Of a stretch of 64,000 nt of DNA, positions 1-64,000 are shown piece after piece. Position 1 is the stretch's first letter; each line of letters begins with the position of its first letter. A program made the translations under genes and the position numbers. The stretch is from Pseudomonas monteilii NBRC 103158 = DSM 14164 (GTDB lineage: Bacteria > Pseudomonadota > Gammaproteobacteria > Pseudomonadales > Pseudomonadaceae). Under the pieces are notes generated by a model. The model saw nothing but the letters and a program-made list of their open reading frames with translations. It was not told the origin of the DNA and did not search any database. The DNA lies in the NCBI RefSeq assembly GCF_000730605.1, contig NZ_BBIS01000009.1, forward strand, positions 248,001 through 312,000, written 5' to 3'.

Positions 1-2
1 CG

Positions 3-830
3 TTGATGAGTGGCAAGGAGGCCGCCGTGTACGTGGTGCGCTGTGGCAGCCAGGTGCGTTGCGCCAAAGTCTATAAAGAAGCCAACAAGCGCAGCTTCCG
101 CCAGGCCGCCGAGTACCAGGAAGGCCGCAAGGTGCGCAACAGCCGTCAGGCCCGGGCCATGGCCAAGGGCAGCAAGTACGGCCGCAAGGAAGCCGAAGAC
201 GCTTGGCAGAACGCCGAAGTGGCGGCGTTGTTCCGCCTTGCCAGCGCGGGCGTGAGGGTGCCCAAGCCCTACGACTTCCAGGACGGCGTGCTGTTGATGG
301 AGTTGGTAACCGATGCCGATGGCGACGCCGCACCAAGGTTGAACGACGTGCACCTTGAAGCCGAGGATGCCCGCACGTTCCATGCCTTTGTCATTCGTCA
401 GATCGTGTTGATGCTGTGTGCCGGGCTGGTGCATGGCGACCTGTCGGAGTTCAACGTGTTGCTGGGCCCGGACGGGCCGGTGATCATCGACTTGCCACAG
501 GCGGTGGATGCGGCGGCCAACAACCATGCCTTCAACATGCTGCAGCGCGATGTTGACAATATGGCCCACTATTTCGGGCGTTTTGCGCCGGAGCTGAAAA
601 ACACCCGGTATGCGCAGGAAATGTGGGCGCTTTACGAGGCCGGTGACTTGCTTCCCGACAGCCCTTTGTCTGGGGTGTTCGAGGATGACGAACATGAAGC
701 TGACGTGACGGGGGTCATGCGCGAGATCGATTCAGCCCGCATAGATGACGCCCGCCGCCGTGCCGCGCGCGCTGAGGCCGAGCATGGGCCGGCCAAGGCA
801 GAAGAGCCGACGCCGCCCTGGCTTCAGTAA
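3..830 (+). CDS. RIO1-family serine/threonine protein kinase, 5' end cut by window
   Basis: Atypical protein kinase of the RIO family, expected in the cytoplasm; the substrate is unknown. The reading frame is open to the left edge, so the first codons are probably outside the window. The visible 275 residues carry the nucleotide-binding start (SGKEAAVY near residue 3), the ATP-contacting lysine (AKVYK near 22), the catalytic loop HGDLSEFN (about 144-151) and the metal-binding IDLPQ (about 162-166) that replaces the DFG of ordinary kinases. The Lys/Arg-rich stretch 29-66 is typical of bacterial members. The gene stands alone, followed by a long palindrome. The RIO assignment is from motifs; the cellular role is not inferable. 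Confidence 0.88.
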   Translation: MMSGKEAAVYVVRCGSQVRCAKVYKEANKRSFRQAAEYQEGRKVRNSRQARAMAKGSKYGRKEAEDAWQNAEVAALFRLASAGVRVPKPYDFQDGVLLMELVTDADGDAAPRLNDVHLEAEDARTFHAFVIRQIVLMLCAGLVHGDLSEFNVLLGPDGPVIIDLPQAVDAAANNHAFNMLQRDVDNMAHYFGRFAPELKNTRYAQEMWALYEAGDLLPDSPLSGVFEDDEHEADVTGVMREIDSARIDDARRRAARAEAEHGPAKAEEPTPPWLQ

Positions 831-837
831 TAGGTTG

Positions 838-885
838 CCTGTACCGGCCTCTTCGCGGGCGTGCCCGCGAAGAGGCCGGTACAGG
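838..885. repeat. REP-like perfect palindrome, possible terminator
   Basis: Two 23-base arms match perfectly around a 2-base loop. The core has the GCGGGC/GCCCGC and CTTCGCG signature of P. putida REP elements. It begins 8 bases after the RIO kinase stop, so it could also end that transcript, although no U-run follows. Confidence 0.8.
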
Positions 886-1004
886 ATAACCAGGGCGCAA
901 AACAGTCATTGCCTTTGACGCAAGACAATATCTCGTCATTTGTCCTTTTCACTGGCGCGTCACAGGCATAAGGTATACGCCGTTCAAAATGCCCTGGAGC
1001 TGTC

Positions 1005-1979
1005 ATGTCCAACCAATTCCCGTCCGTTCGTCCCCGCCGCCTGCGCCAGAACGAGTCCCTGCGCACGATCTTCCAGGAAACCGAATTCCGCCTGGAAGAC
1101 CTGATCCTGCCGATCTTCGTCGAGGAGGGCATCGATGACTTCGTGCCGATCACCAGCATGCCCGGTGTCAATCGCATCCCCGAAAAGCTGCTGGCCCAGG
1201 AAATCGAGCGCTACGCCCGTGCCGGCATCAAGTCGGTGATGACCTTTGGCGTATCGCACAACCTGGACGCTGTTGGCAGCGACACCTGGAACGAAAACGG
1301 CCTGGTTGCGCGCATGTCGCGCATCTGCAAAGACACCGTGCCGGAAATGGTGGTGATGTCCGACACCTGCTTCTGCGAATACACCAGCCACGGCCACTGC
1401 GGCGTGCTGCATGACCACGGTGTGGACAACGACGCCACCCTGGCCAACCTGGGCAAGCAGGCGGTCATCGCTGCCGCTGCCGGTGCCGACTTCATCGCCC
1501 CGTCGGCGGCAATGGACGGCCAGGTACAGGCTATCCGCAGCGCGCTGGATGGCGCCGGTTTCCATGACACGGCGATCATGGCCTATTCGACCAAGTTCGC
1601 CTCGTCGCTGTATGGCCCGTTCCGCGAAGCCGGTGGTACCGCGCTGAAGGGCGACCGCAAGAGCTACCAGATGAACCCGATGAACCGCCGCGAAGCGGTG
1701 CGCGAGTCGCTGCTGGATGAGCAGGAAGGGGCAGACGTGCTGATGGTCAAGCCGGCTGGCGCCTACCTTGACGTGATCGCCGACATCCGCGCCGCGTCGC
1801 GCCTGCCACTGGCGGCCTATCAGGTGAGTGGCGAGTACGCGATGATCAAGTTCGGCGGCCTGGCCGGCGCCATCGATGAAGGCCGCGTAGTGCGTGAAAG
1901 CATTGGCGCAATCAAGCGTGCCGGTGCTGACCTGATCCTGACCTACTTCGCCATGGACCTGGCCCGCGAAGGTATCTGA
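1005..1979 (+). CDS. hemB: Porphobilinogen synthase (delta-aminolevulinic acid dehydratase), zinc type
   Basis: Condenses two 5-aminolevulinate molecules to porphobilinogen in cytoplasmic tetrapyrrole synthesis. The 324 residues equal the E. coli enzyme in length and resemble it closely. The two Schiff-base lysines lie in YSTKFAS (K197) and MVKPAG (K249). The active-site zinc cysteines are present at 122, 124 and 132 in [13 protein letters not shown]. From family knowledge, the main pseudomonad HemB (as in P. aeruginosa) lacks these cysteines and uses magnesium, so this is probably the additional zinc-type paralogue. The ATG at 1005 follows CTGGAG. A hairpin terminator follows, and the neighbours are not haem genes. 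Confidence 0.96.
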
Positions 1980-1986
1980 TTGATAG

Positions 1987-2005
1987 GGCGCCGCTTTGCG
2001 GCGCC
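1987..2005 (+). terminator. Likely terminator of hemB
   Basis: Eight-base perfect arms (GGCGCCGC / GCGGCGCC) around a TTT loop, starting 7 bases after the hemB stop and followed by a weak T-containing tract. Confidence 0.65.
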
Positions 2006-2037
2006 TCTGTTCACCTGTGCCCTGAAGCCGTGTAATA

Positions 2038-2070
2038 CCCCTGTGGGAGCGGCTTCAGCCGCGAAGAGAC
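2038..2070. repeat. Single REP unit between hemB and proP
   Basis: The segment contains CTGTGGGAGCGGCTTCAGCC followed by GCGAAGAG, the common pseudomonad REP half-element with an imperfect GCGGCT/AGCCGC stem. It is unpaired, unlike the palindrome at 838-885. Confidence 0.6.
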
Positions 2071-2165
2071 CAGCAAGCCGATTCACAAAAAATCGGTAAG
2101 CGCTGAATTATTTAGTGTCCCGTTGTATCTGAACCCTTAGAGCATTCATCGACAGGGATACGGGC

Positions 2166-3668
2166 ATGAAACCTCGCAAGAAAAGCGTCCAGCCAATCGG
2201 CCTCAAGGACATCACCATCGTCGACGACGCCAAGATGAAAAAGGCGATCACCGCGGCGGCGCTGGGCAATGCCATGGAGTGGTTCGACTTCGGCGTTTAT
2301 GGCTTCGTCGCCTACGCATTGGGCAAGGTGTTTTTCCCCAACGCCGACCCCGGTGTGCAGATGATCGCGGCGCTGGCCACCTTCTCGGTGCCGTTCCTGA
2401 TCCGGCCACTGGGCGGGCTGTTCTTCGGCGCCTTGGGCGACCGCTTCGGCCGGCAGAAAATCCTCGCCGCGACCATCGTGATCATGTCGCTCAGCACCTT
2501 CGCTATCGGCCTGATACCGTCCTATGCCAGCATCGGCATCTGGGCGCCGATTCTATTGCTGCTGGCCAAGATGGCCCAAGGGTTCTCGGTGGGTGGCGAG
2601 TACACGGGGGCGTCGATCTTCGTCGCCGAATACGCCCCCGACCGCAAGCGGGGTTTTCTCGGTAGCTGGCTGGACTTCGGCTCCATTGCCGGTTTTGTGC
2701 TAGGTGCAGGCGTGGTGGTGCTGATTTCTACCGTTCTCGGCGAGGAAAAGTTCCTGGAGTGGGGCTGGCGCCTGCCGTTCTTCCTGGCCCTGCCGTTGGG
2801 TATCATCGGCCTGTACCTGCGCCATGCGCTGGAAGAAACACCCGCGTTCCAGCAGCATGTCGACAAGCTGGAGCAGGGCGACCGCGAAGGGCTGGCCTCT
2901 GGGCCCAAGGTGTCGTTCAAGGAGGTGGCCACCCAGCATTGGCGCAGCCTGGTGACTTGCATTGGTGTGGTGATTGCCACCAACGTCACCTACTACATGC
3001 TGCTCACCTACATGCCCAGCTACCTGTCGCACAACCTGCATTACAGCGAAGACCACGGCGTGCTGATCATCATCGCGATCATGGTCGGCATGCTGTTCGT
3101 GCAACCGATGATCGGCCTGCTCAGCGACAAGTTTGGCCGCCGGCCATTCATCATCGTCGGCAGCGTCGGCCTGTTCGCTTTGGCCATTCCGGCGTTCATG
3201 CTGATCAACAGCGGTGAGCTGGCGGTGATTTTCGCCGGGTTGCTGATCATCGCCGTCATGCTCAACTTCTTCATCGGCGTAATGGCCTCGACGCTGCCGG
3301 CGATGTTCCCCACGCACATCCGCTACAGCGCCCTGGCCAGTGCCTTCAACATATCGGTACTGATCGCCGGCCTTACCCCGACGCTCACTGCCTGGCTGGT
3401 AGAGAGCACCGGCAACCTGTACATGCCGGCTTATTACCTGATGGCGATTGCCGCCGTGGGCCTTGTCACTGGCCTGACCATGAAGGAAACCGCCAACAAG
3501 CCGCTGCGCGGTGCGGCACCGGCGGCATCGGACATCGAGGAAGCGCGTGAATTGCTGCAGGAGCACCACGACAACATCGAGCAGAAAATCGAAGACATCG
3601 ACGCGCAGATCGCCGAGCTGGAAGCGAAACGCAAGGTGCTGGCTCAGCAGCACCCGCGGATCGACTGA
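2166..3668 (+). CDS. proP: MFS proline/betaine:H+ symporter, ProP-like
   Basis: Inner-membrane major facilitator of the metabolite:H+ symporter family, most like the osmoregulatory transporter ProP. The 500 residues give about 12 hydrophobic segments. Conserved loops are visible: the N-terminal GNAMEWFDFGVYG, the loop 2-3 motif GDRFGRQK, and the repeat of this motif after helix 8 (SDKFGRRP). The last 45 residues (EEARELL to LEAKRK) form heptad-like charged sequence, matching the C-terminal coiled coil of E. coli ProP that tunes its osmotic response. The ATG at 2166 has an AGGGA upstream. The stop abuts the convergent DUF1275 gene. Substrate is inferred from family resemblance only. Confidence 0.85.
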   Translation: MKPRKKSVQPIGLKDITIVDDAKMKKAITAAALGNAMEWFDFGVYGFVAYALGKVFFPNADPGVQMIAALATFSVPFLIRPLGGLFFGALGDRFGRQKILAATIVIMSLSTFAIGLIPSYASIGIWAPILLLLAKMAQGFSVGGEYTGASIFVAEYAPDRKRGFLGSWLDFGSIAGFVLGAGVVVLISTVLGEEKFLEWGWRLPFFLALPLGIIGLYLRHALEETPAFQQHVDKLEQGDREGLASGPKVSFKEVATQHWRSLVTCIGVVIATNVTYYMLLTYMPSYLSHNLHYSEDHGVLIIIAIMVGMLFVQPMIGLLSDKFGRRPFIIVGSVGLFALAIPAFMLINSGELAVIFAGLLIIAVMLNFFIGVMASTLPAMFPTHIRYSALASAFNISVLIAGLTPTLTAWLVESTGNLYMPAYYLMAIAAVGLVTGLTMKETANKPLRGAAPAASDIEEARELLQEHHDNIEQKIEDIDAQIAELEAKRKVLAQQHPRID

Positions 3669-4370
3669 TCAGCGTGGCATGTAGCCGCGCTGCCAGGCGC
3701 GCGGGATGAACCGCGATACCAGGGCCAGCACACACGCCAGCGCGCAGCTGCCGGCCAGTGCCTGCAGGCCCAGGTGTTGTTGCAACCAGGCGCCGAGCGC
3801 GGCCCCCGACAGCATGCCGGCCCAAGGCACCAGTTGCACCCGCCAGCCGTTACGCCGCTCGCCCAGCAGCCAGCGCCCCAGGCCACGGCCGAAACGGGAC
3901 AAGGCGCCAGTAACGTAGGTCAGGCCGATGGGCAGGCCGTTCACCTGTTCGACCACGGCATTGATCATGCCCATCGCCAGTGTGGCGGCCAGTAATGCCG
4001 GGAAGGTGGCTGCCAACGGCCACACGGCCGCGAACGCCAGCAGTGCGGCGACCACCAGCAACACGGGCCAGGCCCGGCGGTGAAAGCCGCGCGCCAGCAG
4101 TACGCCCAGCGCATTGCCGGCGACAAAGCCCAATACCGCGCCACTCAGGCGCAGCACCAGGGCCAGGTCGGCTTCACTGATGGCCACCGCCAGGCGCGTG
4201 GTGTTGCCGCTCATGAACGACACGAAGTCACCCAGCGCCAGCAGGCCAATGGCATCGGTCATGCCAGCCAGGACCGACAGGGCGGCGACCAGGCCGAGGC
4301 CGACACGACCACGCAGGGTTTGCAGCCGCAGCCGCCTGGCCGTGCGCGCGGGAAGGGTATTGGGCAGCAT
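3669..4370 (-). CDS. DUF1275 (YoaK-like) membrane protein
   Basis: Inner-membrane protein of unknown function. The 233 residues are mostly hydrophobic with about six predicted segments. The family pattern is clear: AGMTDAIGLLALGDFVSFMSGNTT near residues 35-58, then GMINAVVEQVN and LTYVTGALSRFGRGLG in the second half. The gene starts 9 bases after the riboflavin synthase stop on the same strand, with its ribosome binding site (TGAGGT) overlapping that stop, so the two are probably co-transcribed. Its own stop is immediately adjacent to the proP stop, leaving no room for separate terminators. Confidence 0.85.
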   Translation of the reverse strand: MLPNTLPARTARRLRLQTLRGRVGLGLVAALSVLAGMTDAIGLLALGDFVSFMSGNTTRLAVAISEADLALVLRLSGAVLGFVAGNALGVLLARGFHRRAWPVLLVVAALLAFAAVWPLAATFPALLAATLAMGMINAVVEQVNGLPIGLTYVTGALSRFGRGLGRWLLGERRNGWRVQLVPWAGMLSGAALGAWLQQHLGLQALAGSCALACVLALVSRFIPRAWQRGYMPR

Positions 4371-4379
4371 GCGCAGACC

Positions 4380-5009
4380 TCAGGGCAGCAGTTTTTCGCG
4401 GGCCAGGGTGCCTTTGATGGTGCGCTCCACCACGTCGACCAGCACCATGGTCTGGTGATCGACCTCGATATTGAGCAGCTCGCCGGCCTTGTAGCGGGCG
4501 AAGGTGGTCTGGCGCAGGGTTTCCGGGATCAGGTTGATGGTGATGACATTGTCGTCGACATCGGCAACGGTCAGGCTGCAGCCGTTGACCCCAATGAAGC
4601 CGCGCGGGAACACGTACTTGCCCCATTCCGGCGGCATGCGAAACGTGATGAATGCACCGGTTTCCTTGATGGACAGCTGGACGATTTCCGCAGTGGTGGC
4701 GATGTGGCCGGCCATCAGGTGGCCGCCGACTTCGGCGTTCATTTTTGCCGAGCGTTCGATGTTGACGCCTTGGCCGGCCTTGAAATTGCGCAGGTTGGTA
4801 CGTTCCAGGGTGGCGTTCATGGCGTCGAACCTGACCTGCGTACCGTGAATTTCGGTGACCGACAGGCAAGTGCCCTCGACACTGACGCTGGCGCCGATCT
4901 TCAGTTCGTCGAGCAGTTCCGGGGTGAGGTCGATGGTGAACTGGTTGTGGCCCGGGTAGGTGGTCACATCAAGCAGAGGGCGGACGGCCTGGACGATGCC
5001 GGTGTACAT
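4380..5009 (-). CDS. ribE: Riboflavin synthase, alpha subunit
   Basis: Dismutates two 6,7-dimethyl-8-ribityllumazine molecules to riboflavin plus a pyrimidine product. The 209-residue protein has the two lumazine-binding repeats: MYTGIVQAV to ATLERTNLR (1-90) and GGHLMAGHI to YKAGELLNIEVD (about 95-190). I chose the ATG at 5009 because AGGAG sits 7 bases upstream and the MYTGIV start is canonical; a longer frame upstream lacks both. It is away from the usual ribD-ribBA-ribH cluster and shows no FMN-riboswitch-like leader. Possibly a second copy, but only one can be seen here. Confidence 0.95.
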   Translation of the reverse strand: MYTGIVQAVRPLLDVTTYPGHNQFTIDLTPELLDELKIGASVSVEGTCLSVTEIHGTQVRFDAMNATLERTNLRNFKAGQGVNIERSAKMNAEVGGHLMAGHIATTAEIVQLSIKETGAFITFRMPPEWGKYVFPRGFIGVNGCSLTVADVDDNVITINLIPETLRQTTFARYKAGELLNIEVDHQTMVLVDVVERTIKGTLAREKLLP

Positions 5010-5092
5010 GGAGTTGCTCCTGGGCACAAAAAGAAATCACCCGAACGCTATGCCTCTGGTGCTGCAAAATCAAGGTCGGCCTCTGCGCGGGT

Positions 5093-7159
5093 TTACAAAT
5101 GCCCGCTGCTGTTGACGATCCGCAGGCACAGCGCCTCGTACGGGTCCAGGTTCACCATCAGGCGCCCATCCTCGGTCAGGTCGCCTTCAACCGTCTCGTT
5201 GATCATGTCCACCACCGGCCCCGGCGTGAACCCGGTCAGTTGCAGTTCCTCCGCAATCACGTCCTGGCCAAAGTTCAACGCGCTGATCTGGATACCCCGC
5301 CCGGCCGGCAGTTCGTGCACCATCACCAGCAACCCCGGGCTGCTGACTTCAGGCACCAGCACCTGGCGGCTGGTGGCGATCCCATAGGCCTGGCGTACCG
5401 CCAGCAGTTTCTTCACCTTGCAGGCAAACGAATTGCTGTTTTCCAGCTGGCTGTCCAGGCTTCCGTAAAGGGCGCGTGCACGGGGCATGCCGCGCACCGA
5501 TTGCTCGGCCTGCGTGTCCAGCCCGGCCAGGTCGTAACCGCCCCGGTGAATCCAGCGGGTGTCGCCATCGAGCATGCGCTCGGCCACCGCGTCAGCAGGC
5601 AAGGGCAGGGCACCGACCAGGTCCCAGCCAGACAACGCGACCACCCCCGGCTGCATGGCGTTGTACATGACCAGCAGCAGGTGCACCTTCTGGATCTGTT
5701 CGATTTCTGCCGTGCCGATCTGCTCCAGGTCGCGCACGCCCAGTGCTGCGGCGATCAGGCTGGCCGTGGTGCAGGCGATGCCGTTGGTGACGAAGCGCAG
5801 GTTGTACGGCGCGTGCTCGCCCGATAGCCGTTCGTAAATCTCTTCACGGATGTGTTCGCGCAGGATGCTGCCGGGCAGCGTCTGGCCCTTGTACAGGTAC
5901 ATGTCATGGGCGTGCAGGGTCCAGAAATGCACCAGTTCCACGGTCAGCTCGTCATGGTTTTGCAGGGCATGGATCAGCGAAGCCGGGTCGATGCCGAAGG
6001 CGTGCATTTCCTTGAGCATCAGGCGCAGGAATGCAGTGTCGCCGGTCAGCAGTGCATGCTGGTAGGCCGGCCGGGTAATGAAATCGTAGGACAGGTCGGC
6101 GCCGCCCTTGGACATCTGTGCGATGTCGTCCAGGGTGAGGTTAAGCTCCTGGAAGCTGAAACCGCCGGCTTTGCGGATCATCCCGCCGATCAGCTGATTG
6201 CCGACAATCGACAGGGGGTGGCTTTCCGACCAGGCGGTGTCGCTGGCCCGTGTTTCCACGCCGAGAAAGCCGTTAGCGTCCAGGCGCAGGCCACGGGCGC
6301 CCAGGCAGTCCAGGGCGTGCAGGGCATCGCCAATGATCATTTGCTGGGCGGCGAAGGTTGGGTCCAGCCAGTTCAGAGACGGCTGGCCTTCCTTGAAATA
6401 GTGCAGGTATACCCAGCGCCGCGTCTTGCCGTCCACGCCGGTAACCGGTGGTGTAGCGCTCCAGTCGGTTTCCTTCACACCTGGCTCGAAGAAGATGACA
6501 CGTTGCAGTTGGCCGACGATGTAATGGCGGGCCTTGAGCTCATCGCACTGGGCCGGCAGCAGGTTGACCGCGTCACGGCCGGCGGGCACTTGCGGCAACA
6601 GCGGCCAGTCTTCCTCGCGTATTTCGACCATGTGGTACAGCCCCGGGTACGGCCCATGTGCCAGTTCTGCCAGGCGGAAGTCAGCACCCTTGCCAGTGTG
6701 TGAGGGGATCAGGTCGTCGATGGTCACGGCGTTGTGCGCCGCGGCCATGCGGCTCATCTGGATCAGTTCCTGCTCACTGCCGTACAGAGGGTCGATGTCG
6801 AAGCTGATGCGGTCGAAGTTGCCGTCCACGCTGGGGGTGAGTTCGCGACCGCGAATACCGCCGGACAACTTGATCGGGCCGGTGTGCAGGCCCTGGATGC
6901 CGATATCCGACAAGCGCTTCCACAACGCTTCGTGGGCCAGGGCGCCGAGCACCGAGCAGCCTGGCGGGGCGATGATGGCGTCGGGGTATACCGTCAGCCA
7001 CACCGAGGCGATTTCGGTGGCGCGGCGGGGCTGAGCTTCGGCGTACGGCTGCTGCCACAACCGGGACTGGCCTGAATACAGGCTGGCACGCGCTTGGGAG
7101 GCCTTGAGCATGGCGCGGTCTTCGAGCCATTTGACGTATGACGGGTCGGGCTGGGTCAT
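5093..7159 (-). CDS. GH13 glycoside hydrolase family enzyme, trehalose-synthase-like
   Basis: Retaining alpha-glucan-active enzyme of GH13; the closest recognisable group is trehalose synthase (maltose alpha-glucosyltransferase), which isomerises maltose and trehalose. The catalytic triad is present in the correct order: nucleophile D294 in GLRLDANG, acid/base E338 in FQELNL, and transition-state aspartate D403 in NHDELT, a motif typical of trehalose synthases. At 688 residues there is no C-terminal maltokinase domain. The N-terminus ([15 protein letters not shown]) differs from typical TreS. It lies 83 bases upstream of ribE on the same strand. Precise substrate is uncertain. Confidence 0.78.
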
Positions 7160-7259
7160 TTCGCGTCCTCTTTGCGTGTCGGCACCGGCTCAGGTTATGA
7201 CGGCATTGTTGCCTGATCGTTCGGCTGGGAGCTGTTTCAGGTGCCGCTGCAGCCGACGA

Positions 7260-8177
7260 TCAACGCCGCGCCGACAACTGCTGCGGCGCCAGAAAAGCAT
7301 CATGAAAGTAGTTACGCACGGCCTGCATCGCCGGGTTGAACGCTCGCTCCCGGTGCCAGGCCAACCCCACGCTCATCGGCGTAACCGGGTCGCTGATGGT
7401 CACTGTCTCGATGCGTTTGCCCTCCAGCGACCAGGGCCGGTGTACCAGGTCCGACAGGATCGCTACGCCACTGCCATTGGCAACCATGCTGCGCACGGCC
7501 TCCACCGAACTGGTCCGCACCCGCACGCTTGGCCGTTGCCCGGCGTGTTCCCAGTAGCGCATGGCGCTTTGCTCGGCTTCGTCCACGGTCAGCAGAATGA
7601 ACGGCTCACAGGCCACGTCGGCCAGGCTCACCGACGAGCGCTCGCACAGCGGATGGTGGCCGGGCAGCCATAACCGGCGCTCGGAGTTGAACAGCGTCTC
7701 CGAGACGATATCGGGGTGGGTGAGGTTGGCGGTGAGCACTACCGCCATGTCGAAACGCCCCTCCAGCAAGCCTTGCTCGATGGCACTGCGCTCTTGCTCG
7801 TACAGCTCCAGGGTTACGTCCGGGTGCCAGTGTTCAAGGCGCTGCAGGTGGTGAGGCAGGAAGTAGCCAATCACGGTGTAGCTTGCCGCCAGGCGCAGCA
7901 GGCCGCTTGCACGCACGTTCGGCAGCGGGCTGTTCAACGCGTCATCGACACTGCGCAGAATCACATAGGCGCGGTTCAGAAAGTGCCGACCAGCCTCGGT
8001 CAGGTTCATGCCCTGAGCCGAGCGTTGGAACAGCAGCACGCCAAGCATGGCTTCCAGTTCTTTGATGGCCGTGGTTACCGCCGACTGGGAGATATTCAGG
8101 TGGATCGCTGCCTGGGAAATCTGGCCGATCTCGGCGGTTGCGACAAAATAGCGGACCTGGCGCAGGGTCAGTGACAC
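7260..8177 (-). CDS. LysR-family transcriptional regulator, divergent from pxpABC
   Basis: DNA-binding regulator with an N-terminal winged helix-turn-helix (LTLRQVRYFVATAEIGQISQAA... SQSAVTTAIKELE) and a C-terminal effector-binding domain. I place the start at the GTG at 8177 because AGGAG lies 6 bases upstream and the protein then begins like ordinary LysR members (305 residues); a GTG at 8213 would add 12 residues. It is divergent from pxpA with an inverted-repeat-rich gap between, so it most likely senses 5-oxoproline or a related metabolite and controls pxpABC and itself. The effector is inferred from position only. Confidence 0.9.
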   Translation of the reverse strand: MSLTLRQVRYFVATAEIGQISQAAIHLNISQSAVTTAIKELEAMLGVLLFQRSAQGMNLTEAGRHFLNRAYVILRSVDDALNSPLPNVRASGLLRLAASYTVIGYFLPHHLQRLEHWHPDVTLELYEQERSAIEQGLLEGRFDMAVVLTANLTHPDIVSETLFNSERRLWLPGHHPLCERSSVSLADVACEPFILLTVDEAEQSAMRYWEHAGQRPSVRVRTSSVEAVRSMVANGSGVAILSDLVHRPWSLEGKRIETVTISDPVTPMSVGLAWHRERAFNPAMQAVRNYFHDAFLAPQQLSARR

Positions 8178-8193
8178 GGTTGGCTCCTGTGGT

Positions 8194-8255
8194 ATCTGAT
8201 TTTCCGAAGACACCCTATCTGTTTATAGATCTTCCCAAGGGGGTGTGGAAAATCT
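8194..8255. promoter_or_regulatory. Probable LysR operator region between the regulator and pxpA
   Basis: Contains ATCT-N6-AGAT at 8217-8230, a T-N11-A-type LysR box, and a second inverted repeat AGATCTTCC (8227-8235) / GGAAAATCT (8247-8255) that matches in 8 of 9 positions. GATTTTCC at 8198-8205 repeats the second motif. The overlap of the two palindromes is the usual layout of recognition and activation half-sites. Confidence 0.55.
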
Positions 8256-8297
8256 AACGTGGCTTGCATGCAGTCACAAGCGCCAGGAGAAACAGTC

Positions 8298-9056
8298 ATG
8301 CAGGTGGTGGATTTCAACTCGGACATGGGTGAGGGGTTTGGCCCGTGGACCATTGGCGATGGCGTCGACAACGAGCTGATGGGCCATATCAGCACGGCGA
8401 ACATCGCCACGGGCTTCCATGCCGGCGACCCCGGTACCATGCGCCGCACCGTAGCGCGGGCCAAGGCGTTGGGCGTTGCGGTGGGCGCCCACCCGGGTTT
8501 CCGAGACCTGGTGGGCTTTGGCCGCCGGCATATCAACGCCCCGGCCCAGGAGCTGGTCGACGACATGCTTTACCAGCTGGGCGCCCTGCGAGAAATTGCC
8601 CGTGCACAAGGTGTGCGCCTGCAGCACATAAAGCCGCACGGTGCGCTGTACATGCACCTGGCGCGCGACGAAGAAGCCGCGCGCCTGCTGGTGGAAAACC
8701 TGCGGGTGATAGAGCCAGAGCTGTTGCTGTACTGCATGCCGGGCTCTGTGATTTGCCATATTGCCCAGGAACTTGGCCAACCGGTGGTCCGCGAGTTCTA
8801 CGCCGACCGCGAGTACGACCTGAGCGGTTCTATCGTCTTTACCCGCAATGTGCGTGGCTACGACCCCACGGCTGTTGCAGAGCGGGTACTGCGTGCTTGC
8901 CAGCAAGGCGTGGTACGTACGGTCGAAGGCCAGGACCTGGCCATCGCGTTCGATTCCATCTGCCTGCACAGCGATACCCCCGGCGCGCTCGACCTGGTAG
9001 AAGCCACGCGTAAGGCGCTGGACGCGGCCGGTATCGTGGTGCGTGCGCCGCGCTGA
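8298..9056 (+). CDS. pxpA: 5-oxoprolinase subunit PxpA (LamB/YcsF family)
   Basis: Subunit A of the ATP-dependent prokaryotic 5-oxoprolinase, which opens 5-oxoproline to glutamate with PxpB and PxpC. The 252 residues show the family hallmarks: [13 protein letters not shown] at the N-terminus, [11 protein letters not shown] (about 36-46), [15 protein letters not shown], and [13 protein letters not shown] use the ATG at 8298, with AGGAGA 7 bases upstream; an upstream in-frame ATG at 8259 lacks such a site. First gene of a three-gene operon. The stop is 89 bases before pxpB. Confidence 0.95.
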
Positions 9057-9145
9057 GCCCATGAGGCATCCGGCAGGCACAAGCCGGAGCCCGTATAGGT
9101 TGTTTTCGCCTGCCTTTCTATAAAGATTCCAAAAAAGGAACAGTC

Positions 9146-10033
9146 ATGGCCGAATCGCTTGCTACAACCCCGATCCGCTACAGCTTCGGCGCGGACGAGC
9201 ACCTGTTTGCCGAAGTGAGCGACAGCATGTCGCTGGAAGCCTTCTTCAAGGGCATGGCCGTCACCCGCGCTGTAGAGCGGCTGGCCCTCGAGGGCGTGCT
9301 GGACGTGTGCCTGGCCAACGCCTCGTTCCAGATCCGCTTCGACCCGGACCGTATCGCCCCCGATGCACTGCTTGAAGCCGTGCGCGGTGCTGAGGCGCAG
9401 GCCGTGGCCGAGCGTTCGTTGCAGACGCGAATCATCGAGATCCCGGTGCTGTACAACGACCCCTGGACCCATGAAACCCTGATGCGCTTTCGTGACCGTC
9501 ATCAAGACCCGACCAGCACCGACCTGGAGTACGCGGCACGTATCAATGGCCTGGCCGATGTCGAGGCATTCATCGCCGCGCACAGCGGCGCGCCGTGGTT
9601 CGTGTCGATGGTCGGCTTCGTTGCCGGCCTGCCCTTCATGTTCCAAATGGTTGAGCGCGAACGGCAGTTGCAGGTGCCCAAGTACCTGCGCCCGCGTACC
9701 GACACACCCAAGCTCACCCTGGGCCATGGCGGCTGTTTCGGCTGTATCTACTCGGTGCGCGGAGCAGGGGGCTACCAGATGTTCGGCGTTACCCCGGCAC
9801 CGATCTACGACCCGCAGCAGACCTTGAACTACCTGAAAGCGCACATGGTGTTCTTCCGTCCGGGTGACATCGTGCAATTCAAACCCATCGACCGCCGTGC
9901 CTATGACCAGGCCGTGGCGGATGTTGAAGAAGGCCGCTTCGACCTGCGCATTCGCCCTGTGGCGTTTTCCCTGGACGCCTTCCTCGCCGACCCGGTCGGC
10001 TACCCCAAATCGCTGCAGGAGGTATTGGCATGA
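9146..10033 (+). CDS. pxpB: 5-oxoprolinase subunit PxpB (KipI-like, carboxyltransferase domain)
   Basis: Subunit B of 5-oxoprolinase, homologous to the N-terminal half of urea carboxylase/allophanate hydrolase subunit 1. The 295 residues include the signature LYNDPWTHETLMRF (about 110-124), PWFVSMVGFVAGLPFMFQM (about 152-170), and GHGGCFGCIYSVRGAGGYQMFGVTP near 195-215. It is somewhat longer than KipI-type proteins. The ATG follows AAAAGGAAC. Its end overlaps the pxpC start by four bases (ATGA), indicating translational coupling. Confidence 0.92.
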   Translation: MAESLATTPIRYSFGADEHLFAEVSDSMSLEAFFKGMAVTRAVERLALEGVLDVCLANASFQIRFDPDRIAPDALLEAVRGAEAQAVAERSLQTRIIEIPVLYNDPWTHETLMRFRDRHQDPTSTDLEYAARINGLADVEAFIAAHSGAPWFVSMVGFVAGLPFMFQMVERERQLQVPKYLRPRTDTPKLTLGHGGCFGCIYSVRGAGGYQMFGVTPAPIYDPQQTLNYLKAHMVFFRPGDIVQFKPIDRRAYDQAVADVEEGRFDLRIRPVAFSLDAFLADPVGYPKSLQEVLA

Positions 10034-11007
10034 TCAAGGTCCTCAAACCGGGCTTGGCGACGTCTGTGCAGGACTTGGGCCGCGAAGGCTACTACCACTT
10101 GGGTATCCCGCCGTCAGGCGCCCTCGACCAGTACGCCCTGAGTGCGGCCAACCACCTGGTGGGCAACCCGGCCGGCGCCGCAGGCCTGGAGTGCGCGCTG
10201 GTGGGGCCGGAACTGGCGTTCCAGCAGGACGCACTGGTGGCCGTGTGCGGTGCGCAAATGCCAGCGTTGCTCGATGGCCGCGAGCAGCGCCCTGACACGG
10301 CGTTTGCCGTACGTGCCGGGCAAGTGTTGCGTTTCGGCTTTCCCACCGCAGGCGCGCGGGCTTACCTGGCGGTGGCCGGTGGCATCGATGTGCCCGAGGT
10401 ACTGGGTAGCCGTTCCACCTACGCGTTGGGAGCGTTGGGCGGCTTCCAGGGGCGCAAACTGATGGCGGGCGACCTGCTGCCGGTCGGCATGCCCAGCGGC
10501 AAGACCCGCGCGGGTGCAAGCCTGCCCATGGCCCTGCGCCAGGCCTTGGGCGGCGAAGTGGTGTTGCGTGTGGTGCCGGGGCTGTACTTTCACCGCCTTA
10601 CCGAAGCAGCAGCGCAGAGCTTCTTCACTGAAGCCTGGACCGTCGGCTCCGAAGCGGACCGTATCGGCTATCGCTACAAAGGCGGCAGTGCCTTGAGCTT
10701 TCAGCCACGGGAACAACCGTTCGGTGCGGGGTCGGATCCGTCGAACATCGTCGACAGCTGCTACCCGATCGGCTCGATCCAGGTGCCGGCAGGGTTGGAA
10801 CCGATCATCCTGCACCGCGATGCCGTGTCGGGTGGCGGCTACGCCATGATCGGTACAGTGATCAGCGCCGACCTGGACCTGATCGGCCAGATGCAGCCCA
10901 ACCAGCAGGCACGGTTCTTGGCGGTGACCTTGGACCAGGCGCTGGAGGCGCGGCGTTCGTACAAGAAGAAGCTGGCTTGCCTGGCCAGGCTCTTCGGAAA
11001 TGTTTAG
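10030..11007 (+). CDS. pxpC: 5-oxoprolinase subunit PxpC (KipA-like, biotin-dependent carboxyltransferase-like)
   Basis: Third subunit of 5-oxoprolinase. The 325-residue protein begins with the family pattern IKVLKPGLATSVQDLGREGYYHLGIPPSGALD, continues with NPAGAAGLEC and AYLAVAGGIDVPEVLGSRSTY, and ends with PIILHRDAVSGGGYAMIGTV. Translation is coupled to pxpB. No terminator is obvious; 75 bases after its stop the sequence changes to type VI secretion remnants, so the right end of the operon may have been reshaped by that rearrangement. Confidence 0.93.
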   Translation: MIKVLKPGLATSVQDLGREGYYHLGIPPSGALDQYALSAANHLVGNPAGAAGLECALVGPELAFQQDALVAVCGAQMPALLDGREQRPDTAFAVRAGQVLRFGFPTAGARAYLAVAGGIDVPEVLGSRSTYALGALGGFQGRKLMAGDLLPVGMPSGKTRAGASLPMALRQALGGEVVLRVVPGLYFHRLTEAAAQSFFTEAWTVGSEADRIGYRYKGGSALSFQPREQPFGAGSDPSNIVDSCYPIGSIQVPAGLEPIILHRDAVSGGGYAMIGTVISADLDLIGQMQPNQQARFLAVTLDQALEARRSYKKKLACLARLFGNV

Positions 11008-11081
11008 AAACTAGACGAAGAGAGGATCCTACAACCGTTTAGGAAGCCCCAGACTCCTTGAAGAATTGATTCCCCGATAGT

Positions 11082-11399
11082 GTGCCTGTCTTCAGCCTGC
11101 TGGAAGACAAGGACCACTTCATGCCCGGCCCACTCGATATTCCTCCGGTACAACCTGAGGGCGCTGCCGATGCCCGTGATGTAACCGAAAACACCCTGCA
11201 CGGGATGCTCGATGGCCCGCATACGCGGCGGCTTCAAGAACCTGATGCTCGATGCGGCAACCCCGCTGTTCGGCCTGGTCATTCGCCTGCGTACGCTGGA
11301 TGACCTGCCCAACATCGCCTACGTGCACAAGGCCGTGCAAAACCAGGTCAGTAACATCCGCGAAGAAATCCGGCAGCACGGCTACCCCATTGCCCAACA
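11082..11399 (+). pseudogene. tssL (dotU/icmH) 5' remnant, frameshifted and truncated
   Basis: Residual N-terminal part of the type VI secretion inner-membrane protein TssL/DotU. From about 11212 the frame reads GGFKNLMLDAATPLFGLVIRLRT followed by QNQVSNIREEIRQHGY, which matches the DotU pattern (NPL-AA-PLL-L--RLR... EIR-FE) just before its membrane-anchored cytosolic domain. The upstream part (11082-11211, beginning near LLEDKDHFMPGPLD) is in another frame, so there is a frameshift near 11212. The homology stops at about 11393-11399, where the sequence changes without a gap into vgrG. The rest of tssL is absent. Family assignment is from pattern recognition. Confidence 0.7.
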
Positions 11400-13412
11400 G
11401 TGTCGTTCGAGCTGGACGAGGCCATCAGCACGCCGTTCCAGTTGCAGCTGGAACTGATCAGTTTCGAAGACGATGTCGACTTCGGCCAGCTGCTCGACAA
11501 GCCGGTGCTGTTCACGATCTGGCGTGGTGAGCGCCCGTTGCGCTATGTGCACGGGCTGGTCAGCACCTTCAGCCAGGGCGAAACGGGGTTCCACCGCACC
11601 CGTTACCGCGCTCTGGTCGAGCCCGTGCTGGCCCGCGCGGGGCTGCGTTCGAACTGGCGCATCTTCCAGCAGAAAACCGTGCCACAGATTCTGCAGATCA
11701 TGCTCGAGCGCCAGGGCATCACCGGCTACACGCTGCAGAGCATCGACAAACACGAGGTGCGCGAGTTTTGCGTGCAGGCCGGTGAAACCGACCTCGACTT
11801 CATCGCCCGCCTGGCCGCCGAAGAGGGCTTCGTCTACCGCTTCGAACACACGCCAAAAGGCCACACGCTGATCATCACCGACCGGCTGCTGGCGCTGGGG
11901 CAGATCAGCCGAGGCGCCATTCAGGCCGACGATGATGACGAAGGTTTCTTCGAGCCGGACGACATCGACCCCGACCAGGTGCTGTACCACGCCACCAGCG
12001 GCGGCAATCAGGCCAGGCCTTGCCTGCGCCGCCTGCGCTACAGCGAACAGGTGCGAACCGCCCGCCAGGTGCAGCGCGACTACACCTTCATCCACCCGGC
12101 GTACCGCCTGGAGCAGCGTGCCCAGGGCAACGACCTGACACACCAGTCCACCGGCTACGAACGCTTCGACTACCCCGGTCGCTACAAGCGTGAGGCGGTC
12201 GACGTGCGCTTCACTGCCACCCGCATCACCGCCCTGCGCCATGACGCCCGCCTGGCCGAAGTGGAAGGCGACGATGTACGCCTGCAACCGGGCCTGAGTT
12301 TCACCCTGATCGAGCACCCGCGCGAAGACCTGAACCTGCATTGGCGGGTCAACCGCGTGCACCACGAAGGCGTCCAGTTCACCAGCTTGCAAGAGGAAGC
12401 CGCAGCTGCCCAGCAAGGCACACGGTACAAGCAGGAAGCCGTGCTGGTCCCCGGCAGAACCGAATGGCGGCCGGCCCCGTTGCCCAGGCCGCGCATCGAC
12501 GGCCCGCACATGGCCACGGTGGTCGGGCCGAAGGGCGAAGAAATCTATTGCGACCAATGGGGCCGGGTGAAGGTGAGCTTCCCGTGGGACCGTGAAAGCC
12601 AGAACAACGAGTTCAGCTCTTGCTGGGTACGCGTGTCGCAGGGCTGGGCCGGTGGCAGTTGGGGCTCGATGGCCATTCCGCGCATTGGCCAGGATGTGAT
12701 CATCCAGTACGTCAACGGCGACCCGGACCAGCCGATGATCACCGGGCGCACCTACTGCGGTGATCAGTTACCGCCCTACGACCTGCCCGAACACAAGACA
12801 CGCATGACCATCAAGAGCCAGACCCATAAAGGTGATGGTTACAACGAACTGCGTTTCGAGGACGAACTGGGCAAAGAGGAAGTGTTCATCCATGCCCAGC
12901 GGGACAAGAACAATGTGGTCGGCAATGATGAGACCACGCGTGTGGGGCGCAATCGTGTCGAGCAGGTCGGTAATGATGAGCAACTGAGCATTGGCAACAA
13001 CTTCCGTCAGGAAACGGCATACAACCATACCCAGGTCATAGGGCAAAACAGCCTGTTGGACATCAAGCGTGACCTGGTCGAAAACGTGGCCAACAACCGC
13101 ACTGAGTCAACGGGTGGCAATCACCGCGTTGTCAATGGAAGCAACTGCGAGCTTGTGGTCAAAGGGGCTCAGTCGATCAGCGTCGGGCAGGGCGTGCAAC
13201 AACGCACGACAGTATTCCAGTTGCTGGCCAGTGAGCGCGTCGAATTGAGAAGCCCAGGCGGCAGCATCGTGCTGGATGCGCAGGGCATTACCATCAATGG
13301 CCTGACACTCGACTTGAAAGGGCAGACCAAGGCCGTTGCGAAAGGGGATGGCGATAGCCCGTCTTTTGAGCTTACGCCTGACGCCAGTAGCAAGTGCGAG
13401 GTCAAGGCATGA
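11400..13412 (+). CDS. vgrG: Type VI secretion spike protein VgrG, N-terminus clipped
   Basis: Trimeric spike protein that caps the Hcp tube. The first 350 residues match the gp27-like base (TPFQLQLELISFEDDVDFGQLLDKP, RIFQQKTVPQILQIMLERQG, FCVQAGETDLDFIARLAAEEGF). The gp5 OB-fold follows (IYCDQWGRVKVSFPWDRES, WVRVSQGWAGGSWGSMAIPRIGQDVI), then the repetitive beta-helix tail. The protein begins at a GTG at 11400 in the middle of the usual first strand: about 20 residues normally present before SFELDEAIS are missing and are replaced by tssL sequence in a different frame. A ribosome binding site is not evident, so expression is doubtful. There is no C-terminal toxin domain. Confidence 0.88.
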   Translation: MSFELDEAISTPFQLQLELISFEDDVDFGQLLDKPVLFTIWRGERPLRYVHGLVSTFSQGETGFHRTRYRALVEPVLARAGLRSNWRIFQQKTVPQILQIMLERQGITGYTLQSIDKHEVREFCVQAGETDLDFIARLAAEEGFVYRFEHTPKGHTLIITDRLLALGQISRGAIQADDDDEGFFEPDDIDPDQVLYHATSGGNQARPCLRRLRYSEQVRTARQVQRDYTFIHPAYRLEQRAQGNDLTHQSTGYERFDYPGRYKREAVDVRFTATRITALRHDARLAEVEGDDVRLQPGLSFTLIEHPREDLNLHWRVNRVHHEGVQFTSLQEEAAAAQQGTRYKQEAVLVPGRTEWRPAPLPRPRIDGPHMATVVGPKGEEIYCDQWGRVKVSFPWDRESQNNEFSSCWVRVSQGWAGGSWGSMAIPRIGQDVIIQYVNGDPDQPMITGRTYCGDQLPPYDLPEHKTRMTIKSQTHKGDGYNELRFEDELGKEEVFIHAQRDKNNVVGNDETTRVGRNRVEQVGNDEQLSIGNNFRQETAYNHTQVIGQNSLLDIKRDLVENVANNRTESTGGNHRVVNGSNCELVVKGAQSISVGQGVQQRTTVFQLLASERVELRSPGGSIVLDAQGITINGLTLDLKGQTKAVAKGDGDSPSFELTPDASSKCEVKA

Positions 13413-13924
13413 ATGTCGAGAGCCTGATCAGCCGCATCGAAGGGCATCATGCGGCGCACCTGCATTGCCATGTATTGGTCGACCCGCTCGCGATAGCTGG
13501 CCAGAGTGACCATGCCTTGCTTGCACACCTGCGCGAAGCGTTGGGCGAGGCGGCATTGATGCGCGTGCACAGGGCCGATCTGGCCCATGTGCCCCACCTG
13601 CATCCCGTGTTGGCTTGCCTGGCTTCACCCGGAACGTTGCCCTGCCGTGAGTTGCTGGCGCTGACTGCGCGTGCAGCGTATAGAGGGCTGCACCACCCTC
13701 GGCGCTACCTGAGTGGCTGGCTGTTCAGTGAAGCAGCTTCGGCCACGGTAGCCGCCCATCTCACGGCCATGTGCCGAATACCCGATGCCAAACGGGCGTT
13801 CAGCTTCTATCCGGTGTACTAGCCGGTTCGCCTGGAGCTGCTCGCGGCGACGTTCAAGCAGGTCGAGCATGGCCCATGGTGGCCGATCAACGACTGGTTG
13901 TTCCTGAGTAGCGGTGGCAGGTAA
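13409..13924 (+). pseudogene. VgrG-linked adaptor-like gene interrupted by an in-frame amber codon
   Basis: Starts at the ATG at 13409, overlapping the vgrG stop by ATGA. The first 137 residues (MNVESLISRIEGHH... FSFYPVY) resemble the DUF4123-like adaptor proteins that sit downstream of vgrG and load effectors, notably DPLAIAGQSDHALLAHLREALGEA and HHPRRYLSGWL. A TAG at 13820-13822 ends the frame, but the same frame stays open for 33 more codons (PVRLELLAATFKQVEHG... WWPINDWLFLSSGG) to the TAA at 13922. Continuous, sensible protein on both sides indicates a recent nonsense change. The DUF4123 link is tentative. Confidence 0.6.
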
Positions 13925-13942
13925 ATAGGAGGGTTGGTCAGC

Positions 13943-14380
13943 TTGGAGTTGGAGCATAAACTCAAGTTTAAAGTCGTATTGCCTGGCTATAGTGATGAAC
14001 GCTCGGCTCTTCGTGTGACCCTCATAGTGCATCGGAGTGGTGATGGTGAATTGCCCGATTTCATTGGCGGGGAGACTGTGTTTGTAGATGAATATCAAGC
14101 CCTCCCGATCGAGGCTCTCACTAAAGCGGTAAAATTCCCTGGTTTTTCTCAGCCAAAATTGCCCGACTATAGACGTAAAGTTTCAGTGGATAGAAAACGT
14201 AAGTCGCCAAGCTTAGAGGGGGCGACAATATCCTGGCTGGAAATAACTGGATCTGTAGAGTTGTTGGCGACTATCGGACCACACACAATTTGTGCTGCGA
14301 CGCTGCTAGTAATGTACTGGCCCGATAGATCGCTGGTGAATGCTTATGCTGAAGCTTGTGTCAGGGAAGTTAACGAATGA
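13943..14380 (+). CDS. Unknown 145-residue protein in T6SS island
   Basis: I do not recognise a domain. The start is probably the TTG at 13943, nine bases after AGGAGGG; a TTG at 13934 is too close to that site. The protein is soluble, rich in beta-type sequence and basic in the middle (YRRKVSVDRKRK about 90-100), with one mildly hydrophobic stretch near 120-130 (TICAATLLVMYW). Base composition is clearly AT-richer than the surroundings, a sign of separate origin. It overlaps the next gene by ATGA. Its place between adaptor and PAAR genes suggests a cargo or immunity role, but the sequence does not show which. Confidence 0.7.
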   Translation: MELEHKLKFKVVLPGYSDERSALRVTLIVHRSGDGELPDFIGGETVFVDEYQALPIEALTKAVKFPGFSQPKLPDYRRKVSVDRKRKSPSLEGATISWLEITGSVELLATIGPHTICAATLLVMYWPDRSLVNAYAEACVREVNE

Positions 14381-15192
14381 AAGTCAGATCTGGACCTCTT
14401 TGGAGGCGAGCTTTATTTTGGAGTTATGACCTGCCAGGTGTCAGTTCTCAGGAAGTGTCACGTTTCAGTGTGGAGGATATAAAGCCAGCGCCAAATTATT
14501 TTAATGACGTGTATCTAGAGTTGCCTCGGTCTACGGTCAGTTTGCGTGGTGTGGCAGCGCTGGTAGGAGGGGCGACTTTGGTCCTGTCTTTTGGTGCGGC
14601 TATATATCTGTATTCGCTCTTACTGAATTTTAGCTGGTCGCGTGATTGGTTTATGGGTCTTGTTCTGTTGCTCCTGCCACCATTCGCTATGTGGGCTGTT
14701 GCGTGCCATGTAAAAATTGACCTAATGCTCCCAAGAGATGAGCCAATCCGTTTCAATCGCCAGCGACGAAAGATATATTTCTATCAATACAGATTCCATT
14801 ACGTCTACCTGTTCAGCCGAAAACACTGGGGCGTCAAACCGGTCGCCTACAACTGGGACGACGTAACCGCGGAGGTCTACCGCGTCTACGCCCCCGGCCA
14901 CGGCGGCCTGATTGAAAACGTCATGCTGTCAGTCCGTAGTCCCGAAACCGGCGAAGTCATTGATCGTGTCTTCTTCACGCATACCCTGCACCAAGGTGAA
15001 GCCTACTGGGCCATCGCCCGTCTGTTCATGCAACAAGGCCCCGAAGCCTTGCCAAAATTCGTGCACCCACCCCGCGACTGGAACGACGACGACGGCCTCA
15101 GCCACATGCATTGCTTGGCCCCAAAGGTTGTGTGGCCAGCAGACATTGACCGTGAATCCCGTACAGCACCGTCTGAAGGAGAAAACCAATGA
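14377..15192 (+). CDS. DUF6708-like membrane protein in T6SS island
   Basis: A 271-residue protein with two hydrophobic segments (about 61-87 and 94-114), followed by a cytosolic-looking domain starting PRDEPIRFNRQRRKIYFYQYRF (about 124) and ending PKFVHPPRDWNDDDG. This matches my recollection of DUF6708 proteins found beside vgrG and PAAR genes; no activity is known to me. The 5' two thirds is AT-rich, while after about 14815 composition returns to the genomic GC level, so the gene looks mosaic. It is coupled by ATGA overlaps to the genes before and after it. It may be a membrane-active cargo or a partner of the PAAR protein. Confidence 0.7.
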   Translation: MKVRSGPLWRRALFWSYDLPGVSSQEVSRFSVEDIKPAPNYFNDVYLELPRSTVSLRGVAALVGGATLVLSFGAAIYLYSLLLNFSWSRDWFMGLVLLLLPPFAMWAVACHVKIDLMLPRDEPIRFNRQRRKIYFYQYRFHYVYLFSRKHWGVKPVAYNWDDVTAEVYRVYAPGHGGLIENVMLSVRSPETGEVIDRVFFTHTLHQGEAYWAIARLFMQQGPEALPKFVHPPRDWNDDDGLSHMHCLAPKVVWPADIDRESRTAPSEGENQ

Positions 15193-15443
15193 ACCCGGTT
15201 GTACTTGTAGGCCACCGACATGAATGCCCGCTGCATGGTGTCAATCAGGTAGAGAGCGGCAGTGCGAGCTATACCTTCAACGGCAGGGCAGTTGCGAGGG
15301 TAGGTGACCGCACCACGTGTGGTGCGGTTATTGAGAGTGGGGCAGAGCATTTCCTGATCGAAGGCGCGGCGGTGGCGCGCAAAGGCGACCGTACGGATCA
15401 TGGGGGTGTGCTGGATGAGGGCGATGTCGGGTGGTTGCTGTAG
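15189..15443 (+). CDS. PAAR-domain spike-tip protein
   Basis: An 84-residue protein made only of a PAAR domain (VVLVGHRHECPLHGVNQVESGS, AVARVGDRTTCGAVIESGAE, GAAVARKGDRTDHGG). Such proteins form the zinc-bound conical tip on VgrG and link effectors to the type VI apparatus; His11, Cys13 and Cys44 are in the usual metal-ligand region. Translation is coupled to the preceding DUF6708-like gene. The 3' end overlaps the convergent DNA-repair gene by 46 bases. Confidence 0.9.
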   Translation: MNPVVLVGHRHECPLHGVNQVESGSASYTFNGRAVARVGDRTTCGAVIESGAEHFLIEGAAVARKGDRTDHGGVLDEGDVGWLL

Positions 15444-16279
15444 GACTGTGTGGGTTTACTGATCTGTTTGCCGGCCCGGGAGGCCACTTCAAGGGCTTGG
15501 CCGTCCCGTTGCTTGCCTTGGCGAGCAAGGCCTTCAAGCTGCGGTATCAGCATGCCTTCCGGCAAATGCCGCCAGAAACGCCCGGGCATGTGCAGGCGCA
15601 AGGCATCCGGGTTGAGGCGGGCAGGGTTGAAGGTATGGCGGTAATAGGTGCGCCACAGTTCGGCGCCAGGGTCGTCGGCATTGCGTGCCCATTGCTGCCA
15701 ATACTCAGGGCAATGGCGTTGGTAATCGAAATGCTGGCCGTCGAAGCGAATGCCATCCTGTGGGGTGGCGATCAACCAGCGTAAACGCCCCAGACGGTCG
15801 GCAAAATGGGGGCTGGCACTTTCCAGAACGTCATGCGCCGGTTCGTGATAGGCCACCAGATCTAGTTGCAGGCGATCGGCCAGCGCCTCTGGCAGCGGTA
15901 CGAAGCGCACAAAGGCATGCAGGTGATGCGCCTCCCGGGTGACTTGCTTGATGCGCCGTTGCAACTCACTGCCCAATCGGTCACCTGCCAGCATCGCCGT
16001 GCGGTCGCCATGGGCAACACGCCAGAGCACTTCATACAGCAGGTTCCAGCGCTGTTCGCCACGATAACGGGCAGCCTGTTCCAATTGGCTCAGCAGCACC
16101 GCCGGGACTTTGGCACGAAAGGGGCCTGGGCCTTCCGGGGGCGCTGTCGGTACTGCCAGCAGGTCGGCCATCGGGCCTTGCGACCAGGTGACCTCGGCGG
16201 GGTCGATGCCATGCCCCAGCAACACCCGGGCCTGATCCCGCCAAGTGGCGAACTGGTCATCACAATCGAGCGCGATCAT
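15398..16279 (-). CDS. TIGR03915-family putative DNA repair/modification protein (DUF4130)
   Basis: Partner protein of the radical-SAM gene just upstream; the pair is conserved in bacteria and thought to act in DNA repair, with the exact reaction unknown to me. Recognisable blocks are RYRGEQRWNLLYEVLWRV, the REAHHLHAFVRF stretch, LVAYHEPAHDVLE..PHFADRL, and the C-terminal WRTYYRHTFNPARLNP. The start is set at the ATG at 16279, which overlaps the stop of the upstream gene by ATGA (293 residues). The C-terminal tail after about 265 is Ser/Thr/Pro-rich and overlaps the PAAR gene, so it may have been altered by the neighbouring rearrangement. Confidence 0.8.
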   Translation of the reverse strand: MIALDCDDQFATWRDQARVLLGHGIDPAEVTWSQGPMADLLAVPTAPPEGPGPFRAKVPAVLLSQLEQAARYRGEQRWNLLYEVLWRVAHGDRTAMLAGDRLGSELQRRIKQVTREAHHLHAFVRFVPLPEALADRLQLDLVAYHEPAHDVLESASPHFADRLGRLRWLIATPQDGIRFDGQHFDYQRHCPEYWQQWARNADDPGAELWRTYYRHTFNPARLNPDALRLHMPGRFWRHLPEGMLIPQLEGLARQGKQRDGQALEVASRAGKQISKPTQSYSNHPTSPSSSTPP

Positions 16280-17496
16280 CCCCACAACCCCATCTGCACG
16301 GGCGCCTGCGGCTCACGCAAACGCGCCCTTAGCAGGCCGCTGCGCAGCTCGGCCTGAGCCGGGCGATAATCGCTGGTGACGATGAACGGCCGTGCCTTGT
16401 CCAGTACGCAGCGCAGCTGAATGAGGTCGTCATAGCGAATGCGTCGCTCTCGGCGCAGTGCGACCAGGCGCTGTACGCTACGCAGGCCAATGCCGGGAAT
16501 ACGCGCCAGCAGCGCGGGCTCGGCGCGGTTCACGTCCAGCGGGAATACCTCCCGGTTGGCCAGCGCCCAGGCCAGCTTTGGGTCGATGTCCAGCGCCAGG
16601 TTGCCGCTCTGGCCCAGCAGTTCACCCGCCTTGTAGCCGTAGCCACGCAGCAGGAAGTCGGCCTGGTACAGGCGGTGCTCGCGCAGTAGCGGCGGGGCAG
16701 CCAAGGGTACGCTGCCCGGGCTGTCTGGGATCGGGCTGAACGCAGAGTAATACACGCGTTTGAGGCCGTAGCCTTGATACAGCGACTCGGCATTGCGCAG
16801 CAGGGTGCTGTCGTCGGTGCTGTCGGCACCGACGATCACTTGAGTGCTTTGGCCGGCAGGGGTGAAGCGCGGGGCCTTGGGTTCGTTGGCCACGGCTTGT
16901 TGGCCCAGGTGAATCACGCCCATTGCCTGGCGGATGGTGTGCGCCTGTTTTTCCGGCGCCAGGCGCTTGAGGCTGGCGTCGGTGGGCAGCTCGATGTTGA
17001 CGCTGAGTCGGTCGGCCAGGCGGCCGGCTTCTTCGATCAACAGGGGGTCGGCATCCGGGATGGTCTTGAGGTGAATGTAACCGCGGAAGTTGTGTACTTC
17101 GCGCAGTAACCGGGCTACGCGGATCAATTGCTCCATGGTGTAGTCCGCTGAGCGGATGATGCCGGAGCTAAGGAACAGGCCGCTGATGCAGTTTCGCCGG
17201 TAGAAGTCCAGCGTCAGGCGGACCACCTCTTCGGGGGTAAAGCGCGCCCGAGGTACGTTGCTGGAGCGGCGGTTGACGCAGTACTGGCAGTCGTACAGGC
17301 AGAAGTTGGTCAATAGCACCTTGAGCAGCGACACGCAGCGGCCGTCGGGGGTGTAGCTGTGGCAGATGCCCATGCCGTTGGTGGCGCCCAGGCCGTCACC
17401 GCCGCGTGAATTACGCTTGGGCGCGCCGCTGCTGGCGCAGGAGGCGTCGTACTTGGCGGCGTCGGCGAGGATACCGAGTTTGGCGATGAGCTGCAT
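16276..17496 (-). CDS. TIGR03916-family radical SAM protein, putative DNA repair
   Basis: Radical SAM enzyme with the CX3CX2C iron-sulfur motif in NFCLYDCQYC (C66, C70, C73). It also has helix-hairpin-helix sequence near the C-terminus (ARIPGIGLRSVQRLVALRR), which suggests DNA contact, and an N-terminal Cys-containing segment KYDASCASSG. At 406 residues it has the usual family length. I prefer the ATG at 17496 (MQLIAKLGIL), the family's normal N-terminus. It is first gene of a two-gene unit with the DUF4130 protein. A LexA-type palindrome lies 17-33 bases upstream of the start, so the pair is probably part of the SOS response. Confidence 0.87.
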   Translation of the reverse strand: MQLIAKLGILADAAKYDASCASSGAPKRNSRGGDGLGATNGMGICHSYTPDGRCVSLLKVLLTNFCLYDCQYCVNRRSSNVPRARFTPEEVVRLTLDFYRRNCISGLFLSSGIIRSADYTMEQLIRVARLLREVHNFRGYIHLKTIPDADPLLIEEAGRLADRLSVNIELPTDASLKRLAPEKQAHTIRQAMGVIHLGQQAVANEPKAPRFTPAGQSTQVIVGADSTDDSTLLRNAESLYQGYGLKRVYYSAFSPIPDSPGSVPLAAPPLLREHRLYQADFLLRGYGYKAGELLGQSGNLALDIDPKLAWALANREVFPLDVNRAEPALLARIPGIGLRSVQRLVALRRERRIRYDDLIQLRCVLDKARPFIVTSDYRPAQAELRSGLLRARLREPQAPVQMGLWG

Positions 17497-17513
17497 GTGA
17501 CTGACTCGCAATA

Positions 17514-17529
17514 CTGAATATTCATACAG
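17514..17529. promoter_or_regulatory. LexA-type SOS box upstream of the DNA-repair pair
   Basis: The sequence CTGAATATTCATACAG fits the CTG-N10-CAG frame of LexA1-type operators, with an AT-rich centre. It sits immediately upstream of the radical-SAM gene start on the minus strand, where a repressor would block transcription. Confidence 0.65.
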
Positions 17530-17647
17530 TATTTTGAGAATTCATGAATTGCAAGGGGCACGTCGCTTCGCCTTGAACATACCCGAGTAAATCCATCAGC
17601 TAAGCTTGTGCCGGACTAACGGACAGCAACGAGGCACGGGAGAGGTT

Positions 17648-19225
17648 ATGAAGATCACCATCAAGCCGGAACTGGCGCTGGCCGGGCTGGCGCTGGCATT
17701 GAGCATGCTCAATGCCCAGGCAGCGGAAACCAGAAAGGTGGACGTGATGCTGGTGGGCGGCGGCATCATGAGTTCTACGCTGGCTGTCTGGCTCAACGAG
17801 CTGGAGCCAGGCTGGTCGATGGAGATGGTCGAGCGCCTGGACAAGGTGGCCGAAGAAAGTTCCAACGGCTGGAACAACGCCGGCACCGGCCACTCGGCCC
17901 TGGCTGAACTCAACTACACGCCGGAAAAAGACGGAAAGATCGACATCAGCAAAGCCGTGGAGATCAACGAGTCGTTCCAGGTCACCCGCCAGTTCCTGGC
18001 CTGGCAGGTGAAGCAGGGCGTGTTGAAGAACCCGCATTCCTTCATCAATACCACGCCGCACATGAGCTTCGTGTGGGGGGACGACAACATCCGCTTCCTG
18101 AAAAAGCGCTATGAGGCGCTGCAGGCCAGCCCGTTGTTCAAGCCCATGCAGTACTCCGAAGACCACGAGCAGATCCGCAAGTGGGTGCCGTTGATGATGG
18201 AAGGGCGCGATCCCAACCAGAAACTGGCCGTGACCTGGACGCCAATCGGCACCGATGTGAATTTTGGCGAGATCACCCGGCAGTACGTGGGTTACCTGCA
18301 GACTCGGCCCAACTTCGACCTCAAACTGTCCACCGAGGTGCAGGACATTACCCGTAACGGTGATGGCTCCTGGCATGTCGAATACAAGAACCTGAAAGAT
18401 GGCAGCAAGGCGGCCACTGACGCCAGGTTCCTGTTCATTGGTGCCGGTGGTGCGGCGTTACCGCTGCTGCAGAAGTCGGGCATCGACGAAGCCAAGGACT
18501 ATGCCGGCTTCCCGGTCGGAGGCTCGTTCCTGGTTACCGACAACCCGGCCATCGCCCAGCGCCACATGGCCAAGGCTTACGGCATTGCCGCGACCGGCGC
18601 CCCGCCGATGTCGGTACCGCACCTGGACACCCGGGTGCTCGATGGCAAGCGGATGATTCTGTTCGGGCCGTTCGCTACGTTCTCGACCAAGTTCCTCAAA
18701 CAGGGCTCGCTGCTCGACCTGCTTGCCAGTACCAGTGTGCACAACGCCTGGCCGATGGTGCGGGTGGGCGTACGCGAGTTTGACCTGGTGCAGTACCTGA
18801 TCGGCCAGGTGCTGCAATCCGACAATGACCGCTTTGAAGCACTGCGCACCTACTTCCCCGAGGCGAAGAAGGAAGACTGGCGGCTGTGGCAGGCCGGCCA
18901 GCGGGTGCAGATCATCAAGAAAGACGAAGCATTGGGTGGTGTGCTCAAGCTCGGTACCGAGGTGGTGACATCCAAGGACGGCAGTATCGCCGGCTTGTTG
19001 GGGGCTTCGCCGGGTGCCTCGACCGCACCACCCATCATGCTCGATGTGCTGAACAAGGTGTTCAAGGACAAGGTGGCAACGCCGGAGTGGCAGGCGAAGA
19101 TCAAGCAGATCATCCCGTCCTATGGCATTCGCCTGAATGACCACCCGGACCAGGTACAGAAGGAATGGGCATACACCAATGAGGTGCTGCAGCTCAATCC
19201 GCCTGACAGTAATGCTGCACCGTAA
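17648..19225 (+). CDS. mqo: Malate:quinone oxidoreductase
   Basis: FAD-dependent, membrane-associated enzyme oxidising malate to oxaloacetate and passing electrons to quinone. The FAD-binding motif is at [19 protein letters not shown] (about 32-50). Further family blocks are [37 protein letters not shown], and [19 protein letters not shown] near the C-terminus. Of 525 residues, the first 27 ([27 protein letters not shown]) look like a signal peptide or membrane anchor, which cytoplasmic Mqo lacks. The start at 17648 is chosen because GAGAGG precedes it. P. putida has several Mqo paralogues; this resembles the divergent one next to ugd. Ends at a shared hairpin. Confidence 0.95.
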
Positions 19226-19232
19226 GTGGCTA

Positions 19233-19260
19233 TGGCCGGCTGCTTGAAAGCGGCCGGCCA
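19233..19260. terminator. Bidirectional hairpin between mqo and ugd
   Basis: Arms of 13 bases (TGGCCGGCTGCTT / AAGCGGCCGGCCA, one mismatch) around a 2-base loop lie between two convergent stop codons, serving both transcripts. Confidence 0.6.
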
Positions 19261-19264
19261 AGGT

Positions 19265-20602
19265 TCACTGCTGGCTGACTGGCGGCACTTGGCCACGTCC
19301 AATGCCGTAGTATGTCAGGCCTGCGGAGGCCATCTGTTCGGGCTCGTAAAGGTTGCGGCCATCGAATACCACTCGGTCTGCAAGCAATTGGGGCACCGTG
19401 TCCAGGTTGAGCACACGGTAGTCTTGCCATTCCGTCACGATCACCAAGGCATCAGCGCCTTGCAGGGCAGCTTCCTTGGAAGGCACAAGCTGCAGGTCGG
19501 CGCGTGGGCCGTAATGCCGCAGAATTTCTGGCATCGCCTGTGGATCGTGCGCCTGTACTCGTGCCCCGGCAGCCCACAGCGCCTCAAGTACCACCCGGCT
19601 GGAGGCTTCGCGAATGTCGTTGGTATTGGGCTTGAACGACAGTCCCCACAACGCAAAGACCTTGCCACGCAGTCCGCGTGAGTAGTGACGCTGGATCTTG
19701 TTGAACAGCCGGCCTTTTTGCTGTTCGTTGATCGACTCTACCGCGCGCAGCAGCTGCGGCTCGAAGCCTTCGGCTTCGGCGCTGCGGCGCAGGGCTTGCA
19801 GATCCTTGGGGAAGCACGAACCGCCGAAACCGCAGCCGGCGTAGATGAAGTCGTAGCCAATGCGCGAGTCTGAGCCGATCCCGCGACGTACCATTTCGAT
19901 GTCGGCACCTAAATGCTCGGCCAGATTGGCGATTTCGTTCATGAAGGAGATCTTGGTGGCCAGCATGCAGTTGGCTGCGTATTTACTGAGCTCGGCGCTA
20001 CGCGCATCCATGACCATGAATTTTTCCCGATTTCGGTTGAACGGCAGGTATAGCTCGCGCAGCAACTCTACCTCAGCTGGCGTGGCGCCACCGATAATGA
20101 TGCGCTCCGGGCGCATGCAATCGTCCACGGCCGAGCCTTCCTTGAGGAATTCGGGATTACTGATTACCTGAAAGCGGTTGGTGTCGGCCACAGCCTGTGC
20201 AATACGCTCCTTTATACGGTGCACGGTGCCAACTGGCGCGGTAGATTTGTTGACGATTAACTTGGCACCTTCGGCATGTTTGAGAATGTTGTCGACCACG
20301 GTGAAAACCTGTTTCAGGTCAGCACTGCCGTCGGCCTGTGCAGGGGTTCCGACCGCGATAAACAGCACTGTGGCGAAATTGGTGGCTTCGTCGGTATCGG
20401 TGGTGAAGCGCAGGCGTCCGCAGGCCAGGTTTTTTTCCAGCATCGGTGCAAGGCCTGGCTCGAAGATAGGGCAATGGCCTCTATTGAGTGTGGCGACACG
20501 CTCGGCGTCGACGTCCATGCACAACACCGAATGCCCCACATGGGCCAGGCACGCTGCCTGGGTGAGGCCGACATAGCCAGTACCGAAAACCGTGACTTTC
20601 AT
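19265..20602 (-). CDS. ugd: UDP-glucose 6-dehydrogenase
   Basis: Oxidises UDP-glucose to UDP-glucuronate with two NAD+, feeding exopolysaccharide or lipid A sugar synthesis. The NAD-binding GTGYVGL is at 7-13; the catalytic cysteine is C263 in GFGGSCFPKD; EFLKEGSAVDD and the C-terminal KPNTNDIREASS also match. The ATG at 20602 has AAGGAG about 8 bases upstream, giving 445 residues, the normal family length. It stands alone between mqo (convergent) and a co-directional LysR gene. Nothing nearby names the polysaccharide it serves. Confidence 0.95.
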   Translation of the reverse strand: MKVTVFGTGYVGLTQAACLAHVGHSVLCMDVDAERVATLNRGHCPIFEPGLAPMLEKNLACGRLRFTTDTDEATNFATVLFIAVGTPAQADGSADLKQVFTVVDNILKHAEGAKLIVNKSTAPVGTVHRIKERIAQAVADTNRFQVISNPEFLKEGSAVDDCMRPERIIIGGATPAEVELLRELYLPFNRNREKFMVMDARSAELSKYAANCMLATKISFMNEIANLAEHLGADIEMVRRGIGSDSRIGYDFIYAGCGFGGSCFPKDLQALRRSAEAEGFEPQLLRAVESINEQQKGRLFNKIQRHYSRGLRGKVFALWGLSFKPNTNDIREASSRVVLEALWAAGARVQAHDPQAMPEILRHYGPRADLQLVPSKEAALQGADALVIVTEWQDYRVLNLDTVPQLLADRVVFDGRNLYEPEQMASAGLTYYGIGRGQVPPVSQQ

Positions 20603-20650
20603 CTGACAGCTCCTTGGCAAGAACGCTGACGAAAAATGTCACAGTGGTAT

Positions 20651-21586
20651 TTAGATTTTGTTACCTGACCGGGCTGCTACTTCCTGCGCGACTGCCCATA
20701 GTTGCTGGCGGAACCACTGGCGCAAGGGATCGGCATGGGTGCGTTCGTGCCAGATCTGCATTACCTCGATTGCAGGCAGTACCAGCGGAAGTGGGTACAT
20801 GAGCAGGTCGTCATCACGTTTGACTGCTTCAATAGCCAGCGAGCGCAGGCAGGTAAGCAGAAGGTCTGTGCCTTGTATCATGCGCATGGGGGCTATGAAA
20901 CTCGACAGGCCTGCCACTACCCGCCTGTGCTTTCCTTGGGCGCGCAAGGCGCGGTCGACCAAACCATCAAGGTCGCCGGTGAGGGTGGTGAGCAGGTGGT
21001 CGCATGCCAGGAAGGTGTTGAGGTCCAGGCCATTTCCAAGGCGAGGATGACTGCGAGAGGCCAGTACTACGAAGTCATCGCTGAGCAGGCGCTGCTGGTG
21101 GAAGCTATCCGCCAGGTCAGTGAAGAATCCGGCGACGGCAAGGTCGCAAGTACCTTTCTCCAAGGCTTCCCGCGGGAGCTGGCCACGGGTGTTATGGGTG
21201 ACCAGTGTCAAGTTTGGCGCCTGGTTACGCAGGATCGGGAGCAGCCCAGGTAGTAGCGTCTGCTCTACATAATCAGTGCTGTACAGGTGCAGGCGGGCAG
21301 GGCGTAAAAGAAAATCCTGCCCTTCGCAGCGTTCGTAGAAACTTTCCAGGCCCATGATCAGGCGCTCGACTTCGGCAGCCAATTCGTGAGCGCGTGGCGT
21401 GGGCGTCAAGCCCCTCGGGGCGCGTACGAACAATGGATCACCGAACTGATGGCGCAGCTTGTTGAGCTTGTGACTGAGTGCAGGCTGGCTCAGGGCCATG
21501 CGCTGCGCGGCGAGGGTGAGGTTGCGCTCTTGATAAAGCACATGAAACAGATGCAGCAGATTGAGATCCTTGCGGGTGATATTCAT
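20651..21586 (-). CDS. LysR-family transcriptional regulator (NodD/SyrM-like subgroup)
   Basis: Regulator of 311 residues with the DNA-binding domain at 1-60 (DLNLLHLFHVLYQERNLTLAAQRMALSQPALSHKLNKLR) and a PBP2-type effector domain. The LNLL-F--L--E-N---AA---SQPA-S pattern and DPLFVRAPRGLTPTPRA match the NodD/NahR/LeuO-like branch. The ATG at 21586 is chosen as the canonical N-terminus; longer frames run into the divergent gene. It is divergent from the PfpI-like gene at 21696 with about 110 bases between, so it likely controls that gene. Confidence 0.88.
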   Translation of the reverse strand: MNITRKDLNLLHLFHVLYQERNLTLAAQRMALSQPALSHKLNKLRHQFGDPLFVRAPRGLTPTPRAHELAAEVERLIMGLESFYERCEGQDFLLRPARLHLYSTDYVEQTLLPGLLPILRNQAPNLTLVTHNTRGQLPREALEKGTCDLAVAGFFTDLADSFHQQRLLSDDFVVLASRSHPRLGNGLDLNTFLACDHLLTTLTGDLDGLVDRALRAQGKHRRVVAGLSSFIAPMRMIQGTDLLLTCLRSLAIEAVKRDDDLLMYPLPLVLPAIEVMQIWHERTHADPLRQWFRQQLWAVAQEVAARSGNKI

Positions 21587-21695
21587 TTTATGGATCACAG
21601 GTATGCGAGCATTCGAATTATCGAATTCTAGCTTGGTCGTTAGGATGTGCCCACCCCGCCAATGTAAGACGGCGCTTAGATCAGGAGATTGATGC

Positions 21696-22559
21696 ATGAC
21701 CAGGTTGTCCTCGCTTGCCCTCACTATTGCCACCGCCTTACTGACCAGTGGCGCCCATGCCTCGTCCAAGGGTGAAGTTCTTGTGCTGCTCTCCAGCGAG
21801 AACCAACTGGCGCTACAGGACGGCAAGCACTATGCCACCGGCTATTACCTCAATGAGTTCGGCGTGCCTGCCGACCAGTTGCTCCAGGCCGGTTACACGG
21901 TGGTGCTGGTGACACCCAAGGGTAACGCCCCGAGCGTTGACCCACTTTCGATCGATCCTCAGTACTTTGCGGGTGATGCGAGCGAAATGCGGAGGATCGA
22001 GAAGGTGGTCCAAGGCTTGGCGGACATTGGCGATACCTTGTCGGTGAAAGAGGTGCTCGCCAGTGACATGGGGCGGTACGCCGGTTTGTTCATTCCCGGC
22101 GGCCACGCCCCCTTGATCGACCTGGCCAACAACCCGGACGTCGGTGCCTTGCTGCGGCATTTTCATGAGGCTGGCAAGCCTACGGCCGCTATTTGTCATG
22201 GCCCCATCGCCTTGCTCTCGGCGCAGCGGGACCCGGGAAGCTATCAACGGATGTTGGCTCGTGGTGAAACACCGGCCGCCACCGACTGGTTGTACAAGGG
22301 GTACAGGATGACTATTTTCTCCGACCCGGAAGAGCAAGTGTTCGAAGGTTCGCTCAAGGGCCAGCGGCTGTTGTTCTACCCGGCCAAGGCCATGGCGACG
22401 GCCGGTGGCGATATGGCTTACGCCAAGGCCTGGCAGCCCAATGTGGTAGTGGACCGCGAACTGATCACGGGGCAAAACCCATTTTCGGACAAGCTGCTGG
22501 CCAAAGCGCTACTGGAAAAGCTTACTGAGCAGGCCCAAGGCGCTGAGCAAGCCAACTAG
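21696..22559 (+). CDS. Exported DJ-1/PfpI-family protein
   Basis: Class I glutamine amidotransferase-like protein of the DJ-1/PfpI superfamily, probably periplasmic: residues 1-22 form a signal peptide ending AHA. The nucleophile elbow is AAICHGP with C167 and H168. FIPGGHAPLIDL (about 132-143) supplies the conserved glycine loop. It resembles the Hsp31/HchA-type branch that may act as chaperone, protease or glyoxalase, but which of these cannot be told. At 287 residues it is longer than PfpI. It is likely regulated by the divergent LysR protein, and is followed by a separate methyltransferase gene. Confidence 0.85.
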   Translation: MTRLSSLALTIATALLTSGAHASSKGEVLVLLSSENQLALQDGKHYATGYYLNEFGVPADQLLQAGYTVVLVTPKGNAPSVDPLSIDPQYFAGDASEMRRIEKVVQGLADIGDTLSVKEVLASDMGRYAGLFIPGGHAPLIDLANNPDVGALLRHFHEAGKPTAAICHGPIALLSAQRDPGSYQRMLARGETPAATDWLYKGYRMTIFSDPEEQVFEGSLKGQRLLFYPAKAMATAGGDMAYAKAWQPNVVVDRELITGQNPFSDKLLAKALLEKLTEQAQGAEQAN

Positions 22560-22678
22560 ACTTACACAGGGTCTGTTTTGCGAGCGTTATGGCAGGCCCA
22601 TCCAATAACCCCGACCACCGCCTCCCCGGAGCGGATGTCCCTCGCTGGCGATGGCCTTCTTGCAGAGGAGGGCAGGTC

Positions 22679-23725
22679 ATGGACGAGGCAAGGCTTCATG
22701 ATTTCATGGGCAAGCTGGTGGGCGACATGGGCGCCGCAGCGACGCTGGCAAATGTCATCCTGGGTGACGAGCTGGGCCTGTACCGGGCGATGGCCGACAG
22801 CCAGCCGACCACGCCCGAGGCGCTGGCCGCCAAAACCGGCTGCCACCCTCGGTTGGTGCGCGAATGGTTGAACGCCCAGGCGGCATCGGGCTACATGACG
22901 CACGACAAGGGCCTTTTTGTGTTGCCCGAAGAACAGGCCATGGCCTTGGCGCTGGAGGACTCCCCAGCTTACATGGCGGGTGGTGCTGCAGTGATCGCGG
23001 CATTGTTCCATGACAAGGACAAGCTGGTCGCGGCCATGCGCGGCGATGGCGGGCTGGCCTGGGGCGACCACCACCCGTGCATGTTCAGCGGTACCGAACG
23101 GTTTTTCCGGCCGGGTTATCGGACGTTCCTGGTGGCTGAGTGGCTGCCGGCGCTGGAGGGTGTGGTGGCCAAACTGCAGGCGGGCGCCAAGGTGGCGGAT
23201 GTGGGGTGTGGACACGGCGCCTCCACGCTGGTCATGGCCCAGGCATTTCCGGCGTCGACTTTTGTGGGTTATGACTACCACGGCCCCTCTATCACTACCG
23301 CCAACGAACGGGCGCGCGAAGCGGGGTTGTCGCAGCGGGTGAGTTTCCAGCAGGCAAGTGCCAAGGATTACCCGGGAGATGACCATGACCTGGTGTGCTT
23401 TTTCGATTGCCTGCACGACATGGGCGACCCGGTGGGTGCGGCTAGGCACGCCTACCGTGCATTGAAGCCTGACGGTACGGTGATGCTGGTAGAGCCATAT
23501 GCCGAGGATTCGCTGGACGGCAACCTGAACCCGGTCGGGCGGTTGTTTTATGCCGCGTCGACGTTCATCTGCACGCCGAATTCGTTGTCGCAGGAAGTGG
23601 GCTTGGGGCTGGGCGCGCAGGCCGGGGAGGTGCGGTTGCGGGCGGTGTTCGAAGAGGCTGGGTTCAGCCGGTTCCGGCGGGCGACGCAAACGCCGTTCAA
23701 CCTGATTCTGGAGGCCCGGAAGTAG
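22679..23725 (+). CDS. Class I SAM-dependent methyltransferase with winged-helix N-terminus
   Basis: A 348-residue protein with an N-terminal winged-helix, dimerisation-type region (TLANVILGDELGLYRAM... TPEALAAKTGCHPRLVREWLNAQAASGY, 20-72). A Rossmann methyltransferase domain follows, whose SAM motif is VADVGCGHG (172-180); later blocks are VGYDYHGPSI and LVCFFDCLHDMGDP. The architecture is like Rv2258c-type and small-molecule O-methyltransferases. The start is set at 22679 because AGGAGGGCAGG lies directly upstream. Substrate unknown. It converges on the carboxynorspermidine pair across a hairpin. Confidence 0.87.
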   Translation: MDEARLHDFMGKLVGDMGAAATLANVILGDELGLYRAMADSQPTTPEALAAKTGCHPRLVREWLNAQAASGYMTHDKGLFVLPEEQAMALALEDSPAYMAGGAAVIAALFHDKDKLVAAMRGDGGLAWGDHHPCMFSGTERFFRPGYRTFLVAEWLPALEGVVAKLQAGAKVADVGCGHGASTLVMAQAFPASTFVGYDYHGPSITTANERAREAGLSQRVSFQQASAKDYPGDDHDLVCFFDCLHDMGDPVGAARHAYRALKPDGTVMLVEPYAEDSLDGNLNPVGRLFYAASTFICTPNSLSQEVGLGLGAQAGEVRLRAVFEEAGFSRFRRATQTPFNLILEARK

Positions 23726-23745
23726 AGGCCTGGCCTGGAAAAGCA

Positions 23746-23771
23746 GAAGGGGCGCCATGTGGCACCCCTTC
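23746..23771. terminator. Bidirectional terminator between methyltransferase and CANSDH genes
   Basis: Twelve-base arms (GAAGGGGCGCCA / TGGCACCCCTTC, one mismatch) with a 2-base loop, flanked by A-rich sequence on the left and a short T-containing tract on the right, between two convergent genes. Confidence 0.7.
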
Positions 23772-23781
23772 GGTTTGCTGC

Positions 23782-25026
23782 TTAGGCTTCAGCGTCCCAA
23801 GGACGATCGCCTTTTTCATCTTTCACGCGGGTCGGCAGGCCCATCACGTCCAGCGCCTTGAGGAACGGCTCGGCTGGCAGCTCCTCGACGTTGACCATGC
23901 GCTTGGCATCCCACTCGCCACGAGCTACCAGCAGGGCTGCAGCCACTGGCGGTACGCCGGCAGTGTAGGAAATACCCTGGCTGTCGGTTTCGGCGTAGGC
24001 CTCTTCGTGGTCAGCCACGTTGTAGATGAACACTTCGCGCGGCTGGCCATCCTTGGTGCCTTTGACCAGGTCACCGATGCAGGTCTTGCCGGTGTAGCCT
24101 GGGGCCAGCGAGGCTGGGTCCGGCAGCACGGCCTTGACCACTTTCAGCGGTACCACTTCCAGGCCTTCGGCGGTTTTCACCGGTTGCTCGCTGAGCAGGC
24201 CCAGGTTTTTCAGCACGGTGAACACGTTGATGTAGTGCTCGCCGAAGCTCATCCAGAAACGCACGTTCGGCACGTTGAGGTTCTTCGAGATCGAGTGAAC
24301 TTCATCGTGACCGGTCAGGTACAGGTTTTGCGAACCTACCACCGGCAGGTCGTCAGTACGCTTGACCTCGAACATGGTGTTGCTGGTCCACTGGCTGTTC
24401 TGCCAGCTCCACACTTGCCCGGTAAACTCGCGGAAGTTGATTTCCGGGTCGAAGTTGGTGGCAAAGTACTTGCCATGCGAACCGGCATTGACGTCGAGAA
24501 TGTCGATCGAATCAATGCTGTCGAAATACTGCTGCTGCGCCAGTTTGGCGTAGCTGTTCACCACACCCGGGTCGAAACCGACGCCGAGAATGGCAGTGAT
24601 GTTCTTTTGTTGGCACTCTTCGAGGTGTTTCCACTCGTAGTTGCCGTACCACGGCGGGGTTTCGCAGATCTTGCCCGGCTCTTCGTGGATGGCGGTGTCC
24701 AGGTAGGCGACACCGGTATCGATGCAGGCGCGCAGCACCGACATGTTGAGGAAGGCGGACCCCACGTTAATCACGATCTGCGATTCGGTTTCGCGGATCA
24801 GTGCCTTGGTTGCCTCGACATCGAGGGCGTTGAGCGAGAAGGCCTGGATGTCGGCGGGTACCTTGAGGCTACCCTTGGCCTTGACGCTGTCGATGATGGC
24901 CTGGCATTTGGAGATGTTCCGTGACGCGATAGCGATACGACCCAGTTCGTCGTTATGCTGCGCGCACTTGTGGGCCACCACCTTGGCGACACCTCCTGCA
25001 CCAATGATAAGAACGTTCTTCTTCAA
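23782..25026 (-). CDS. Carboxynorspermidine/carboxyspermidine dehydrogenase (saccharopine dehydrogenase family)
   Basis: NAD(P)H-dependent enzyme that condenses aspartate-semialdehyde with diaminopropane or putrescine to a carboxylated polyamine, the substrate of the decarboxylase encoded just upstream. The dinucleotide-binding motif LIIGAGGVAKVV is at 5-16; SAFLNMSVLRACIDTGVAYLDTA and ILGVGFDPGVVNSYAKLA are family blocks. Length is 414 residues, as expected. Translation probably starts at a TTG (25026), preceded by AAAGGG six bases upstream; no in-frame ATG is near. It follows nspC by 33 bases in one operon. Confidence 0.9.
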   Translation of the reverse strand: MKKNVLIIGAGGVAKVVAHKCAQHNDELGRIAIASRNISKCQAIIDSVKAKGSLKVPADIQAFSLNALDVEATKALIRETESQIVINVGSAFLNMSVLRACIDTGVAYLDTAIHEEPGKICETPPWYGNYEWKHLEECQQKNITAILGVGFDPGVVNSYAKLAQQQYFDSIDSIDILDVNAGSHGKYFATNFDPEINFREFTGQVWSWQNSQWTSNTMFEVKRTDDLPVVGSQNLYLTGHDEVHSISKNLNVPNVRFWMSFGEHYINVFTVLKNLGLLSEQPVKTAEGLEVVPLKVVKAVLPDPASLAPGYTGKTCIGDLVKGTKDGQPREVFIYNVADHEEAYAETDSQGISYTAGVPPVAAALLVARGEWDAKRMVNVEELPAEPFLKALDVMGLPTRVKDEKGDRPWDAEA

Positions 25027-25059
25027 TTTACCCTTTGCTCCTTACTTGAGTAGCCAGTC

Positions 25060-26157
25060 TTACGACAGGCTGGAAACGTAGTCTTCGAAACCGAACTCGC
25101 GGACGACTTCGACGCTGCCGTCGAGTTGCTTGACCACGATGGAAGGCATTTTCAGACCGTTGAACCAGTTTTTCTTGACCATGGTGTAACCCGCCGTGTC
25201 GACGAACGACAGGCGATCACCAATGGCCAACGGACGATCGAATTGGTACTCGCCGAAAATGTCGCCGGCCAGGCACGACTTGCCGCAGACCATGTAGGTA
25301 TGCTCGCCGTCATTCGGGGCCATCTTGGCGTTGAGGCGGTAGATCAGCAGGTCGAGCAGGTGCGCTTCGATGGAGCTGTCGACCACGGCCAGGTGCTTGC
25401 CGTTGTACAGGGTGTCGAGCACGGTCACTTCCAGCGAGGCGCTGTTGGTGATGGCCGCTTCGCCCGGCTCCAGGTACACCTGTACGCCGTATTTCTCCGA
25501 GAAGGCCTTGAGGCGCGCGCAGAAGGCGTCTACCGCATAGTCTTCACCGGTGAAGTGGATGCCGCCACCCAGGCTGACCCACTCGACCTTGTGCAGCAGG
25601 TGGCCGAAGCGTTCTTCGATGTGCGTGAGCATCTTGTCGAACAGGCCGAAGTCGCCGTTCTCGCAGTTGTTGTGGAACATGAAGCCGGAGATCTGCTCGA
25701 TCACCTGTTCGATCTTGGCCGGGTCCCACTCGCCCAGGCGGCTGAACGGGCGGGCCGGGTCGGCCAGCAGGTAGTCGGAGCTGCTGACTTGTGGGTTGAC
25801 GCGCAGGCCGCGTACCTTGCCTTCGGACTGTTCGGCAAAGCGCTGCAGTTGGCCGATCGAGTTGAAGATGATCTTGTCGCAGTTCTCCAGCATTTCCTCG
25901 ACCTCATCGTCGGCCCAGGCCACGCTGTAGGCGTGGGTTTCGCCGGCGAACTTCTGGCGGCCGAGCTTGAGCTCGAAGAGGGAGGACGAGGTGGTGCCGT
26001 CCATGTACTGCTGCATCAGGTCGAACACCGACCAGGTGGCGAAGCACTTGAGGGCAAGCAGCGCCTTGGCTCCGGAGTGTTCACGCACGTAGGCGATCTT
26101 CTCCATGTTGCTGAGCAGCTTGGTTTTGTCGATGAGGTAATACGGCGTCTTGATCAT
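25060..26157 (-). CDS. nspC: Carboxynorspermidine decarboxylase
   Basis: PLP-dependent decarboxylase with alanine racemase-type fold that releases norspermidine or spermidine from the carboxy precursor. The Schiff-base lysine is K37 in LLALKCF. Other blocks are GLRVNPQVSSSDYL, MFHNNCENGDF, WVSLGGGIHFTGEDY, YLEPGEAAI, and the substrate cysteine region VCGKSCLAGDIFGEY. At 365 residues it has the family's length. It is the first gene of a two-gene polyamine operon with the dehydrogenase. This route is an alternative to S-adenosylmethionine-dependent spermidine synthesis. Confidence 0.93.
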   Translation of the reverse strand: MIKTPYYLIDKTKLLSNMEKIAYVREHSGAKALLALKCFATWSVFDLMQQYMDGTTSSSLFELKLGRQKFAGETHAYSVAWADDEVEEMLENCDKIIFNSIGQLQRFAEQSEGKVRGLRVNPQVSSSDYLLADPARPFSRLGEWDPAKIEQVIEQISGFMFHNNCENGDFGLFDKMLTHIEERFGHLLHKVEWVSLGGGIHFTGEDYAVDAFCARLKAFSEKYGVQVYLEPGEAAITNSASLEVTVLDTLYNGKHLAVVDSSIEAHLLDLLIYRLNAKMAPNDGEHTYMVCGKSCLAGDIFGEYQFDRPLAIGDRLSFVDTAGYTMVKKNWFNGLKMPSIVVKQLDGSVEVVREFGFEDYVSSLS

Positions 26158-26344
26158 TTAAAGGCCCCCGGCCAGGCCGGCCAAAAAAAGGACACGCATT
26201 GTGCCTTCACTTGCCGCAGACCGAAAGGGTGCGATACGCATTTCGTCAGGGGTGACGCCGTTGCGAGGGCATTTTTCCGGTTGCGGCGGGCTCAGTAGAA
26301 CAGACGCATGTGACTATCGTAATCACCACCGACAGGTGGCAGCC

Positions 26345-27262
26345 TCAATCAGCTTGCTGCAACCACGCCTTAATCTGCTCCAGCGTTGCGGTAGCACCGC
26401 CACAAACCACCACCAGCACGCTCTGGTATTGCGCCAGTGCGCCCGGCGCATACGCCAATGCCAACGCGGCCCCGCACGCCGGTTCGACCAGCAGGCGATG
26501 GTCCAGCAGGAACCGCTCGCAGGCCTCCAGCGTTGCGCGATCGCTGACCAAGTGGCTGTGCACCGGGTGCTGCTGCGCGCAGATCAGCGCCTGATTTGCG
26601 ACGCGCTTTGCCCCCAGCGACGTTGCCACGGAAGCAATACGCTCCAGTTCAACCGAATGCCCCGCCTGCATGGCCGCATGCAGTGAAGCTGCACCGTTGG
26701 TTTCCACTGCCAGCACCGGTACCTCGCCCCACCCGTTGCGCTGCAACCCTTCGACCACGCCGCTGAGCAAGCCGCCACCACCTACCGACAGCACCACCGC
26801 GTCGGGCTTCACGCCGGCTTCGGCCACTTCATCGATCAGGCTGGCATGCCCGGTCCACAATAGCGGGTCGTCAAACGGGTGGATAAAGGCGTCATCCGGG
26901 CCGATGAGGGTCTGTGCCAGGGCGTTGGCTTCTTGCCAGGAGCTGCCATGCACCACCACCTTGGCGTCTTCCAGGCGCAGCAATTGCTTGGCTCGGTCAG
27001 TGGTGGTTTCGGGGACTACCACGGTTACCGGTACGCCCAGCTTGCGCCCGGCGTATGCCACCGCCAGGCCGGCGTTGCCCCCCGAGGACGAGATGAACTG
27101 TTTGGCGCCGCGGGCCTGATGCACTTCGCAGGCATGGCCCACCCCGCGCAGCTTGAACGAGCCGCAAGGTTGCAGGGCATCGAGTTTGAGCCAGACATTG
27201 CAGCCGGCGGCCAACGACAGCGGTCGGGATTCGATCAGGGGTGTGTGGATATGCAAGGTCAT
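26345..27262 (-). CDS. PLP-dependent L-serine/L-threonine dehydratase-like enzyme
   Basis: Fold-type II PLP enzyme, probably deaminating serine or threonine to pyruvate or 2-oxobutyrate. The PLP lysine is K37 in GSFKLRG; the phosphate/glycine loop is SSSGGNAGLAVAYAGRKLG; the second loop is VLSVGGGGLLSGVVEGL; the C-terminal VVVCGGATA closes the cofactor site. The 305 residues match the SDH-like single-domain enzymes without an ACT domain. Its start overlaps the stop of the YheO-type regulator by ATGA, so the two genes form one unit and the regulator most likely responds to the enzyme's amino-acid substrate, possibly a D-amino acid or hydroxy amino acid. Confidence 0.85.
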   Translation of the reverse strand: MTLHIHTPLIESRPLSLAAGCNVWLKLDALQPCGSFKLRGVGHACEVHQARGAKQFISSSGGNAGLAVAYAGRKLGVPVTVVVPETTTDRAKQLLRLEDAKVVVHGSSWQEANALAQTLIGPDDAFIHPFDDPLLWTGHASLIDEVAEAGVKPDAVVLSVGGGGLLSGVVEGLQRNGWGEVPVLAVETNGAASLHAAMQAGHSVELERIASVATSLGAKRVANQALICAQQHPVHSHLVSDRATLEACERFLLDHRLLVEPACGAALALAYAPGALAQYQSVLVVVCGGATATLEQIKAWLQQAD

Positions 27263-27933
27263 TGGCTGGCTCCGCGCAATTGTTCAAGGTAGTTGTAAAT
27301 GGTGTAACGGGTCACGCCGAGGGCACTGGCAGCCTTTTCCACGCCACCTTTGACGATGAACAAGCCACGCTCCTGCATGACTCGAACAGCCTCGACTTTG
27401 GCCTGTTTGTTCATTCGCCCCTGGCCGCTGCGCTGAAGCGAGGCCTGGATGATTTCACTCATCAGCAGTTCCATGTCGGCAGGCTCGCTTACCGCGGGTG
27501 TGGCACCCAACGGTTGCAACTGCTGGAGAAAGCTCATGGCTGCGTCCAGGCCGGTGATGTCGGTGTTGACACAGAGGCTGGCGAAGGGGTGGCCGGTGCT
27601 ATCGCGAAAGATAGCGGTGGCGCTGCGCAGGGTGCGGCCCTTGAGCGTGGTGGGGTAGTCGGGGAGTACCACGGGCTCGCAGCCGCGCTGATCGGCCGAG
27701 GCCTGCATCAATGCTTTGAAGCCTTGGTCCTGTTCCGGGGCTGCAATAATCGGGCTGCCGACGCTACGGCCGGACAGGTGGCCGTTGACGATCGCCACCA
27801 CGGAGTGCTCCGGGTGGTCGAGGTCGTGCAGGAGGATTTCCATGTTGCGTGCGGCAACGCTACCCAAGGCCTGGATGGCGGCCTTGAGCACAGAGAGGGT
27901 GAGGTGGCGTTCTTCGCTGGGGGAGATGGGCAT
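27259..27933 (-). CDS. YheO/DauR-type PAS-HTH transcriptional regulator
   Basis: A 224-residue regulator. The N-terminal YheO-type PAS domain spans about 10-120 (ALGSVAARNMEILLHDLDHPEHSVVAIVNGHLSGRSVGSP), followed by the typical FRDSTGHPFASLCVNTDIT. The C-terminus has a helix-turn-helix (VMQERGLFIVKGGVEKAASALGVTRYTIYNYLEQLR). This is the architecture of DauR, the repressor of D-arginine catabolism in P. aeruginosa. I set the ATG at 27933. It is translationally coupled to the dehydratase gene. A long inverted repeat begins 5 bases upstream of the start, probably its own operator. Confidence 0.88.
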   Translation of the reverse strand: MPISPSEERHLTLSVLKAAIQALGSVAARNMEILLHDLDHPEHSVVAIVNGHLSGRSVGSPIIAAPEQDQGFKALMQASADQRGCEPVVLPDYPTTLKGRTLRSATAIFRDSTGHPFASLCVNTDITGLDAAMSFLQQLQPLGATPAVSEPADMELLMSEIIQASLQRSGQGRMNKQAKVEAVRVMQERGLFIVKGGVEKAASALGVTRYTIYNYLEQLRGASQ

Positions 27934-27937
27934 GGCA

Positions 27938-27993
27938 GATCGCACAATTCAACTTTTTGTGTATTTTTACACATTAAGTTGAATTGTGCGATC
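27938..27993. promoter_or_regulatory. Long inverted repeat at the start of the YheO-type regulator gene
   Basis: Arms of 18 matching bases (GATCGCACAATTCAACTT and its complement) enclose a smaller palindrome TGTG-TATTTTT-ACAC. It lies between the amidase stop (28018) and the regulator start (27933), both on the minus strand. It could be an autoregulatory operator, a terminator for the amidase gene, or both. Confidence 0.6.
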
Positions 27994-28017
27994 TTCGCTG
28001 CAAAGCAGCCCCAATAA

Positions 28018-29721
28018 TCAGCTCAGGGCTGGGGTGCGTGGCGGGATCATGCGGCGCGAGCCGGTCGCCTCGAAGGCTGCACCAAAGCTCAACAGCGCAT
28101 TGTCGCTGTAAGCCCGCCCGGCAAAGGTCAGCCCCACCGGCATGCCGATGTCGGCCATCACGCCCATCGGCACGGTGACGGTTGGCACACCCAGGTGACG
28201 GATCGCCAGGTTGCCGTTGGCCACCCAGATACCGTTGCTCCAGGCGATGTCGGCCGAGGCCGGGTTGACATCGGCGTCGGCCGGGCCCACATCGGCAACG
28301 GTCGGGAACAGCACCGCGTCCAGGCCTAGGTTGTCCATCCAGTCTTCCAGGTCCAGCTTGCGGGTCTTTTCCAGGCCGCGCAGGCCGTCAGGCAGGGTCT
28401 CGATCTGGTCCCAGGTTTTCAGGCCACGCTTGGCCATGTTGACGTATTCGTCCATGCCGGCAGCCAGGTCGTCTTCACGGTTGGGCAGGGTACCCGGGTC
28501 GTGGGGGTAGATCTGTGGGCCATCGACATCGGCCAGGCGGTTGAGCTTGGGGTCGTCGTTGGCGCGCAGGAAGTCGTCGAAGGCCCAGCCCGAAAGCTCC
28601 CACAGTTCGTCGTGCAGGAATTCCTTGCTGACAATGCCACGGTTGTAAACAGTCGGTGCGCCCGGGCGGTCGCCCTCGCAGTTGGACACCAGCGGGAAGT
28701 CCACTTCCAGCACTTCGGCACCGGCCGCTTCCAGGGCCTGGCGCGCCTGCTGCCACAAGTCGATCACCGTGGCGCGGGTGTTGATGCGCTGGCCGGTCGG
28801 GCCGCCGATGCCCGGCTTTTCGGAGGTGCCAGCTTCGGCATCCGCATTGATGTACATGCGTGGCACACCAAAGCGCTTGCCTTTGAGGGCACCGGCATCC
28901 ACGGCCAGATCCAGGTAAGACGCAGGGCGCACCGTCGACGCTGCCGGAATCGGCACCCAAGGCTGCAAGCGCCACAGGTCGCCGCGCTTGTCAGCGTCAT
29001 CGGCTACCACCACATCGAGGATTTCCAGCAAGTCGGCCATGGTGCGGGCGTAAGGCACCACCACGTCCATGGTCGGGGTCAGCGGCCAGTTGCCACGCAC
29101 CGAAATCACCCCGCGCGATGGGGTATAGGCGCACAAACCGTTGTTGGATGCCGGGCCACGGCCACTGGACCAGGTTTCTTCAGCCAGGCCGAAGGCGCTG
29201 AAGCTGGCGGCGGTGGCGGTGCCGGCACCATTGGACGAGCCCGAGGCGAACGGCGCGGTCAGGTAGTTGGCGTTGTACGGGCTTTCGGCGCGGCCATACA
29301 CGCCGCGCTGCATACCACCGTTGGCCATGGGCGGCATGTTGGTCTTGCCCAGGCATACGGCACCGGCGGCGCGCAGGCGCTCGATGGTGAAGGCGTCGCG
29401 CTGGGCGACCAGGTCCTTGAAGGCAGGGCTGCCGGAAGCTGCGGTCAAGCCTTTGACCAGGTAGCTGTCCTTGGCGGTGTAGGGGATGCCGTCCAGCGGG
29501 CTCAGCACCTGGCCCTGTGCGCGGCGGGCGTCGGAGGCCTCGGCTTCTTTCAGCGCCTCCGGGTTGCGCACCACCACGGCGTTCAGGGCCGTGGCGGTGT
29601 CGGCGCCATCGTAGGCGTCGATACGCGCCAGGTAGGCCTTGACCAGCTCGACCGCCGTCGTGCGGCCCGACTCGAGCGCGTCGCGCAGCTCGGCAATGGA
29701 AACCTCGGTTACCTCGATCAT
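28018..29721 (-). CDS. Amidase (amidase-signature family)
   Basis: Serine hydrolase of the amidase-signature family, cleaving a C-N amide bond. The Ser-cisSer-Lys triad can be placed: K84 in YTAKDSYLV, the cis-serine in ASGSSNGAG (162-163), and the nucleophile at about S186 in ETWSSGRGPAS. At 567 residues it is longer than GatA-type enzymes, with an insertion around 270-420. It is probably cytoplasmic, since no signal peptide is seen. It lies 84 bases upstream of the YheO-type regulator on the same strand, separated by a long inverted repeat. The substrate is unknown. Confidence 0.9.
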   Translation of the reverse strand: MIEVTEVSIAELRDALESGRTTAVELVKAYLARIDAYDGADTATALNAVVVRNPEALKEAEASDARRAQGQVLSPLDGIPYTAKDSYLVKGLTAASGSPAFKDLVAQRDAFTIERLRAAGAVCLGKTNMPPMANGGMQRGVYGRAESPYNANYLTAPFASGSSNGAGTATAASFSAFGLAEETWSSGRGPASNNGLCAYTPSRGVISVRGNWPLTPTMDVVVPYARTMADLLEILDVVVADDADKRGDLWRLQPWVPIPAASTVRPASYLDLAVDAGALKGKRFGVPRMYINADAEAGTSEKPGIGGPTGQRINTRATVIDLWQQARQALEAAGAEVLEVDFPLVSNCEGDRPGAPTVYNRGIVSKEFLHDELWELSGWAFDDFLRANDDPKLNRLADVDGPQIYPHDPGTLPNREDDLAAGMDEYVNMAKRGLKTWDQIETLPDGLRGLEKTRKLDLEDWMDNLGLDAVLFPTVADVGPADADVNPASADIAWSNGIWVANGNLAIRHLGVPTVTVPMGVMADIGMPVGLTFAGRAYSDNALLSFGAAFEATGSRRMIPPRTPALS

Positions 29722-29833
29722 GCGTTCACCAAAAAAATGTGCAGGTGGGGGCTAATGCGAGGAGTGTACAAGAAGGGCTTGACGGACGCAGGTTTGCGCG
29801 GTGGCAAATGGTTTTATGCAAGCGGGCATTGTT

Positions 29834-29852
29834 GGGGTCGCGTAGCGACCCC
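29834..29852. terminator. Hairpin downstream of the yghU-like gene
   Basis: Perfect 8-base arms GGGGTCGC / GCGACCCC around GTA, 9 bases beyond the stop of the minus-strand GST gene. A clear U-run is lacking. Confidence 0.5.
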
Positions 29853-29861
29853 GGCTAGCCC

Positions 29862-30701
29862 TCAATCCAGGTCCGCCGCGCAATGCCGCTCGGGCACCTG
29901 GCTGTCTTCATCTCCCCAGGTCCGGTTCACCCGGGTACCGCGCTGCACCGCCGGGCGCTGGGCAACTTCATCGGCCCAGCGCTGCACGTTGGGGTATTCG
30001 TCAACCGCCAGGAACTCCGCCGCGCCATACAGGTTGCCGCGCACCAACTGGCCATACCATGGCCACACGGCGATATCGGCAATGCTGTACTCGTCGCCCC
30101 CCAGGTAGCGGCTTTCGGCCAGGCGGCGGTCGAGTACATCCAGCTGGCGCTTGGCTTCCATGGTGAAGCGGTTGATGGCGTACTCGTACTTCTCTGGTGC
30201 ATAGACGTAGAAGTGGCCAAAGCCGCCACCCAGGTAAGGCGCTGCGCCCATCTGCCAGAACAACCAGTTCAGGCTTTCGGTGCGTGCAGCCGGCGATTTC
30301 GGCAGCAGGGCACCGAACTTGTCCGCCAGATACAGCAAGATCGACCCCGATTCGAACACCCGCACAGGCGGCTCGACGCTACGGTCGAGCAGGGCAGGGA
30401 TCTTCGAGTTGGGGTTTACCTGGACGAAGCCACTGGAGAACTGGTCGCCCTCGCCGATGCGGATCAGCCAGGCATCGTACTCGGCACCGCTGTGGCCCAA
30501 AGCAAGCAGTTCTTCAAGGGCAACGGTGACCTTGACGCCATTGGGCGTGGCCAGGGAATACAGCTGCAGCGGGTGTTGGCCCTGCGGCAGGTCCTTGTCG
30601 TGCGTCGGGCCTGCAACCGGGCGGTTGATGCTGGCGAACTGGCCGCCGGATGCTGCGTCGTTGCGCCAGACCTTAGGTGGCACATAGGCGGGCTTGCTCA
30701 T
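29862..30701 (-). CDS. yghU: YghU-type glutathione transferase / disulfide-bond oxidoreductase
   Basis: Glutathione S-transferase superfamily member of the Nu class, which reduces disulfides and peroxides using two glutathiones. The N-terminal thioredoxin-like domain includes QLYSLATPNGVKVTVALEELLALG, NPNSKIPALLD and FESGSILLYLADKFG. The helical C-terminal domain has LNWLFWQMGAAPYLGGGFGHFY and LGGDEYSIADIAVWPWYG. Length of 279 residues is normal. The ATG at 30701 has AAGGAG 10 bases upstream. It stands alone, and no regulator is evident. Confidence 0.92.
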   Translation of the reverse strand: MSKPAYVPPKVWRNDAASGGQFASINRPVAGPTHDKDLPQGQHPLQLYSLATPNGVKVTVALEELLALGHSGAEYDAWLIRIGEGDQFSSGFVQVNPNSKIPALLDRSVEPPVRVFESGSILLYLADKFGALLPKSPAARTESLNWLFWQMGAAPYLGGGFGHFYVYAPEKYEYAINRFTMEAKRQLDVLDRRLAESRYLGGDEYSIADIAVWPWYGQLVRGNLYGAAEFLAVDEYPNVQRWADEVAQRPAVQRGTRVNRTWGDEDSQVPERHCAADLD

Positions 30702-30902
30702 GCATGAATCTCCTTCAATGGCGCGAAACGGTCACGTAAAGACGTGGACCTGCATCTATGCCACGGGTTCGACGCCATGCGCAAATGCATAGGGCGCGCA
30801 CGCCACATGCATGACGACGGTTTCATCCAGTTTTCATGCGGTTCCGGCCAGGCCGGCTCTATGCTGGGCTATCACTTCGCCCTGCAAAGGAACCGCCGGC
30901 CG

Positions 30903-31949
30903 ATGACCCTTCCACGCTGCATGTTGGCACTGGCCCTGCTCAGCAGCCTGCTGGCCCACGCCGAGGCTGCGCCTTGGGTAGCCGGCCTGCACCACATGAC
31001 GCTGGCCGACCCGGTCGATAACCGGCCAATGCAAGCACTGGCTTTTTACCCGGCGGCTGGGTCAACCCATCGCAGCCGTATAGACGGCTACCCAGTCGAG
31101 GTGGCTGAAGAGGCACCCGTTGCCATGGGCCAGTTCCCGTTACTGGTGTTGTCCCACGGCAACACCGGCAGCCCGTTGGCCTTGCATTACCTGGCCACGT
31201 CCCTGGCGCGCCAGGGGTTCGTGGTGGTAGCGGTCGTGCACCCGGGGGACAACGCCCGCGACCACACTCGCCTGGGTACCCTGAGCAATCTTTATGGCCG
31301 GCCACTGCAAGTCAGCGCTGCCATTGGTGCTGCCCGTGACGATGCATTGCTCGGGCCTTATCTGAATGAAGGCAAGGTCGGTGTGATCGGCTATTCGGCC
31401 GGCGGCGAAACCGCGTTGATACTGTCTGGCGCGCGCCCTGACCTGGACCGCCTGCGCCAGTACTGCCTGGAACGCCCGAACGACGCCGACGCCTGCAAAA
31501 CCCACGGGATTCTGATTGCCGACCGCAGCGAGCTGGCGCCCCAGGCAGACCAGCGGGTGGGGGCGGTGATGCTGATGGCCCCGTTAAGCTTGCTGTTCGG
31601 GCGCCATGCCCTGGCCGGGGTGCAGGTACCCGCCCTGATCTATAGCGGAGACAGCGATCAATTGGTGGCCGTGGACCGCAACGCCGAAGCATTGGCCCGC
31701 AAACTGCCGGTTACACCGGATTACCGCCTGCTGGCCGGCGCTGGCCACTTTGTGTTCATGGCCCGTTGCGACGCCGAGCAATACACGCGAATGCCCGTAC
31801 TGTGCAAAGATGCCGAGGGCGTGGATCGACGCCATATTCATCATTCGTTGGAGCGCGAAACGGCGGCGTTCTTCAGCCAGGCGCTGGATGCACCGCAACC
31901 GGGCGAGCGTTCAGCCGAGGCGGGCGCGCCGCGACAGCAACAGCGTTAG
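30903..31949 (+). CDS. Exported alpha/beta hydrolase (dienelactone hydrolase/PAF-acetylhydrolase-like)
   Basis: Predicted periplasmic or secreted esterase. Residues 1-23 form a signal peptide (MTLPRCMLALALLSSLLAHAEA). The nucleophile elbow is GYSAGGE (S165), preceded by the oxyanion loop VLSHGNTGS. A later aspartate region is ALIYSGDSDQLV, and the histidine is in AGAGHFVF. The C-terminal extension HHSLERETAAFFSQAL resembles plasmid- and chromosome-borne predicted dienelactone hydrolases. The start at 30903 follows AAAGGA. Its 3' end overlaps the convergent MFS gene by 39 bases. Substrate unknown. Confidence 0.85.
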   Translation: MTLPRCMLALALLSSLLAHAEAAPWVAGLHHMTLADPVDNRPMQALAFYPAAGSTHRSRIDGYPVEVAEEAPVAMGQFPLLVLSHGNTGSPLALHYLATSLARQGFVVVAVVHPGDNARDHTRLGTLSNLYGRPLQVSAAIGAARDDALLGPYLNEGKVGVIGYSAGGETALILSGARPDLDRLRQYCLERPNDADACKTHGILIADRSELAPQADQRVGAVMLMAPLSLLFGRHALAGVQVPALIYSGDSDQLVAVDRNAEALARKLPVTPDYRLLAGAGHFVFMARCDAEQYTRMPVLCKDAEGVDRRHIHHSLERETAAFFSQALDAPQPGERSAEAGAPRQQQR

Positions 31950-33104
31950 GCCCACCCCGGCCAAGGCCAGCAGGGCCGCCACGCAGAAGATCGAGGCATA
32001 GCCGAAGTGCACGGCCACTGCGCCCATTACCGGCCCGGCGATGGCCAGGGCCATGTCAAAGAACACCGCATAGGCGCCTAGCCCCGCGCCACGGCTGCTG
32101 CTGGGGACCTGCTTGATTGCCTCGACGCCCAGCGCCGGGTACACCAGCGACAGCCCGAAACCGGTAAGCCCTGCGCCGACCAGCGCCCAGGCCGGGGAAG
32201 GTGCCAGCCATAGCAAGCTAAGGCCAAGCACTTCGGTGGTCATGCAGGCGACCGCCACGTTGTAGCCACCAAAGCGGTTGACCGCATTGACGAACAGCAG
32301 CCGCGAAATGATGAAGCACACACCAAACGCACTCAGGCACCAGGCAGCGCCGGCCCAGCCGCGCTCCAGGTAGTACAGGGTGACAAAGGTGGTCAGGGTG
32401 CCATAGCCGATCGAGGCAAGCGTCAGGCCCAGGCCACACGGGGCGACACGGCCGAACGCGGACCAGAAGGGCAGGCGCTCGCCGCGCACCACCGCCACGT
32501 CAGGACGTTTGCGCAGTACCAGCAGGGCAGCCACGGCCAGCACCAGCAAGGCGGGCCCCAGTACGCTGAAGTCCAGCCCGTCCACGGCCAGTACGCCCAA
32601 GGGGGCGCCTATCGCGATAGCACCATACGAGGCAATCCCGTTCCACGAGATCACCCTGGCGGTGTGTTCGGGGCCGACCTGGCTGATGCCCCAGCTCAAG
32701 GTGGCTACACCAATCAACCCCTGGGCGATGCCCAGCAGCAAACGGCCTGCGAGCAGCAACCCGAGGCTCAGCAGCGGCAGCGTCAGGGTCCAGGCCGACA
32801 GCAGGGTCAATACCCCGCAGCTGGCGATCCCCAGCAGGCCGAAGCGGATGGCCTGCTTGCCCCCAAGCGTATCGGCAACGCGCCCGGCAAACGGGCGGCT
32901 GAGCAAGGTGGCCAGGTATTGCAGGCCTATGGTCACCCCGGCGATCACCGCGCCAAAGCCCAGCTGGTCGTGCACATAGCTGGGCAGTACCGCAATCGGC
33001 AGGCCGATGCAGAGGAAGGCAATGAAGGTGTAGAAAACGATCGACAGGATCTGCAGGGTGATGTGCAGGGTATTGCGGGTGGGGGAGGGTTGTTGCGCGG
33101 TCAT
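31911..33104 (-). CDS. MFS transporter, YhhS-like
   Basis: Twelve-helix major facilitator of 397 residues, similar to the YhhS drug/metabolite exporters. Visible motifs are the loop 2-3 signature (SRPFAGRVADTLGGKQAIRFG, about 70-90), a helix 5 proline/glycine motif region (ISWNGIASYGAIAIGAPLG), and a second SR-like loop in the C-half. N-terminal residues 1-15 are polar and Thr/Gln-rich. It is convergent with the hydrolase gene. A REP unit lies upstream. Substrate cannot be inferred. Confidence 0.85.
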   Translation of the reverse strand: MTAQQPSPTRNTLHITLQILSIVFYTFIAFLCIGLPIAVLPSYVHDQLGFGAVIAGVTIGLQYLATLLSRPFAGRVADTLGGKQAIRFGLLGIASCGVLTLLSAWTLTLPLLSLGLLLAGRLLLGIAQGLIGVATLSWGISQVGPEHTARVISWNGIASYGAIAIGAPLGVLAVDGLDFSVLGPALLVLAVAALLVLRKRPDVAVVRGERLPFWSAFGRVAPCGLGLTLASIGYGTLTTFVTLYYLERGWAGAAWCLSAFGVCFIISRLLFVNAVNRFGGYNVAVACMTTEVLGLSLLWLAPSPAWALVGAGLTGFGLSLVYPALGVEAIKQVPSSSRGAGLGAYAVFFDMALAIAGPVMGAVAVHFGYASIFCVAALLALAGVGLTLLLSRRARLG

Positions 33105-33282
33105 GGGCTCTTTCGCGGGCGGGCGGTTGGGCGTGGTTCCATGATGGCTGTTACAGGAAGGAAATGAAAGCAGGCTAACGAATTATTCGCCGGGCAGCAC
33201 CGGCCTGCGGGACTGGCGGTGGATGCTTCGCGGGTCAATCCGCTCCGTGAGGGGGCTGCACAGGCCTCAAAGGCTACGCGGT

Positions 33283-33322
33283 CCCTGTGGGAGCGGTTTT
33301 ACCCGCGAAGAGGCTGGCCCGG
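33283..33322. repeat. REP unit between ybiT and the MFS gene
   Basis: The P. putida REP core CCCTGTGGGAGCGGTTTTAC followed by CCGCGAAGAGGC is present in the 240-base gap. Nothing else is evident in that gap. Confidence 0.7.
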
Positions 33323-33348
33323 CCAGTAAATGGTCGGGCCTTACTCAA

Positions 33349-34935
33349 TCAGACCAGCACACCCTGGCTACGCAGGTAGTCGTCATAGGTACCGCTGAAG
33401 TCCACCACGCCATCGGCCGACAGCTCGATGATGCGCGTGGCCAGCGACGATACGAACTCGCGGTCGTGGCTGACGAACAGCAGGGTGCCCGGGTAGTTTT
33501 CCAGCGCCAGGTTCAGCGCTTCGATCGATTCCATGTCCAGGTGGTTGGTCGGCTCGTCCATCACCAGTACGTTCGGCTTCTGCAGGATCAGCTTGCCGAA
33601 CAGCATGCGGCCTTGCTCACCACCGGAAATCACCTTCACCGACTTGAGAATCTCGTCGTTGGAGAACAGCATGCGCCCCAGGGTGCCGCGGATCACCTGC
33701 TCGCCAGAGGTCCATTGGCCCATCCAGTCGAACAGGGTCATGTCGTCTTCGAAGTCGTGGGCGTGATCCTGGGCGTAGTAGCCCACTTCGGCGCTGTCGG
33801 TCCACTTGACCGAACCTGCATCCGGGGTCATCTCGCCGACCAGGGTGCGCAGCAGCGTGGTCTTGCCAATACCGTTGGGGCCGATGATGGCAACGCGCTC
33901 GCCCGCTTCGACGGTGATGTCGAAGTTCTTGAACAACACCTTGTCGTCGAAGGCTTTGGCCATTTTTTCGACGACCACGGCCTGGCGGTGCAGTTTCTTG
34001 GTCTGTTCGAAACGAATGAACGGGCTGACACGGCTGGACGGCTTGACCTCGGCCAGCTGGATCTTGTCGATCTGCTTGGCGCGCGAAGTCGCCTGCTTGG
34101 CCTTCGAGGCGTTGGCCGAGAAGCGGCTGACGAAGGTCTGCAGCTCGGCGATCTGGGCTTTCTTCTTGGCGTTGTCCGACAGCAGTTGCTCACGCGACTG
34201 GGTGGCTGCGGTCATGTACTCGTCATAGTTGCCCGGGAACAGGCGCAGTTCGCCGTAATCCAGGTCAGCCATGTGGGTGCAGACGCTGTTGAGGAAGTGT
34301 CGGTCGTGGGAAATGATGATCATGGTGCTGTTACGCGCCGTGAGGATCGTTTCCAGCCAGCGGATGGTATTGATGTCCAGGTGGTTGGTCGGTTCGTCGA
34401 GCAGCAGCACGTCCGGGTCCGAGAACAGCGCCTGGGCCAATAGCACGCGCAGCTTCCAGCCCGGTGCCACTTCGCTCATCGGGCCGAAGTGTTGCTCCAG
34501 TGGGATACCCAGGCCCAGCAACAGTTCACCCGCACGGGATTCGGCGGTGTAGCCGTCCATTTCGGCGAATTCGGTTTCCAGCTCGGCGACGGCCATGCCG
34601 TCTTCCTCGGTCATTTCCGGCAGCGAGTAGATGCGGTCGCGCTCGGCCTTGACCTTCCACAGTTGACCGTGGCCCATGATCACCGTATCGATCACGGTGA
34701 ATTCCTCGTAGGCGAACTGGTCCTGGCGCAGTTTGCCCAGGCGGGTGTTCGGCTCGAGCATGACCTGGCCACCGGATGGCTCCAGGTCACCGCCGAGGAT
34801 CTTCATGAAGGTCGACTTGCCGCAACCATTGGCGCCGATCAGGCCGTAGCGGTTGCCGTTGTTGAATTTGACGGAAACGTTTTCGAACAGCGGCTTGGAG
34901 CCGAACTGCATGGTGATGTTAGCGGTGGAGATCAA
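33349..34935 (-). CDS. ybiT: ABC-F ribosome-associated ATPase YbiT
   Basis: Duplicated ABC ATPase without membrane domains; ABC-F proteins act on the ribosome in translation. Both nucleotide-binding domains are intact: Walker [10 protein letters not shown] (about 34-42) and GPNGIGKTT (about 348), and Walker [12 protein letters not shown] and [11 protein letters not shown]. The usual linker region between them is rich in Lys/Gln ([20 protein letters not shown]). The 528 residues align along their whole length with E. coli YbiT. The start appears to be a TTG at 34935 with no strong ribosome binding site. Integrase remnants begin 20 bases upstream, so an insertion may have replaced its native leader. 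Confidence 0.93.
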
Positions 34936-34955
34936 AGGGCTTACCTATCAGTAAC

Positions 34956-35430
34956 TTACGACGCTGGGCTTTCAGCTGATACCGATTTGATACCAATCTT
35001 GAGCTTTTCCAGCTCGCTCCAGTCGGAGCTTGAGTTAAGCCAACGGGCATACGTCGACAGCAGCATCTGAACGCTGTGACCCAGCTGTTGGGCGATAAAT
35101 GCGGGGTTGAGGCCGGACATTGCGCGTATTGTCGCATAGGTGTGACGGCAGTTGTATGGGGGGGCGACGCTTGATCCCCAATTCATTCAGCCTCGGCCTC
35201 CACCGCTTGTGCAGGTCACAGGCCTGATTCACGTACTCGGCGCTCTTCGACGGCGGGAACAACAACGGGGTTTCGGTCACCGCTGCCTTGGCATTTCTGC
35301 GGTGAGCCGCGTACTGCCTGGCGAACTGGATTGTCCGCAAGGTCCAATCGCTCAGCAGCACAACCGGCCTTCAGGCACTTGGCTGGACTCTTGTGGTTCT
35401 GCGCCGCCCTCACTGGGGTGGCTTTATCGT
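34956..35430 (-). pseudogene. Phage-type tyrosine integrase, C-terminal remnant with frameshifts
   Basis: Catalytic-domain remnant of a site-specific tyrosine recombinase. The last 65 codons read RHTYATIRAMSGLNPAFIAQQLGHS then LSTYARWL, carrying the HxxR, GH and Tyr active-site elements. The preceding part (DWTLRTIQFARQYAAHRR... SAEYVNQACDLHKRWRPRLNELGIKRRPP) is in a different frame; the shift lies at a run of seven G near 35157-35163. A second shift occurs near 35365, upstream of which KSPAKCLKAG continues the homology. The N-terminal half is missing. It marks an old mobile-element boundary. Confidence 0.82.
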
Positions 35431-35632
35431 CGAATAGGGGGGATATGCTTCGCCGCTTACCAAGCAGGGAGCGTAGTGATGGGTAGACGGCTGGAAGAAT
35501 TTCGAGGGTGGTTGGGTAAAAGGCGATAGGCACTCGCGGGCCGCGCCGGAGGGATCGCGCCCCTGAGGGAAATCGACGCTGGAACAGGAATTGCTGAAGC
35601 CCTGAGACATTGATCATGCGGGGTACGCAGAA

Positions 35633-35731
35633 ATGACTCAGGATGACCGCTATTACATGATTTTCAGCGTGGTGGCTGTGCTGGTACTGGACCTGGCGGC
35701 GACTTATGTGTTTCTCAATGCCATATCCTGA
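35633..35731 (+). CDS. Small membrane protein, 32 residues (copy 1 of a pair)
   Basis: Unannotated-type microprotein: a short acidic N-terminus (MTQDD), one hydrophobic helix with a central LDLAA, and a short polar end. It is recognised because a second 32-codon gene at 36673 has the same length and pattern (D-Y-M-----VA-VL-LD-AA) and a similar leader (GGGG-TACG before the ATG). The stop codon overlaps a small CCCC/GGGG hairpin in both copies. Expression is inferred from this conservation only; function unknown. Confidence 0.55.
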   Translation: MTQDDRYYMIFSVVAVLVLDLAATYVFLNAIS

Positions 35732-35885
35732 CCCCGATTGTGGGGCACGCCATACGCGTAATCGGGCCAGCCGCTACATGAAACCTGGCGGGGAAGATGA
35801 CCAGCGGCGTGCGCCAGCCTGAACATCCCAATTGAGTGCGGTCCAACGTAAGCAAGCCTTGGCTTCGCTTGTCGGAGGTGCGCAC

Positions 35886-36026
35886 ATGAAACGCAAGACT
35901 GCATGGGTTGTGGTGTTGTCCGGTTCGCTGCTGCTCAGTGGCTGCTGGCCATACGGGCCTGACGGGCGGCATCATCGCCATTATTACGACGGTGATCATG
36001 GCGGGCAGGAGTATCGTCGCTACTGA
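35886..36026 (+). CDS. Small lipoprotein with His/Tyr-rich tail
   Basis: A 46-residue protein with a lipoprotein signal peptide (MKRKTAWVVVLSGSLLLSGC, lipobox LLSGC with Cys20), so the mature form is about 27 residues anchored by its cysteine. The mature part is rich in His, Tyr, Gly and Asp (GPDGRHHRHYYDGDHGG), which suggests metal binding but proves nothing. The ATG at 35886 is preceded by CGGAGG. It is a single gene. Confidence 0.72.
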   Translation: MKRKTAWVVVLSGSLLLSGCWPYGPDGRHHRHYYDGDHGGQEYRRY

Positions 36027-36170
36027 TGGCGGGCGCGAGAAGGCGCCCCGAGGTCCATATAGCCAATAAGCCTGATACCGGGTTGCCTTCAAGCAGTAAC
36101 ATGGGCACACGAGGTTGCTGGACGCCGCACTGATGTGTTCCAAGGCATGAGGGTTAGCACTGGAAAACAC

Positions 36171-36200
36171 AAAAAGCCCGCTGTTGAGAGCGGGCTTTTT
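36171..36200. terminator. Strong bidirectional rho-independent terminator
   Basis: Twelve-base perfect arms AAAAAGCCCGCT / AGCGGGCTTTTT with a 6-base loop, and T-runs in both orientations. It lies 145 bases after the small lipoprotein gene. No RNA gene could be recognised in the 227-base gap it occupies. Confidence 0.85.
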
Positions 36201-36253
36201 GCATTTGCTGGCCACGGCCGCAATAATCCGCCTATTTAGAAGGAGAATCTCGG

Positions 36254-36589
36254 GTGCAAGCAAGAAGCGTTGTCGCCGAAATGTTCATTGGGATCCCGAC
36301 GCATTTCTGGGTGTTGCCCGTTGCCGGCCTGGTTGCGTACTACGGCTTGAAGTGGTCTGCCAAATCCAGGAATCGCGCTACCTTACTGCAAACCTCGACT
36401 TACCTGTTGCTGCTGGCGCTGGCGGTGCTGCCCAACGGTTTTTATGCGCTGTTTCCCCCTGCGCCCGACCCGGATGTGTTGTTGAATAACGCGCCGTTGC
36501 CCAACTATGCAGGGCGCCTCTACCTGGATGTGTTCTACGTCTTCGGGGGGTGGGCGCTGAGCAAAGTGGTGAAGCTCAAGTTCAGCTGA
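36254..36589 (+). CDS. Small inner-membrane protein of unknown function
   Basis: A 111-residue protein with about three hydrophobic segments (HFWVLPVAGLVAYYGLKW 17-34; LLQTSTYLLLLALAVLPNGFYALF 44-67; LDVFYVFGGWALSKV 90-104). The loop PPAPDPDVLLNNAPLPNYAG lies between the last two. The start is a GTG at 36254, eight bases after AGGAG; an internal ATG at 36281 would lack such a site. I do not recognise the family. It lies in the small-gene patch downstream of integrase debris. Confidence 0.7.
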   Translation: MQARSVVAEMFIGIPTHFWVLPVAGLVAYYGLKWSAKSRNRATLLQTSTYLLLLALAVLPNGFYALFPPAPDPDVLLNNAPLPNYAGRLYLDVFYVFGGWALSKVVKLKFS

Positions 36590-36672
36590 GTCGCTGCCCG
36601 AATATCTGATGCGCCGACTGGAACGGATATTGCTCTTACCCTTTCAAACCGGCGCATTTGGGGGATACGGCA

Positions 36673-36771
36673 ATGCTTCCTGAAGACCTGTATGTCATGT
36701 TTCTGTTTGTCGCCATCGTGCTGGCCCTCGATGTAGCGGCCATCGTGCTGTACCGGGGAGCCAAACCCTGA
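36673..36771 (+). CDS. Small membrane protein, 32 residues (copy 2 of a pair)
   Basis: A 32-codon gene (MLPEDLYVMFLFVAIVLALD... ending RGAKP) with one transmembrane helix and a basic C-terminus, implying an N-out/C-in or surface-helix arrangement. It matches the 35633 gene in length, residue pattern, G-rich leader eight bases before the ATG, and a CCCCC/GGGGG hairpin at the stop. The paired conservation supports real translation. Function unknown. Confidence 0.55.
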   Translation: MLPEDLYVMFLFVAIVLALDVAAIVLYRGAKP

Positions 36772-36871
36772 CCCCCATTTGGGGGGGCTGGCACCCTGAA
36801 CCGGGTATGTAGTCGCGGTCAGGAATGGATTAGCCAGGCAAACCAAGGCGATTTCCAGACCGTGAAGTCAG

Positions 36872-37090
36872 TCAACAAGCGCCTTCCATGTCGTCGATTC
36901 TTGCGGCGACAGAGCGTAACTCGTCCGCAACCACATCGATGGACTTGATGTGCGCGGCAACATCCACCTCGCTTTGCGAGCTACCGCGCGCCGCCATGAA
37001 CCTGGCATGACCACTCATGGCCTGACTGAGCTGGTCCAGGTGATCGGCTGTTCTGACCAGGTCTGACTTGATGCTATGAAGCGTTTCCAT
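36872..37090 (-). CDS. Small helical protein of unknown function
   Basis: A 72-residue acidic protein (METLHSIKSDLVRTADHLDQ...) that looks almost wholly helical with heptad-like hydrophobic spacing, so a coiled-coil dimer is likely. The start is the ATG at 37090. There is no signal peptide. It is not recognised; a distant similarity to small methyl-accepting or PHA-granule-type helical proteins cannot be excluded. Confidence 0.6.
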   Translation of the reverse strand: METLHSIKSDLVRTADHLDQLSQAMSGHARFMAARGSSQSEVDVAAHIKSIDVVADELRSVAARIDDMEGAC

Positions 37091-37247
37091 GATGTTAAAG
37101 GCCTTCCTTGTCAGTTGCTTCAACGGGCCTGTGAGCATCGCCGCAGGGCAGGGTGAAACGCAACCGATTTGTAGAAGGCGCTTTCTCGCCCAAACCCGGA
37201 AGAGCCTACGCGATCATTGCTGGGGCGCCGGCGAGTGCCCAGGTTTT

Positions 37248-37448
37248 TCAGCGGTCTGTTTCCACCTGAAGTACCGAACCTTTATCGTCCGTTACCAACA
37301 ATCCGATGGACTGGTTACCGTCTGATTGTTGCTCGGCAAGTGGCACGTCTGAGTGGCGAAAAATGCTACGGTTCTGTTCACCGGTTTTAAGGGTGGTGAG
37401 TTTGCCATTCTGATAGAAAAGAAGTGTTTTGTTGGCGTTATTTTGCAT
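37248..37448 (-). pseudogene. RHS-type N-terminal fragment, 66 codons
   Basis: The reading frame MQNNANKTLLFYQNGKLTTL... continues to LAEQQSDG and ends LLVTDDKGSVLQVETDR. It strongly recalls the start of RHS repeat-associated core proteins of pseudomonads, where an LLATDDKGSVLQV block leads into the core (Y-PYG). Here a stop follows at once, and no core or toxin sequence lies downstream. AAGGAA precedes the ATG at 37448, so a short protein could still be made. Assignment is from memory of the family pattern. Confidence 0.5.
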
Positions 37449-37647
37449 TGTGGAATTCCTTGCCGACTGGTGGGTTAACACCTTTACTGTCGCAGCCTCC
37501 ACCTGCTCACGCTACTGGCAGAATTATCAGGTGCCACAGCGCCCATGGCCGTGTCAATTGCGCGAAAACTGCAGCCAGACCTTGGTTGATTAGTAACTCG
37601 GCGCAAGCCCCGTTAGAATGCAGCGTATCCCTAATGGCCAATTGCAA

Positions 37648-37977
37648 ATGCCTACCTTTCGTATCTTTATCACCTCTGCGTTAGTTGCCAGCCTTGCCGG
37701 CTGCGCAACCCCTGGCAAACCCACGGCCAGTAAACTGACCAAAAAATCGCCGCAGCAGTACGCCGCATGTGTCCTGCCTAAGTGGCAGGCACTGGCGCCG
37801 CAGGCTACGCAGAAGTCGATAGCCCACGGTTATCGGCTGACGGCGCCCAGTGCCGTAGCGAGCGACGATGTGCTGGACGTGGTCGATTCTCGCGATGGCA
37901 GCCGCGCTACGTTCTACAAGGGCAGCTTCCTGTCGGGCGACAAATTGCGCCAGGCTGCCAGAGAGTGCCTGGACTGA
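37648..37977 (+). CDS. Putative lipoprotein
   Basis: A 109-residue protein with a lipoprotein signal (MPTFRIFITSALVASLAGC, lipobox LAGC with Cys19). The mature domain has two further cysteines (in YAACVLPKW and ARECLD near the end) that could form a disulfide. The motif DVLDVVDSRDGSRATFYKGSF appears in small pseudomonad lipoproteins of unknown role. The start at 37648 is chosen by the signal peptide; an ATG 10 codons upstream is in frame. No neighbours suggest a function. Confidence 0.72.
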   Translation: MPTFRIFITSALVASLAGCATPGKPTASKLTKKSPQQYAACVLPKWQALAPQATQKSIAHGYRLTAPSAVASDDVLDVVDSRDGSRATFYKGSFLSGDKLRQAARECLD

Positions 37978-38081
37978 GTCAGTAGCCCGAGCCGCTCGAA
38001 CCGCCCATGCTGGGCAGGCGGGCCTTGTGCTCGCGAAGCAGGGTCACTGCCACGGAGATCGCTTAGGGCTTGGCATATTGA

Positions 38082-38288
38082 TCAACCCACGTCCCCGCGC
38101 TTGTTCATCTGCTCGCACTGAACCTGCGCATCCGTCCTGCTCGGGTAGCTCGGTTTGAGCCGCTCCTTCACCTGGTTATCGTAAATGTCGAACCCTCCAC
38201 AAACGGTAGCGGCGTAATAGCGGCTGCCCATGCGGAACGACTCCTTTTCGATCGGCACAGCGGGAACGATAACGAATCTTGGTTGCAT
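38082..38288 (-). CDS. Small conserved-looking protein, function unknown
   Basis: A 68-residue soluble protein (MQPRFVIVPAVPIEKESFRM...) with two cysteines (ATVCGGF and VQCEQM) and an acidic-basic C-terminus. The ATG at 38288 has GGGGAGG eight bases upstream, a strong sign of translation. It is divergent from the quinone oxidoreductase promoter region. I do not recognise it. Confidence 0.65.
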   Translation of the reverse strand: MQPRFVIVPAVPIEKESFRMGSRYYAATVCGGFDIYDNQVKERLKPSYPSRTDAQVQCEQMNKRGDVG

Positions 38289-38397
38289 GTTTCGTGCCTC
38301 CCCAGGCAGAGACTTAAGTATTAGTCTCGCCATGGATAAGCATCAAGCAGGCTCATCAATAAAACAGCGTTCATGCAGGGCAGGGTGCCGATCGCGC

Positions 38398-38461
38398 TGT
38401 CATCAAATGAAAACCCGCTGTCGTCCGATGCGAAGCATCCCGAAAGCCAAGGGCATACAGT
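38398..38461 (+). promoter_or_regulatory. AraC-type operator and promoter of the qor-tauD-BKACE block
   Basis: Two direct 18-bp half-sites, TGTCATCAAATGAAAACC (38398-38415) and TGTCGTCCGATGCGAAGC (38419-38436), are spaced 21 bp start to start. They are followed 19 bases later by TACAGT (38456-38461) as a -10 element. The second half-site overlaps the -35 region, the usual position for AraC/XylS activators. The same arrangement occurs at 44950-45013. Confidence 0.75.
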
Positions 38462-38515
38462 CCAGTCATCCAGAACTGACGCCAGGCGTCCAGATCGATG
38501 AGTGGAGAGACAAGC

Positions 38516-39496
38516 ATGTCCAAAGTCGTACGTTTCCATCAGACCGGTGGCCCCGAAGTGCTGCGCTACGAGGATGCCGAGGTGGGCGAGCCCGGCCCAG
38601 GCCAGGTGCGTTTGCGCCAGGTGGCGGTGGGCCTGAACTACGCCGACACCTACTTCCGCAATGGCACCTACCCGATTCCGTTGCCCAATGGCATCGGCGT
38701 GGAAGCTGCCGGGGTGGTAGAGGCCGTGGGCGAGGGCGTGACGCAGGTGAGGGTCGGTGACCGTGTCACCTATACCGGCTTCCTCAATACCCTGGGTGCT
38801 TATTGTACCGAGCGACTCATACCCGCCGCGGCACTGATAAAACTGCCGGAAACCATTGCCTTCGAGACCGCTGCCGCCATGACCATGCGCGGCCTGACCT
38901 CGGCCTACTTGCTACGCCGGCTCTATGACTTCAAGCCCGGTGACAGCGTGCTGCTGCATGCCGCTGCTGGCGGGGTGGGCCTGATTGTCGCGCAGTGGGC
39001 GAGGTTGTTGGGGCTGAACGTGATCGGCACCGTATCCACCGAGGCCAAGGCTGAAGTGGCCCGCGCCCATGGCTGTAACCACATCATCAACTACAGCGTC
39101 GAGGACGTGGCCAGCCGCGTGCGTGAGCTGACCGACGGGGTAGGGGTGAACGTGGTGTTTGACAGCGTTGGCAAGAACACCTTCATGGGCTCGCTCGATG
39201 CGCTCAAACGCCGTGGCCTGATGGTATGCGTTGGCACGGCTTCGGGCACCATCCCGCCATTCGACCCGCAATTGCTGGCGATCAAGGGTTCGCTGCAGCT
39301 CACCCGCCCGGCACTGGCCGACTTCATTGCCGACCCGGCAGAAAAGGCCGACCTGGCCGGTGAACTGTTCGACCACGTCAGCAGCGGGCGCATCCGGATC
39401 GAAATCAACCAGCACTACGCTTTGCAGGATGCCGCTCAGGCCCACCGTGACCTGGAAGCTCGCAAAACCACCGGCTCGTCGATCTTCGTCATCTGA
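38516..39496 (+). CDS. Zinc-independent quinone oxidoreductase (NADPH:quinone reductase, MDR superfamily)
   Basis: Medium-chain dehydrogenase/reductase of the QOR branch, transferring hydride from NADPH to quinones or enoyl-type substrates. It has 326 residues, with the QOR N-terminus VVRFHQTGGPEVLRYEDAEVGEPGPGQV and cofactor loop LLHAAAGGVGLIVAQWARLLG (about 144-164). It lacks the zinc-binding cysteine cluster. First gene of an apparent operon with the TauD-like and BKACE genes (gaps 13 and 54 bases). Its promoter carries the direct repeats shared with the 45037 gene. In this setting it may reduce an unsaturated intermediate rather than a quinone. Confidence 0.9.
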   Translation: MSKVVRFHQTGGPEVLRYEDAEVGEPGPGQVRLRQVAVGLNYADTYFRNGTYPIPLPNGIGVEAAGVVEAVGEGVTQVRVGDRVTYTGFLNTLGAYCTERLIPAAALIKLPETIAFETAAAMTMRGLTSAYLLRRLYDFKPGDSVLLHAAAGGVGLIVAQWARLLGLNVIGTVSTEAKAEVARAHGCNHIINYSVEDVASRVRELTDGVGVNVVFDSVGKNTFMGSLDALKRRGLMVCVGTASGTIPPFDPQLLAIKGSLQLTRPALADFIADPAEKADLAGELFDHVSSGRIRIEINQHYALQDAAQAHRDLEARKTTGSSIFVI

Positions 39497-39509
39497 AGAG
39501 GGCAACAGC

Positions 39510-40358
39510 ATGCACATCGAACAACTGACCTGCGCGATCGGTGCTGAGGTAAGTGGCGTCAACCTGGCCGACGCGATTCACGATGATGACCTGTTCGCCC
39601 AACTGCGCCAGCAGCTGCTTCAACACCGTGTGCTGTTCATGCGCGACCAGCACTTCAGCCGTGCCGAGCATGTGGCCTTCGCCCGTCGCTTCGGCGAATT
39701 GGAAGATCACCCGGTGGCCGGTAGCGATCCTGAGCACCCAGGGCTGGTGCAGATCTACAAGCGCCCGGACCAGCCCAACGACCGTTATGAAAATGCCTGG
39801 CACACCGACGCCACCTGGCGCGAGGCGCCCCCCATGGGCTGCGTACTGCGCTGCGTCGAGTGCCCCCCGGTGGGCGGCGATACGATGTGGGCGAACATGG
39901 TGCTGGCTTATGAAAACCTGCCCAGCGACGTAAAAGCCAAGATCGAAGGCCTGCGCGCCCGCCACAGCATCGAGGCCAGTTTCGGCGCCGCCATGCCGCT
40001 GGACAAACGCCTGGCGCTGAAGGCGCAGTTCCCCGATGCCGAGCACCCGGTGGTGCGCACCCACCCGGAAACGGGCGAGCAGGTGTTGTTCGTCAACGCC
40101 TTCACCACCCATTTCAGCAACTACCACACCCCGCAGCGGGTGCGTTTCGGCCAGGACGCCAACCCAGGTGCCAGCGACCTGCTGCGTTACCTGATCAGCC
40201 AGGCGTACCTGCCCGAGTACCAGGTGCGCTGGCGCTGGAAGCCTAACAGCGTGGCGATCTGGGACAACCGCAGCACTCAGCATTACGCCGTCATGGACTA
40301 CCCGCCGTGCCACCGCAAGATGGAGCGCGCCGGGATCAAGGGCAGCCGCACGTTCTAA
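39510..40358 (+). CDS. TauD/TfdA-family 2-oxoglutarate-dependent dioxygenase
   Basis: Non-haem Fe(II)/2-oxoglutarate oxygenase. The iron ligands are visible as H98 and D100 in WHTDATW and H258 in STQHYA; R254 or a later arginine would hold 2-oxoglutarate. Length of 282 residues and the start IEQLTCAIGAEVSGVNLADAI match TfdA, TauD and related enzymes that hydroxylate next to sulfonate, ether or carboxylate groups. The ATG at 39510 follows GAAGAGGG. Located between the reductase and BKACE genes, it may hydroxylate the substrate so that a later oxidation gives the beta-keto acid. The actual substrate is unknown. Confidence 0.92.
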   Translation: MHIEQLTCAIGAEVSGVNLADAIHDDDLFAQLRQQLLQHRVLFMRDQHFSRAEHVAFARRFGELEDHPVAGSDPEHPGLVQIYKRPDQPNDRYENAWHTDATWREAPPMGCVLRCVECPPVGGDTMWANMVLAYENLPSDVKAKIEGLRARHSIEASFGAAMPLDKRLALKAQFPDAEHPVVRTHPETGEQVLFVNAFTTHFSNYHTPQRVRFGQDANPGASDLLRYLISQAYLPEYQVRWRWKPNSVAIWDNRSTQHYAVMDYPPCHRKMERAGIKGSRTF

Positions 40359-40412
40359 GCCTGTCGCCGTCACTGGCGGCAACCGCACAATAACAATAGC
40401 GAGGACTACAGC

Positions 40413-41465
40413 ATGCAATTCTTCGACGATTCGTTGCACCCGGAAAACATGGAAAAGGTGGTGATCACCGTGGCCCCCTATGGCCCGGAGTGGATGCCCG
40501 AAGACTTCCCTGAAGACATTCCACTGACCATGGACGAGCAGGTGCAGAAGGCCGTCGACTGTTACGAGGCAGGCGCCACCGTGCTGCACTTGCATGTGCG
40601 TGAACTGGACGGCAAAGGCTCCAAGCGCTTGTCCAAGTTCAACGAGCTGATCGCCGGTGTGCGTGAGGCGGTTCCGGACATGATCATCCAGGTGGGGGGG
40701 TCTATTTCCTTCGCGCCGGAGGGCGAAGGCGAGGCGGCCAAGTGGCTGTCGGACGATACCCGACACATGCTCGCCGAACTGACGCCGCGCCCCGACCAGG
40801 TCACCGTGGCGATCAACACCACGCAGATGAACATCATGGAGCTGTTGTACCCCGAGTACCTCGAAGGCACCTCGCTGGCCAGCCCCGCAATCCATGCAGC
40901 TTACAGCGAGATGACCGTGCCGGCTGGCCCGGCCTGGGTCCGCGAACACCTGCGCCGCCTGCAGGCCAGCAATATCCAGCCGCATTTCCAGCTGACTGGC
41001 ATGCATGCCCTGGAAACCCTTGAGCGCATTGTGCGCCGGGGTGACTACATGGGCCCGCTGAACCTGACCTGGATCGGCATTGGCGGCGGTTTCGACGGCC
41101 CCAACCCGTTCAACTTCTTCAATTTCATCCACCGCGCACCGGACGGCTGCACGTTGACCGCCGAGTCGTTGCTGAAGAACGTGCTGCCGTTCAACACCAT
41201 GGCCTTGGCCATGGGCCTGCACCCGCGCTGTGGCAACGAAGACACCATCATCGACCAGCACGGCAAACGCTTCACCTCGGTGCAGCAGGTCCGGCAGACC
41301 GTGCGCGTGGCGCATGAACTGGGTCGCGAGATTGCCACTGGCAAAGAGGCCCGCGCCATTTACCGCATCGGCCAGCAGTACGACAGCATCGAGCAGACCC
41401 TGAAGGCCAACGGCATGGCGCCAAACCGCCTGTCGGGTGTGAAGGGGGTGCCGCAGCGTACCTGA
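40413..41465 (+). CDS. BKACE (3-keto-5-aminohexanoate cleavage-type) enzyme
   Basis: Zinc-dependent enzyme of the beta-keto acid cleavage family (DUF849): a beta-keto acid plus acetyl-CoA gives acetoacetate plus a new acyl-CoA. Zinc ligands H59 and H61 are in LHLHVRE; GGGFDGPNPFN and GLHPRCGNEDT correspond to later active-site blocks. At 350 residues it is longer than Kce (about 275), with extra N-terminal sequence. The family's specificity varies widely (amino, hydrophobic and dehydrocarnitine acids are known). Here it is the best clue that this block degrades a compound through a beta-keto acid. Confidence 0.9.
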   Translation: MQFFDDSLHPENMEKVVITVAPYGPEWMPEDFPEDIPLTMDEQVQKAVDCYEAGATVLHLHVRELDGKGSKRLSKFNELIAGVREAVPDMIIQVGGSISFAPEGEGEAAKWLSDDTRHMLAELTPRPDQVTVAINTTQMNIMELLYPEYLEGTSLASPAIHAAYSEMTVPAGPAWVREHLRRLQASNIQPHFQLTGMHALETLERIVRRGDYMGPLNLTWIGIGGGFDGPNPFNFFNFIHRAPDGCTLTAESLLKNVLPFNTMALAMGLHPRCGNEDTIIDQHGKRFTSVQQVRQTVRVAHELGREIATGKEARAIYRIGQQYDSIEQTLKANGMAPNRLSGVKGVPQRT

Positions 41466-41482
41466 AAGGCAGGCCCGACCCT

Positions 41483-41502
41483 TTCGCGGGCTTGCCCGCG
41501 AA
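41483..41502. repeat. REP palindrome inside the AraC-controlled block
   Basis: Perfect 9-base arms TTCGCGGGC / GCCCGCGAA with a TT loop lie in the 120-base gap between the BKACE and MFS genes. It could attenuate or stabilise the long transcript. Confidence 0.7.
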
Positions 41503-41585
41503 GCGGCCCGCAAGAGCAACATCAGTTCTGGCTGTTACCCATAACAACAAAAACAACACCCAAGCCCTACACCCAAGGAGGCAAC

Positions 41586-42866
41586 ATGGCCACCTACCTC
41601 GCCAGCGCCGAAGACTCCGGTAGCGAATCCGCCCACAGCGTGCCCCGGCGTTATGCCTGGGTGGTCTTTGCCCTGACCTTTGGTCTGTTGATCTCCGACT
41701 ACATGTCGCGCCAGGTACTCAACGCGGTGTTCCCGCTGCTCAAGGGCGAATGGGCGCTCAGTGACAGCCAATTGGGCCTGCTCAGCGGGATCGTCGCGCT
41801 GATGGTCGGCTTGCTGACGTTCCCGCTGTCACTGTTGGCCGACCGTTTCGGCCGGGTACGCAGCCTGGTGTTGATGGCGGTACTGTGGAGCCTGGCGACG
41901 CTCGGCTGCGCCTTGGCAGAAAATTACCCGCAAATGTTCATTGCGCGTTTTCTGGTCGGGGTCGGAGAGGCCGCTTACGGCAGTGTCGGCATTGCCGTGG
42001 TGGTCGCCGTGTTCCCCCGCGACATGCGCTCGACCCTGGCCGGGGCGTTCATGGCCGGTGGCATGTTCGGCTCGGTGCTGGGCATGGCCCTGGGCGGCGT
42101 GTTGGCTCAGCACCTGGGGTGGCGCTGGGCATTCGCCGGTATGGCACTGTTCGGCCTGATGCTGGCGATGCTGTACCCCATGATCGTCAAGGAGGCACGC
42201 ATTGCGCCCAAGTGCGCGCAGCAGGCGCTGGGCAAGGTCAGCCGCCCGCTGCGCAGCTTGTACAGCAGCCGCTCGGTCATCGCCGCCTATATCGGCAGCG
42301 GCCTGCAGCTGTTTGTTGGCGGCACCTTGATTGTGTGGATGCCTAGCTACCTGAACCGCTATTACGCCATGGGCACTGACCGCGCCGGTGCGGTCGCCGC
42401 TGTCATCGTGTTGTGCAGCGGCGTCGGCATGATCGTCTGCGCCATGCTCTGCGACCGCCTGGGCCGGCAGCGCCCGGACCGCAAGATCAGCCTGGCCATC
42501 GGTTACTGCCTGGGCAGCTGCGTGCTGCTGAGCATGGCCTTCGCGTTGCCCGCTGGCACCGCACAACTGGTGCTGATCTGCCTGGGCATGATGATTGCCG
42601 CCGGCACCAACGGCCCGTCCAGTGCCATGGTTGCCAACCTTACCCACGCCTCGGTACATGGCACCGCTTTCGCCACCCTGACCCTGGCCAACAACCTGCT
42701 GGGCCTGGCGACCGGGCCGCTGATTACTGGCCGGGTATCCGACCTGATCGGCCTGCAGGCCGCATTACAGCTGGTACCGCTGACAAGCATCGCGGCGGCG
42801 GCTGTGTTCTTTTTCGCTAAACGTCATTACCACCGCGACATGGACTGTCTGCGCTCCAGGAGTTGA
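41586..42866 (+). CDS. MFS permease (aromatic/hexuronate acid:H+ symporter-like)
   Basis: Inner-membrane permease of 426 residues with 12 predicted helices. The N-terminal part carries the MFS signature LADRFGRVRSLVLMAVLWSLATLGCALAENYPQMFIARFLVGVGEA, with the corresponding CDRLGRQRPDRK in the second half. The pattern fits the anion:cation symporter-type sub-family that takes up organic acids. The ATG has AAGGAGG seven bases upstream. It is followed 4 bases later by the FrnE-like gene. As the only permease in the block, it probably imports the substrate acid. Confidence 0.88.
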   Translation: MATYLASAEDSGSESAHSVPRRYAWVVFALTFGLLISDYMSRQVLNAVFPLLKGEWALSDSQLGLLSGIVALMVGLLTFPLSLLADRFGRVRSLVLMAVLWSLATLGCALAENYPQMFIARFLVGVGEAAYGSVGIAVVVAVFPRDMRSTLAGAFMAGGMFGSVLGMALGGVLAQHLGWRWAFAGMALFGLMLAMLYPMIVKEARIAPKCAQQALGKVSRPLRSLYSSRSVIAAYIGSGLQLFVGGTLIVWMPSYLNRYYAMGTDRAGAVAAVIVLCSGVGMIVCAMLCDRLGRQRPDRKISLAIGYCLGSCVLLSMAFALPAGTAQLVLICLGMMIAAGTNGPSSAMVANLTHASVHGTAFATLTLANNLLGLATGPLITGRVSDLIGLQAALQLVPLTSIAAAAVFFFAKRHYHRDMDCLRSRS

Positions 42867-42870
42867 AACC

Positions 42871-43524
42871 GTGAAACAGCTGTTGTCCGTCGAGGTGTTC
42901 TTCGATTTTGTCTGCCCTTGGTGCCTGATTGGGCAGCGGCACCTGCAGGCGGCCCTTTTGTGGTTGCAACGTGAGCAACCTCAGGTAGAGGTGCAGGTGC
43001 ACTGGCAGGGCGTGCAGTTGTTGCCTGGGCTGCCTGCCAACGGGGTGTCGTTCAGTACGTTTTACCTGCAACGCCTGGGCAGTGAACAAGCCGTACGCGA
43101 GCGCCAGGCCCAGGTGCGCGCCGCTGCCAGCGTGGTGGGCGAGGATATCGATTTCTCGCGCATACGCCGCATGCCCAATACCGGCAATGCTCACCGGTTG
43201 ATGCAACGGGCCGGCAGCCTGCTCGGTGCACCGCAACAGGAGGCGTTGCTGGCGCAGTTGTTCATTGCCTATTTCCATCAGGGCCGTGACCTGGGAGACA
43301 GCGGCACCTTGCTCGGTATTGCCCAGAGCTGCGGGCTGCAGGCCGCACAAGTGGTCGACTGCCTGCGTGACGACGGTAGCCCGTTTCTCGATGGGGCAGG
43401 GCGCGCAGGCAGTGCCGTGCCGCGCTACCGCTTCAATCAGGGGCCGTTGATTGCAGGCGTGCGGCCGGCCGAGGCGCTGTTTGCGGCCATGAACGACGCC
43501 TTGCAGGAGGTGGTGCAGGCATGA
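42871..43524 (+). CDS. FrnE-like DsbA-family protein (HCCA isomerase/kappa-GST fold)
   Basis: Thioredoxin-fold protein with DsbA-type helical insertion. It has 217 residues with a CPWC motif in FFDFVCPWCLIGQRHL (C16-C19) like FrnE and polyketide oxidoreductases. Other blocks are VQLLPGLPANGVSF, RIRRMPNTGNAHRLMQRA and HQGRDLGDSGTLLGIA. It lacks a signal peptide, so it is cytosolic and more like 2-hydroxychromene-2-carboxylate isomerase relatives in use. The start is a GTG at 42871, nine bases after CAGGAG. Its stop overlaps the ferredoxin start (ATGA), so the two are co-translated. Confidence 0.87.
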   Translation: MKQLLSVEVFFDFVCPWCLIGQRHLQAALLWLQREQPQVEVQVHWQGVQLLPGLPANGVSFSTFYLQRLGSEQAVRERQAQVRAAASVVGEDIDFSRIRRMPNTGNAHRLMQRAGSLLGAPQQEALLAQLFIAYFHQGRDLGDSGTLLGIAQSCGLQAAQVVDCLRDDGSPFLDGAGRAGSAVPRYRFNQGPLIAGVRPAEALFAAMNDALQEVVQA

Positions 43525-43847
43525 AACGACGTATGGCACTGGCCCCCGATCAAGTACCCGAACGCAACGGGCGGGTGCTGTTGGACCTTGAAGGCCACAG
43601 TGTGGCCTTGTTCAACATTGCCGATTCGTTCTATGCCGTCGATGACAGTTGCCCGCACCAGGGGGCATCGCTGTGCGGTGGTCGCCTGGAGGGTCGCGTC
43701 ATCCAGTGCTGTGCCCACGGGTTGCGTTTCGACCTGGCCAGCGGTTATCTGCAGAACTCCACCGCGCTCAAGCTGAACACGTACCCTGTCGAGCACGAGA
43801 AGGGTGAGGTGTTTATCGTCATCGATGAGCCCGCAACGGGCGGTTAA
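43521..43847 (+). CDS. Rieske-type [2Fe-2S] ferredoxin
   Basis: A 108-residue stand-alone Rieske ferredoxin. The cluster ligands are C44, H46 (CPH) and C63, H66 (CCAH), with 16 residues between the two pairs, as the CxH-X(15-17)-CxxH rule requires. Such proteins pass electrons to ring-hydroxylating or other oxygenases, or act in nitrite-reductase-like small subunits. No oxygenase alpha subunit lies in the window, so its partner is unclear; the TauD-like enzyme would not need it. It is the last gene of the first block, with its stop codon sharing the TTAA palindrome with the convergent AraC gene. Confidence 0.9.
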   Translation: MKRRMALAPDQVPERNGRVLLDLEGHSVALFNIADSFYAVDDSCPHQGASLCGGRLEGRVIQCCAHGLRFDLASGYLQNSTALKLNTYPVEHEKGEVFIVIDEPATGG

Positions 43848-44854
43848 TGCAACTGCCCATTGTGCTGTGCGCGCCAGTTTGCCGGCGGCATGCCGTACTG
43901 GGCAATGAACCAGCGGGTGAATGAGCTGGGCATCGAATAACCGAGCATGTCGGCAATGCGCCCCAGCGAATAGCTGGGGTTTTCCAGGTAGCGCATCACC
44001 AGGTCACGGCGCACGCTGTTGATCAGGTCCTTGAAGGTCAGCGCGTTCTCTTCCAGCCGCCGCTGCAGGGTGCGCACGTTCATGCCTTGGGTCTGCGCCA
44101 CTTGCTCGATGGTGGCACGGCCCATGGGTAGCAGCAGGTAGATGGTCTTGCGTAGCTCCAGTTCCAGCGACGGCACGCCGCTGGCCGGCAGCGTGTCCAG
44201 GTAGCGCCGCGCCAGCCGGGCCATGGCCTCGTTGGCCTGCGGGCTGGCGCTGTCGAGGTCGGCGGCGGGGCAGACGATGCCATTGAATTCGCTACCGAAC
44301 ACCAGTGTGCAACCGAAAATGCGCCGGTGAATGGCGGGGTCGGCAGGGGCCGCGTGGGTGAAGTTGGCACTGATCGGGTGCCAATGGGCACCCAGCAGTG
44401 CCGCGCACAGGCGCATCATCACGCCGATGGCCAACTCGGTGGCCTGGCGGCTGCACGGCGCTCGCTCGTTGATCACCTCCTCACGAATAACCACGGTCTT
44501 GCCGGCTTCCTCGATATGGATGGCCAGCGCGTCGTTGAGCAGGTGGCGGTACTGCACGATCACTTGCAGCGCATCGCGCAGGTTGCGTTGGTGGCTGAGC
44601 AGCAGGCTGATTTCGCCGAAGTCCGACAACTGACGCAATTCGGCCATGCGCAAACCGAAACTTTCGCACTTCGTGGCGCTGGCAGAGGCCTCCAGCAAGC
44701 TGATGACGCTGGCCACCGGGATACGCCGGTTGGGGTCGTCGAGCAGCGCGGCGCTCAGGCCAACCTGTGCCAGCAGTGCATGGGGATTGAGGCCCAGGTG
44801 GCGGGACACTTCCAGGTAGTTGGTCAAACTGGCGGCACGGACTAGAGCAGGCAT
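43844..44854 (-). CDS. AraC-family transcriptional regulator (arabinose-binding-like N-domain)
   Basis: A 336-residue activator. The N-terminal 200 residues are of the AraC_E/Arabinose_bd type (ASLTNYLEVSRHLGLNPHALLAQVGLSAALLDDPNRRIPV). The C-terminal AraC DNA-binding domain has two helix-turn-helix units (ATIEQVAQTQGMNVRTLQRRLEENALTFKDLI and YSLGRIADMLGYSMPSSFTRWF). It is divergent from the 45037 hydrolase. Direct repeats in that gap and again before the 38516 gene share a consensus, so this protein most likely activates both blocks in response to the pathway substrate. Its own promoter has one isolated half-site at 44913-44930. Confidence 0.92.
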   Translation of the reverse strand: MPALVRAASLTNYLEVSRHLGLNPHALLAQVGLSAALLDDPNRRIPVASVISLLEASASATKCESFGLRMAELRQLSDFGEISLLLSHQRNLRDALQVIVQYRHLLNDALAIHIEEAGKTVVIREEVINERAPCSRQATELAIGVMMRLCAALLGAHWHPISANFTHAAPADPAIHRRIFGCTLVFGSEFNGIVCPAADLDSASPQANEAMARLARRYLDTLPASGVPSLELELRKTIYLLLPMGRATIEQVAQTQGMNVRTLQRRLEENALTFKDLINSVRRDLVMRYLENPSYSLGRIADMLGYSMPSSFTRWFIAQYGMPPANWRAQHNGQLH

Positions 44855-44912
44855 TTTTTATTGTTGTCCCTGAAGTACGGGGGTTGCAGGTCCACTGGTT
44901 TTATAGCGTGCG

Positions 44913-45013
44913 TGTCATCAATTGAAAAGCAAAGCCCTGTTTTGACCGTTGTCATCAAATGAAAAGCGCCTGACGCCCAATGTAAAGCACCCGGGGGGAG
45001 GCCTGTTTACTGT
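44913..45013 (+). promoter_or_regulatory. AraC-type operator and promoter of the hydrolase-to-acyl-CoA ligase block
   Basis: Three half-sites: TGTCATCAATTGAAAAGC (44913-44930), TGTCATCAAATGAAAAGC (44950-44967) and TGACGCCCAATGTAAAGC (44971-44988). The last two are 21 bp apart, and TACTGT (45008-45013) follows the last by 19 bases, exactly as at 38398-38461. The first site lies on the regulator's side, 37 bp away, and may serve autoregulation. Confidence 0.75.
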
Positions 45014-45036
45014 GACCTTCAAGCGCTACATCGCAC

Positions 45037-45627
45037 ATGAGGTTCACCGTGGAAAAATTGCAAACCACAGCCACCGTGCTGATTGTCCCTGGCCTGCGTG
45101 ACCACGTCGCCGAACATTGGCAAACCCTGCTGGCCGGCCGCCTGGCCAAGGTGCGCAGCGTACCGCCGTTGCAGGTTGACGGCCTGTGTTGCAACGCCCG
45201 GGTCGAGGCGATCCAGCGCGAGCTCGATAAGCTCGAAGGTGAGGTAATCCTGGTCGCGCACAGCGCTGGCGTACTGATGGTCGCCCATTGGGCGGCACGC
45301 TACCGGCGGCCGATCAAGGGGGCTTTGCTGGCGGCCCCGCCAGACCTCAATGCCCACTGGCCGGCGCATTACCCAAGCCCGGCCAGCCTGGCCGAGAAGG
45401 GTTGGTCACCGCTTCCGCCGACGTCGCTGCCATTCCCAAGCATTGTCGCGGCCAGCAGTAACGACCACCTCGCCAGCTACGCCGCCGCCGGTGAACTGGC
45501 CCGGCGTTGGGGCAGCGAACTGGTTGGCCTGGGCGCTGTTGGCCACCTTAACCCGGCTTCCGGTTTCGGCCCTTGGCCGCTAGCCGAGGCCCTGATCCGC
45601 CGACTGGACGGCGCAAACCTGCAGTAA
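45037..45627 (+). CDS. RBBP9/YdeN-family alpha/beta hydrolase
   Basis: Small serine hydrolase of 196 residues. The catalytic triad is readable: S76 in AHSAG, D143 in SSNDHL and H170 in GHLN; VLIVPGLRDHVAEHWQTLL gives the oxyanion region and the family's start. RBBP9-type proteins are esterases or aminopeptidases of uncertain role. It is the first gene after the shared AraC-type operator, 74 bases before the DUF1302 gene, and may release the free acid from an ester that is then transported and activated by the later genes. Confidence 0.85.
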   Translation: MRFTVEKLQTTATVLIVPGLRDHVAEHWQTLLAGRLAKVRSVPPLQVDGLCCNARVEAIQRELDKLEGEVILVAHSAGVLMVAHWAARYRRPIKGALLAAPPDLNAHWPAHYPSPASLAEKGWSPLPPTSLPFPSIVAASSNDHLASYAAAGELARRWGSELVGLGAVGHLNPASGFGPWPLAEALIRRLDGANLQ

Positions 45628-45701
45628 CGCATGGACGCCCCAGCCACGCCCGCAGCAGACGGGCGGCGTAAAAAACAATTACAATACGTGGAGCCATCGT
45701 A

Positions 45702-47657
45702 ATGCCAGAACACCGCATTCACCGTGCTGTGAAGCCACAGCGCTGCCTGCTTGCCTGTGCCATCGGCCTGCTCACGCTGCCTGCCGCCCAAGCCTTCGAA
45801 GTCGATACCGGCAACGAAGACTGGGCCGTGCGCTTCGACAATACCGTCAAGTACAACTACGGCGTGCGCACTGAAAGTGCCGACAAGCGCTTGCTGGGCA
45901 CGCCCAACAGCAACGACGGCGACTACAACTTCCGCAAGGCGGGCACCAACGTCACCAACCGGGTCGACCTGCTGACCGAGCTGGACGTGGTGTACCAGGG
46001 CAACACCGGTTTTCGCGTCAGCACTGCCAGCTGGTACGACAAGGCCTACGACAACACCGGCTCCAACAGCAACCCGTTCGTCAACGGCAACGGTGACCAG
46101 TCAGGCATCAACCCCAGCCTCAATGGCCTGCCGGGCACCGGCATACCGCTGGGCAGTCCGCACCTGAGTAACTACGCCCAGCGTTACTACAGCGGCCCCT
46201 CGGGCGAAGTGCTGGATGCCTTCGTGTTCATGAGCCGTGACGTGGGCGAAGCATCACAGGTCAGCGCCAAGCTGGGCCAGCACAACCTGTTCTGGGGTGA
46301 AACCCTGCTCAACCCGGTGCATTCGTTGAGCTACGGCCAGTCCGGCCTGGACCTGGCCAAGCTGGCGGCATCGCCGGGCACCGAGGCCAAGGAGCTGTTC
46401 GTGCCCCGTAACCAGCTGTCCACTTCGTTTCTGGTCAATTCCGAGCTCACCCTGGGCGCTCAGTACTTCTTCGACTGGGACGCGGCCCGACTGCCCGAGG
46501 CGGGTACCTACTATGGCGGCTCCGACGTGGTAGGCGAGGGCGCGCAGAGCTTACTGCTGGGCCATACCGGCACCCCGGGGCTGATCCCGGTGCGTGGTGC
46601 GCTGACCACCCTGCGCCGTGGTCATGACCTTACCCCTGGCAAAAGCGGCGACTGGGGCGTCATGGCCAAGTGGTCGCCGGAGTGGCTGGGCGGCACCCTG
46701 GGTTTCTACTACCGCAAGACCTCCGAAATCCTGCCCCAGGCCTGGCTCGATGCGCGTGGCATGACCGTGGCCAACGGTCCGTTCGGCAACCCGCCGGGCA
46801 GCCGCCAGGGCGCGGTCGGCAACCTCTACAACTCACTGCAAAGCACCACCTACCAGTTCGCCTATGCCGACAACATCGACATCTATGGGCTGAGCCTGTC
46901 CAAGGATGTGGCGGGCATCAGCGTCGGCAGCGACTTGAACATCCGCCACAACATGCCGCTGGCGAGCATCCCGGCAATCGTCAGTGCCCCCGGCCAGGCA
47001 GGCCTGGGGGGCGGCTTCGGCCTGCTGCCGGCGCGCCTGCCCAGCAGCGGGGTGATCTACGACGTGCCCAAGGATGGCGACAGCCTGAGCGCCACTGGTG
47101 ACACCCTGCACTTCACCCTCAACGGCCTGATGACCATCGGTGATACGCCGCTGTTCGACTCGGCAACCCTGCTCGGCGAGCTGTTCTACAGCAACCTGCT
47201 CAAGCTCGATGGCCACAACGAGGCCTTGTACAAAGGCAAGAGCAGCTACCGCGGTATCGACAAGGCCACCCGCGATAACTGGGGCATCGCCGTCAACTTC
47301 ACCCCCACCTGGTACCAGGTGGTGCCGGGCATGGACCTGAGCATGCCGCTGTCGGTCAACGTTGGCATCGACGGTGTGTCGCCGGTGCAGGGCGGCGGTG
47401 CCGAAAACACCGGCAACTATGCGCTTGGCGTAAGCGCGGCGATCTACAACCAGTACTTCGTCGACCTCAAGTACGTCGACAGCTTCGGTGAGACCAAGGC
47501 CTGCAAGGATGGCCAGACCGACGGCAGCACCCCCAATGCCCTGGACGGCGAACAGGATTACACCTGCTACGGCGGCGGCTACGCCTCCTTCTCCGGTGGT
47601 GGTGCCACCACCGAGGACCGTGGCGCCCTGTACCTGACCGTCAAGACGACCTTCTGA
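45702..47657 (+). CDS. DUF1302 outer-membrane protein
   Basis: Exported 651-residue protein with a signal peptide (about 1-29, ending PAAQA). The many alternating aromatic/glycine strands (WAVRFDNTVKYNYGVR, LYLTVKTTF at the end) predict a large outer-membrane beta-barrel. The family is nearly always paired with a DUF1329 protein, as here. Proposed roles are uptake or surface display of hydrophobic compounds, but none is proven to my knowledge. GGAG precedes the ATG. Second gene of the AraC-controlled second block. Confidence 0.9.
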   Translation: MPEHRIHRAVKPQRCLLACAIGLLTLPAAQAFEVDTGNEDWAVRFDNTVKYNYGVRTESADKRLLGTPNSNDGDYNFRKAGTNVTNRVDLLTELDVVYQGNTGFRVSTASWYDKAYDNTGSNSNPFVNGNGDQSGINPSLNGLPGTGIPLGSPHLSNYAQRYYSGPSGEVLDAFVFMSRDVGEASQVSAKLGQHNLFWGETLLNPVHSLSYGQSGLDLAKLAASPGTEAKELFVPRNQLSTSFLVNSELTLGAQYFFDWDAARLPEAGTYYGGSDVVGEGAQSLLLGHTGTPGLIPVRGALTTLRRGHDLTPGKSGDWGVMAKWSPEWLGGTLGFYYRKTSEILPQAWLDARGMTVANGPFGNPPGSRQGAVGNLYNSLQSTTYQFAYADNIDIYGLSLSKDVAGISVGSDLNIRHNMPLASIPAIVSAPGQAGLGGGFGLLPARLPSSGVIYDVPKDGDSLSATGDTLHFTLNGLMTIGDTPLFDSATLLGELFYSNLLKLDGHNEALYKGKSSYRGIDKATRDNWGIAVNFTPTWYQVVPGMDLSMPLSVNVGIDGVSPVQGGGAENTGNYALGVSAAIYNQYFVDLKYVDSFGETKACKDGQTDGSTPNALDGEQDYTCYGGGYASFSGGGATTEDRGALYLTVKTTF

Positions 47658-47695
47658 CTCATGTTTCCTACCGCCTACACAGGAAGACAACCATC

Positions 47696-49054
47696 ATGAA
47701 TTTCGTACGTACCCTGCTGGCCTCGTGCCTGTCGCTGGCCGCGCTCAACGCCGCCCAAGCCGCTGTTTCCTCTGATCAGGCTGCCCGCCTGGGCACCAAC
47801 CTGACCGCCATCGGTGCCGAAAAGGCCGGCAATGCCGACGGTTCGATCCCGGCTTACCAGGGTGGCCTGCAGACACCGCCTGCCAACTTCCAGAGCGGTG
47901 CCAGCATGCGCCCCGACCCGTTTGCCAGCGACAAGCCGCTGCTGGTCATCGATGGCAAGAACGCCGACCAGTACAAGGGCCAGCTGACTGCCACCACCCT
48001 GGAACTGCTCAAGCGCTATCCCAGTTACCGTGTCGACGTGTACCCGACTCATCGCAGCGTAGCGCTGCCGCAGGCGGTGCTAGACAACACCCGCAAAAAC
48101 GCCACCGCTGCCAAAAGCCTGGAGGGTGGCACGGCGGTGGACAACGTGCTGCCCGGCATCCCGTTCCCCATTCCGCAAAACGGCGCCGAGGCCATGTGGA
48201 ACTTCCTGCTGCGCTACCAGGGCGTGAGCATGACCGCCAAGTACGACTCATGGAACGTCGATGCCGCCGGCAAAGCGTCACTGTCGACCACCGGCCAGGC
48301 CAATATCAGCTACCCGATCTACGAGGACATGGCCAAGCCGATCGGTGCCAAGGACACCTATTACCAGATGAAGCTGGTGTACACCGGGCCCGCGCGCCGT
48401 GCCGGCGAAGCCATGATGCTGCGCGATGCCGCCAACCCGCTGGAGCAGCCGCGCAGCGCCTGGCAGTACCTGCCGGGGCAGCGCCGGGTCAAGCTGGCAC
48501 CCAACCTGGCCTACGACACGCCCAACCCGGGCACGTCGGGCTCGGGCACCTACGATGACGTGTTCGTCTTCAATGGCGCCCTGGACCGCTACGACTGGAC
48601 CTTGGTCGGCAAGCAGGAGATGTACGTGCCTTACAACACTTACCCGCTCACCTATAACACCGACGTCAAGCAACTGATCACCCCCAACCACCTGGCCCCG
48701 CAGTTCGTGCGCTGGGAAAAGCACCGCGTGTGGGTGGTGGAGGGCAAGCTCAAGGACGGCGCACGCCACATCTATCACAAGCGCCGCTTCTACCTTGACG
48801 AAGACAGCTGGATCGCCCTGGCCTCGGACCAGTACGACGCCCGTGGCCAGCTTTATCGCGGCTCGTTCGCCTTCCTCACCCAGAGCTACGACAAACAGAC
48901 CCCGGACGCCACGCCTTTCATGATCTACGACCTGATCGGCGGCACCTACAACCTCAACGGCGTGGTGGGTGCCTACGGCGGTATCCGCTACATCGACCCA
49001 TTGTCGAAAACCCAGTGGTCGCCCGAGTCGCTGGCCGGCAATGGCATTCGCTGA
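47696..49054 (+). CDS. DUF1329 periplasmic protein
   Basis: A 452-residue protein with an N-terminal signal peptide (MNFVRTLLASCLSLAALNAAQAA). The recognisable family sequence is AARLGTNLTAIGAEKAGNADGSIPAYQGGL, later RYDWTLVGKQEMYVPYNTY and YHKRRFYLDEDSW. The fold resembles LolA/LolB-like lipid carriers, which would suit a periplasmic shuttle for a hydrophobic ligand between the DUF1302 barrel and the RND protein. That role is inference from gene order. It starts 38 bases after the barrel gene. Confidence 0.9.
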   Translation: MNFVRTLLASCLSLAALNAAQAAVSSDQAARLGTNLTAIGAEKAGNADGSIPAYQGGLQTPPANFQSGASMRPDPFASDKPLLVIDGKNADQYKGQLTATTLELLKRYPSYRVDVYPTHRSVALPQAVLDNTRKNATAAKSLEGGTAVDNVLPGIPFPIPQNGAEAMWNFLLRYQGVSMTAKYDSWNVDAAGKASLSTTGQANISYPIYEDMAKPIGAKDTYYQMKLVYTGPARRAGEAMMLRDAANPLEQPRSAWQYLPGQRRVKLAPNLAYDTPNPGTSGSGTYDDVFVFNGALDRYDWTLVGKQEMYVPYNTYPLTYNTDVKQLITPNHLAPQFVRWEKHRVWVVEGKLKDGARHIYHKRRFYLDEDSWIALASDQYDARGQLYRGSFAFLTQSYDKQTPDATPFMIYDLIGGTYNLNGVVGAYGGIRYIDPLSKTQWSPESLAGNGIR

Positions 49055-49076
49055 GCGCACGGAGCAGAGGTTGCCA

Positions 49077-50072
49077 ATGTCTGTCTTCAAACGATGCAGC
49101 GTAGTGATGCTGGCCCTGGCGGCGCTGCAGGGCACGGCGCAGGCCGTGCCCTTCACCGACGTGCTGGAGGTGCCCGCCATGCCCAGTGCCCTGGCCAGCA
49201 GCAGCGCCCTGCGTGACGTGACCTTGGCCGGGCCGCGCCTGGTCGCGGTCGGCCCGCGCGGGCACATCCTGTATTCCGATGACCACGGCGCACACTGGCA
49301 GCAAGCCCAGGTGCCCGTCAGCGCCGACCTGAATGGGGTGAGCTTTGCTACGCCCGAACTGGGCTGGGCGGTCGGCCACGACGGTGTGGTGCTGCACAGC
49401 CGCGATGGTGGCGTGCACTGGCACAAACAGCTGGATGGCCGCGCGCTGGCCGAGCAGTTGCCTGCGGCGGCCACCGATAATGCCTTGCTCGACGTGTGGT
49501 TCAGCGATGCCCGCAACGGCTATGCGGTGGGGGTGTTCAACCTGTTGTTGCGCACCACCGACGGCGGCGAGCACTGGCAACCCTGGCTCGACCACAGCGA
49601 CAACCCGCAAGGCCTGCACCTGACCAGCCTGGCGGCGGTGGGTGACGACCTGTACATCACCGGCGAGCAGGGCCTGCTGCTGAAGTGGAGCGGCGCACGC
49701 TTCAGCCGCGTCGACACGCCCTATGCCGGCACCCTGTTCGGCGCCGTCGGCAAACCCGGCGTGCTGCTGGTCTACGGCCTGCGCGGCCACGCCTACCGCA
49801 GCACCGATGGCGGCCAGCAGTGGCAGCCGGTGAATACGGGTATCAACACCAGCCTCACCGCCGCCGGCGTCGACCGTAACGGCCAGCTGTGGCTGGCCAG
49901 CCAGGCCGGCGACCTGCTGCTCAGTCGGGATGACGGTGCCAGCTTCAGCCAGGTGCCGCAAAGCGCCCGTGGCCCGGTGACCGCGCTCGTCAGCGACACC
50001 GGCAACGGCCTGGTGCTGGTGGGCGAGCGGGGCGTGCGCAACCAGGCCGGTAACCCCACGCAACACCCATAA
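49077..50072 (+). CDS. YCF48/BNR-repeat beta-propeller protein, exported
   Basis: A 331-residue protein with a signal peptide (1-24). At least five repeats follow with the sialidase/YCF48 pattern (SDDHGAHW, SRDGGVHWHK, TTDGGEHWQPW, STDGGQQWQPV, SRDDGASF), forming a beta-propeller. Members are often linked with DUF1302, DUF1329 and RND genes, as here, and may be a periplasmic accessory of the transporter. The start is placed at the ATG at 49077, which gives the signal peptide; longer frames do not. It is 15 bases before the RND gene. Confidence 0.88.
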   Translation: MSVFKRCSVVMLALAALQGTAQAVPFTDVLEVPAMPSALASSSALRDVTLAGPRLVAVGPRGHILYSDDHGAHWQQAQVPVSADLNGVSFATPELGWAVGHDGVVLHSRDGGVHWHKQLDGRALAEQLPAAATDNALLDVWFSDARNGYAVGVFNLLLRTTDGGEHWQPWLDHSDNPQGLHLTSLAAVGDDLYITGEQGLLLKWSGARFSRVDTPYAGTLFGAVGKPGVLLVYGLRGHAYRSTDGGQQWQPVNTGINTSLTAAGVDRNGQLWLASQAGDLLLSRDDGASFSQVPQSARGPVTALVSDTGNGLVLVGERGVRNQAGNPTQHP

Positions 50073-50087
50073 CAAGAGAAGACCCTG

Positions 50088-52553
50088 ATGGCCGCTACCC
50101 GCCAAGATACCCTTCCGGTAATCCGCAACCTTGCCGACTTCGATCCACATTCGGGCAACGGCCTGGAACGCCTTGTGTTCAACCACCGCCTGCCATTTCT
50201 GCTGTGCATGCTGGTGGCGACGCTGGTGCTGGGCTTCATGGCGCTGACCCGCCTGGAACTGCGCCCCAGCTTCGACAAGATGCTGCCGCAGAGCCACCCC
50301 TACATTCAGCATTACCTGGAAAACCGCGCCTCGTTGCGCGGCCTGGGCAATGCGGTGCGGGTAGTGGTAGAGCACACTCAGGGCGACATTTTCGACCCGG
50401 GCTACCTGCAGACCCTGCGTCACATCAACGACGAGCTGTTCCTCAGCCAGGGGGTGGACCGGGCCTGGGTGAAGTCGCTGTGGAGCCCGGCGGTGCGCTG
50501 GACCGAGGTCACCGAGGAAGGCTTCCAGGGTGGTCCGGTCATGCCTGACGGCTATCAGGGCGCGGCCGGTGACATCGAACAGCTACGGCAGAACATCGAA
50601 CGTGCCAACATCGTCGGCAGTCTGGTGGCGCGCGACTTCAAGTCGAGCATGCTGGTGGTGCCGCTGCTCGACCAGGATTCAGCCACCGGCAAAGGCCTGG
50701 ACTACCATGCCTTTTCGCAAAAGCTCGAACAGCTGCGCAGCCAGTACCAGGCCAGCGGCCAGTACCGTATTCATGTGATTGGCTTCGCCAAGCTGATGGG
50801 CGACCTGATCGACGGCTTGATCGAGGTGATGGCGTTCTTTGCACTGGCGGTGTTGACCAGCCTGGTGATCATCTACTGCTATACCCGCTGTATACGCAGC
50901 ACCTTGCTGGTGGTGCTGTGTTCGCTGACGGCGGTGGTATGGCAACTGGGTATCGTCGCCTGGCTGGGCTATGCCATCGACCCGTATTCGATCCTGGTGC
51001 CCTTCCTGATCTTTGCCATCGGCGTGTCGCATGCGGCGCAGAAGATGAACGGCATCCTTCAGGACATCGGTCGCGGTACCCATCGGCAGATCGCCGCTCG
51101 CTATACCTTCCGTCGCCTGTTCGTGGCCGGGGTGACCGCCTTGCTGGCCGATGCCGTGGGCTTTGCCGTGCTGATGATCATCGATATTCCGGTGATTCAG
51201 GACCTGGCGATTACCGCCAGCATTGGCGTGGCAGTGCTGATCTTTACCTCATTGCTGTTGATGCCGGTGGCCCTGTCCTATGTCGGGGTAGGCCGCAAGG
51301 CCGCCGACCGGGCGCTGCGTATCGATGCCCGCGCGGCTCGGCACCGTGGCTTCGGTCGGCTGTGGGACCTGCTCGACCGCTTCACTGAACGCAAATGGGC
51401 CAGCGCCGCTGTGCTGACAGCCCTTGCCTTGGCCGCCCTGGGCATCTGGGGCAGCTTGCATCTGAAAATCGGCGACCTCGACAGTGGCGCCCCCGAGCTT
51501 CGCGCTGATTCGCGCTACAACCTCGACAATGCCTACATCACCCAGCATTACGCACTGTCCAGCGACACCTTCGCGGTCATGGTCAAGACCGCTCCCGAAG
51601 GCTGCCTGAAGTACCCGACCTTGATTCTTGCCGACCGCCTCGCCTGGGAGCTGCAGCAACTGCCGGGTGTGCAGACCACTGTGTCGCTGGCCAACGCTGT
51701 GCGCCAGATCACCGCGGGTACCTACGAAGGCAACCCACGGCTCAACAGCCTGCAGCGCAACCAGGACGTGCTCAATTACGCCGCCCAGCAGGCTTCGGTC
51801 AACGCCCCGGAGCTGTTCAACAACGACTGCTCGCTGATGCCGGTGATCGCCTACCTCAAAGACCATCGCGCCGATACGCTGGCCGAGGTGGCTGCCGTGG
51901 CCGAACGCTTTGCCCAGGCCAACAGCAGTGCCGAGCACCAGTTCCTGCTGGCCGCCGGCAGCGCCGGTATCGAGGCCGCCACCAACGTGGTGGTACGCGA
52001 GGCCAACCACCGTATGCTGTTGCTGGTGTACCTGGCGGTCACGTTGTTCTGCCTGGTCACCTTCCGCAGCTGGCGCGCAACGCTGGTGGCGATCCTGCCG
52101 CTGATACTCACCTCGGTGCTGTGCGAGGCGCTGATGGTGGCCATGGGGATTGGCGTCAAGGTTGCCACTTTGCCGGTGATCGCCCTTGGCGTGGGCATTG
52201 GCGTGGACTATGCGCTGTACCTGCTTAGCGTGCAGCTGCACTACCAGCGCGCCGGGCTGAGCCTGGCTCAGGCCTACCAGAACGCCGTGGCGTTCACCGG
52301 CCGGGTGGTAGGGCTGGTCGGCATTACCCTGGCTGCCGGTGTGGTTGGCTGGGCCTGGTCGCCCATCAAGTTCCAGGCCGACATGGGCCTGCTGCTGACC
52401 TTCATGTTCCTGTGGAACATGCTCGGCGCGCTGGTGCTGATACCCGCGCTGTCGCACTTCCTCCTGCGTGGTCAGGGCACCCCGGCGGCTGCCGAAACCC
52501 GGGCCGTAGCACTTTCGCAAACCCAAGAAACCGAGTGTTCGCCTCATGTCTGA
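50088..52553 (+). CDS. RND/MMPL-family transporter
   Basis: Large inner-membrane protein of 821 residues with the RND duplicated topology: one helix near 40-60, a periplasmic domain, five or six helices (about 240-400), then a second helix and domain (about 440-640) and a final helical bundle. FAIGVSHAAQKMNG and GVGIGVDYALYLLSV are the intramembrane GxxxD-like motifs of the MMPL/HpnN sub-family. These proteins export lipids or hydrophobic compounds. In this operon it probably moves the substrate or product together with the DUF1302 and DUF1329 proteins. Its 3' end overlaps the next gene by 8 bases. Confidence 0.9.
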   Translation: MAATRQDTLPVIRNLADFDPHSGNGLERLVFNHRLPFLLCMLVATLVLGFMALTRLELRPSFDKMLPQSHPYIQHYLENRASLRGLGNAVRVVVEHTQGDIFDPGYLQTLRHINDELFLSQGVDRAWVKSLWSPAVRWTEVTEEGFQGGPVMPDGYQGAAGDIEQLRQNIERANIVGSLVARDFKSSMLVVPLLDQDSATGKGLDYHAFSQKLEQLRSQYQASGQYRIHVIGFAKLMGDLIDGLIEVMAFFALAVLTSLVIIYCYTRCIRSTLLVVLCSLTAVVWQLGIVAWLGYAIDPYSILVPFLIFAIGVSHAAQKMNGILQDIGRGTHRQIAARYTFRRLFVAGVTALLADAVGFAVLMIIDIPVIQDLAITASIGVAVLIFTSLLLMPVALSYVGVGRKAADRALRIDARAARHRGFGRLWDLLDRFTERKWASAAVLTALALAALGIWGSLHLKIGDLDSGAPELRADSRYNLDNAYITQHYALSSDTFAVMVKTAPEGCLKYPTLILADRLAWELQQLPGVQTTVSLANAVRQITAGTYEGNPRLNSLQRNQDVLNYAAQQASVNAPELFNNDCSLMPVIAYLKDHRADTLAEVAAVAERFAQANSSAEHQFLLAAGSAGIEAATNVVVREANHRMLLLVYLAVTLFCLVTFRSWRATLVAILPLILTSVLCEALMVAMGIGVKVATLPVIALGVGIGVDYALYLLSVQLHYQRAGLSLAQAYQNAVAFTGRVVGLVGITLAAGVVGWAWSPIKFQADMGLLLTFMFLWNMLGALVLIPALSHFLLRGQGTPAAAETRAVALSQTQETECSPHV

Positions 52554-54324
52554 TTACCTTCCGCCACTGCGCGACATGGATTTTCTGTTCAACGACGTGT
52601 TCGACATCCCCGCCTGGTGGGCGCAAACGCCCGCATTGGCCGACGTGGTCGATGGCGACACTGCCCGGGCCATATTCGAGCAGGCCGGCAAACTGATTGC
52701 CGAGCAGGTGGCGCCGCTCAACCGCAGTGGCGACGAGCAGGGATGCCGTTGGGAGGCTGGCCTGGTTCGGACGCCCGACGGTTTCGCCGATGCCTACCGG
52801 GCATTCGCCGCTGACGGCTGGGTCGGGGTGGCCGGTGCACCAGAATATGGCGGCATGGGCATGCCGAAAGTGATCGGCGCCCAGCTCGAAGAAATGCTCA
52901 ATGCTGCCAACCTGTCATTCGGCCTGTACCCAATGTTGACGGCCGGCGCCTGCCTGGCACTGCTGAACCATGCCAGCGAGGCGTTGAAGGCGCTGTACCT
53001 GCCGCCGATGTACCAAGGGCGTTGGAGCGGATCGATGTGCCTGACCGAGCCCCACGCCGGTACCGACCTGGGCCTGATCCGCACCCGCGCCGAGCCCGTT
53101 GCTGATGGCGGCTACCGCATCAGCGGCACGAAGATTTTCATCACCGGCGGCGAGCAGGACCTGACCGAGAACATCATCCATCTGGTGCTGGCGAGGCTGC
53201 CGGATGCCCCTGCTGGCCCCAAAGGTATCTCGCTGTTCCTGGTACCCAAAGTGCTGGTTGGCGCCGACGGCACATTGGGCCAGGCCAATGCGGTGGGCTG
53301 CGGCTCGATCGAGCACAAGATGGGCATCAAGGCGTCGGCAACCTGCGTGATGAACTTTGACGGTGCCATCGGCTACCTGGTCGGTGAGCCGAACAAGGGG
53401 CTCAATGCGATGTTCACCATGATGAACTACGAGCGCCTCGGCGTGGGTATCCAAGGCCTGGCCTTGGGCGAGCGTTCGTATCAGGGGGCCATCGCCTATG
53501 CTCGCGATCGCCAGCAAGGCCGCGCACCGACGGGGGCTGAAGAGCCGGCGCAGCATGCCGACCCGATTATTGTCCACCCGGACGTACGCCGCATGCTGAT
53601 GACCATGAAAGCGCTGAACGAAGGTGGTCGGGCATTTTCCACCTACGTGGCATTGCAGCTGGACCTGGCCAAATACAGCGGCGACCCGGTTGCGCGCGCG
53701 CAGGCCGATGCCAAGGTGGCGTTGCTCACGCCGGTGGCCAAGGCCTTCCTCACCGACATGGGGCTGGAGGCCACCGTTCACGGCCAGCAGGTGCTGGGTG
53801 GCCACGGCTATATCCGTGAATGGGGCCAGGAGCAGTTGATCCGCGACTGCCGCATTACCCAGATCTACGAAGGCACCAATGGCATTCAGGCCCTCGACCT
53901 GGTGGGGCGCAAACTGTTTGCCGATGGTGGCGAGGCGTACCTTGCTGTGTCCGCTGAACTCACCACCTTTGCCGAGGCGCTGCCGGCCGCATGTGCCGAG
54001 TTCAGCGCACCGTTGCTCGCTGCCGTGCGCAACCTTGACGAACTCAGTGCCTGGCTGCTCGACCGTGCCCAAGGCAACCCGCGCGAGCTTGGCGCGGCGG
54101 CGGTCGAGTACCTGCAGGTGTTTGGCTACACCTTCTACGCCTACCTGTGGGCACGCATGGCCGTGGTGTGCCAGCGCCAAGCGGCATCGGAGCCGTTCCA
54201 CGTGAGCAAGCTCGGTACCGCGCGCTTCTACTTTGCACGCCTGCTGCCGCGCATCCATTCGCTCAGTGCCAGTGTCAGGGCCGGCAGCGACAGCCTGTAC
54301 CTGCTCGAGGCCGGGCAACTGTGA
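52546..54324 (+). CDS. Acyl-CoA dehydrogenase, long (FadE-like, 592 residues)
   Basis: FAD enzyme introducing an alpha-beta double bond into an acyl-CoA. The family motifs are SMCLTEPHAGTDLGLIRTRA (about 164-183), GTKIFITGGEQDL, and the C-terminal ACAD block GLEATVHGQQVLGGHGYIREW, whose QIYEGTNGIQ contains the catalytic glutamate candidate. The extended C-terminus of about 130 residues places it in the 600-residue subgroup that also acts on branched or aryl-alkyl substrates. It starts within the end of the RND gene and its stop overlaps the ligase start (TGATG), indicating tight co-translation. Confidence 0.93.
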   Translation: MSDYLPPLRDMDFLFNDVFDIPAWWAQTPALADVVDGDTARAIFEQAGKLIAEQVAPLNRSGDEQGCRWEAGLVRTPDGFADAYRAFAADGWVGVAGAPEYGGMGMPKVIGAQLEEMLNAANLSFGLYPMLTAGACLALLNHASEALKALYLPPMYQGRWSGSMCLTEPHAGTDLGLIRTRAEPVADGGYRISGTKIFITGGEQDLTENIIHLVLARLPDAPAGPKGISLFLVPKVLVGADGTLGQANAVGCGSIEHKMGIKASATCVMNFDGAIGYLVGEPNKGLNAMFTMMNYERLGVGIQGLALGERSYQGAIAYARDRQQGRAPTGAEEPAQHADPIIVHPDVRRMLMTMKALNEGGRAFSTYVALQLDLAKYSGDPVARAQADAKVALLTPVAKAFLTDMGLEATVHGQQVLGGHGYIREWGQEQLIRDCRITQIYEGTNGIQALDLVGRKLFADGGEAYLAVSAELTTFAEALPAACAEFSAPLLAAVRNLDELSAWLLDRAQGNPRELGAAAVEYLQVFGYTFYAYLWARMAVVCQRQAASEPFHVSKLGTARFYFARLLPRIHSLSASVRAGSDSLYLLEAGQL

Positions 54325-55976
54325 TGGCCGCGAACATGACCTCGACCCGCATCATGCCTGCGGCCGAGCAGGCGTATGCCTACCCGCTGCTGATCAAGCG
54401 CCTGCTGCTGTCGGGCGTGCGCTACCAGCCCAACCAGGAAATCGTGTACGCCGACCAGCTGCGCTACACCTACACGACGTTGCTGGCGCGCATTCAGCGA
54501 CTGGCCAATGCGCTCACCGCCGCCGGGGTGAAACCCGGCGATACCGTGGCCTTGCTCGACTGGGACAGCCATCGCGCACTGGAGTGTTTCTTTGCCGTAC
54601 CGATGCTGGGGGCGGTGCTGCATACGGTAAATGTGCGGCTGTCCACCGAGCAGGTGCGCTATACCATGAACCATGCCGAGGACCGGTGGGTGCTGGTGCA
54701 TGACGACTTCCTGCCGCTGATGCAGCAGCTACAGGCCGACCTGCCGACAGTCGATGGCTTCATCCGCCTCAGCGATGGCGCCCCCGCCGCGCAGGTGGTA
54801 CCTATGCTGGGCGAGTATGAAGCCATGCTGGCGGCTGCCGAGCCCCAGTTCGAATTCCCGGACTTCGACGAGAATTCCCTGGCCACGCTGTTCTATACCA
54901 GCGGTACCACCGGCAACCCCAAAGGCGTTTACTTCAGCCACCGGCAACTGGTGCTGCACACCTTGGTCGAGCAGGGCACCCTGGCCGCGTGCGGCGACGT
55001 ACCGCTGCTGCGAACGGGCGATGTGTACATGCCGATCACGCCCATGTTCCACGTACATGCCTGGGGCGTGCCCTATGTGGCCACCGCGCTGGGTATCAAG
55101 CAGGTCTACCCCGGGCGCTACGAGCCCAATCGCCTGGTGCGCCTTTATCGCGACGAGGGTGTGACCTTCTCCCATTGTGTGCCCACGGTGCTGCAGATGA
55201 TGCTCGACAGCGAGCAAGGGCGCTGCACCGACCTGGCTGGCTGGAAGATGCTGCTGGGCGGCAGCGCGTTGACCTTGGGTCTTGCCCAGCGGGCCAGCGA
55301 GCGGGGCATCAGCGTGCATTGTGGCTATGGCATGTCGGAAAGCTGCCCGCTGCTGAGCATCACCCACCTGAGCGCCGACCTGCTGGCACAACCCATGGCG
55401 CAACAACTGCCTCTGCGCATCGATGCCGGCGTGCCGATTGCTTTGGTGGACCTGCGTATCGTCGACAATGAGGGCAGGGCGGTGCCGCACGATGGCGAAA
55501 GCCTGGGCGAAGTGGTAGTGCGCGCGCCGTGGCTCACCCAGGGCTACCTGCACGAACCGGAGCAAGGCGCGGCGCTGTGGCTGGGGGGCTGGATGCACAC
55601 CGGTGACCTGGCCTGCATCGACGCAGCCGGCGTGGTGCGCATCCGTGACCGGATCAAGGATGTGATCAAGACCGGTGGCGAGTGGGTGAGCTCGGTGGCG
55701 CTGGAAAACCTCATCAGCCAGCACCCGTCCGTCGCCTCGGTGGCGGTCATCGGTATTCCTGACCCACAGTGGGGGGAACAACCGTTGGCGCTGGTGGTCT
55801 GTTGTGACGGTGTGCAACTGGACCAGCCAGCATTGGCCAGGCACCTGCAGCCGTATGTCGACAGCGGGCACCTGAACAAATGGGCGATACCACGGCAGCT
55901 TCGTTGTGTGGACGAGATCCCCAGGACCAGTGTCGGCAAGATCGACAAGAAGCGCATTCGCCAGGCTGAAATCTAG
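54324..55976 (+). CDS. Acyl-CoA ligase (AMP-forming)
   Basis: ANL-superfamily synthetase activating a carboxylic acid to its CoA thioester through an acyl-adenylate. It shows the P-loop-like signature LFYTSGTTGNPKGVYFSH (about 190-207), CGYGMSESCPLLS, WMHTGDLACIDAAGVVRIRDRIKDVIKTGGEWVSS, and the C-terminal lysine region TSVGKIDKKRIRQ. At 550 residues it resembles medium-chain and alkyl-acid CoA ligases. The ATG overlaps the dehydrogenase stop. Last gene of the block; a hairpin follows at once. It supplies the acyl-CoA that the preceding dehydrogenase would oxidise. Confidence 0.93.
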   Translation: MAANMTSTRIMPAAEQAYAYPLLIKRLLLSGVRYQPNQEIVYADQLRYTYTTLLARIQRLANALTAAGVKPGDTVALLDWDSHRALECFFAVPMLGAVLHTVNVRLSTEQVRYTMNHAEDRWVLVHDDFLPLMQQLQADLPTVDGFIRLSDGAPAAQVVPMLGEYEAMLAAAEPQFEFPDFDENSLATLFYTSGTTGNPKGVYFSHRQLVLHTLVEQGTLAACGDVPLLRTGDVYMPITPMFHVHAWGVPYVATALGIKQVYPGRYEPNRLVRLYRDEGVTFSHCVPTVLQMMLDSEQGRCTDLAGWKMLLGGSALTLGLAQRASERGISVHCGYGMSESCPLLSITHLSADLLAQPMAQQLPLRIDAGVPIALVDLRIVDNEGRAVPHDGESLGEVVVRAPWLTQGYLHEPEQGAALWLGGWMHTGDLACIDAAGVVRIRDRIKDVIKTGGEWVSSVALENLISQHPSVASVAVIGIPDPQWGEQPLALVVCCDGVQLDQPALARHLQPYVDSGHLNKWAIPRQLRCVDEIPRTSVGKIDKKRIRQAEI

Positions 55977-55995
55977 GTTTGGCGTGCGACTTTCA

Positions 55996-56012
55996 GGGGC
56001 GCAAAGCGCCCC
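55996..56012 (+). terminator. Likely terminator of the AraC-controlled second block
   Basis: Perfect 7-base arms GGGGCGC / GCGCCCC around AAA, 20 bases after the acyl-CoA ligase stop. There is no T-run, so termination could be partial. Confidence 0.55.
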
Positions 56013-56129
56013 AAATCCCCGCCAGGCAAGGGAACGGCGGTTTGCTCATGTTTAGCCAGGTAAAGTTAGGTAAAAGCGGCCACGGCATATACACGGATCA
56101 GTATTGTGGTTTGTACTGTTCGGTCAAAG

Positions 56130-56939
56130 ATGCCAAAGATGAACACACTTCCGTCGCAGCCAAGCGCTGAACGCGGGGCGTTCTCCAGTTTCGAGGCGTG
56201 TCGCAACACCCAGCAGGGCCCCGTGGTGATCCTTGCCTCCGGCGCTTCTGCCAGGCATTTTCCGTTGGGCGAGTTCGCACATTTGCCCATCATTGCCATG
56301 AACGGCTCGGTCGCCATGACCGCCGAACACGGTATCCACCCCTTCTTCTACGTGTGCACCGACAAAAGCTTTAGCCAGCAGCAGCCGGCCTTGTTTGCCA
56401 CTGCCTTGCGCGACAGCGAACGCCTGGCACTCTGGCCTGAGCAATACGAAGGTGCCGATGTGCCGGCCAGTACCGAGTGTTATGCCCTGCACAAAGCCGA
56501 CACACCGGGCCTGCTGGACGGTTTGCGCGGCCATGGTGACAGTTGCGTGTGCAACCGCGCGCTGTGGAGCAAGCGCAGCCGCTCGATTGCCTTCAGCAAA
56601 GACCTGACACATGGTTTTTTCGATGCCCGCACAGTGGCCTATGTGGCCTTGCAGCTGGCGTATCACCTGGGCTTCGAAGAAGTGCTGCTGGTCGGGGTGG
56701 ATCTGGACCAGACCGTGGGGCGCTTCTATGAAAACGGGCAGGGCCAGTGTTCGCCGTGCGGGCTCGACCAGCACTGGGACAGCCGCATCCTGCCGTCGCT
56801 GACGCTGATGGCGCGGGAGGTGGTGAGCGCGCATTTTCACGTCTACAACCTGTCGGCCACCTCACGCATCCCCGCCGAGCTGATCCCCAAGGTCAACCTC
56901 AACGAAGCGCGGCGGATTGCCGGTTGTGCCATTACCTGA
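56130..56939 (+). CDS. DUF115/MptE-like protein, possible glycan-related transferase
   Basis: A 269-residue cytosolic protein. The N-terminal block VVILASGASARHFPL... LPIIAMNGSVAMTAEHGIHPFFYVCTDKSF and the later FEEVLLVGVDLDQ are typical of DUF115-like proteins, which include sialyltransferase-like and LPS-core or flagellin-glycosylation proteins. Several cysteines lie in the middle (SCVCNRALW, SPCGLDQHW). The start could be the ATG at 56130 or 56139. It is a single gene between the AraC-controlled block and ogt, with no glycan genes beside it. Function uncertain. Confidence 0.6.
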   Translation: MPKMNTLPSQPSAERGAFSSFEACRNTQQGPVVILASGASARHFPLGEFAHLPIIAMNGSVAMTAEHGIHPFFYVCTDKSFSQQQPALFATALRDSERLALWPEQYEGADVPASTECYALHKADTPGLLDGLRGHGDSCVCNRALWSKRSRSIAFSKDLTHGFFDARTVAYVALQLAYHLGFEEVLLVGVDLDQTVGRFYENGQGQCSPCGLDQHWDSRILPSLTLMAREVVSAHFHVYNLSATSRIPAELIPKVNLNEARRIAGCAIT

Positions 56940-57011
56940 GCAAGAAAGCGGATGCGCACGGGGCTGTGGATGCGTACAGTACGCCCATCGCAAACAGGCA
57001 GGTTCACGCTT

Positions 57012-57512
57012 ATGTCCAGCGCATTCACCCTCATGCAGTCGCCCGTCGGCACCTTGACCCTGGTGGCGCGCGGCGAATGCCTGGCAGCCGTATTGTGGGA
57101 AGAGGAGCGGGAAAACCGCGTTCGCCTCGGCGAGGTGTACCGTGACGACCAGTGCCCGGTGCTGCGGGAAACTGCACGACAGCTGGGTGAGTACTTTGCG
57201 GGTAAGCGGCAGCGCTTCGAATTGGCGCTGGATTTTGCCGGCACCGAGTTCCAGCGCCAGGTATGGGCCGCGTTACTGGCGATACCCTTCGGTGAAACCC
57301 GCAGCTACAGTGACATCGCCCGGCAGATCGGCAACCCCGACGCGGTGCGCGCAGTAGGCGCCGCCAACGGCCGCAACCCGATTTCGATCATCGCACCGTG
57401 CCACCGCGTGATCGGTGCTTCAGGCAGCCTTACCGGCTTTGCCGGCGGCCTGGCGGCCAAGCAGTACCTGCTGGCGCTGGAGGGCCGGCAAAGCCTGGCA
57501 CTGGACCTGTAA
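57012..57512 (+). CDS. ogt: Methylated-DNA--[protein]-cysteine S-methyltransferase
   Basis: Suicide DNA repair protein that takes the alkyl group from O6-methylguanine. The acceptor cysteine is C130 in the canonical PCHRV motif, preceded by the recognition helix region YSDIARQIGNPDAVRAVGAANGRNP and followed by GFAGGLAAKQYLLALE. The 166 residues fit Ogt rather than the larger Ada. The ATG at 57012 is used because the canonical N-terminal domain then begins properly (FTLMQSPVGTLTL). Its end faces a minus-strand operon with only 4 bases between stops. Confidence 0.95.
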   Translation: MSSAFTLMQSPVGTLTLVARGECLAAVLWEEERENRVRLGEVYRDDQCPVLRETARQLGEYFAGKRQRFELALDFAGTEFQRQVWAALLAIPFGETRSYSDIARQIGNPDAVRAVGAANGRNPISIIAPCHRVIGASGSLTGFAGGLAAKQYLLALEGRQSLALDL

Positions 57513-57516
57513 CGCG

Positions 57517-57759
57517 TCAGCTGAACCAGCTGGCGACCACGCAGGCCAGTATGGCCAACACCGACCCGGCCATCAGGGTGTAGTGCCGGTGGGCCCGCCG
57601 TGCATGGGGCTTGACCTCGCGCAGGTACTCGCCGGGTGTCGGCGCGTCCGGCCTATGGCGTAAGCCTTCGGCCACATCGGCAAGCTGGCCCTGGATCAGC
57701 AGGCCGACCAGGTAGTAGGTGCAGGCGTAGCTCAGCAGCGCCAGTAACAGGTAGATCAT
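57517..57759 (-). CDS. Small two-helix membrane protein
   Basis: An 80-residue protein with hydrophobic segments at 2-24 and 60-79 (IYLLLALLSYACTYYLVGLL and LMAGSVLAILACVVASW). A polar, Pro/His-rich cytosolic or periplasmic loop lies between them. The start overlaps the nitrilase-family gene stop by ATGA, so it is co-translated with that gene. It resembles other pseudomonad proteins of unknown role. Function unknown. Confidence 0.75.
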   Translation of the reverse strand: MIYLLLALLSYACTYYLVGLLIQGQLADVAEGLRHRPDAPTPGEYLREVKPHARRAHRHYTLMAGSVLAILACVVASWFS

Positions 57760-58499
57760 GCCGGGTGTAGGTCCAAGGGCAGGGCCACGGCGCTGGTGTT
57801 GCCGGTGTCCAGCAGGATCAGCCCTTCACTGTGGTCATCCAGGCTCGCCAGCAAGCATCCCTGGCTGTCCCACGCCGCCGAGCCGCCGGCGCCGATGAAC
57901 GTGTCGGCCGGCCCCACGCAGTTGGCCATCAGCACCGGCATGCCCAGTTCACGCGCCACTGCCGGGTAATGCAGGTAGCCTTCGCGGATGCCCTTGGCGG
58001 TTTTCGCCACACTGACCAGATACAGGTCGGCGCCGTGCTCGCGGGCGGCAGCAGCGTGGGCCATGAACATCGACTCGTAGCAGATTGCCGGTGCCACTCG
58101 GTGCTCACCGACCTGCAGCAGCAATGCCTGATCGCCCGGGGTAAAGTAAGGCAGCTCGTCTTCATGAAGGCGCCGTTTGGCATAGGCCTGGCGCGCAGCC
58201 ATGGGGCTAAGAATCGGCATGCCGATGCGGATACCTTCGGGTGTCGGCAACGGCAAGCCAGCCGCAATGGTGATGCCCAAGCGGTCACAGGCGGCTTGCA
58301 GCGGGTCCAGCCGTGCGGAGCTGACCGGCAGGGCGGCCTGGCGCGCCAGGGTGGGCTCGTAGCCCGTCAGCGAGAGTTCGGGGAAGACCACCAGCTCGGC
58401 ACCCAGTGCCGCCGCCTGCTCGATGCAGGCCAGGTGACGTTGGACGTTGCCTGGTACATCGCCCTTGAGCGACGCCAGTTGTACGGCGCACAGTTTCAT
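57756..58499 (-). CDS. Carbon-nitrogen hydrolase (nitrilase superfamily)
   Basis: Amidase-type member of the nitrilase superfamily. The Glu-Lys-Cys triad is intact: E41 in VFPELSL, K108 in AYAKRRLHEDE and C140 in PAICYESM. The 247 residues, short for the superfamily, contain no added domain. The ATG at 58499 has AGGGAAGGG upstream. It is first of a two-gene unit with the small membrane protein. Possible substrates are N-carbamyl, amide or deaminated-glutathione-type molecules; the sequence does not discriminate. Confidence 0.88.
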   Translation of the reverse strand: MKLCAVQLASLKGDVPGNVQRHLACIEQAAALGAELVVFPELSLTGYEPTLARQAALPVSSARLDPLQAACDRLGITIAAGLPLPTPEGIRIGMPILSPMAARQAYAKRRLHEDELPYFTPGDQALLLQVGEHRVAPAICYESMFMAHAAAAREHGADLYLVSVAKTAKGIREGYLHYPAVARELGMPVLMANCVGPADTFIGAGGSAAWDSQGCLLASLDDHSEGLILLDTGNTSAVALPLDLHPA

Positions 58500-58574
58500 C
58501 TAAACCCTTCCCTGGTAAAGGTTGAAGGGCCGAGCATACTACCGGCACCAACACCTGTACCAGTGAAGGGTTTT

Positions 58575-59090
58575 TCAGGTTGCCGGGTGCGCGGCGAAGC
58601 GTTGGCGGAACCAGTCGTCGAGCATGGCCTTCTCCGCATACAGGCGGTCGTTGCTGCTGGCGACCCGGCCCGGGCGGCTGAGGTACATCTTGTCGCTGAC
58701 CCGTTCCTCCGCTTGCCGGGCGGGTTTGCCTGGCTGTTTGAGGGTGTAGGTCAGGTCAATCGTCGGCCAGGTGATCTCGCGCATGAAGCGCACATCGTAG
58801 GCCTGGCTGTGCCAAGGCTCGAAGCGCCCGGCCAGGTCGATGTCGCGGATGTCGATGACCAGTTGCTGGCCCGGTTGCAGGTAGCGTTGGCCGAGCTTCT
58901 GCAAGTACTGGGTGAGGGTTTTCATCACATAGTCATCGGTGCCACGCTCATAACCGTGGCTGTCCAGGCTGGCATCGCGGAATTTTTCCGGGTGGTCGAA
59001 ACGCACCTCGACCTGCGCGGGCGGGGCTCCTTGTGCCATGCTGTCCAGTGACAGCGCCATGAGCACGGCACACACGAGGGCGGTACGCAT
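58575..59090 (-). CDS. DUF3016 exported protein
   Basis: A 171-residue periplasmic protein with a signal peptide (MRTALVCAVLMALSLDSMAQG, about 1-21). The DUF3016 pattern is visible in VEVRFDHPEKFRDASLDSHGYERGTDDYVMKTLTQYLQKLGQRYL followed by LVIDIRDIDLAGRFEPW. Function of the family is unknown. It is a single gene, divergent from the phosphatase at 59166 with about 75 bases between. Confidence 0.85.
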   Translation of the reverse strand: MRTALVCAVLMALSLDSMAQGAPPAQVEVRFDHPEKFRDASLDSHGYERGTDDYVMKTLTQYLQKLGQRYLQPGQQLVIDIRDIDLAGRFEPWHSQAYDVRFMREITWPTIDLTYTLKQPGKPARQAEERVSDKMYLSRPGRVASSNDRLYAEKAMLDDWFRQRFAAHPAT

Positions 59091-59165
59091 GATGCACCTT
59101 CGGGGTAGAGTGGGAGTGCTTCCATTTTACGCCTGCCATGGCGCCACCAGCAGAGGAAGATTGTA

Positions 59166-59897
59166 ATGGGACGGTTTCGGCGGTTGCTCGCCAATATCCG
59201 GGGGCGGGACCTGGCAGTGGGTGATATCCATGGTCATTTCCAGCGGCTGGAGAAGTGCCTGGAAGCGGTAGGGTTCGACCCGGCCGTGGACCGCCTGTTC
59301 AGCGTAGGTGACCTGGTCGACCGTGGGCCGCACAGCGAGGCCGCTCTGGAATGGCTTGCGCAGCCATGGTTTCATGCGGTGCAAGGCAACCATGAGGCGC
59401 TCGCAATCACCCGCGTGCGAGGGGGGCGGCTTGACCTGGAGATGTACCGTGCAGCGGGTGGGAACTGGTTCCTCGACCTGCCCCGGGCCGAGCAACTTCG
59501 CTACGTGGAGCGCTTCGAGCAGTTGCCGATTGCGATAGAAGTGGAAAGCGCAGATGGCCTGGTAGGCCTGCTGCATGCCGACAGCCCGTTTGCCGACTGG
59601 GCAGCCTTGAGGCGTTGGCTGGAGCTGGAACTGGATGACGACCCCAAAGTGCGGGAAGTGTGCCAGTGGTCGCGGCGGCGGCTGAAGGAAGGCAATACCC
59701 AGCCGGTGCAAGGCCTGCGGGCCTTGTTGGTGGGGCACACGCCGGTGCTGGAGCCCAAGCTGCTGGGCAATGTCTGGCATCTGGACACCGGCGGTTGGGC
59801 CAGTGGCCACTTCAGCTTGATGGACATGCGGACGCTGAAACTGCTCAGCGCCGCGCCAGATGCAGCAGCAACGCCAACGCCAATGCCACCAGCATGA
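59166..59897 (+). CDS. Serine/threonine-protein phosphatase (PPP family, PrpA-like)
   Basis: Metallophosphoesterase of 243 residues with the PPP signature motifs GDIHG (about 19-23), GDLVDRG (about 47-53) and GNHE (about 75-78), plus a later GHTP histidine motif. It resembles bacteriophage-lambda-type and PrpA/PrpB phosphatases that remove phosphate from serine, threonine or nucleotides. It is cytosolic. The ATG follows GAGGAAG. Its 3' end overlaps the convergent LysE gene by 53 bases. Confidence 0.9.
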   Translation: MGRFRRLLANIRGRDLAVGDIHGHFQRLEKCLEAVGFDPAVDRLFSVGDLVDRGPHSEAALEWLAQPWFHAVQGNHEALAITRVRGGRLDLEMYRAAGGNWFLDLPRAEQLRYVERFEQLPIAIEVESADGLVGLLHADSPFADWAALRRWLELELDDDPKVREVCQWSRRRLKEGNTQPVQGLRALLVGHTPVLEPKLLGNVWHLDTGGWASGHFSLMDMRTLKLLSAAPDAAATPTPMPPA

Positions 59898-60459
59898 CGC
59901 CTGAGGCTCGCTCCAGCCATGGCAGGCTACGGGCGAAACGCCGCAGTACCCGCTGGTTACCGATGGCCACGGCAACCAGCAAGTCCCAGAGCAGCACGAT
60001 GCTGAACATCCACAAGGCATACGCCGTTTTCCAGCTGTCGCTGGCACTGGCGACCATGCTGGCCAGGCTGGCATAGAACAGCGCGTTCTTGGGGTTGAGG
60101 ATGCCGGACAAGAAACCCATGCCCAAGCCCCGCCACCAACCCGGTACCGCCGACTCGCCCGCGACTGCGCCCAGGCGGGTTTGCCCGGCATGGCGTAAGA
60201 ACAGCACGCCGATGTACAGCAGGTAGCTGGCCCCCGCCAGTTGCAGGGCGGTGAACAGCAGGCTGCCTTCCTGCAGCACCGACAGGCCAGTGAACGCCAT
60301 GGCGATGAACGCGCCATTGGCCAGGGCGATGCCCAGGCAGGCACCGCTGGCGATGCGCCAGCCGCTGTTGATCGAGGTACGCGCCACCAGGAAGAAGTCC
60401 GGGCCAGGTGATAGCAATGCGAGGAAGTGGGCGAGGGCGATGATCAGAAACTGTTGCAT
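59845..60459 (-). CDS. LysE/RhtB-family amino-acid exporter (copy 1)
   Basis: A 204-residue inner-membrane exporter of the LysE superfamily with about six helices. The family start is FLIIALAHFLALLSPGPDFFLVARTSINSGWR; later GAAYL-type blocks are LAGASYLLYIGVLFLRHAG and FLSGILNPKNALFYASL. It exports an amino acid or analogue; which one is not deducible. It is 87 bases from the AraC gene, on the same strand as it, and convergent with the phosphatase. Confidence 0.88.
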   Translation of the reverse strand: MQQFLIIALAHFLALLSPGPDFFLVARTSINSGWRIASGACLGIALANGAFIAMAFTGLSVLQEGSLLFTALQLAGASYLLYIGVLFLRHAGQTRLGAVAGESAVPGWWRGLGMGFLSGILNPKNALFYASLASMVASASDSWKTAYALWMFSIVLLWDLLVAVAIGNQRVLRRFARSLPWLERASGVMLVALALALLLHLARR

Positions 60460-60546
60460 GGGTGGGGCTGCTCTGCGGAAAACCGCAGTCTGCTGCAGGG
60501 CCTGTCAGGCGTATTGAACAATATTGCAAGCCCAGGCGGCGGGCCT

Positions 60547-61356
60547 TCAGCGCCCTCGGTACTGCCCCGGCGTCACCCCCACATGGGCCTTGAACACCCG
60601 CTGGAAGTGGCTCTGATCGGCAAACCCGAGCTGGTAGGCCACCTCCGCCAGCGCCGCCCCTTCACCCAACAGCTGCCGCCCGCGATTGACCCGGGCATTG
60701 AGCAGGTAGGCATGTGGTGTCAACCCGGTAGCCGCACGAAACGCACGGATCAGCTGATAGCGCCCGAGCCCGGCCTGATGGGCCAGTGCTTCCACGCTCA
60801 AGTGCGCCGGGTCCTGGCCTTCGATACGTGCGATCAACCCGCTCAATGCGCTTGCCTCCAGGGCTGGGGCTGCAGATAGCGGTGGCTGTGCCGAGTAGTC
60901 CAGGTCCCCCAGAAAGGCAATCAGCGCTGCATCCTTCTCACCGTTGCTGGCGCAGGAGAACAACAGGCTGTTCAACTCGCAGAATTGCCGATACACCTGT
61001 GGTGCCCGACAGATACGCGCCGGTTCGCCTGCGCCGGCACCACTCAGCCCCGATTCCAGGCGCAACTGCGTCAGCCAGTCGGCGTCCACATGCAGCATCT
61101 GGTAGCTCCAGGCTTGCCCGGGCGCGGGGTTGCAGGCATGTACGCGGTGGGCCGGGACAAACACCAGCGTGCCAGGCGTCAGGCGTTCCTGCCCGTCGGC
61201 AGCCCCGGTGAAATGGCTGTGGCCAGCATCCACCGCGCCGATGGAAAACGTGGGGTGGCTGTGGGCCTTGTAGCAAGCCCGGCTATGGCAGGCGCGGCGA
61301 CTTTCCACATGCGCAAGTGCCGGGTCGCGCCATAGCGCGGTGTGGGGGCGGGGCAT
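60547..61356 (-). CDS. AraC-family regulator, probable controller of the adjacent LysE exporter
   Basis: A 269-residue regulator. The N-terminal cupin-type effector domain includes SHPTFSIGAVDAGHSHFTGAADGQERLTPGTLVFVPAHRVHACNP. The C-terminal AraC domain contains two HTH units (LSVEALAHQAGLGRYQLIRAFRAATGLTPHAYLLNARVNRGRQLL and LAEVAYQLGFADQSHFQRVFKAHVGVTPGQYR). The ATG at 61356 follows GAGGA at 7 bases; a longer frame lacks a site. It is divergent from a LysE gene, the common regulator-exporter pair arrangement. Confidence 0.9.
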   Translation of the reverse strand: MPRPHTALWRDPALAHVESRRACHSRACYKAHSHPTFSIGAVDAGHSHFTGAADGQERLTPGTLVFVPAHRVHACNPAPGQAWSYQMLHVDADWLTQLRLESGLSGAGAGEPARICRAPQVYRQFCELNSLLFSCASNGEKDAALIAFLGDLDYSAQPPLSAAPALEASALSGLIARIEGQDPAHLSVEALAHQAGLGRYQLIRAFRAATGLTPHAYLLNARVNRGRQLLGEGAALAEVAYQLGFADQSHFQRVFKAHVGVTPGQYRGR

Positions 61357-61487
61357 CACAAGGTCCTCGGTTTTGCCAGCAGGGTAACAGTTGCCGCGCA
61401 CCCGTACAGTTTTTAACGCTGACTGTAACTTGACCGCAAGGCCCGGCAGCCGCCGAAATAGACGCCTGTTACCAAAGGAAAACAAGA

Positions 61488-62111
61488 ATGGATCTTTCTA
61501 GCCTGCTGCTTTTCATACCTGCCTGCTTCGCCTTGAACATGGCACCCGGGCCAAACAACCTGCTGTCGCTTCATAACGCCAGCCGCTACGGCCTGCGCAC
61601 CGCCTGCGTGGCGGGTGGCGGGCGTATCCTGGCCTTCAGCGGTATGATCGCCCTGGCGGCCATGGGCCTGGCGGTGGTGCTGCACACCAGCGAATACTTG
61701 TTCCTGGCCATCAAGGTGGTGGGCGCGGCCTACCTGTTCTACATCGCCTGGCAATTGTGGCGCGCACCGGTGGGCGAAGCCGTGGTGGCAACTGACCACC
61801 CCAGTGGCACGTGGCGCCTGGCGCGCCAGGAGTTCTGGGTGGCGGCCGGCAATCCCAAGGCGATCCTGATCTTTACCGCCTTCCTGCCACAGTTCGTCTC
61901 GGTCGGCAGCGCCACACCGGTGAGCGAGCAGTTCCTGTGGCTGGGTGTATTGTTCCTGCTGCTGGAGTGGGCGGCCATTGCCATTTACTCAGGCCTGGGC
62001 GCCTACATGCAGCGTTGGTTCAGCCAGCCTGGCCCGCGCCGCCTGTTCAACCGGGTCAGTGCCTCCCTGCTGGGCTGCGCCGGCCTCGGCTTGCTGGCGG
62101 CACGCCGCTAG
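61488..62111 (+). CDS. LysE-family translocator (copy 2)
   Basis: Inner-membrane exporter of 207 residues with the LysE/RhtB pattern: LLLFIPACFALNMAPGPNNLLSLHNASRYG, VVGAAYLFYIAWQLWRAP and QEFWVAAGNPKAILIFTAFLPQFV. Likely six helices. AAAGGAAAACAAG precedes the ATG. It is divergent from the AraC-type gene and probably controlled by it. The stop codon shares a CTAG palindrome with the convergent autotransporter gene, leaving no intergenic space. Confidence 0.9.
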   Translation: MDLSSLLLFIPACFALNMAPGPNNLLSLHNASRYGLRTACVAGGGRILAFSGMIALAAMGLAVVLHTSEYLFLAIKVVGAAYLFYIAWQLWRAPVGEAVVATDHPSGTWRLARQEFWVAAGNPKAILIFTAFLPQFVSVGSATPVSEQFLWLGVLFLLLEWAAIAIYSGLGAYMQRWFSQPGPRRLFNRVSASLLGCAGLGLLAARR

Positions 62112-64000
62112 AACTGCCAGCGCACGCCCAGGTTCACGCCGCTGGCTTCCTGCTGGCGGCTGTCCAGGTTGGCGGTGTACTGCACGCCGCCATGCAGGCT
62201 CAGCGCCCCACTGACCTGCGCCACCACGCCGCCTTCCAGTTGTGCCGAGGTGTAGCGGTAGTCGGTCTTGATCTTGTCGACATCATCGAAGGTCAACGTA
62301 TCGCGGCCACCGTCGCCGTGCCACAGGTTGAGCTGTGCATAGGGCTGCAACAGGCGGCCGCTGCTGCCCGTAAACGCACCTTCAAGACGTACCCCCAATC
62401 GGCCGGTCAGTTCTACTTGTGCGTCATGGCTGATGCGCGAAACACTGTCGCTTGCGCTGTCGAGCGAGACCTTCTGTGCAATCAACTGCGCTTGTGGCTC
62501 CAGGGTCCAGCGCTCGGACAGCGCGATGGGGTAGCCGGACTCCAGCGAAGCCGTCCAGGCATGGCCGTCGATGTTCAGCTTGTCGCCACGGTCCGAACGG
62601 GCACGGCCATCGAGGCGGGTGTACTGCAACACGGTATCCAGATAAGCACCTTGTGGCCCGACCAGCGTCCAGTAGGTGCCGACGCTATCGCCATCAAGCC
62701 TCAGATCGCCGACGCTTCGGTTCTCCTCGGCCAAGGCGAAACCCTTGACGTCGGCCTCCAGGCGGCTGTGACTGACGTAGAGGCCAACATGCTGCCGATA
62801 ACCGTTGTCGCCAACCTTGGCGTACAAGTCCTGCCCAACCTTGAAACCGTACAGATCGCCATCCAGGCTCGGGCTGACCGTACCGCTCCATTGCTGGCGC
62901 ACCGTGCCGCCGTAGGCCTGGCCCCAACTGGCGGGTAGGGCGCTTTTGCCCTTGAGCAACTGTTGGTCACCCTGGCGTTGGTGGAAGGTGCCTAACGCTT
63001 GGCGGGCGATGATTGCGGCGCCTCGGGGGGCTGCGGCGTAAACCGGTACTTCTGGGCGATAAAGCGGCAAGCTCTCGCCTTGCACGGGGGCGGGCAAGTC
63101 GACCTGGCCCGGCGCCGGGGCAGCGACAGGTGGTGTTTCGGCAGGCGCTATCACGGGGGGCTCGCCGGGCGCTGGCGCCGGTGCAGGCGCGGGTGGTGCC
63201 TCCACGTTCGAGCGCAGGTACCAGCTGTTTTCGCTGCCAGCAGTAACGCCGCCTTTGAACAGGCGATAGTCGTAGGCGCCAACCGATAGCGTCTTCGTCT
63301 GCACAAAGGCTTTAGAAGTACTGGTGGCACCATCACGGGCTTCGACGACCTGGATACCATTCTGAGCAGTCGCTGCACCCGCACCATTGAGGTTGTTGAT
63401 GGACAATTTGGTAGAGCCGCTGATGGCCCCTCGGCTGACCACCAGGCGGTCGGAGTCGGCACCGTCACCTGCCAGCACGCTGTTCAGGCGCAAAGTGCCG
63501 TTGTTGCCGGTGTAATCGCCCAGGATGGTCAAACGGCCCTTTGCGTCGCTGCCACTGCTCAGGTCGATGGTACCGGCGTTAACCACCGATGCCTTGCTGT
63601 CACTCTGGATACTGACGATGCTGCCCTGGCGGCTGATCAGCGAGCTGCTCGCATCAATTTGCAAGGTGCCGTTGCCCGTGGCAGGGATTACGCGTGGTTG
63701 GTCGGCGCCCAGATCTCCCAGGGTGAGGGTATCGTCGAGGGTCAGCTGGCTGCCTTGTTTGAGGTTGATGCTTTCCCAGTTGGCGTACAAGGCACCTTTG
63801 CCGACCTGACTCTGCTCGAACGAAAGCGTGTCCGTGCCGGTGCCGCCGTCCAGGATAACGGCCGAGTTGCCGAGGTCGAGGGTGCGGACAGTAGCCGTGT
63901 CATTCCCATTCTCCAGGATGACTCGTTTGCCGATCTGACCGCCAGTCCAGGTAAACACATCATCGTCATTGCCAGTGCGTATTTCGCCTTTGAGCGTGCC
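62108..64000 (-). CDS. Autotransporter, C-terminal part (passenger end and beta-barrel), cut by window
   Basis: Type V secretion protein; the frame is open to the right edge, so only about 630 C-terminal residues are seen. The passenger part has repeated DTLSF/TLGD/L-IDA strands ending in the pertactin-like stem block (GDYTGNNGTLRLNSVLAGDGADSDRLVV). A Pro/Ala-rich linker follows (APPAPAPAPAPGEPPV). The last ~280 residues form the outer-membrane barrel, with an aromatic C-terminal residue (GVRWQF). Sequence such as RVILENGNDTATV suggests a repetitive beta-helix further upstream. Function of the passenger is unknown. Confidence 0.92.
   Translation of the reverse strand, partial: GTLKGEIRTGNDDDVFTWTGGQIGKRVILENGNDTATVRTLDLGNSAVILDGGTGTDTLSFEQSQVGKGALYANWESINLKQGSQLTLDDTLTLGDLGADQPRVIPATGNGTLQIDASSSLISRQGSIVSIQSDSKASVVNAGTIDLSSGSDAKGRLTILGDYTGNNGTLRLNSVLAGDGADSDRLVVSRGAISGSTKLSINNLNGAGAATAQNGIQVVEARDGATSTSKAFVQTKTLSVGAYDYRLFKGGVTAGSENSWYLRSNVEAPPAPAPAPAPGEPPVIAPAETPPVAAPAPGQVDLPAPVQGESLPLYRPEVPVYAAAPRGAAIIARQALGTFHQRQGDQQLLKGKSALPASWGQAYGGTVRQQWSGTVSPSLDGDLYGFKVGQDLYAKVGDNGYRQHVGLYVSHSRLEADVKGFALAEENRSVGDLRLDGDSVGTYWTLVGPQGAYLDTVLQYTRLDGRARSDRGDKLNIDGHAWTASLESGYPIALSERWTLEPQAQLIAQKVSLDSASDSVSRISHDAQVELTGRLGVRLEGAFTGSSGRLLQPYAQLNLWHGDGGRDTLTFDDVDKIKTDYRYTSAQLEGGVVAQVSGALSLHGGVQYTANLDSRQQEASGVNLGVRWQF

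Follow-up and report, generated by a model that had tools for sequence, protein, structure and literature searches.

A conserved, probably AraC-controlled gene module of Pseudomonas monteilii that looks like an undescribed route to a sulfonated acid as food

What compound does a bacterium consume when its genome links a TauD-family oxygenase and a beta-keto acid cleavage enzyme (BKACE) to envelope and acyl-CoA genes? The question is raised by a locus of Pseudomonas monteilii NBRC 103158 = DSM 14164. The window analysed is a 64,000 nt stretch of the forward strand (positions 248,001–312,000 of contig NZ_BBIS01000009.1, assembly GCF_000730605.1), and the region under study, window positions 38,516–55,976, carries 14 genes. 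Much of the organic sulfur in soil is in organic sulfonates, as are many of the surfactants used in households, and few routes are known by which lipid-like sulfonates serve as carbon. The regulon described here looks like an undescribed route of this type, in which the envelope block has a make-up already known from AmeABCD, as described in the available part of that report (PMC6394551). No description of the module was found in a literature search of open-licence PubMed Central papers.

The first block lies on the + strand and begins with a gene for an NADPH:quinone oxidoreductase-like MDR protein (QOR; 38516–39496), which scores 353 bits against NCBIfam NF008024 (cut-off 348) and is also near 2-haloacrylate reductase (PDB 1wly, 288 bits). 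It is followed by a TauD-family Fe(II)/2-oxoglutarate dioxygenase with conserved pocket residues, the proposed desulfonase (39510–40358; PF02668, 222 bits; PDB 5vn6, 551 bits), and by a BKACE of 350 aa (40413–41465; PF05853), whose motifs HLHVRE and GNED align with Kce. Next are an MFS transporter, a proposed importer (41586–42866; PF07690, 168 bits; best subfamily TIGR00893, below its cut-off), a FrnE-like DsbA-fold thiol oxidoreductase (42871–43524; PF01323; PDB FrnE, E=4.8e-12) and a Rieske [2Fe-2S] ferredoxin (43521–43847; PF00355). The gene for an AraC-family regulator (Arabinose_bd and HTH_18 domains, PF12625 and PF12833), on the − strand at 43844–44854, sits between the two blocks.

The second block, also on the + strand, starts with a small serine hydrolase of family PF06821, proposed to be a thioesterase or esterase (45037–45627; 136 bits; PDB 3bdv, E=5e-20). 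Four envelope genes follow: a DUF1302 outer-membrane barrel (AmeA-like; 45702–47657; 357 bits), a DUF1329 periplasmic LolA-like protein (AmeB-like; 47696–49054; 459 bits), a YCF48/BNR propeller (AmeC-like; 49077–50072; PF14870, 88 bits; start re-set to 49077) and an MMPL/RND inner-membrane transporter (AmeD-like; 50088–52553; PF03176, 67 bits). The block ends with an acyl-CoA dehydrogenase of the ~590 aa class (52546–54324; PF12806, PF00441) and an AMP-forming acyl-CoA ligase with a re-set start (~54324–55976; PF00501, 246 bits; NF004837, 648 bits against a cut-off of 476). An initial annotation had listed these families, and profile searches found every one where it had been placed; the AraC gene was absent from that list. 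The gene maps used are mechanical open reading frames with BLAST labels; in certain frames the start lies too far upstream, and part of the opposite-strand frames may be shadows.

Do the two blocks form one unit? A perfect AraC-type operator, TGTCATCAAWTGAAAA, occurs at only three sites in the 6.3 Mb genome: at 38398, ahead of QOR, and at 44913 and 44950, in the AraC–hydrolase gap. Operator 1 (38398–38436, + strand) consists of TGTCATCAAATGAAAA and a second half-site 21 bp on; its first half has no mismatch, and the consensus was drawn from 83 pre-QOR sites in relatives. The intergenic half-site at 44913–44928 (+ strand) has no mismatch to TGTCATCAAWTGAAAA, and operator 2 (44950–44988, + strand; first half without mismatch, second half read from the sequence) is a direct repeat upstream of the hydrolase operon. 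The direct repeat with its 21 bp spacing at target promoters is conserved in relatives, and the second half is strong upstream of QOR and weaker upstream of the hydrolase. At three or fewer mismatches the window holds four matches against 0.30 expected, a number that 0 of 100 shuffles reach; the perfect module sites account for three of these, and the remaining one, at 61467 with three mismatches, is outside the module. In relatives, all 183 of 183 operator sites at two or fewer mismatches precede module genes (80 named loci, 1.58 Mb, with second TauD–BKACE pairs checked), and at four loci a second TauD–BKACE pair has its own operator.

The two blocks, judged from these sequence signals, are almost certainly one co-regulated regulon. 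The earlier remark that they appear co-regulated is supported by a shared operator that is present at both block promoters and is nowhere else perfect in the genome. The AraC protein is proposed as the activator, given the position of the operator between the AraC and hydrolase genes. The operator pattern has matches in at least 106 of 249 genomes, against 3 of 249 for a reversed control pattern, and copies in other pseudomonads precede chemoreceptor and PHA synthase genes. Twenty regions with operator sites were examined among the matches listed for the 249 genomes; three of them (L209, L214 and L218) have both half-sites and no clear target gene on the map, and in L220 the second half was not found. 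Many GGTCATSAAATGAAAA sites are also present in the wider genome set, and these may have no relation to the module.

Co-conservation of the module is far above chance. Among the 80 named BKACE loci, TauD is present in 80, QOR and the MFS gene in 79 each, the ferredoxin in 78, the DsbA-fold gene in 77 and AraC in 71. The hydrolase and DUF1302/DUF1329 are also found in 64 of the 75 loci that extend at least 8 kb after BKACE; three Acinetobacter DUF1302 matches among these are less than 30% identical. It had been suggested at the outset that a lack of co-conservation would speak against a single regulon, and the blocks are in fact kept together. That two unrelated operons became neighbours by chance is therefore very improbable. 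The hydrolase and DUF1302/DUF1329 were not both found in 11 of the 75 loci, and the stretches read from Citrobacter and Rhodococcus show no DUF1302 block, as that explanation would have it; yet two of the 11 (L067 and L086) end shortly after the hydrolase, a third (L100) does have DUF1302/DUF1329 and gave no match for the hydrolase, and the common operator at both promoters argues against coincidence.

The distribution within the genus is patchy: a BKACE 88–100% identical is found in 10 of 59 genomes searched, the genome's own included, and two more have only a form of ~61% identity. Close relatives of the core genes are spread over several bacterial groups that are only distantly related, among them Pseudomonas, the Acinetobacter baumannii complex, Rhodococcus and Streptomyces. 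Loci in Acinetobacter nosocomialis (L103), A. seifertii (L110), A. lactucae (L104) and environmental bacteria make the substrate of ecological interest.

In the TauD-family oxygenase, residues H98, D100, H258 and R269, the HxD...H iron triad and the 2-oxoglutarate-binding Arg, are invariant in all 116 aligned rows, each at least 58% identical. The H67/R273 pair is likewise invariant (116/116) and equals H70/R270 of E. coli TauD, as mapped by hand from a pairwise alignment; we take the latter to be the sulfonate-contacting His/Arg pair. Residues of this type could also bind carboxylate or sulfate. The module protein shares with E. coli TauD (PDB 1gqw) the family, the Fe and 2-oxoglutarate ligands and this pair. 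It differs in its carbon-catabolic operon setting and in scoring 252.6 bits against the taurine dioxygenase model NF007104, below the cut-off of 313. The amine-contact residues of E. coli TauD are presumably Y73, D94 and N95. Y73 faces A70 here (Ala in 96 and Val in 16 of the 116 rows), a clear change; the D94–N95 stretch is also altered, D94 facing D91 and N95 facing R92, a placement that is uncertain owing to a two-residue insertion, Y93–E94. Taurine was rejected as the substrate on the basis of the NF007104 score and the replacement of Tyr73. The enzyme is equally near PlaO1 (187 bits) and taurine dioxygenase 1gqw (191 bits), AtsK and Rv3406 align with it over nearly the full length, and phenoxypropionate dioxygenase also scores near.

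Gene context in relatives provides the link to sulfite. A YeiH-family (PF03601) gene adjoins the ferredoxin gene on the same strand in 70 of the 80 named loci, with aligned ends 3–21 bp apart (pairs counted at ≥80% identity to the query). Rhodococcus has a distant YeiH gene (31% identity) with a 4 bp overlap with the ligase gene, in Novosphingobium YeiH follows the MFS gene by 3 bp, and further YeiH loci were also found. The YeiH genes beside modules come from two distant subfamilies. The family protects against sulfite, although the gene is termed poorly characterised in a Salmonella paper (PMC12880088). In the stretches read, YeiH was not found in the other 10 of the 80 loci, nor in one Streptomyces module or those of Tsukamurella and Azoarcus. 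The window copy also has no YeiH beside the ferredoxin, the single PF03601 gene of the genome being located elsewhere, and therefore the sulfite argument rests on relatives.

A plasmid island in a P. aeruginosa river isolate adds to this. It encodes proteins identical to those of the module at 66% (TauD), 88% (YeiH), 71% (acyl-CoA dehydrogenase) and 69, 70, 53 and 76% (DUF1302, DUF1329, YCF48 and MMPL), and these genes lie within ~40 kb of genes for a soxC sulfite dehydrogenase, a sulfurtransferase and SulP. An IS1380 element separates the YeiH-envelope part from the soxC–TauD part, and the two may therefore be joined by chance. No BKACE or QOR was seen in the stretches of the island that were read, where a Cupin_7 protein adjoins TauD instead, and no operator copy was found there. 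In relatives a candidate desulfonase occurs together with a putative sulfite exporter or oxidiser (the YeiH loci and the soxC island); in the window copy it was seen with neither. YeiH beside the ferredoxin and soxC in the related island point to release of sulfite from a C–S bond, and sulfite-releasing sulfonate catabolism is, on this gene context, quite probable.

CuyZ is presumably also a member of the PF03601 family. In CuyZ-linked cysteate desulfonation by Ruegeria, a desulfonation gene likewise adjoins an annotated sulfite exporter; that system, according to the available part of the account, differs in having a lyase rather than an oxygenase and a polar C3 sulfonate (PMC4334477).

What becomes of the carbon? 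The BKACE scores 202 bits against PF05853 (cut-off 24.8), and its H59, H61 and E276 (HxH...E), which we take to be the metal site, are invariant in 125 of 125 rows. Genes for the acetoacetate CoA-transferase ScoAB are beside the module in 10 loci examined, in some pseudomonads and Aeromonas, and an acetoacetate-CoA ligase gene is near BKACE in two Streptomyces. The family and these neighbours support the prediction of a retro-Claisen reaction yielding acetoacetate. It should be pointed out that one DUF849 enzyme, BsfD, performs other chemistry, as reported in the available part of its description (PMC12871164). Methylcitrate-cycle genes (prpB-prpC-acnD-prpF) directly follow the module in Caballeronia grimmiae. 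In Aeromonas lusitana (L100) they are transcribed divergently from QOR, and the operator sits in the gap that separates prpB from QOR; a prpC match was found in no other scanned locus. The occurrence of these genes in two unrelated lineages hints at propionyl-CoA as an end product. The deoxyribonate pathway of Pseudomonas simiae also has a BKACE with MFS genes and acetoacetate that needs activation, but in the available part of that report the keto acid is made via an SDR, where TauD is proposed here, and the 350 aa BKACE is a distinct form (PMC6365646).

These observations can be assembled into a scheme in which an AraC-controlled regulon serves the use of an organic sulfonate as carbon; as a whole the scheme is moderately probable. 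The likeliest substrate is a sulfonated fatty acid or an alkyl sulfonate converted into such an acid. Judging from their families, the AmeABCD-like envelope set and the MFS protein would carry it across the envelope, and the ligase and acyl-CoA dehydrogenase might then trim the chain via beta-oxidation. Trimming would halt at a beta-carbon sulfonate, where the serine hydrolase may free the 3-sulfo acid R-CH(SO3-)-CH2-COO-. TauD would hydroxylate the sulfur-bearing carbon, and the adduct would give the beta-keto acid R-CO-CH2-COO- and sulfite; the release is suggested by gene context, and the substrate is conjectural. BKACE, by the reaction of its family, would convert this acid with acetyl-CoA to R-CO-CoA and acetoacetate. 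R-CO-CoA would enter beta-oxidation, or the methylcitrate cycle where propionyl-CoA arises; acetoacetate would be activated and used, and stored as PHA in some relatives; and YeiH would guard most relatives against sulfite, presumably via export. QOR, the FrnE-like protein and the Rieske ferredoxin are outside these six steps.

The specific 3-sulfo-acid mechanism is tentative. It could amount to a detour past a sulfonate roadblock, from a stalled 3-sulfoacyl-CoA via thioesterase, TauD-made ketone and BKACE, with no dehydrogenase or aldehyde step, and this is a somewhat doubtful possibility. The shortest case it suggests is 3-sulfopentanoate going to propionyl-CoA and acetoacetate. If true, the detour would represent widespread growth genes for sulfonated lipids or secondary alkanesulfonate surfactants.

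Other chemistries have to be weighed. The version closest to the initial annotation has TauD hydroxylate a sulfur-free acid, a dehydrogenase (perhaps QOR) form the beta-keto acid for BKACE, and YeiH export another anion. The TauD family does contain carboxylate-acting enzymes, phenoxypropionate dioxygenase and PlaO1 score near, and the transporters of MFS and TTT type that accompany the module, whose substrate classes include carboxylates, would be suitable. This version is nevertheless unlikely: the 14 module genes of the window include neither an SDR gene nor one for an aldehyde dehydrogenase, proteins of the QOR type are known to act as reductases, and the YeiH genes of two subfamilies and the sulfite dehydrogenase island are left unexplained. 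The original chemistry was half right. Cleavage by BKACE with acetyl-CoA is backed by the acetoacetate-activating neighbours, and the acyl-CoA arm is supported by the ligase and dehydrogenase; TauD as a mere side-branch hydroxylase is not supported, since YeiH and the island point to desulfonation. Sulfite release could not have been seen from the window copy because it has no YeiH gene, and the branched, aromatic, terpenoid and quaternary-ammonium substrate panels first suggested are probably the wrong ones.

E. coli TauD acts in scavenging under sulfur starvation, and by homology the module might use a sulfonate as a sulfur source only. This is quite improbable; chemoreceptor and PHA synthase genes follow operator copies in other pseudomonads and thus favour carbon use, and the sulfite-resistance gene and CoA-transferase of relatives and the dedicated AraC operator fit growth on carbon as well. 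A carnitine-type route, with gamma-butyrobetaine-like hydroxylation and then dehydrocarnitine cleavage by BKACE, in principle employs the same two enzyme families. It was rejected for missing partner genes and has hardly any likelihood: carnitine dehydrogenase and betaine-specific genes are 0 of 14, the envelope block is lipid-type, and no carnitine or betaine model is among the listed TauD or BKACE profile matches. An AtsK-like TauD acting on a sulfate ester beta to the carboxylate would yield sulfate and the same beta-keto acid, which would agree with the near full-length alignment of AtsK and Rv3406 and with an H67/R273 pair suited to sulfate too; it is improbable, as a sulfite-protecting YeiH family (PMC12880088) and an island sulfite dehydrogenase would be needless for sulfate.

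The gene set had been thought unprecedented, and for the envelope part this does not hold. The order DUF1302-DUF1329-YCF48-MMPL matches the A-B-C-D order of AmeABCD, and COG4447 presumably corresponds to the YCF48 group. AmeABCD, for apolar monoterpene efflux in Castellaniella defragrans, comprises DUF1302, DUF1329 and COG4447 proteins and an RND transporter according to the available part of the report (PMC6394551); here the set shares its AraC-type operator with the TauD and BKACE genes, and is likened by make-up and order alone. The Tween 20 genes PP_0765/PP_0766 of Pseudomonas putida are similarly a DUF1302-DUF1329 pair with a transporter link and a role in surfactant use, and no TauD, BKACE or YeiH is described alongside in the available part of that source (PMC10866462).

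Since the module is one conserved regulon whose operator is defined, and which offers a candidate desulfonase and predicted products, the search for its substrate can be put directly to the test. It would also give the solved enzyme 5VN6 and this form of BKACE a first physiological setting. Methylthiopropionate use of the DmdB/DmdC type was rejected for the window, where the ligase scores 438 against a model cut-off of 822; the ligase of Caballeronia Sq4a passes that model (922 against 822).

All fourteen module genes are found in the window, with starts re-set for three of them (TauD, 39510; YCF48, 49077; ligase, ~54324). The first block comprises QOR, TauD, the beta-keto acid cleavage enzyme BKACE, MFS, an FrnE-like DsbA protein and a Rieske ferredoxin; the second has a serine hydrolase, DUF1302, DUF1329, YCF48, MMPL, an acyl-CoA dehydrogenase and an AMP-ligase, and the divergent AraC regulator lies between the two. 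The nearest loci are those of the P. putida group; the closest named one among the matches listed is that of P. putida NBRC 14671 (BKACE 99% identical). The ~3 kb upstream of QOR (34936–38229) show no ORF of 200 aa or more, no Pfam match in two ORFs tested, and no tRNA or Rfam match.

Stretches upstream of QOR and AraC–hydrolase gaps share common words. The AraC-type operator, TGTCATCAAWTGAAAA, was derived by comparing 80 of the former with 67 of the latter, the window being in both sets, and has perfect matches in the window at 38398, 44913 and 44950. At ≤3 mismatches the window has four matches versus 0.30 expected, a number reached by none of 100 shuffles; the fourth, at 61467, is outside the module. 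At ≤2 mismatches the whole genome has five, the three perfect ones being the module's and the other two being on another contig, and a reversed control pattern has none. A second half-site is situated 21 bp downstream of the first. Upstream of QOR, 83 sites from relatives give the consensus TGTCATgAAATGAAAA, a five-base gap, then TGTCGtCnGATGaGAAGC; upstream of the hydrolase (126 sites) the first half is strongly conserved and the second weakly. This spacing and layout match what is expected of AraC/XylS-type activators, which act on direct repeats.

The named loci, the best 80 of 428 relatives with BKACE (1.58 Mb), contain 183 operator sites at ≤2 mismatches, all of which sit before or between module genes: 78 upstream of QOR, 98 in the AraC–hydrolase gap and seven elsewhere (before the hydrolase in L059; before the ligase, and beside AraC at the locus end, in L061; before a second TauD–BKACE pair in L067, L069 and L090; 279 bp before DUF1302 in L100). 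As read from the operator sequence, the two blocks are one regulon. The second pair (TauD ~75–79%, BKACE ~59–63%) is found upstream of QOR in L067, L069, L090, L111 and L224. It is preceded by an operator copy in L067, L069, L090 and L224, and by none at ≤2 mismatches in L111. The pair suggests a second, related substrate.

Within the named loci, QOR is present in 79, TauD in 80, MFS in 79, DsbA in 77, ferredoxin in 78 and AraC in 71. The hydrolase (67), DUF1302 (65; match <30% identical in three Acinetobacter loci) and DUF1329 (55) are under-counted, since these loci stop ~10 kb past BKACE. Where at least 8 kb follow BKACE, the hydrolase occurs together with DUF1302 or DUF1329 in 64 of 75 loci, and in some of the other 11 the stretch simply ends. 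Aeromonas, Citrobacter and Acinetobacter are represented; Citrobacter L101 has the order AraC-hydrolase-ligase-QOR-TauD-BKACE-MFS-ferredoxin, and its fetched stretch shows no DUF1302 block. Core genes are on plasmids or megaplasmids in Caballeronia, Cupriavidus, Azoarcus, Diaphorobacter, Novosphingobium, Rhodococcus, Tsukamurella and Streptomyces, with BKACE and TauD 11–15 kb apart in some (e.g. Diaphorobacter, Cupriavidus sp. EM10). Own genome counted, BKACE matches at E≤1e-60 in 16 of 398 evenly drawn genomes of the phylum, and distribution in the genus is patchy (the 88–100% form or the 61% form in 12 of 59).

Most probably, TauD is a 2-oxoglutarate dioxygenase whose anionic substrate is not taurine. 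This is based on 116 aligned rows (≥58% identical), all of which keep the iron-binding triad, the arginine that binds 2-oxoglutarate, and the His and Arg equivalent to those contacting the sulfonate in E. coli TauD; the tyrosine facing the amine of taurine has been substituted, and the D94–N95 stretch next to it has an insertion. The nearest solved structure, 5VN6 (551 bits), was deposited as a taurine dioxygenase. Because the fourteen genes include no SDR or aldehyde dehydrogenase, the simplest route from TauD to BKACE would be direct formation of a ketone, with sulfite leaving from the same carbon. A 3-sulfo acid would give exactly a beta-keto acid, the BKACE substrate. Such an acid could be left once beta-oxidation has shortened a sulfonated fatty acid as far as the carbon carrying the sulfur; the ligase, dehydrogenase, hydrolase and lipid-type envelope set would then share one explanation. 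QOR, a near relative of 2-haloacrylate reductase, may serve to reduce an unsaturated sulfonate.

A gene of the sulfite-resistance family YeiH (PF03601, "putative sulfate exporter") lies 3′ of the ferredoxin, on the same strand, in 70 of the 80 named loci, with aligned ends 3–21 bp apart. The window has none next to its ferredoxin, nor do ten named loci, among them its nearest relatives (L033, L034, L036). Its genome carries one PF03601 gene elsewhere, divergent from an ORF that by eye resembles a LysR regulator, an arrangement like the housekeeping yeiE–yeiH pair. The module YeiH of Novosphingobium is related (62%), whereas that of Rhodococcus, whose gene overlaps the ligase gene by 4 bp, is distant (31%). 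This points to two or more independent recruitments of YeiH.

Neighbouring genes bear on the fate of the products. Both 3-oxoacid CoA-transferase subunits are beside the module in ten fetched loci (L061, L067, L069, L090, L100, L111, L153, L161, L223, L224; species may overlap between named and unnamed sets), and two Streptomyces have acetoacetate-CoA ligase. A PHA synthase follows the YeiH position in L061, L090, L111, L161 and L224; in L208, L211 and L212 its gene is preceded by a perfect TGTCATSAAWTGAAAA operator. The enzyme is divergent in these last three loci and in L224, and the two scored (L224, L208) fall short of the class I cut-off and of the class II one. Chemoreceptor genes are behind operator sites in L210, L216, L219, L224 and L226. 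These genes fit a BKACE that yields acetoacetate from a carbon source attracting the cells. A sulfur-starvation system does not fit the PHA synthase, acetoacetate-activating and chemoreceptor genes. A fragment like the CoA-transferase B subunit (66%) was seen in the Rhodococcus module (L134:13763–14134), where the incomplete plasmid gene table has no gene.

Besides acetoacetate as a proposed product, propionyl-CoA is hinted at as another by methylcitrate-cycle genes (prpB-prpC-acnD-prpF) beside the module in two unrelated lineages. In Caballeronia grimmiae (L138:6038–11998) they are separated from the preceding Rieske gene by 17 bp, and in Aeromonas lusitana (L100:1418–7505) they are divergent from QOR with the operator between. 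BKACE would form propionyl-CoA from 3-oxopentanoate, on which a BKACE of another subfamily was active (PMC6365646).

Several parts have precedents. The envelope block has the make-up and gene order of AmeABCD (PMC6394551); P. putida requires a DUF1302/DUF1329 pair to utilise Tween 20 (PMC10866462), and PMC6365646 describes a BKACE–MFS operon for deoxyribonate. TauD and a sulfite-resistance gene in such a combination were not found described in the open-access literature. We read the system as probably a form of sulfonate catabolism, itself a known kind of process.

A search with TauD alone found a related island on a plasmid of a P. aeruginosa river isolate (L232/L228, NZ_CP093017 372000–415653), with TauD 66%, acyl-CoA dehydrogenase 71%, DUF1302 69%, DUF1329 70%, YCF48 53%, MMPL 76% and YeiH 88% identical. 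In between are soxC sulfite dehydrogenase, cytochrome c, a sulfurtransferase, SulP, two further TauD-family genes (three in total), an annotated 3-(methylthio)propionyl-CoA ligase, thiolases and 3-hydroxybutyryl-CoA dehydrogenase; an IS1380 element divides the YeiH–envelope part from the rest. BKACE and QOR were not found in the stretches read, there is no operator copy at ≤3 mismatches, and the AraC proteins are only ~26% identical. A Cupin_7 protein (2,4′-dihydroxyacetophenone dioxygenase family) adjoins the island TauD, as in Paraburkholderia terrae. Perhaps the island encodes another version of the pathway, one that lacks BKACE and uses a Cupin_7 dioxygenase. A conserved protein of ~249 aa, secreted-looking by eye and without a Pfam match (L224:13228–13977, L232:3115–3678), recurs beside the module in ten loci and in the island. 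In L150 (5831–7276), an alpha/beta hydrolase fused to a Cupin_7 domain lies between TauD and TTT-YeiH-BKACE.
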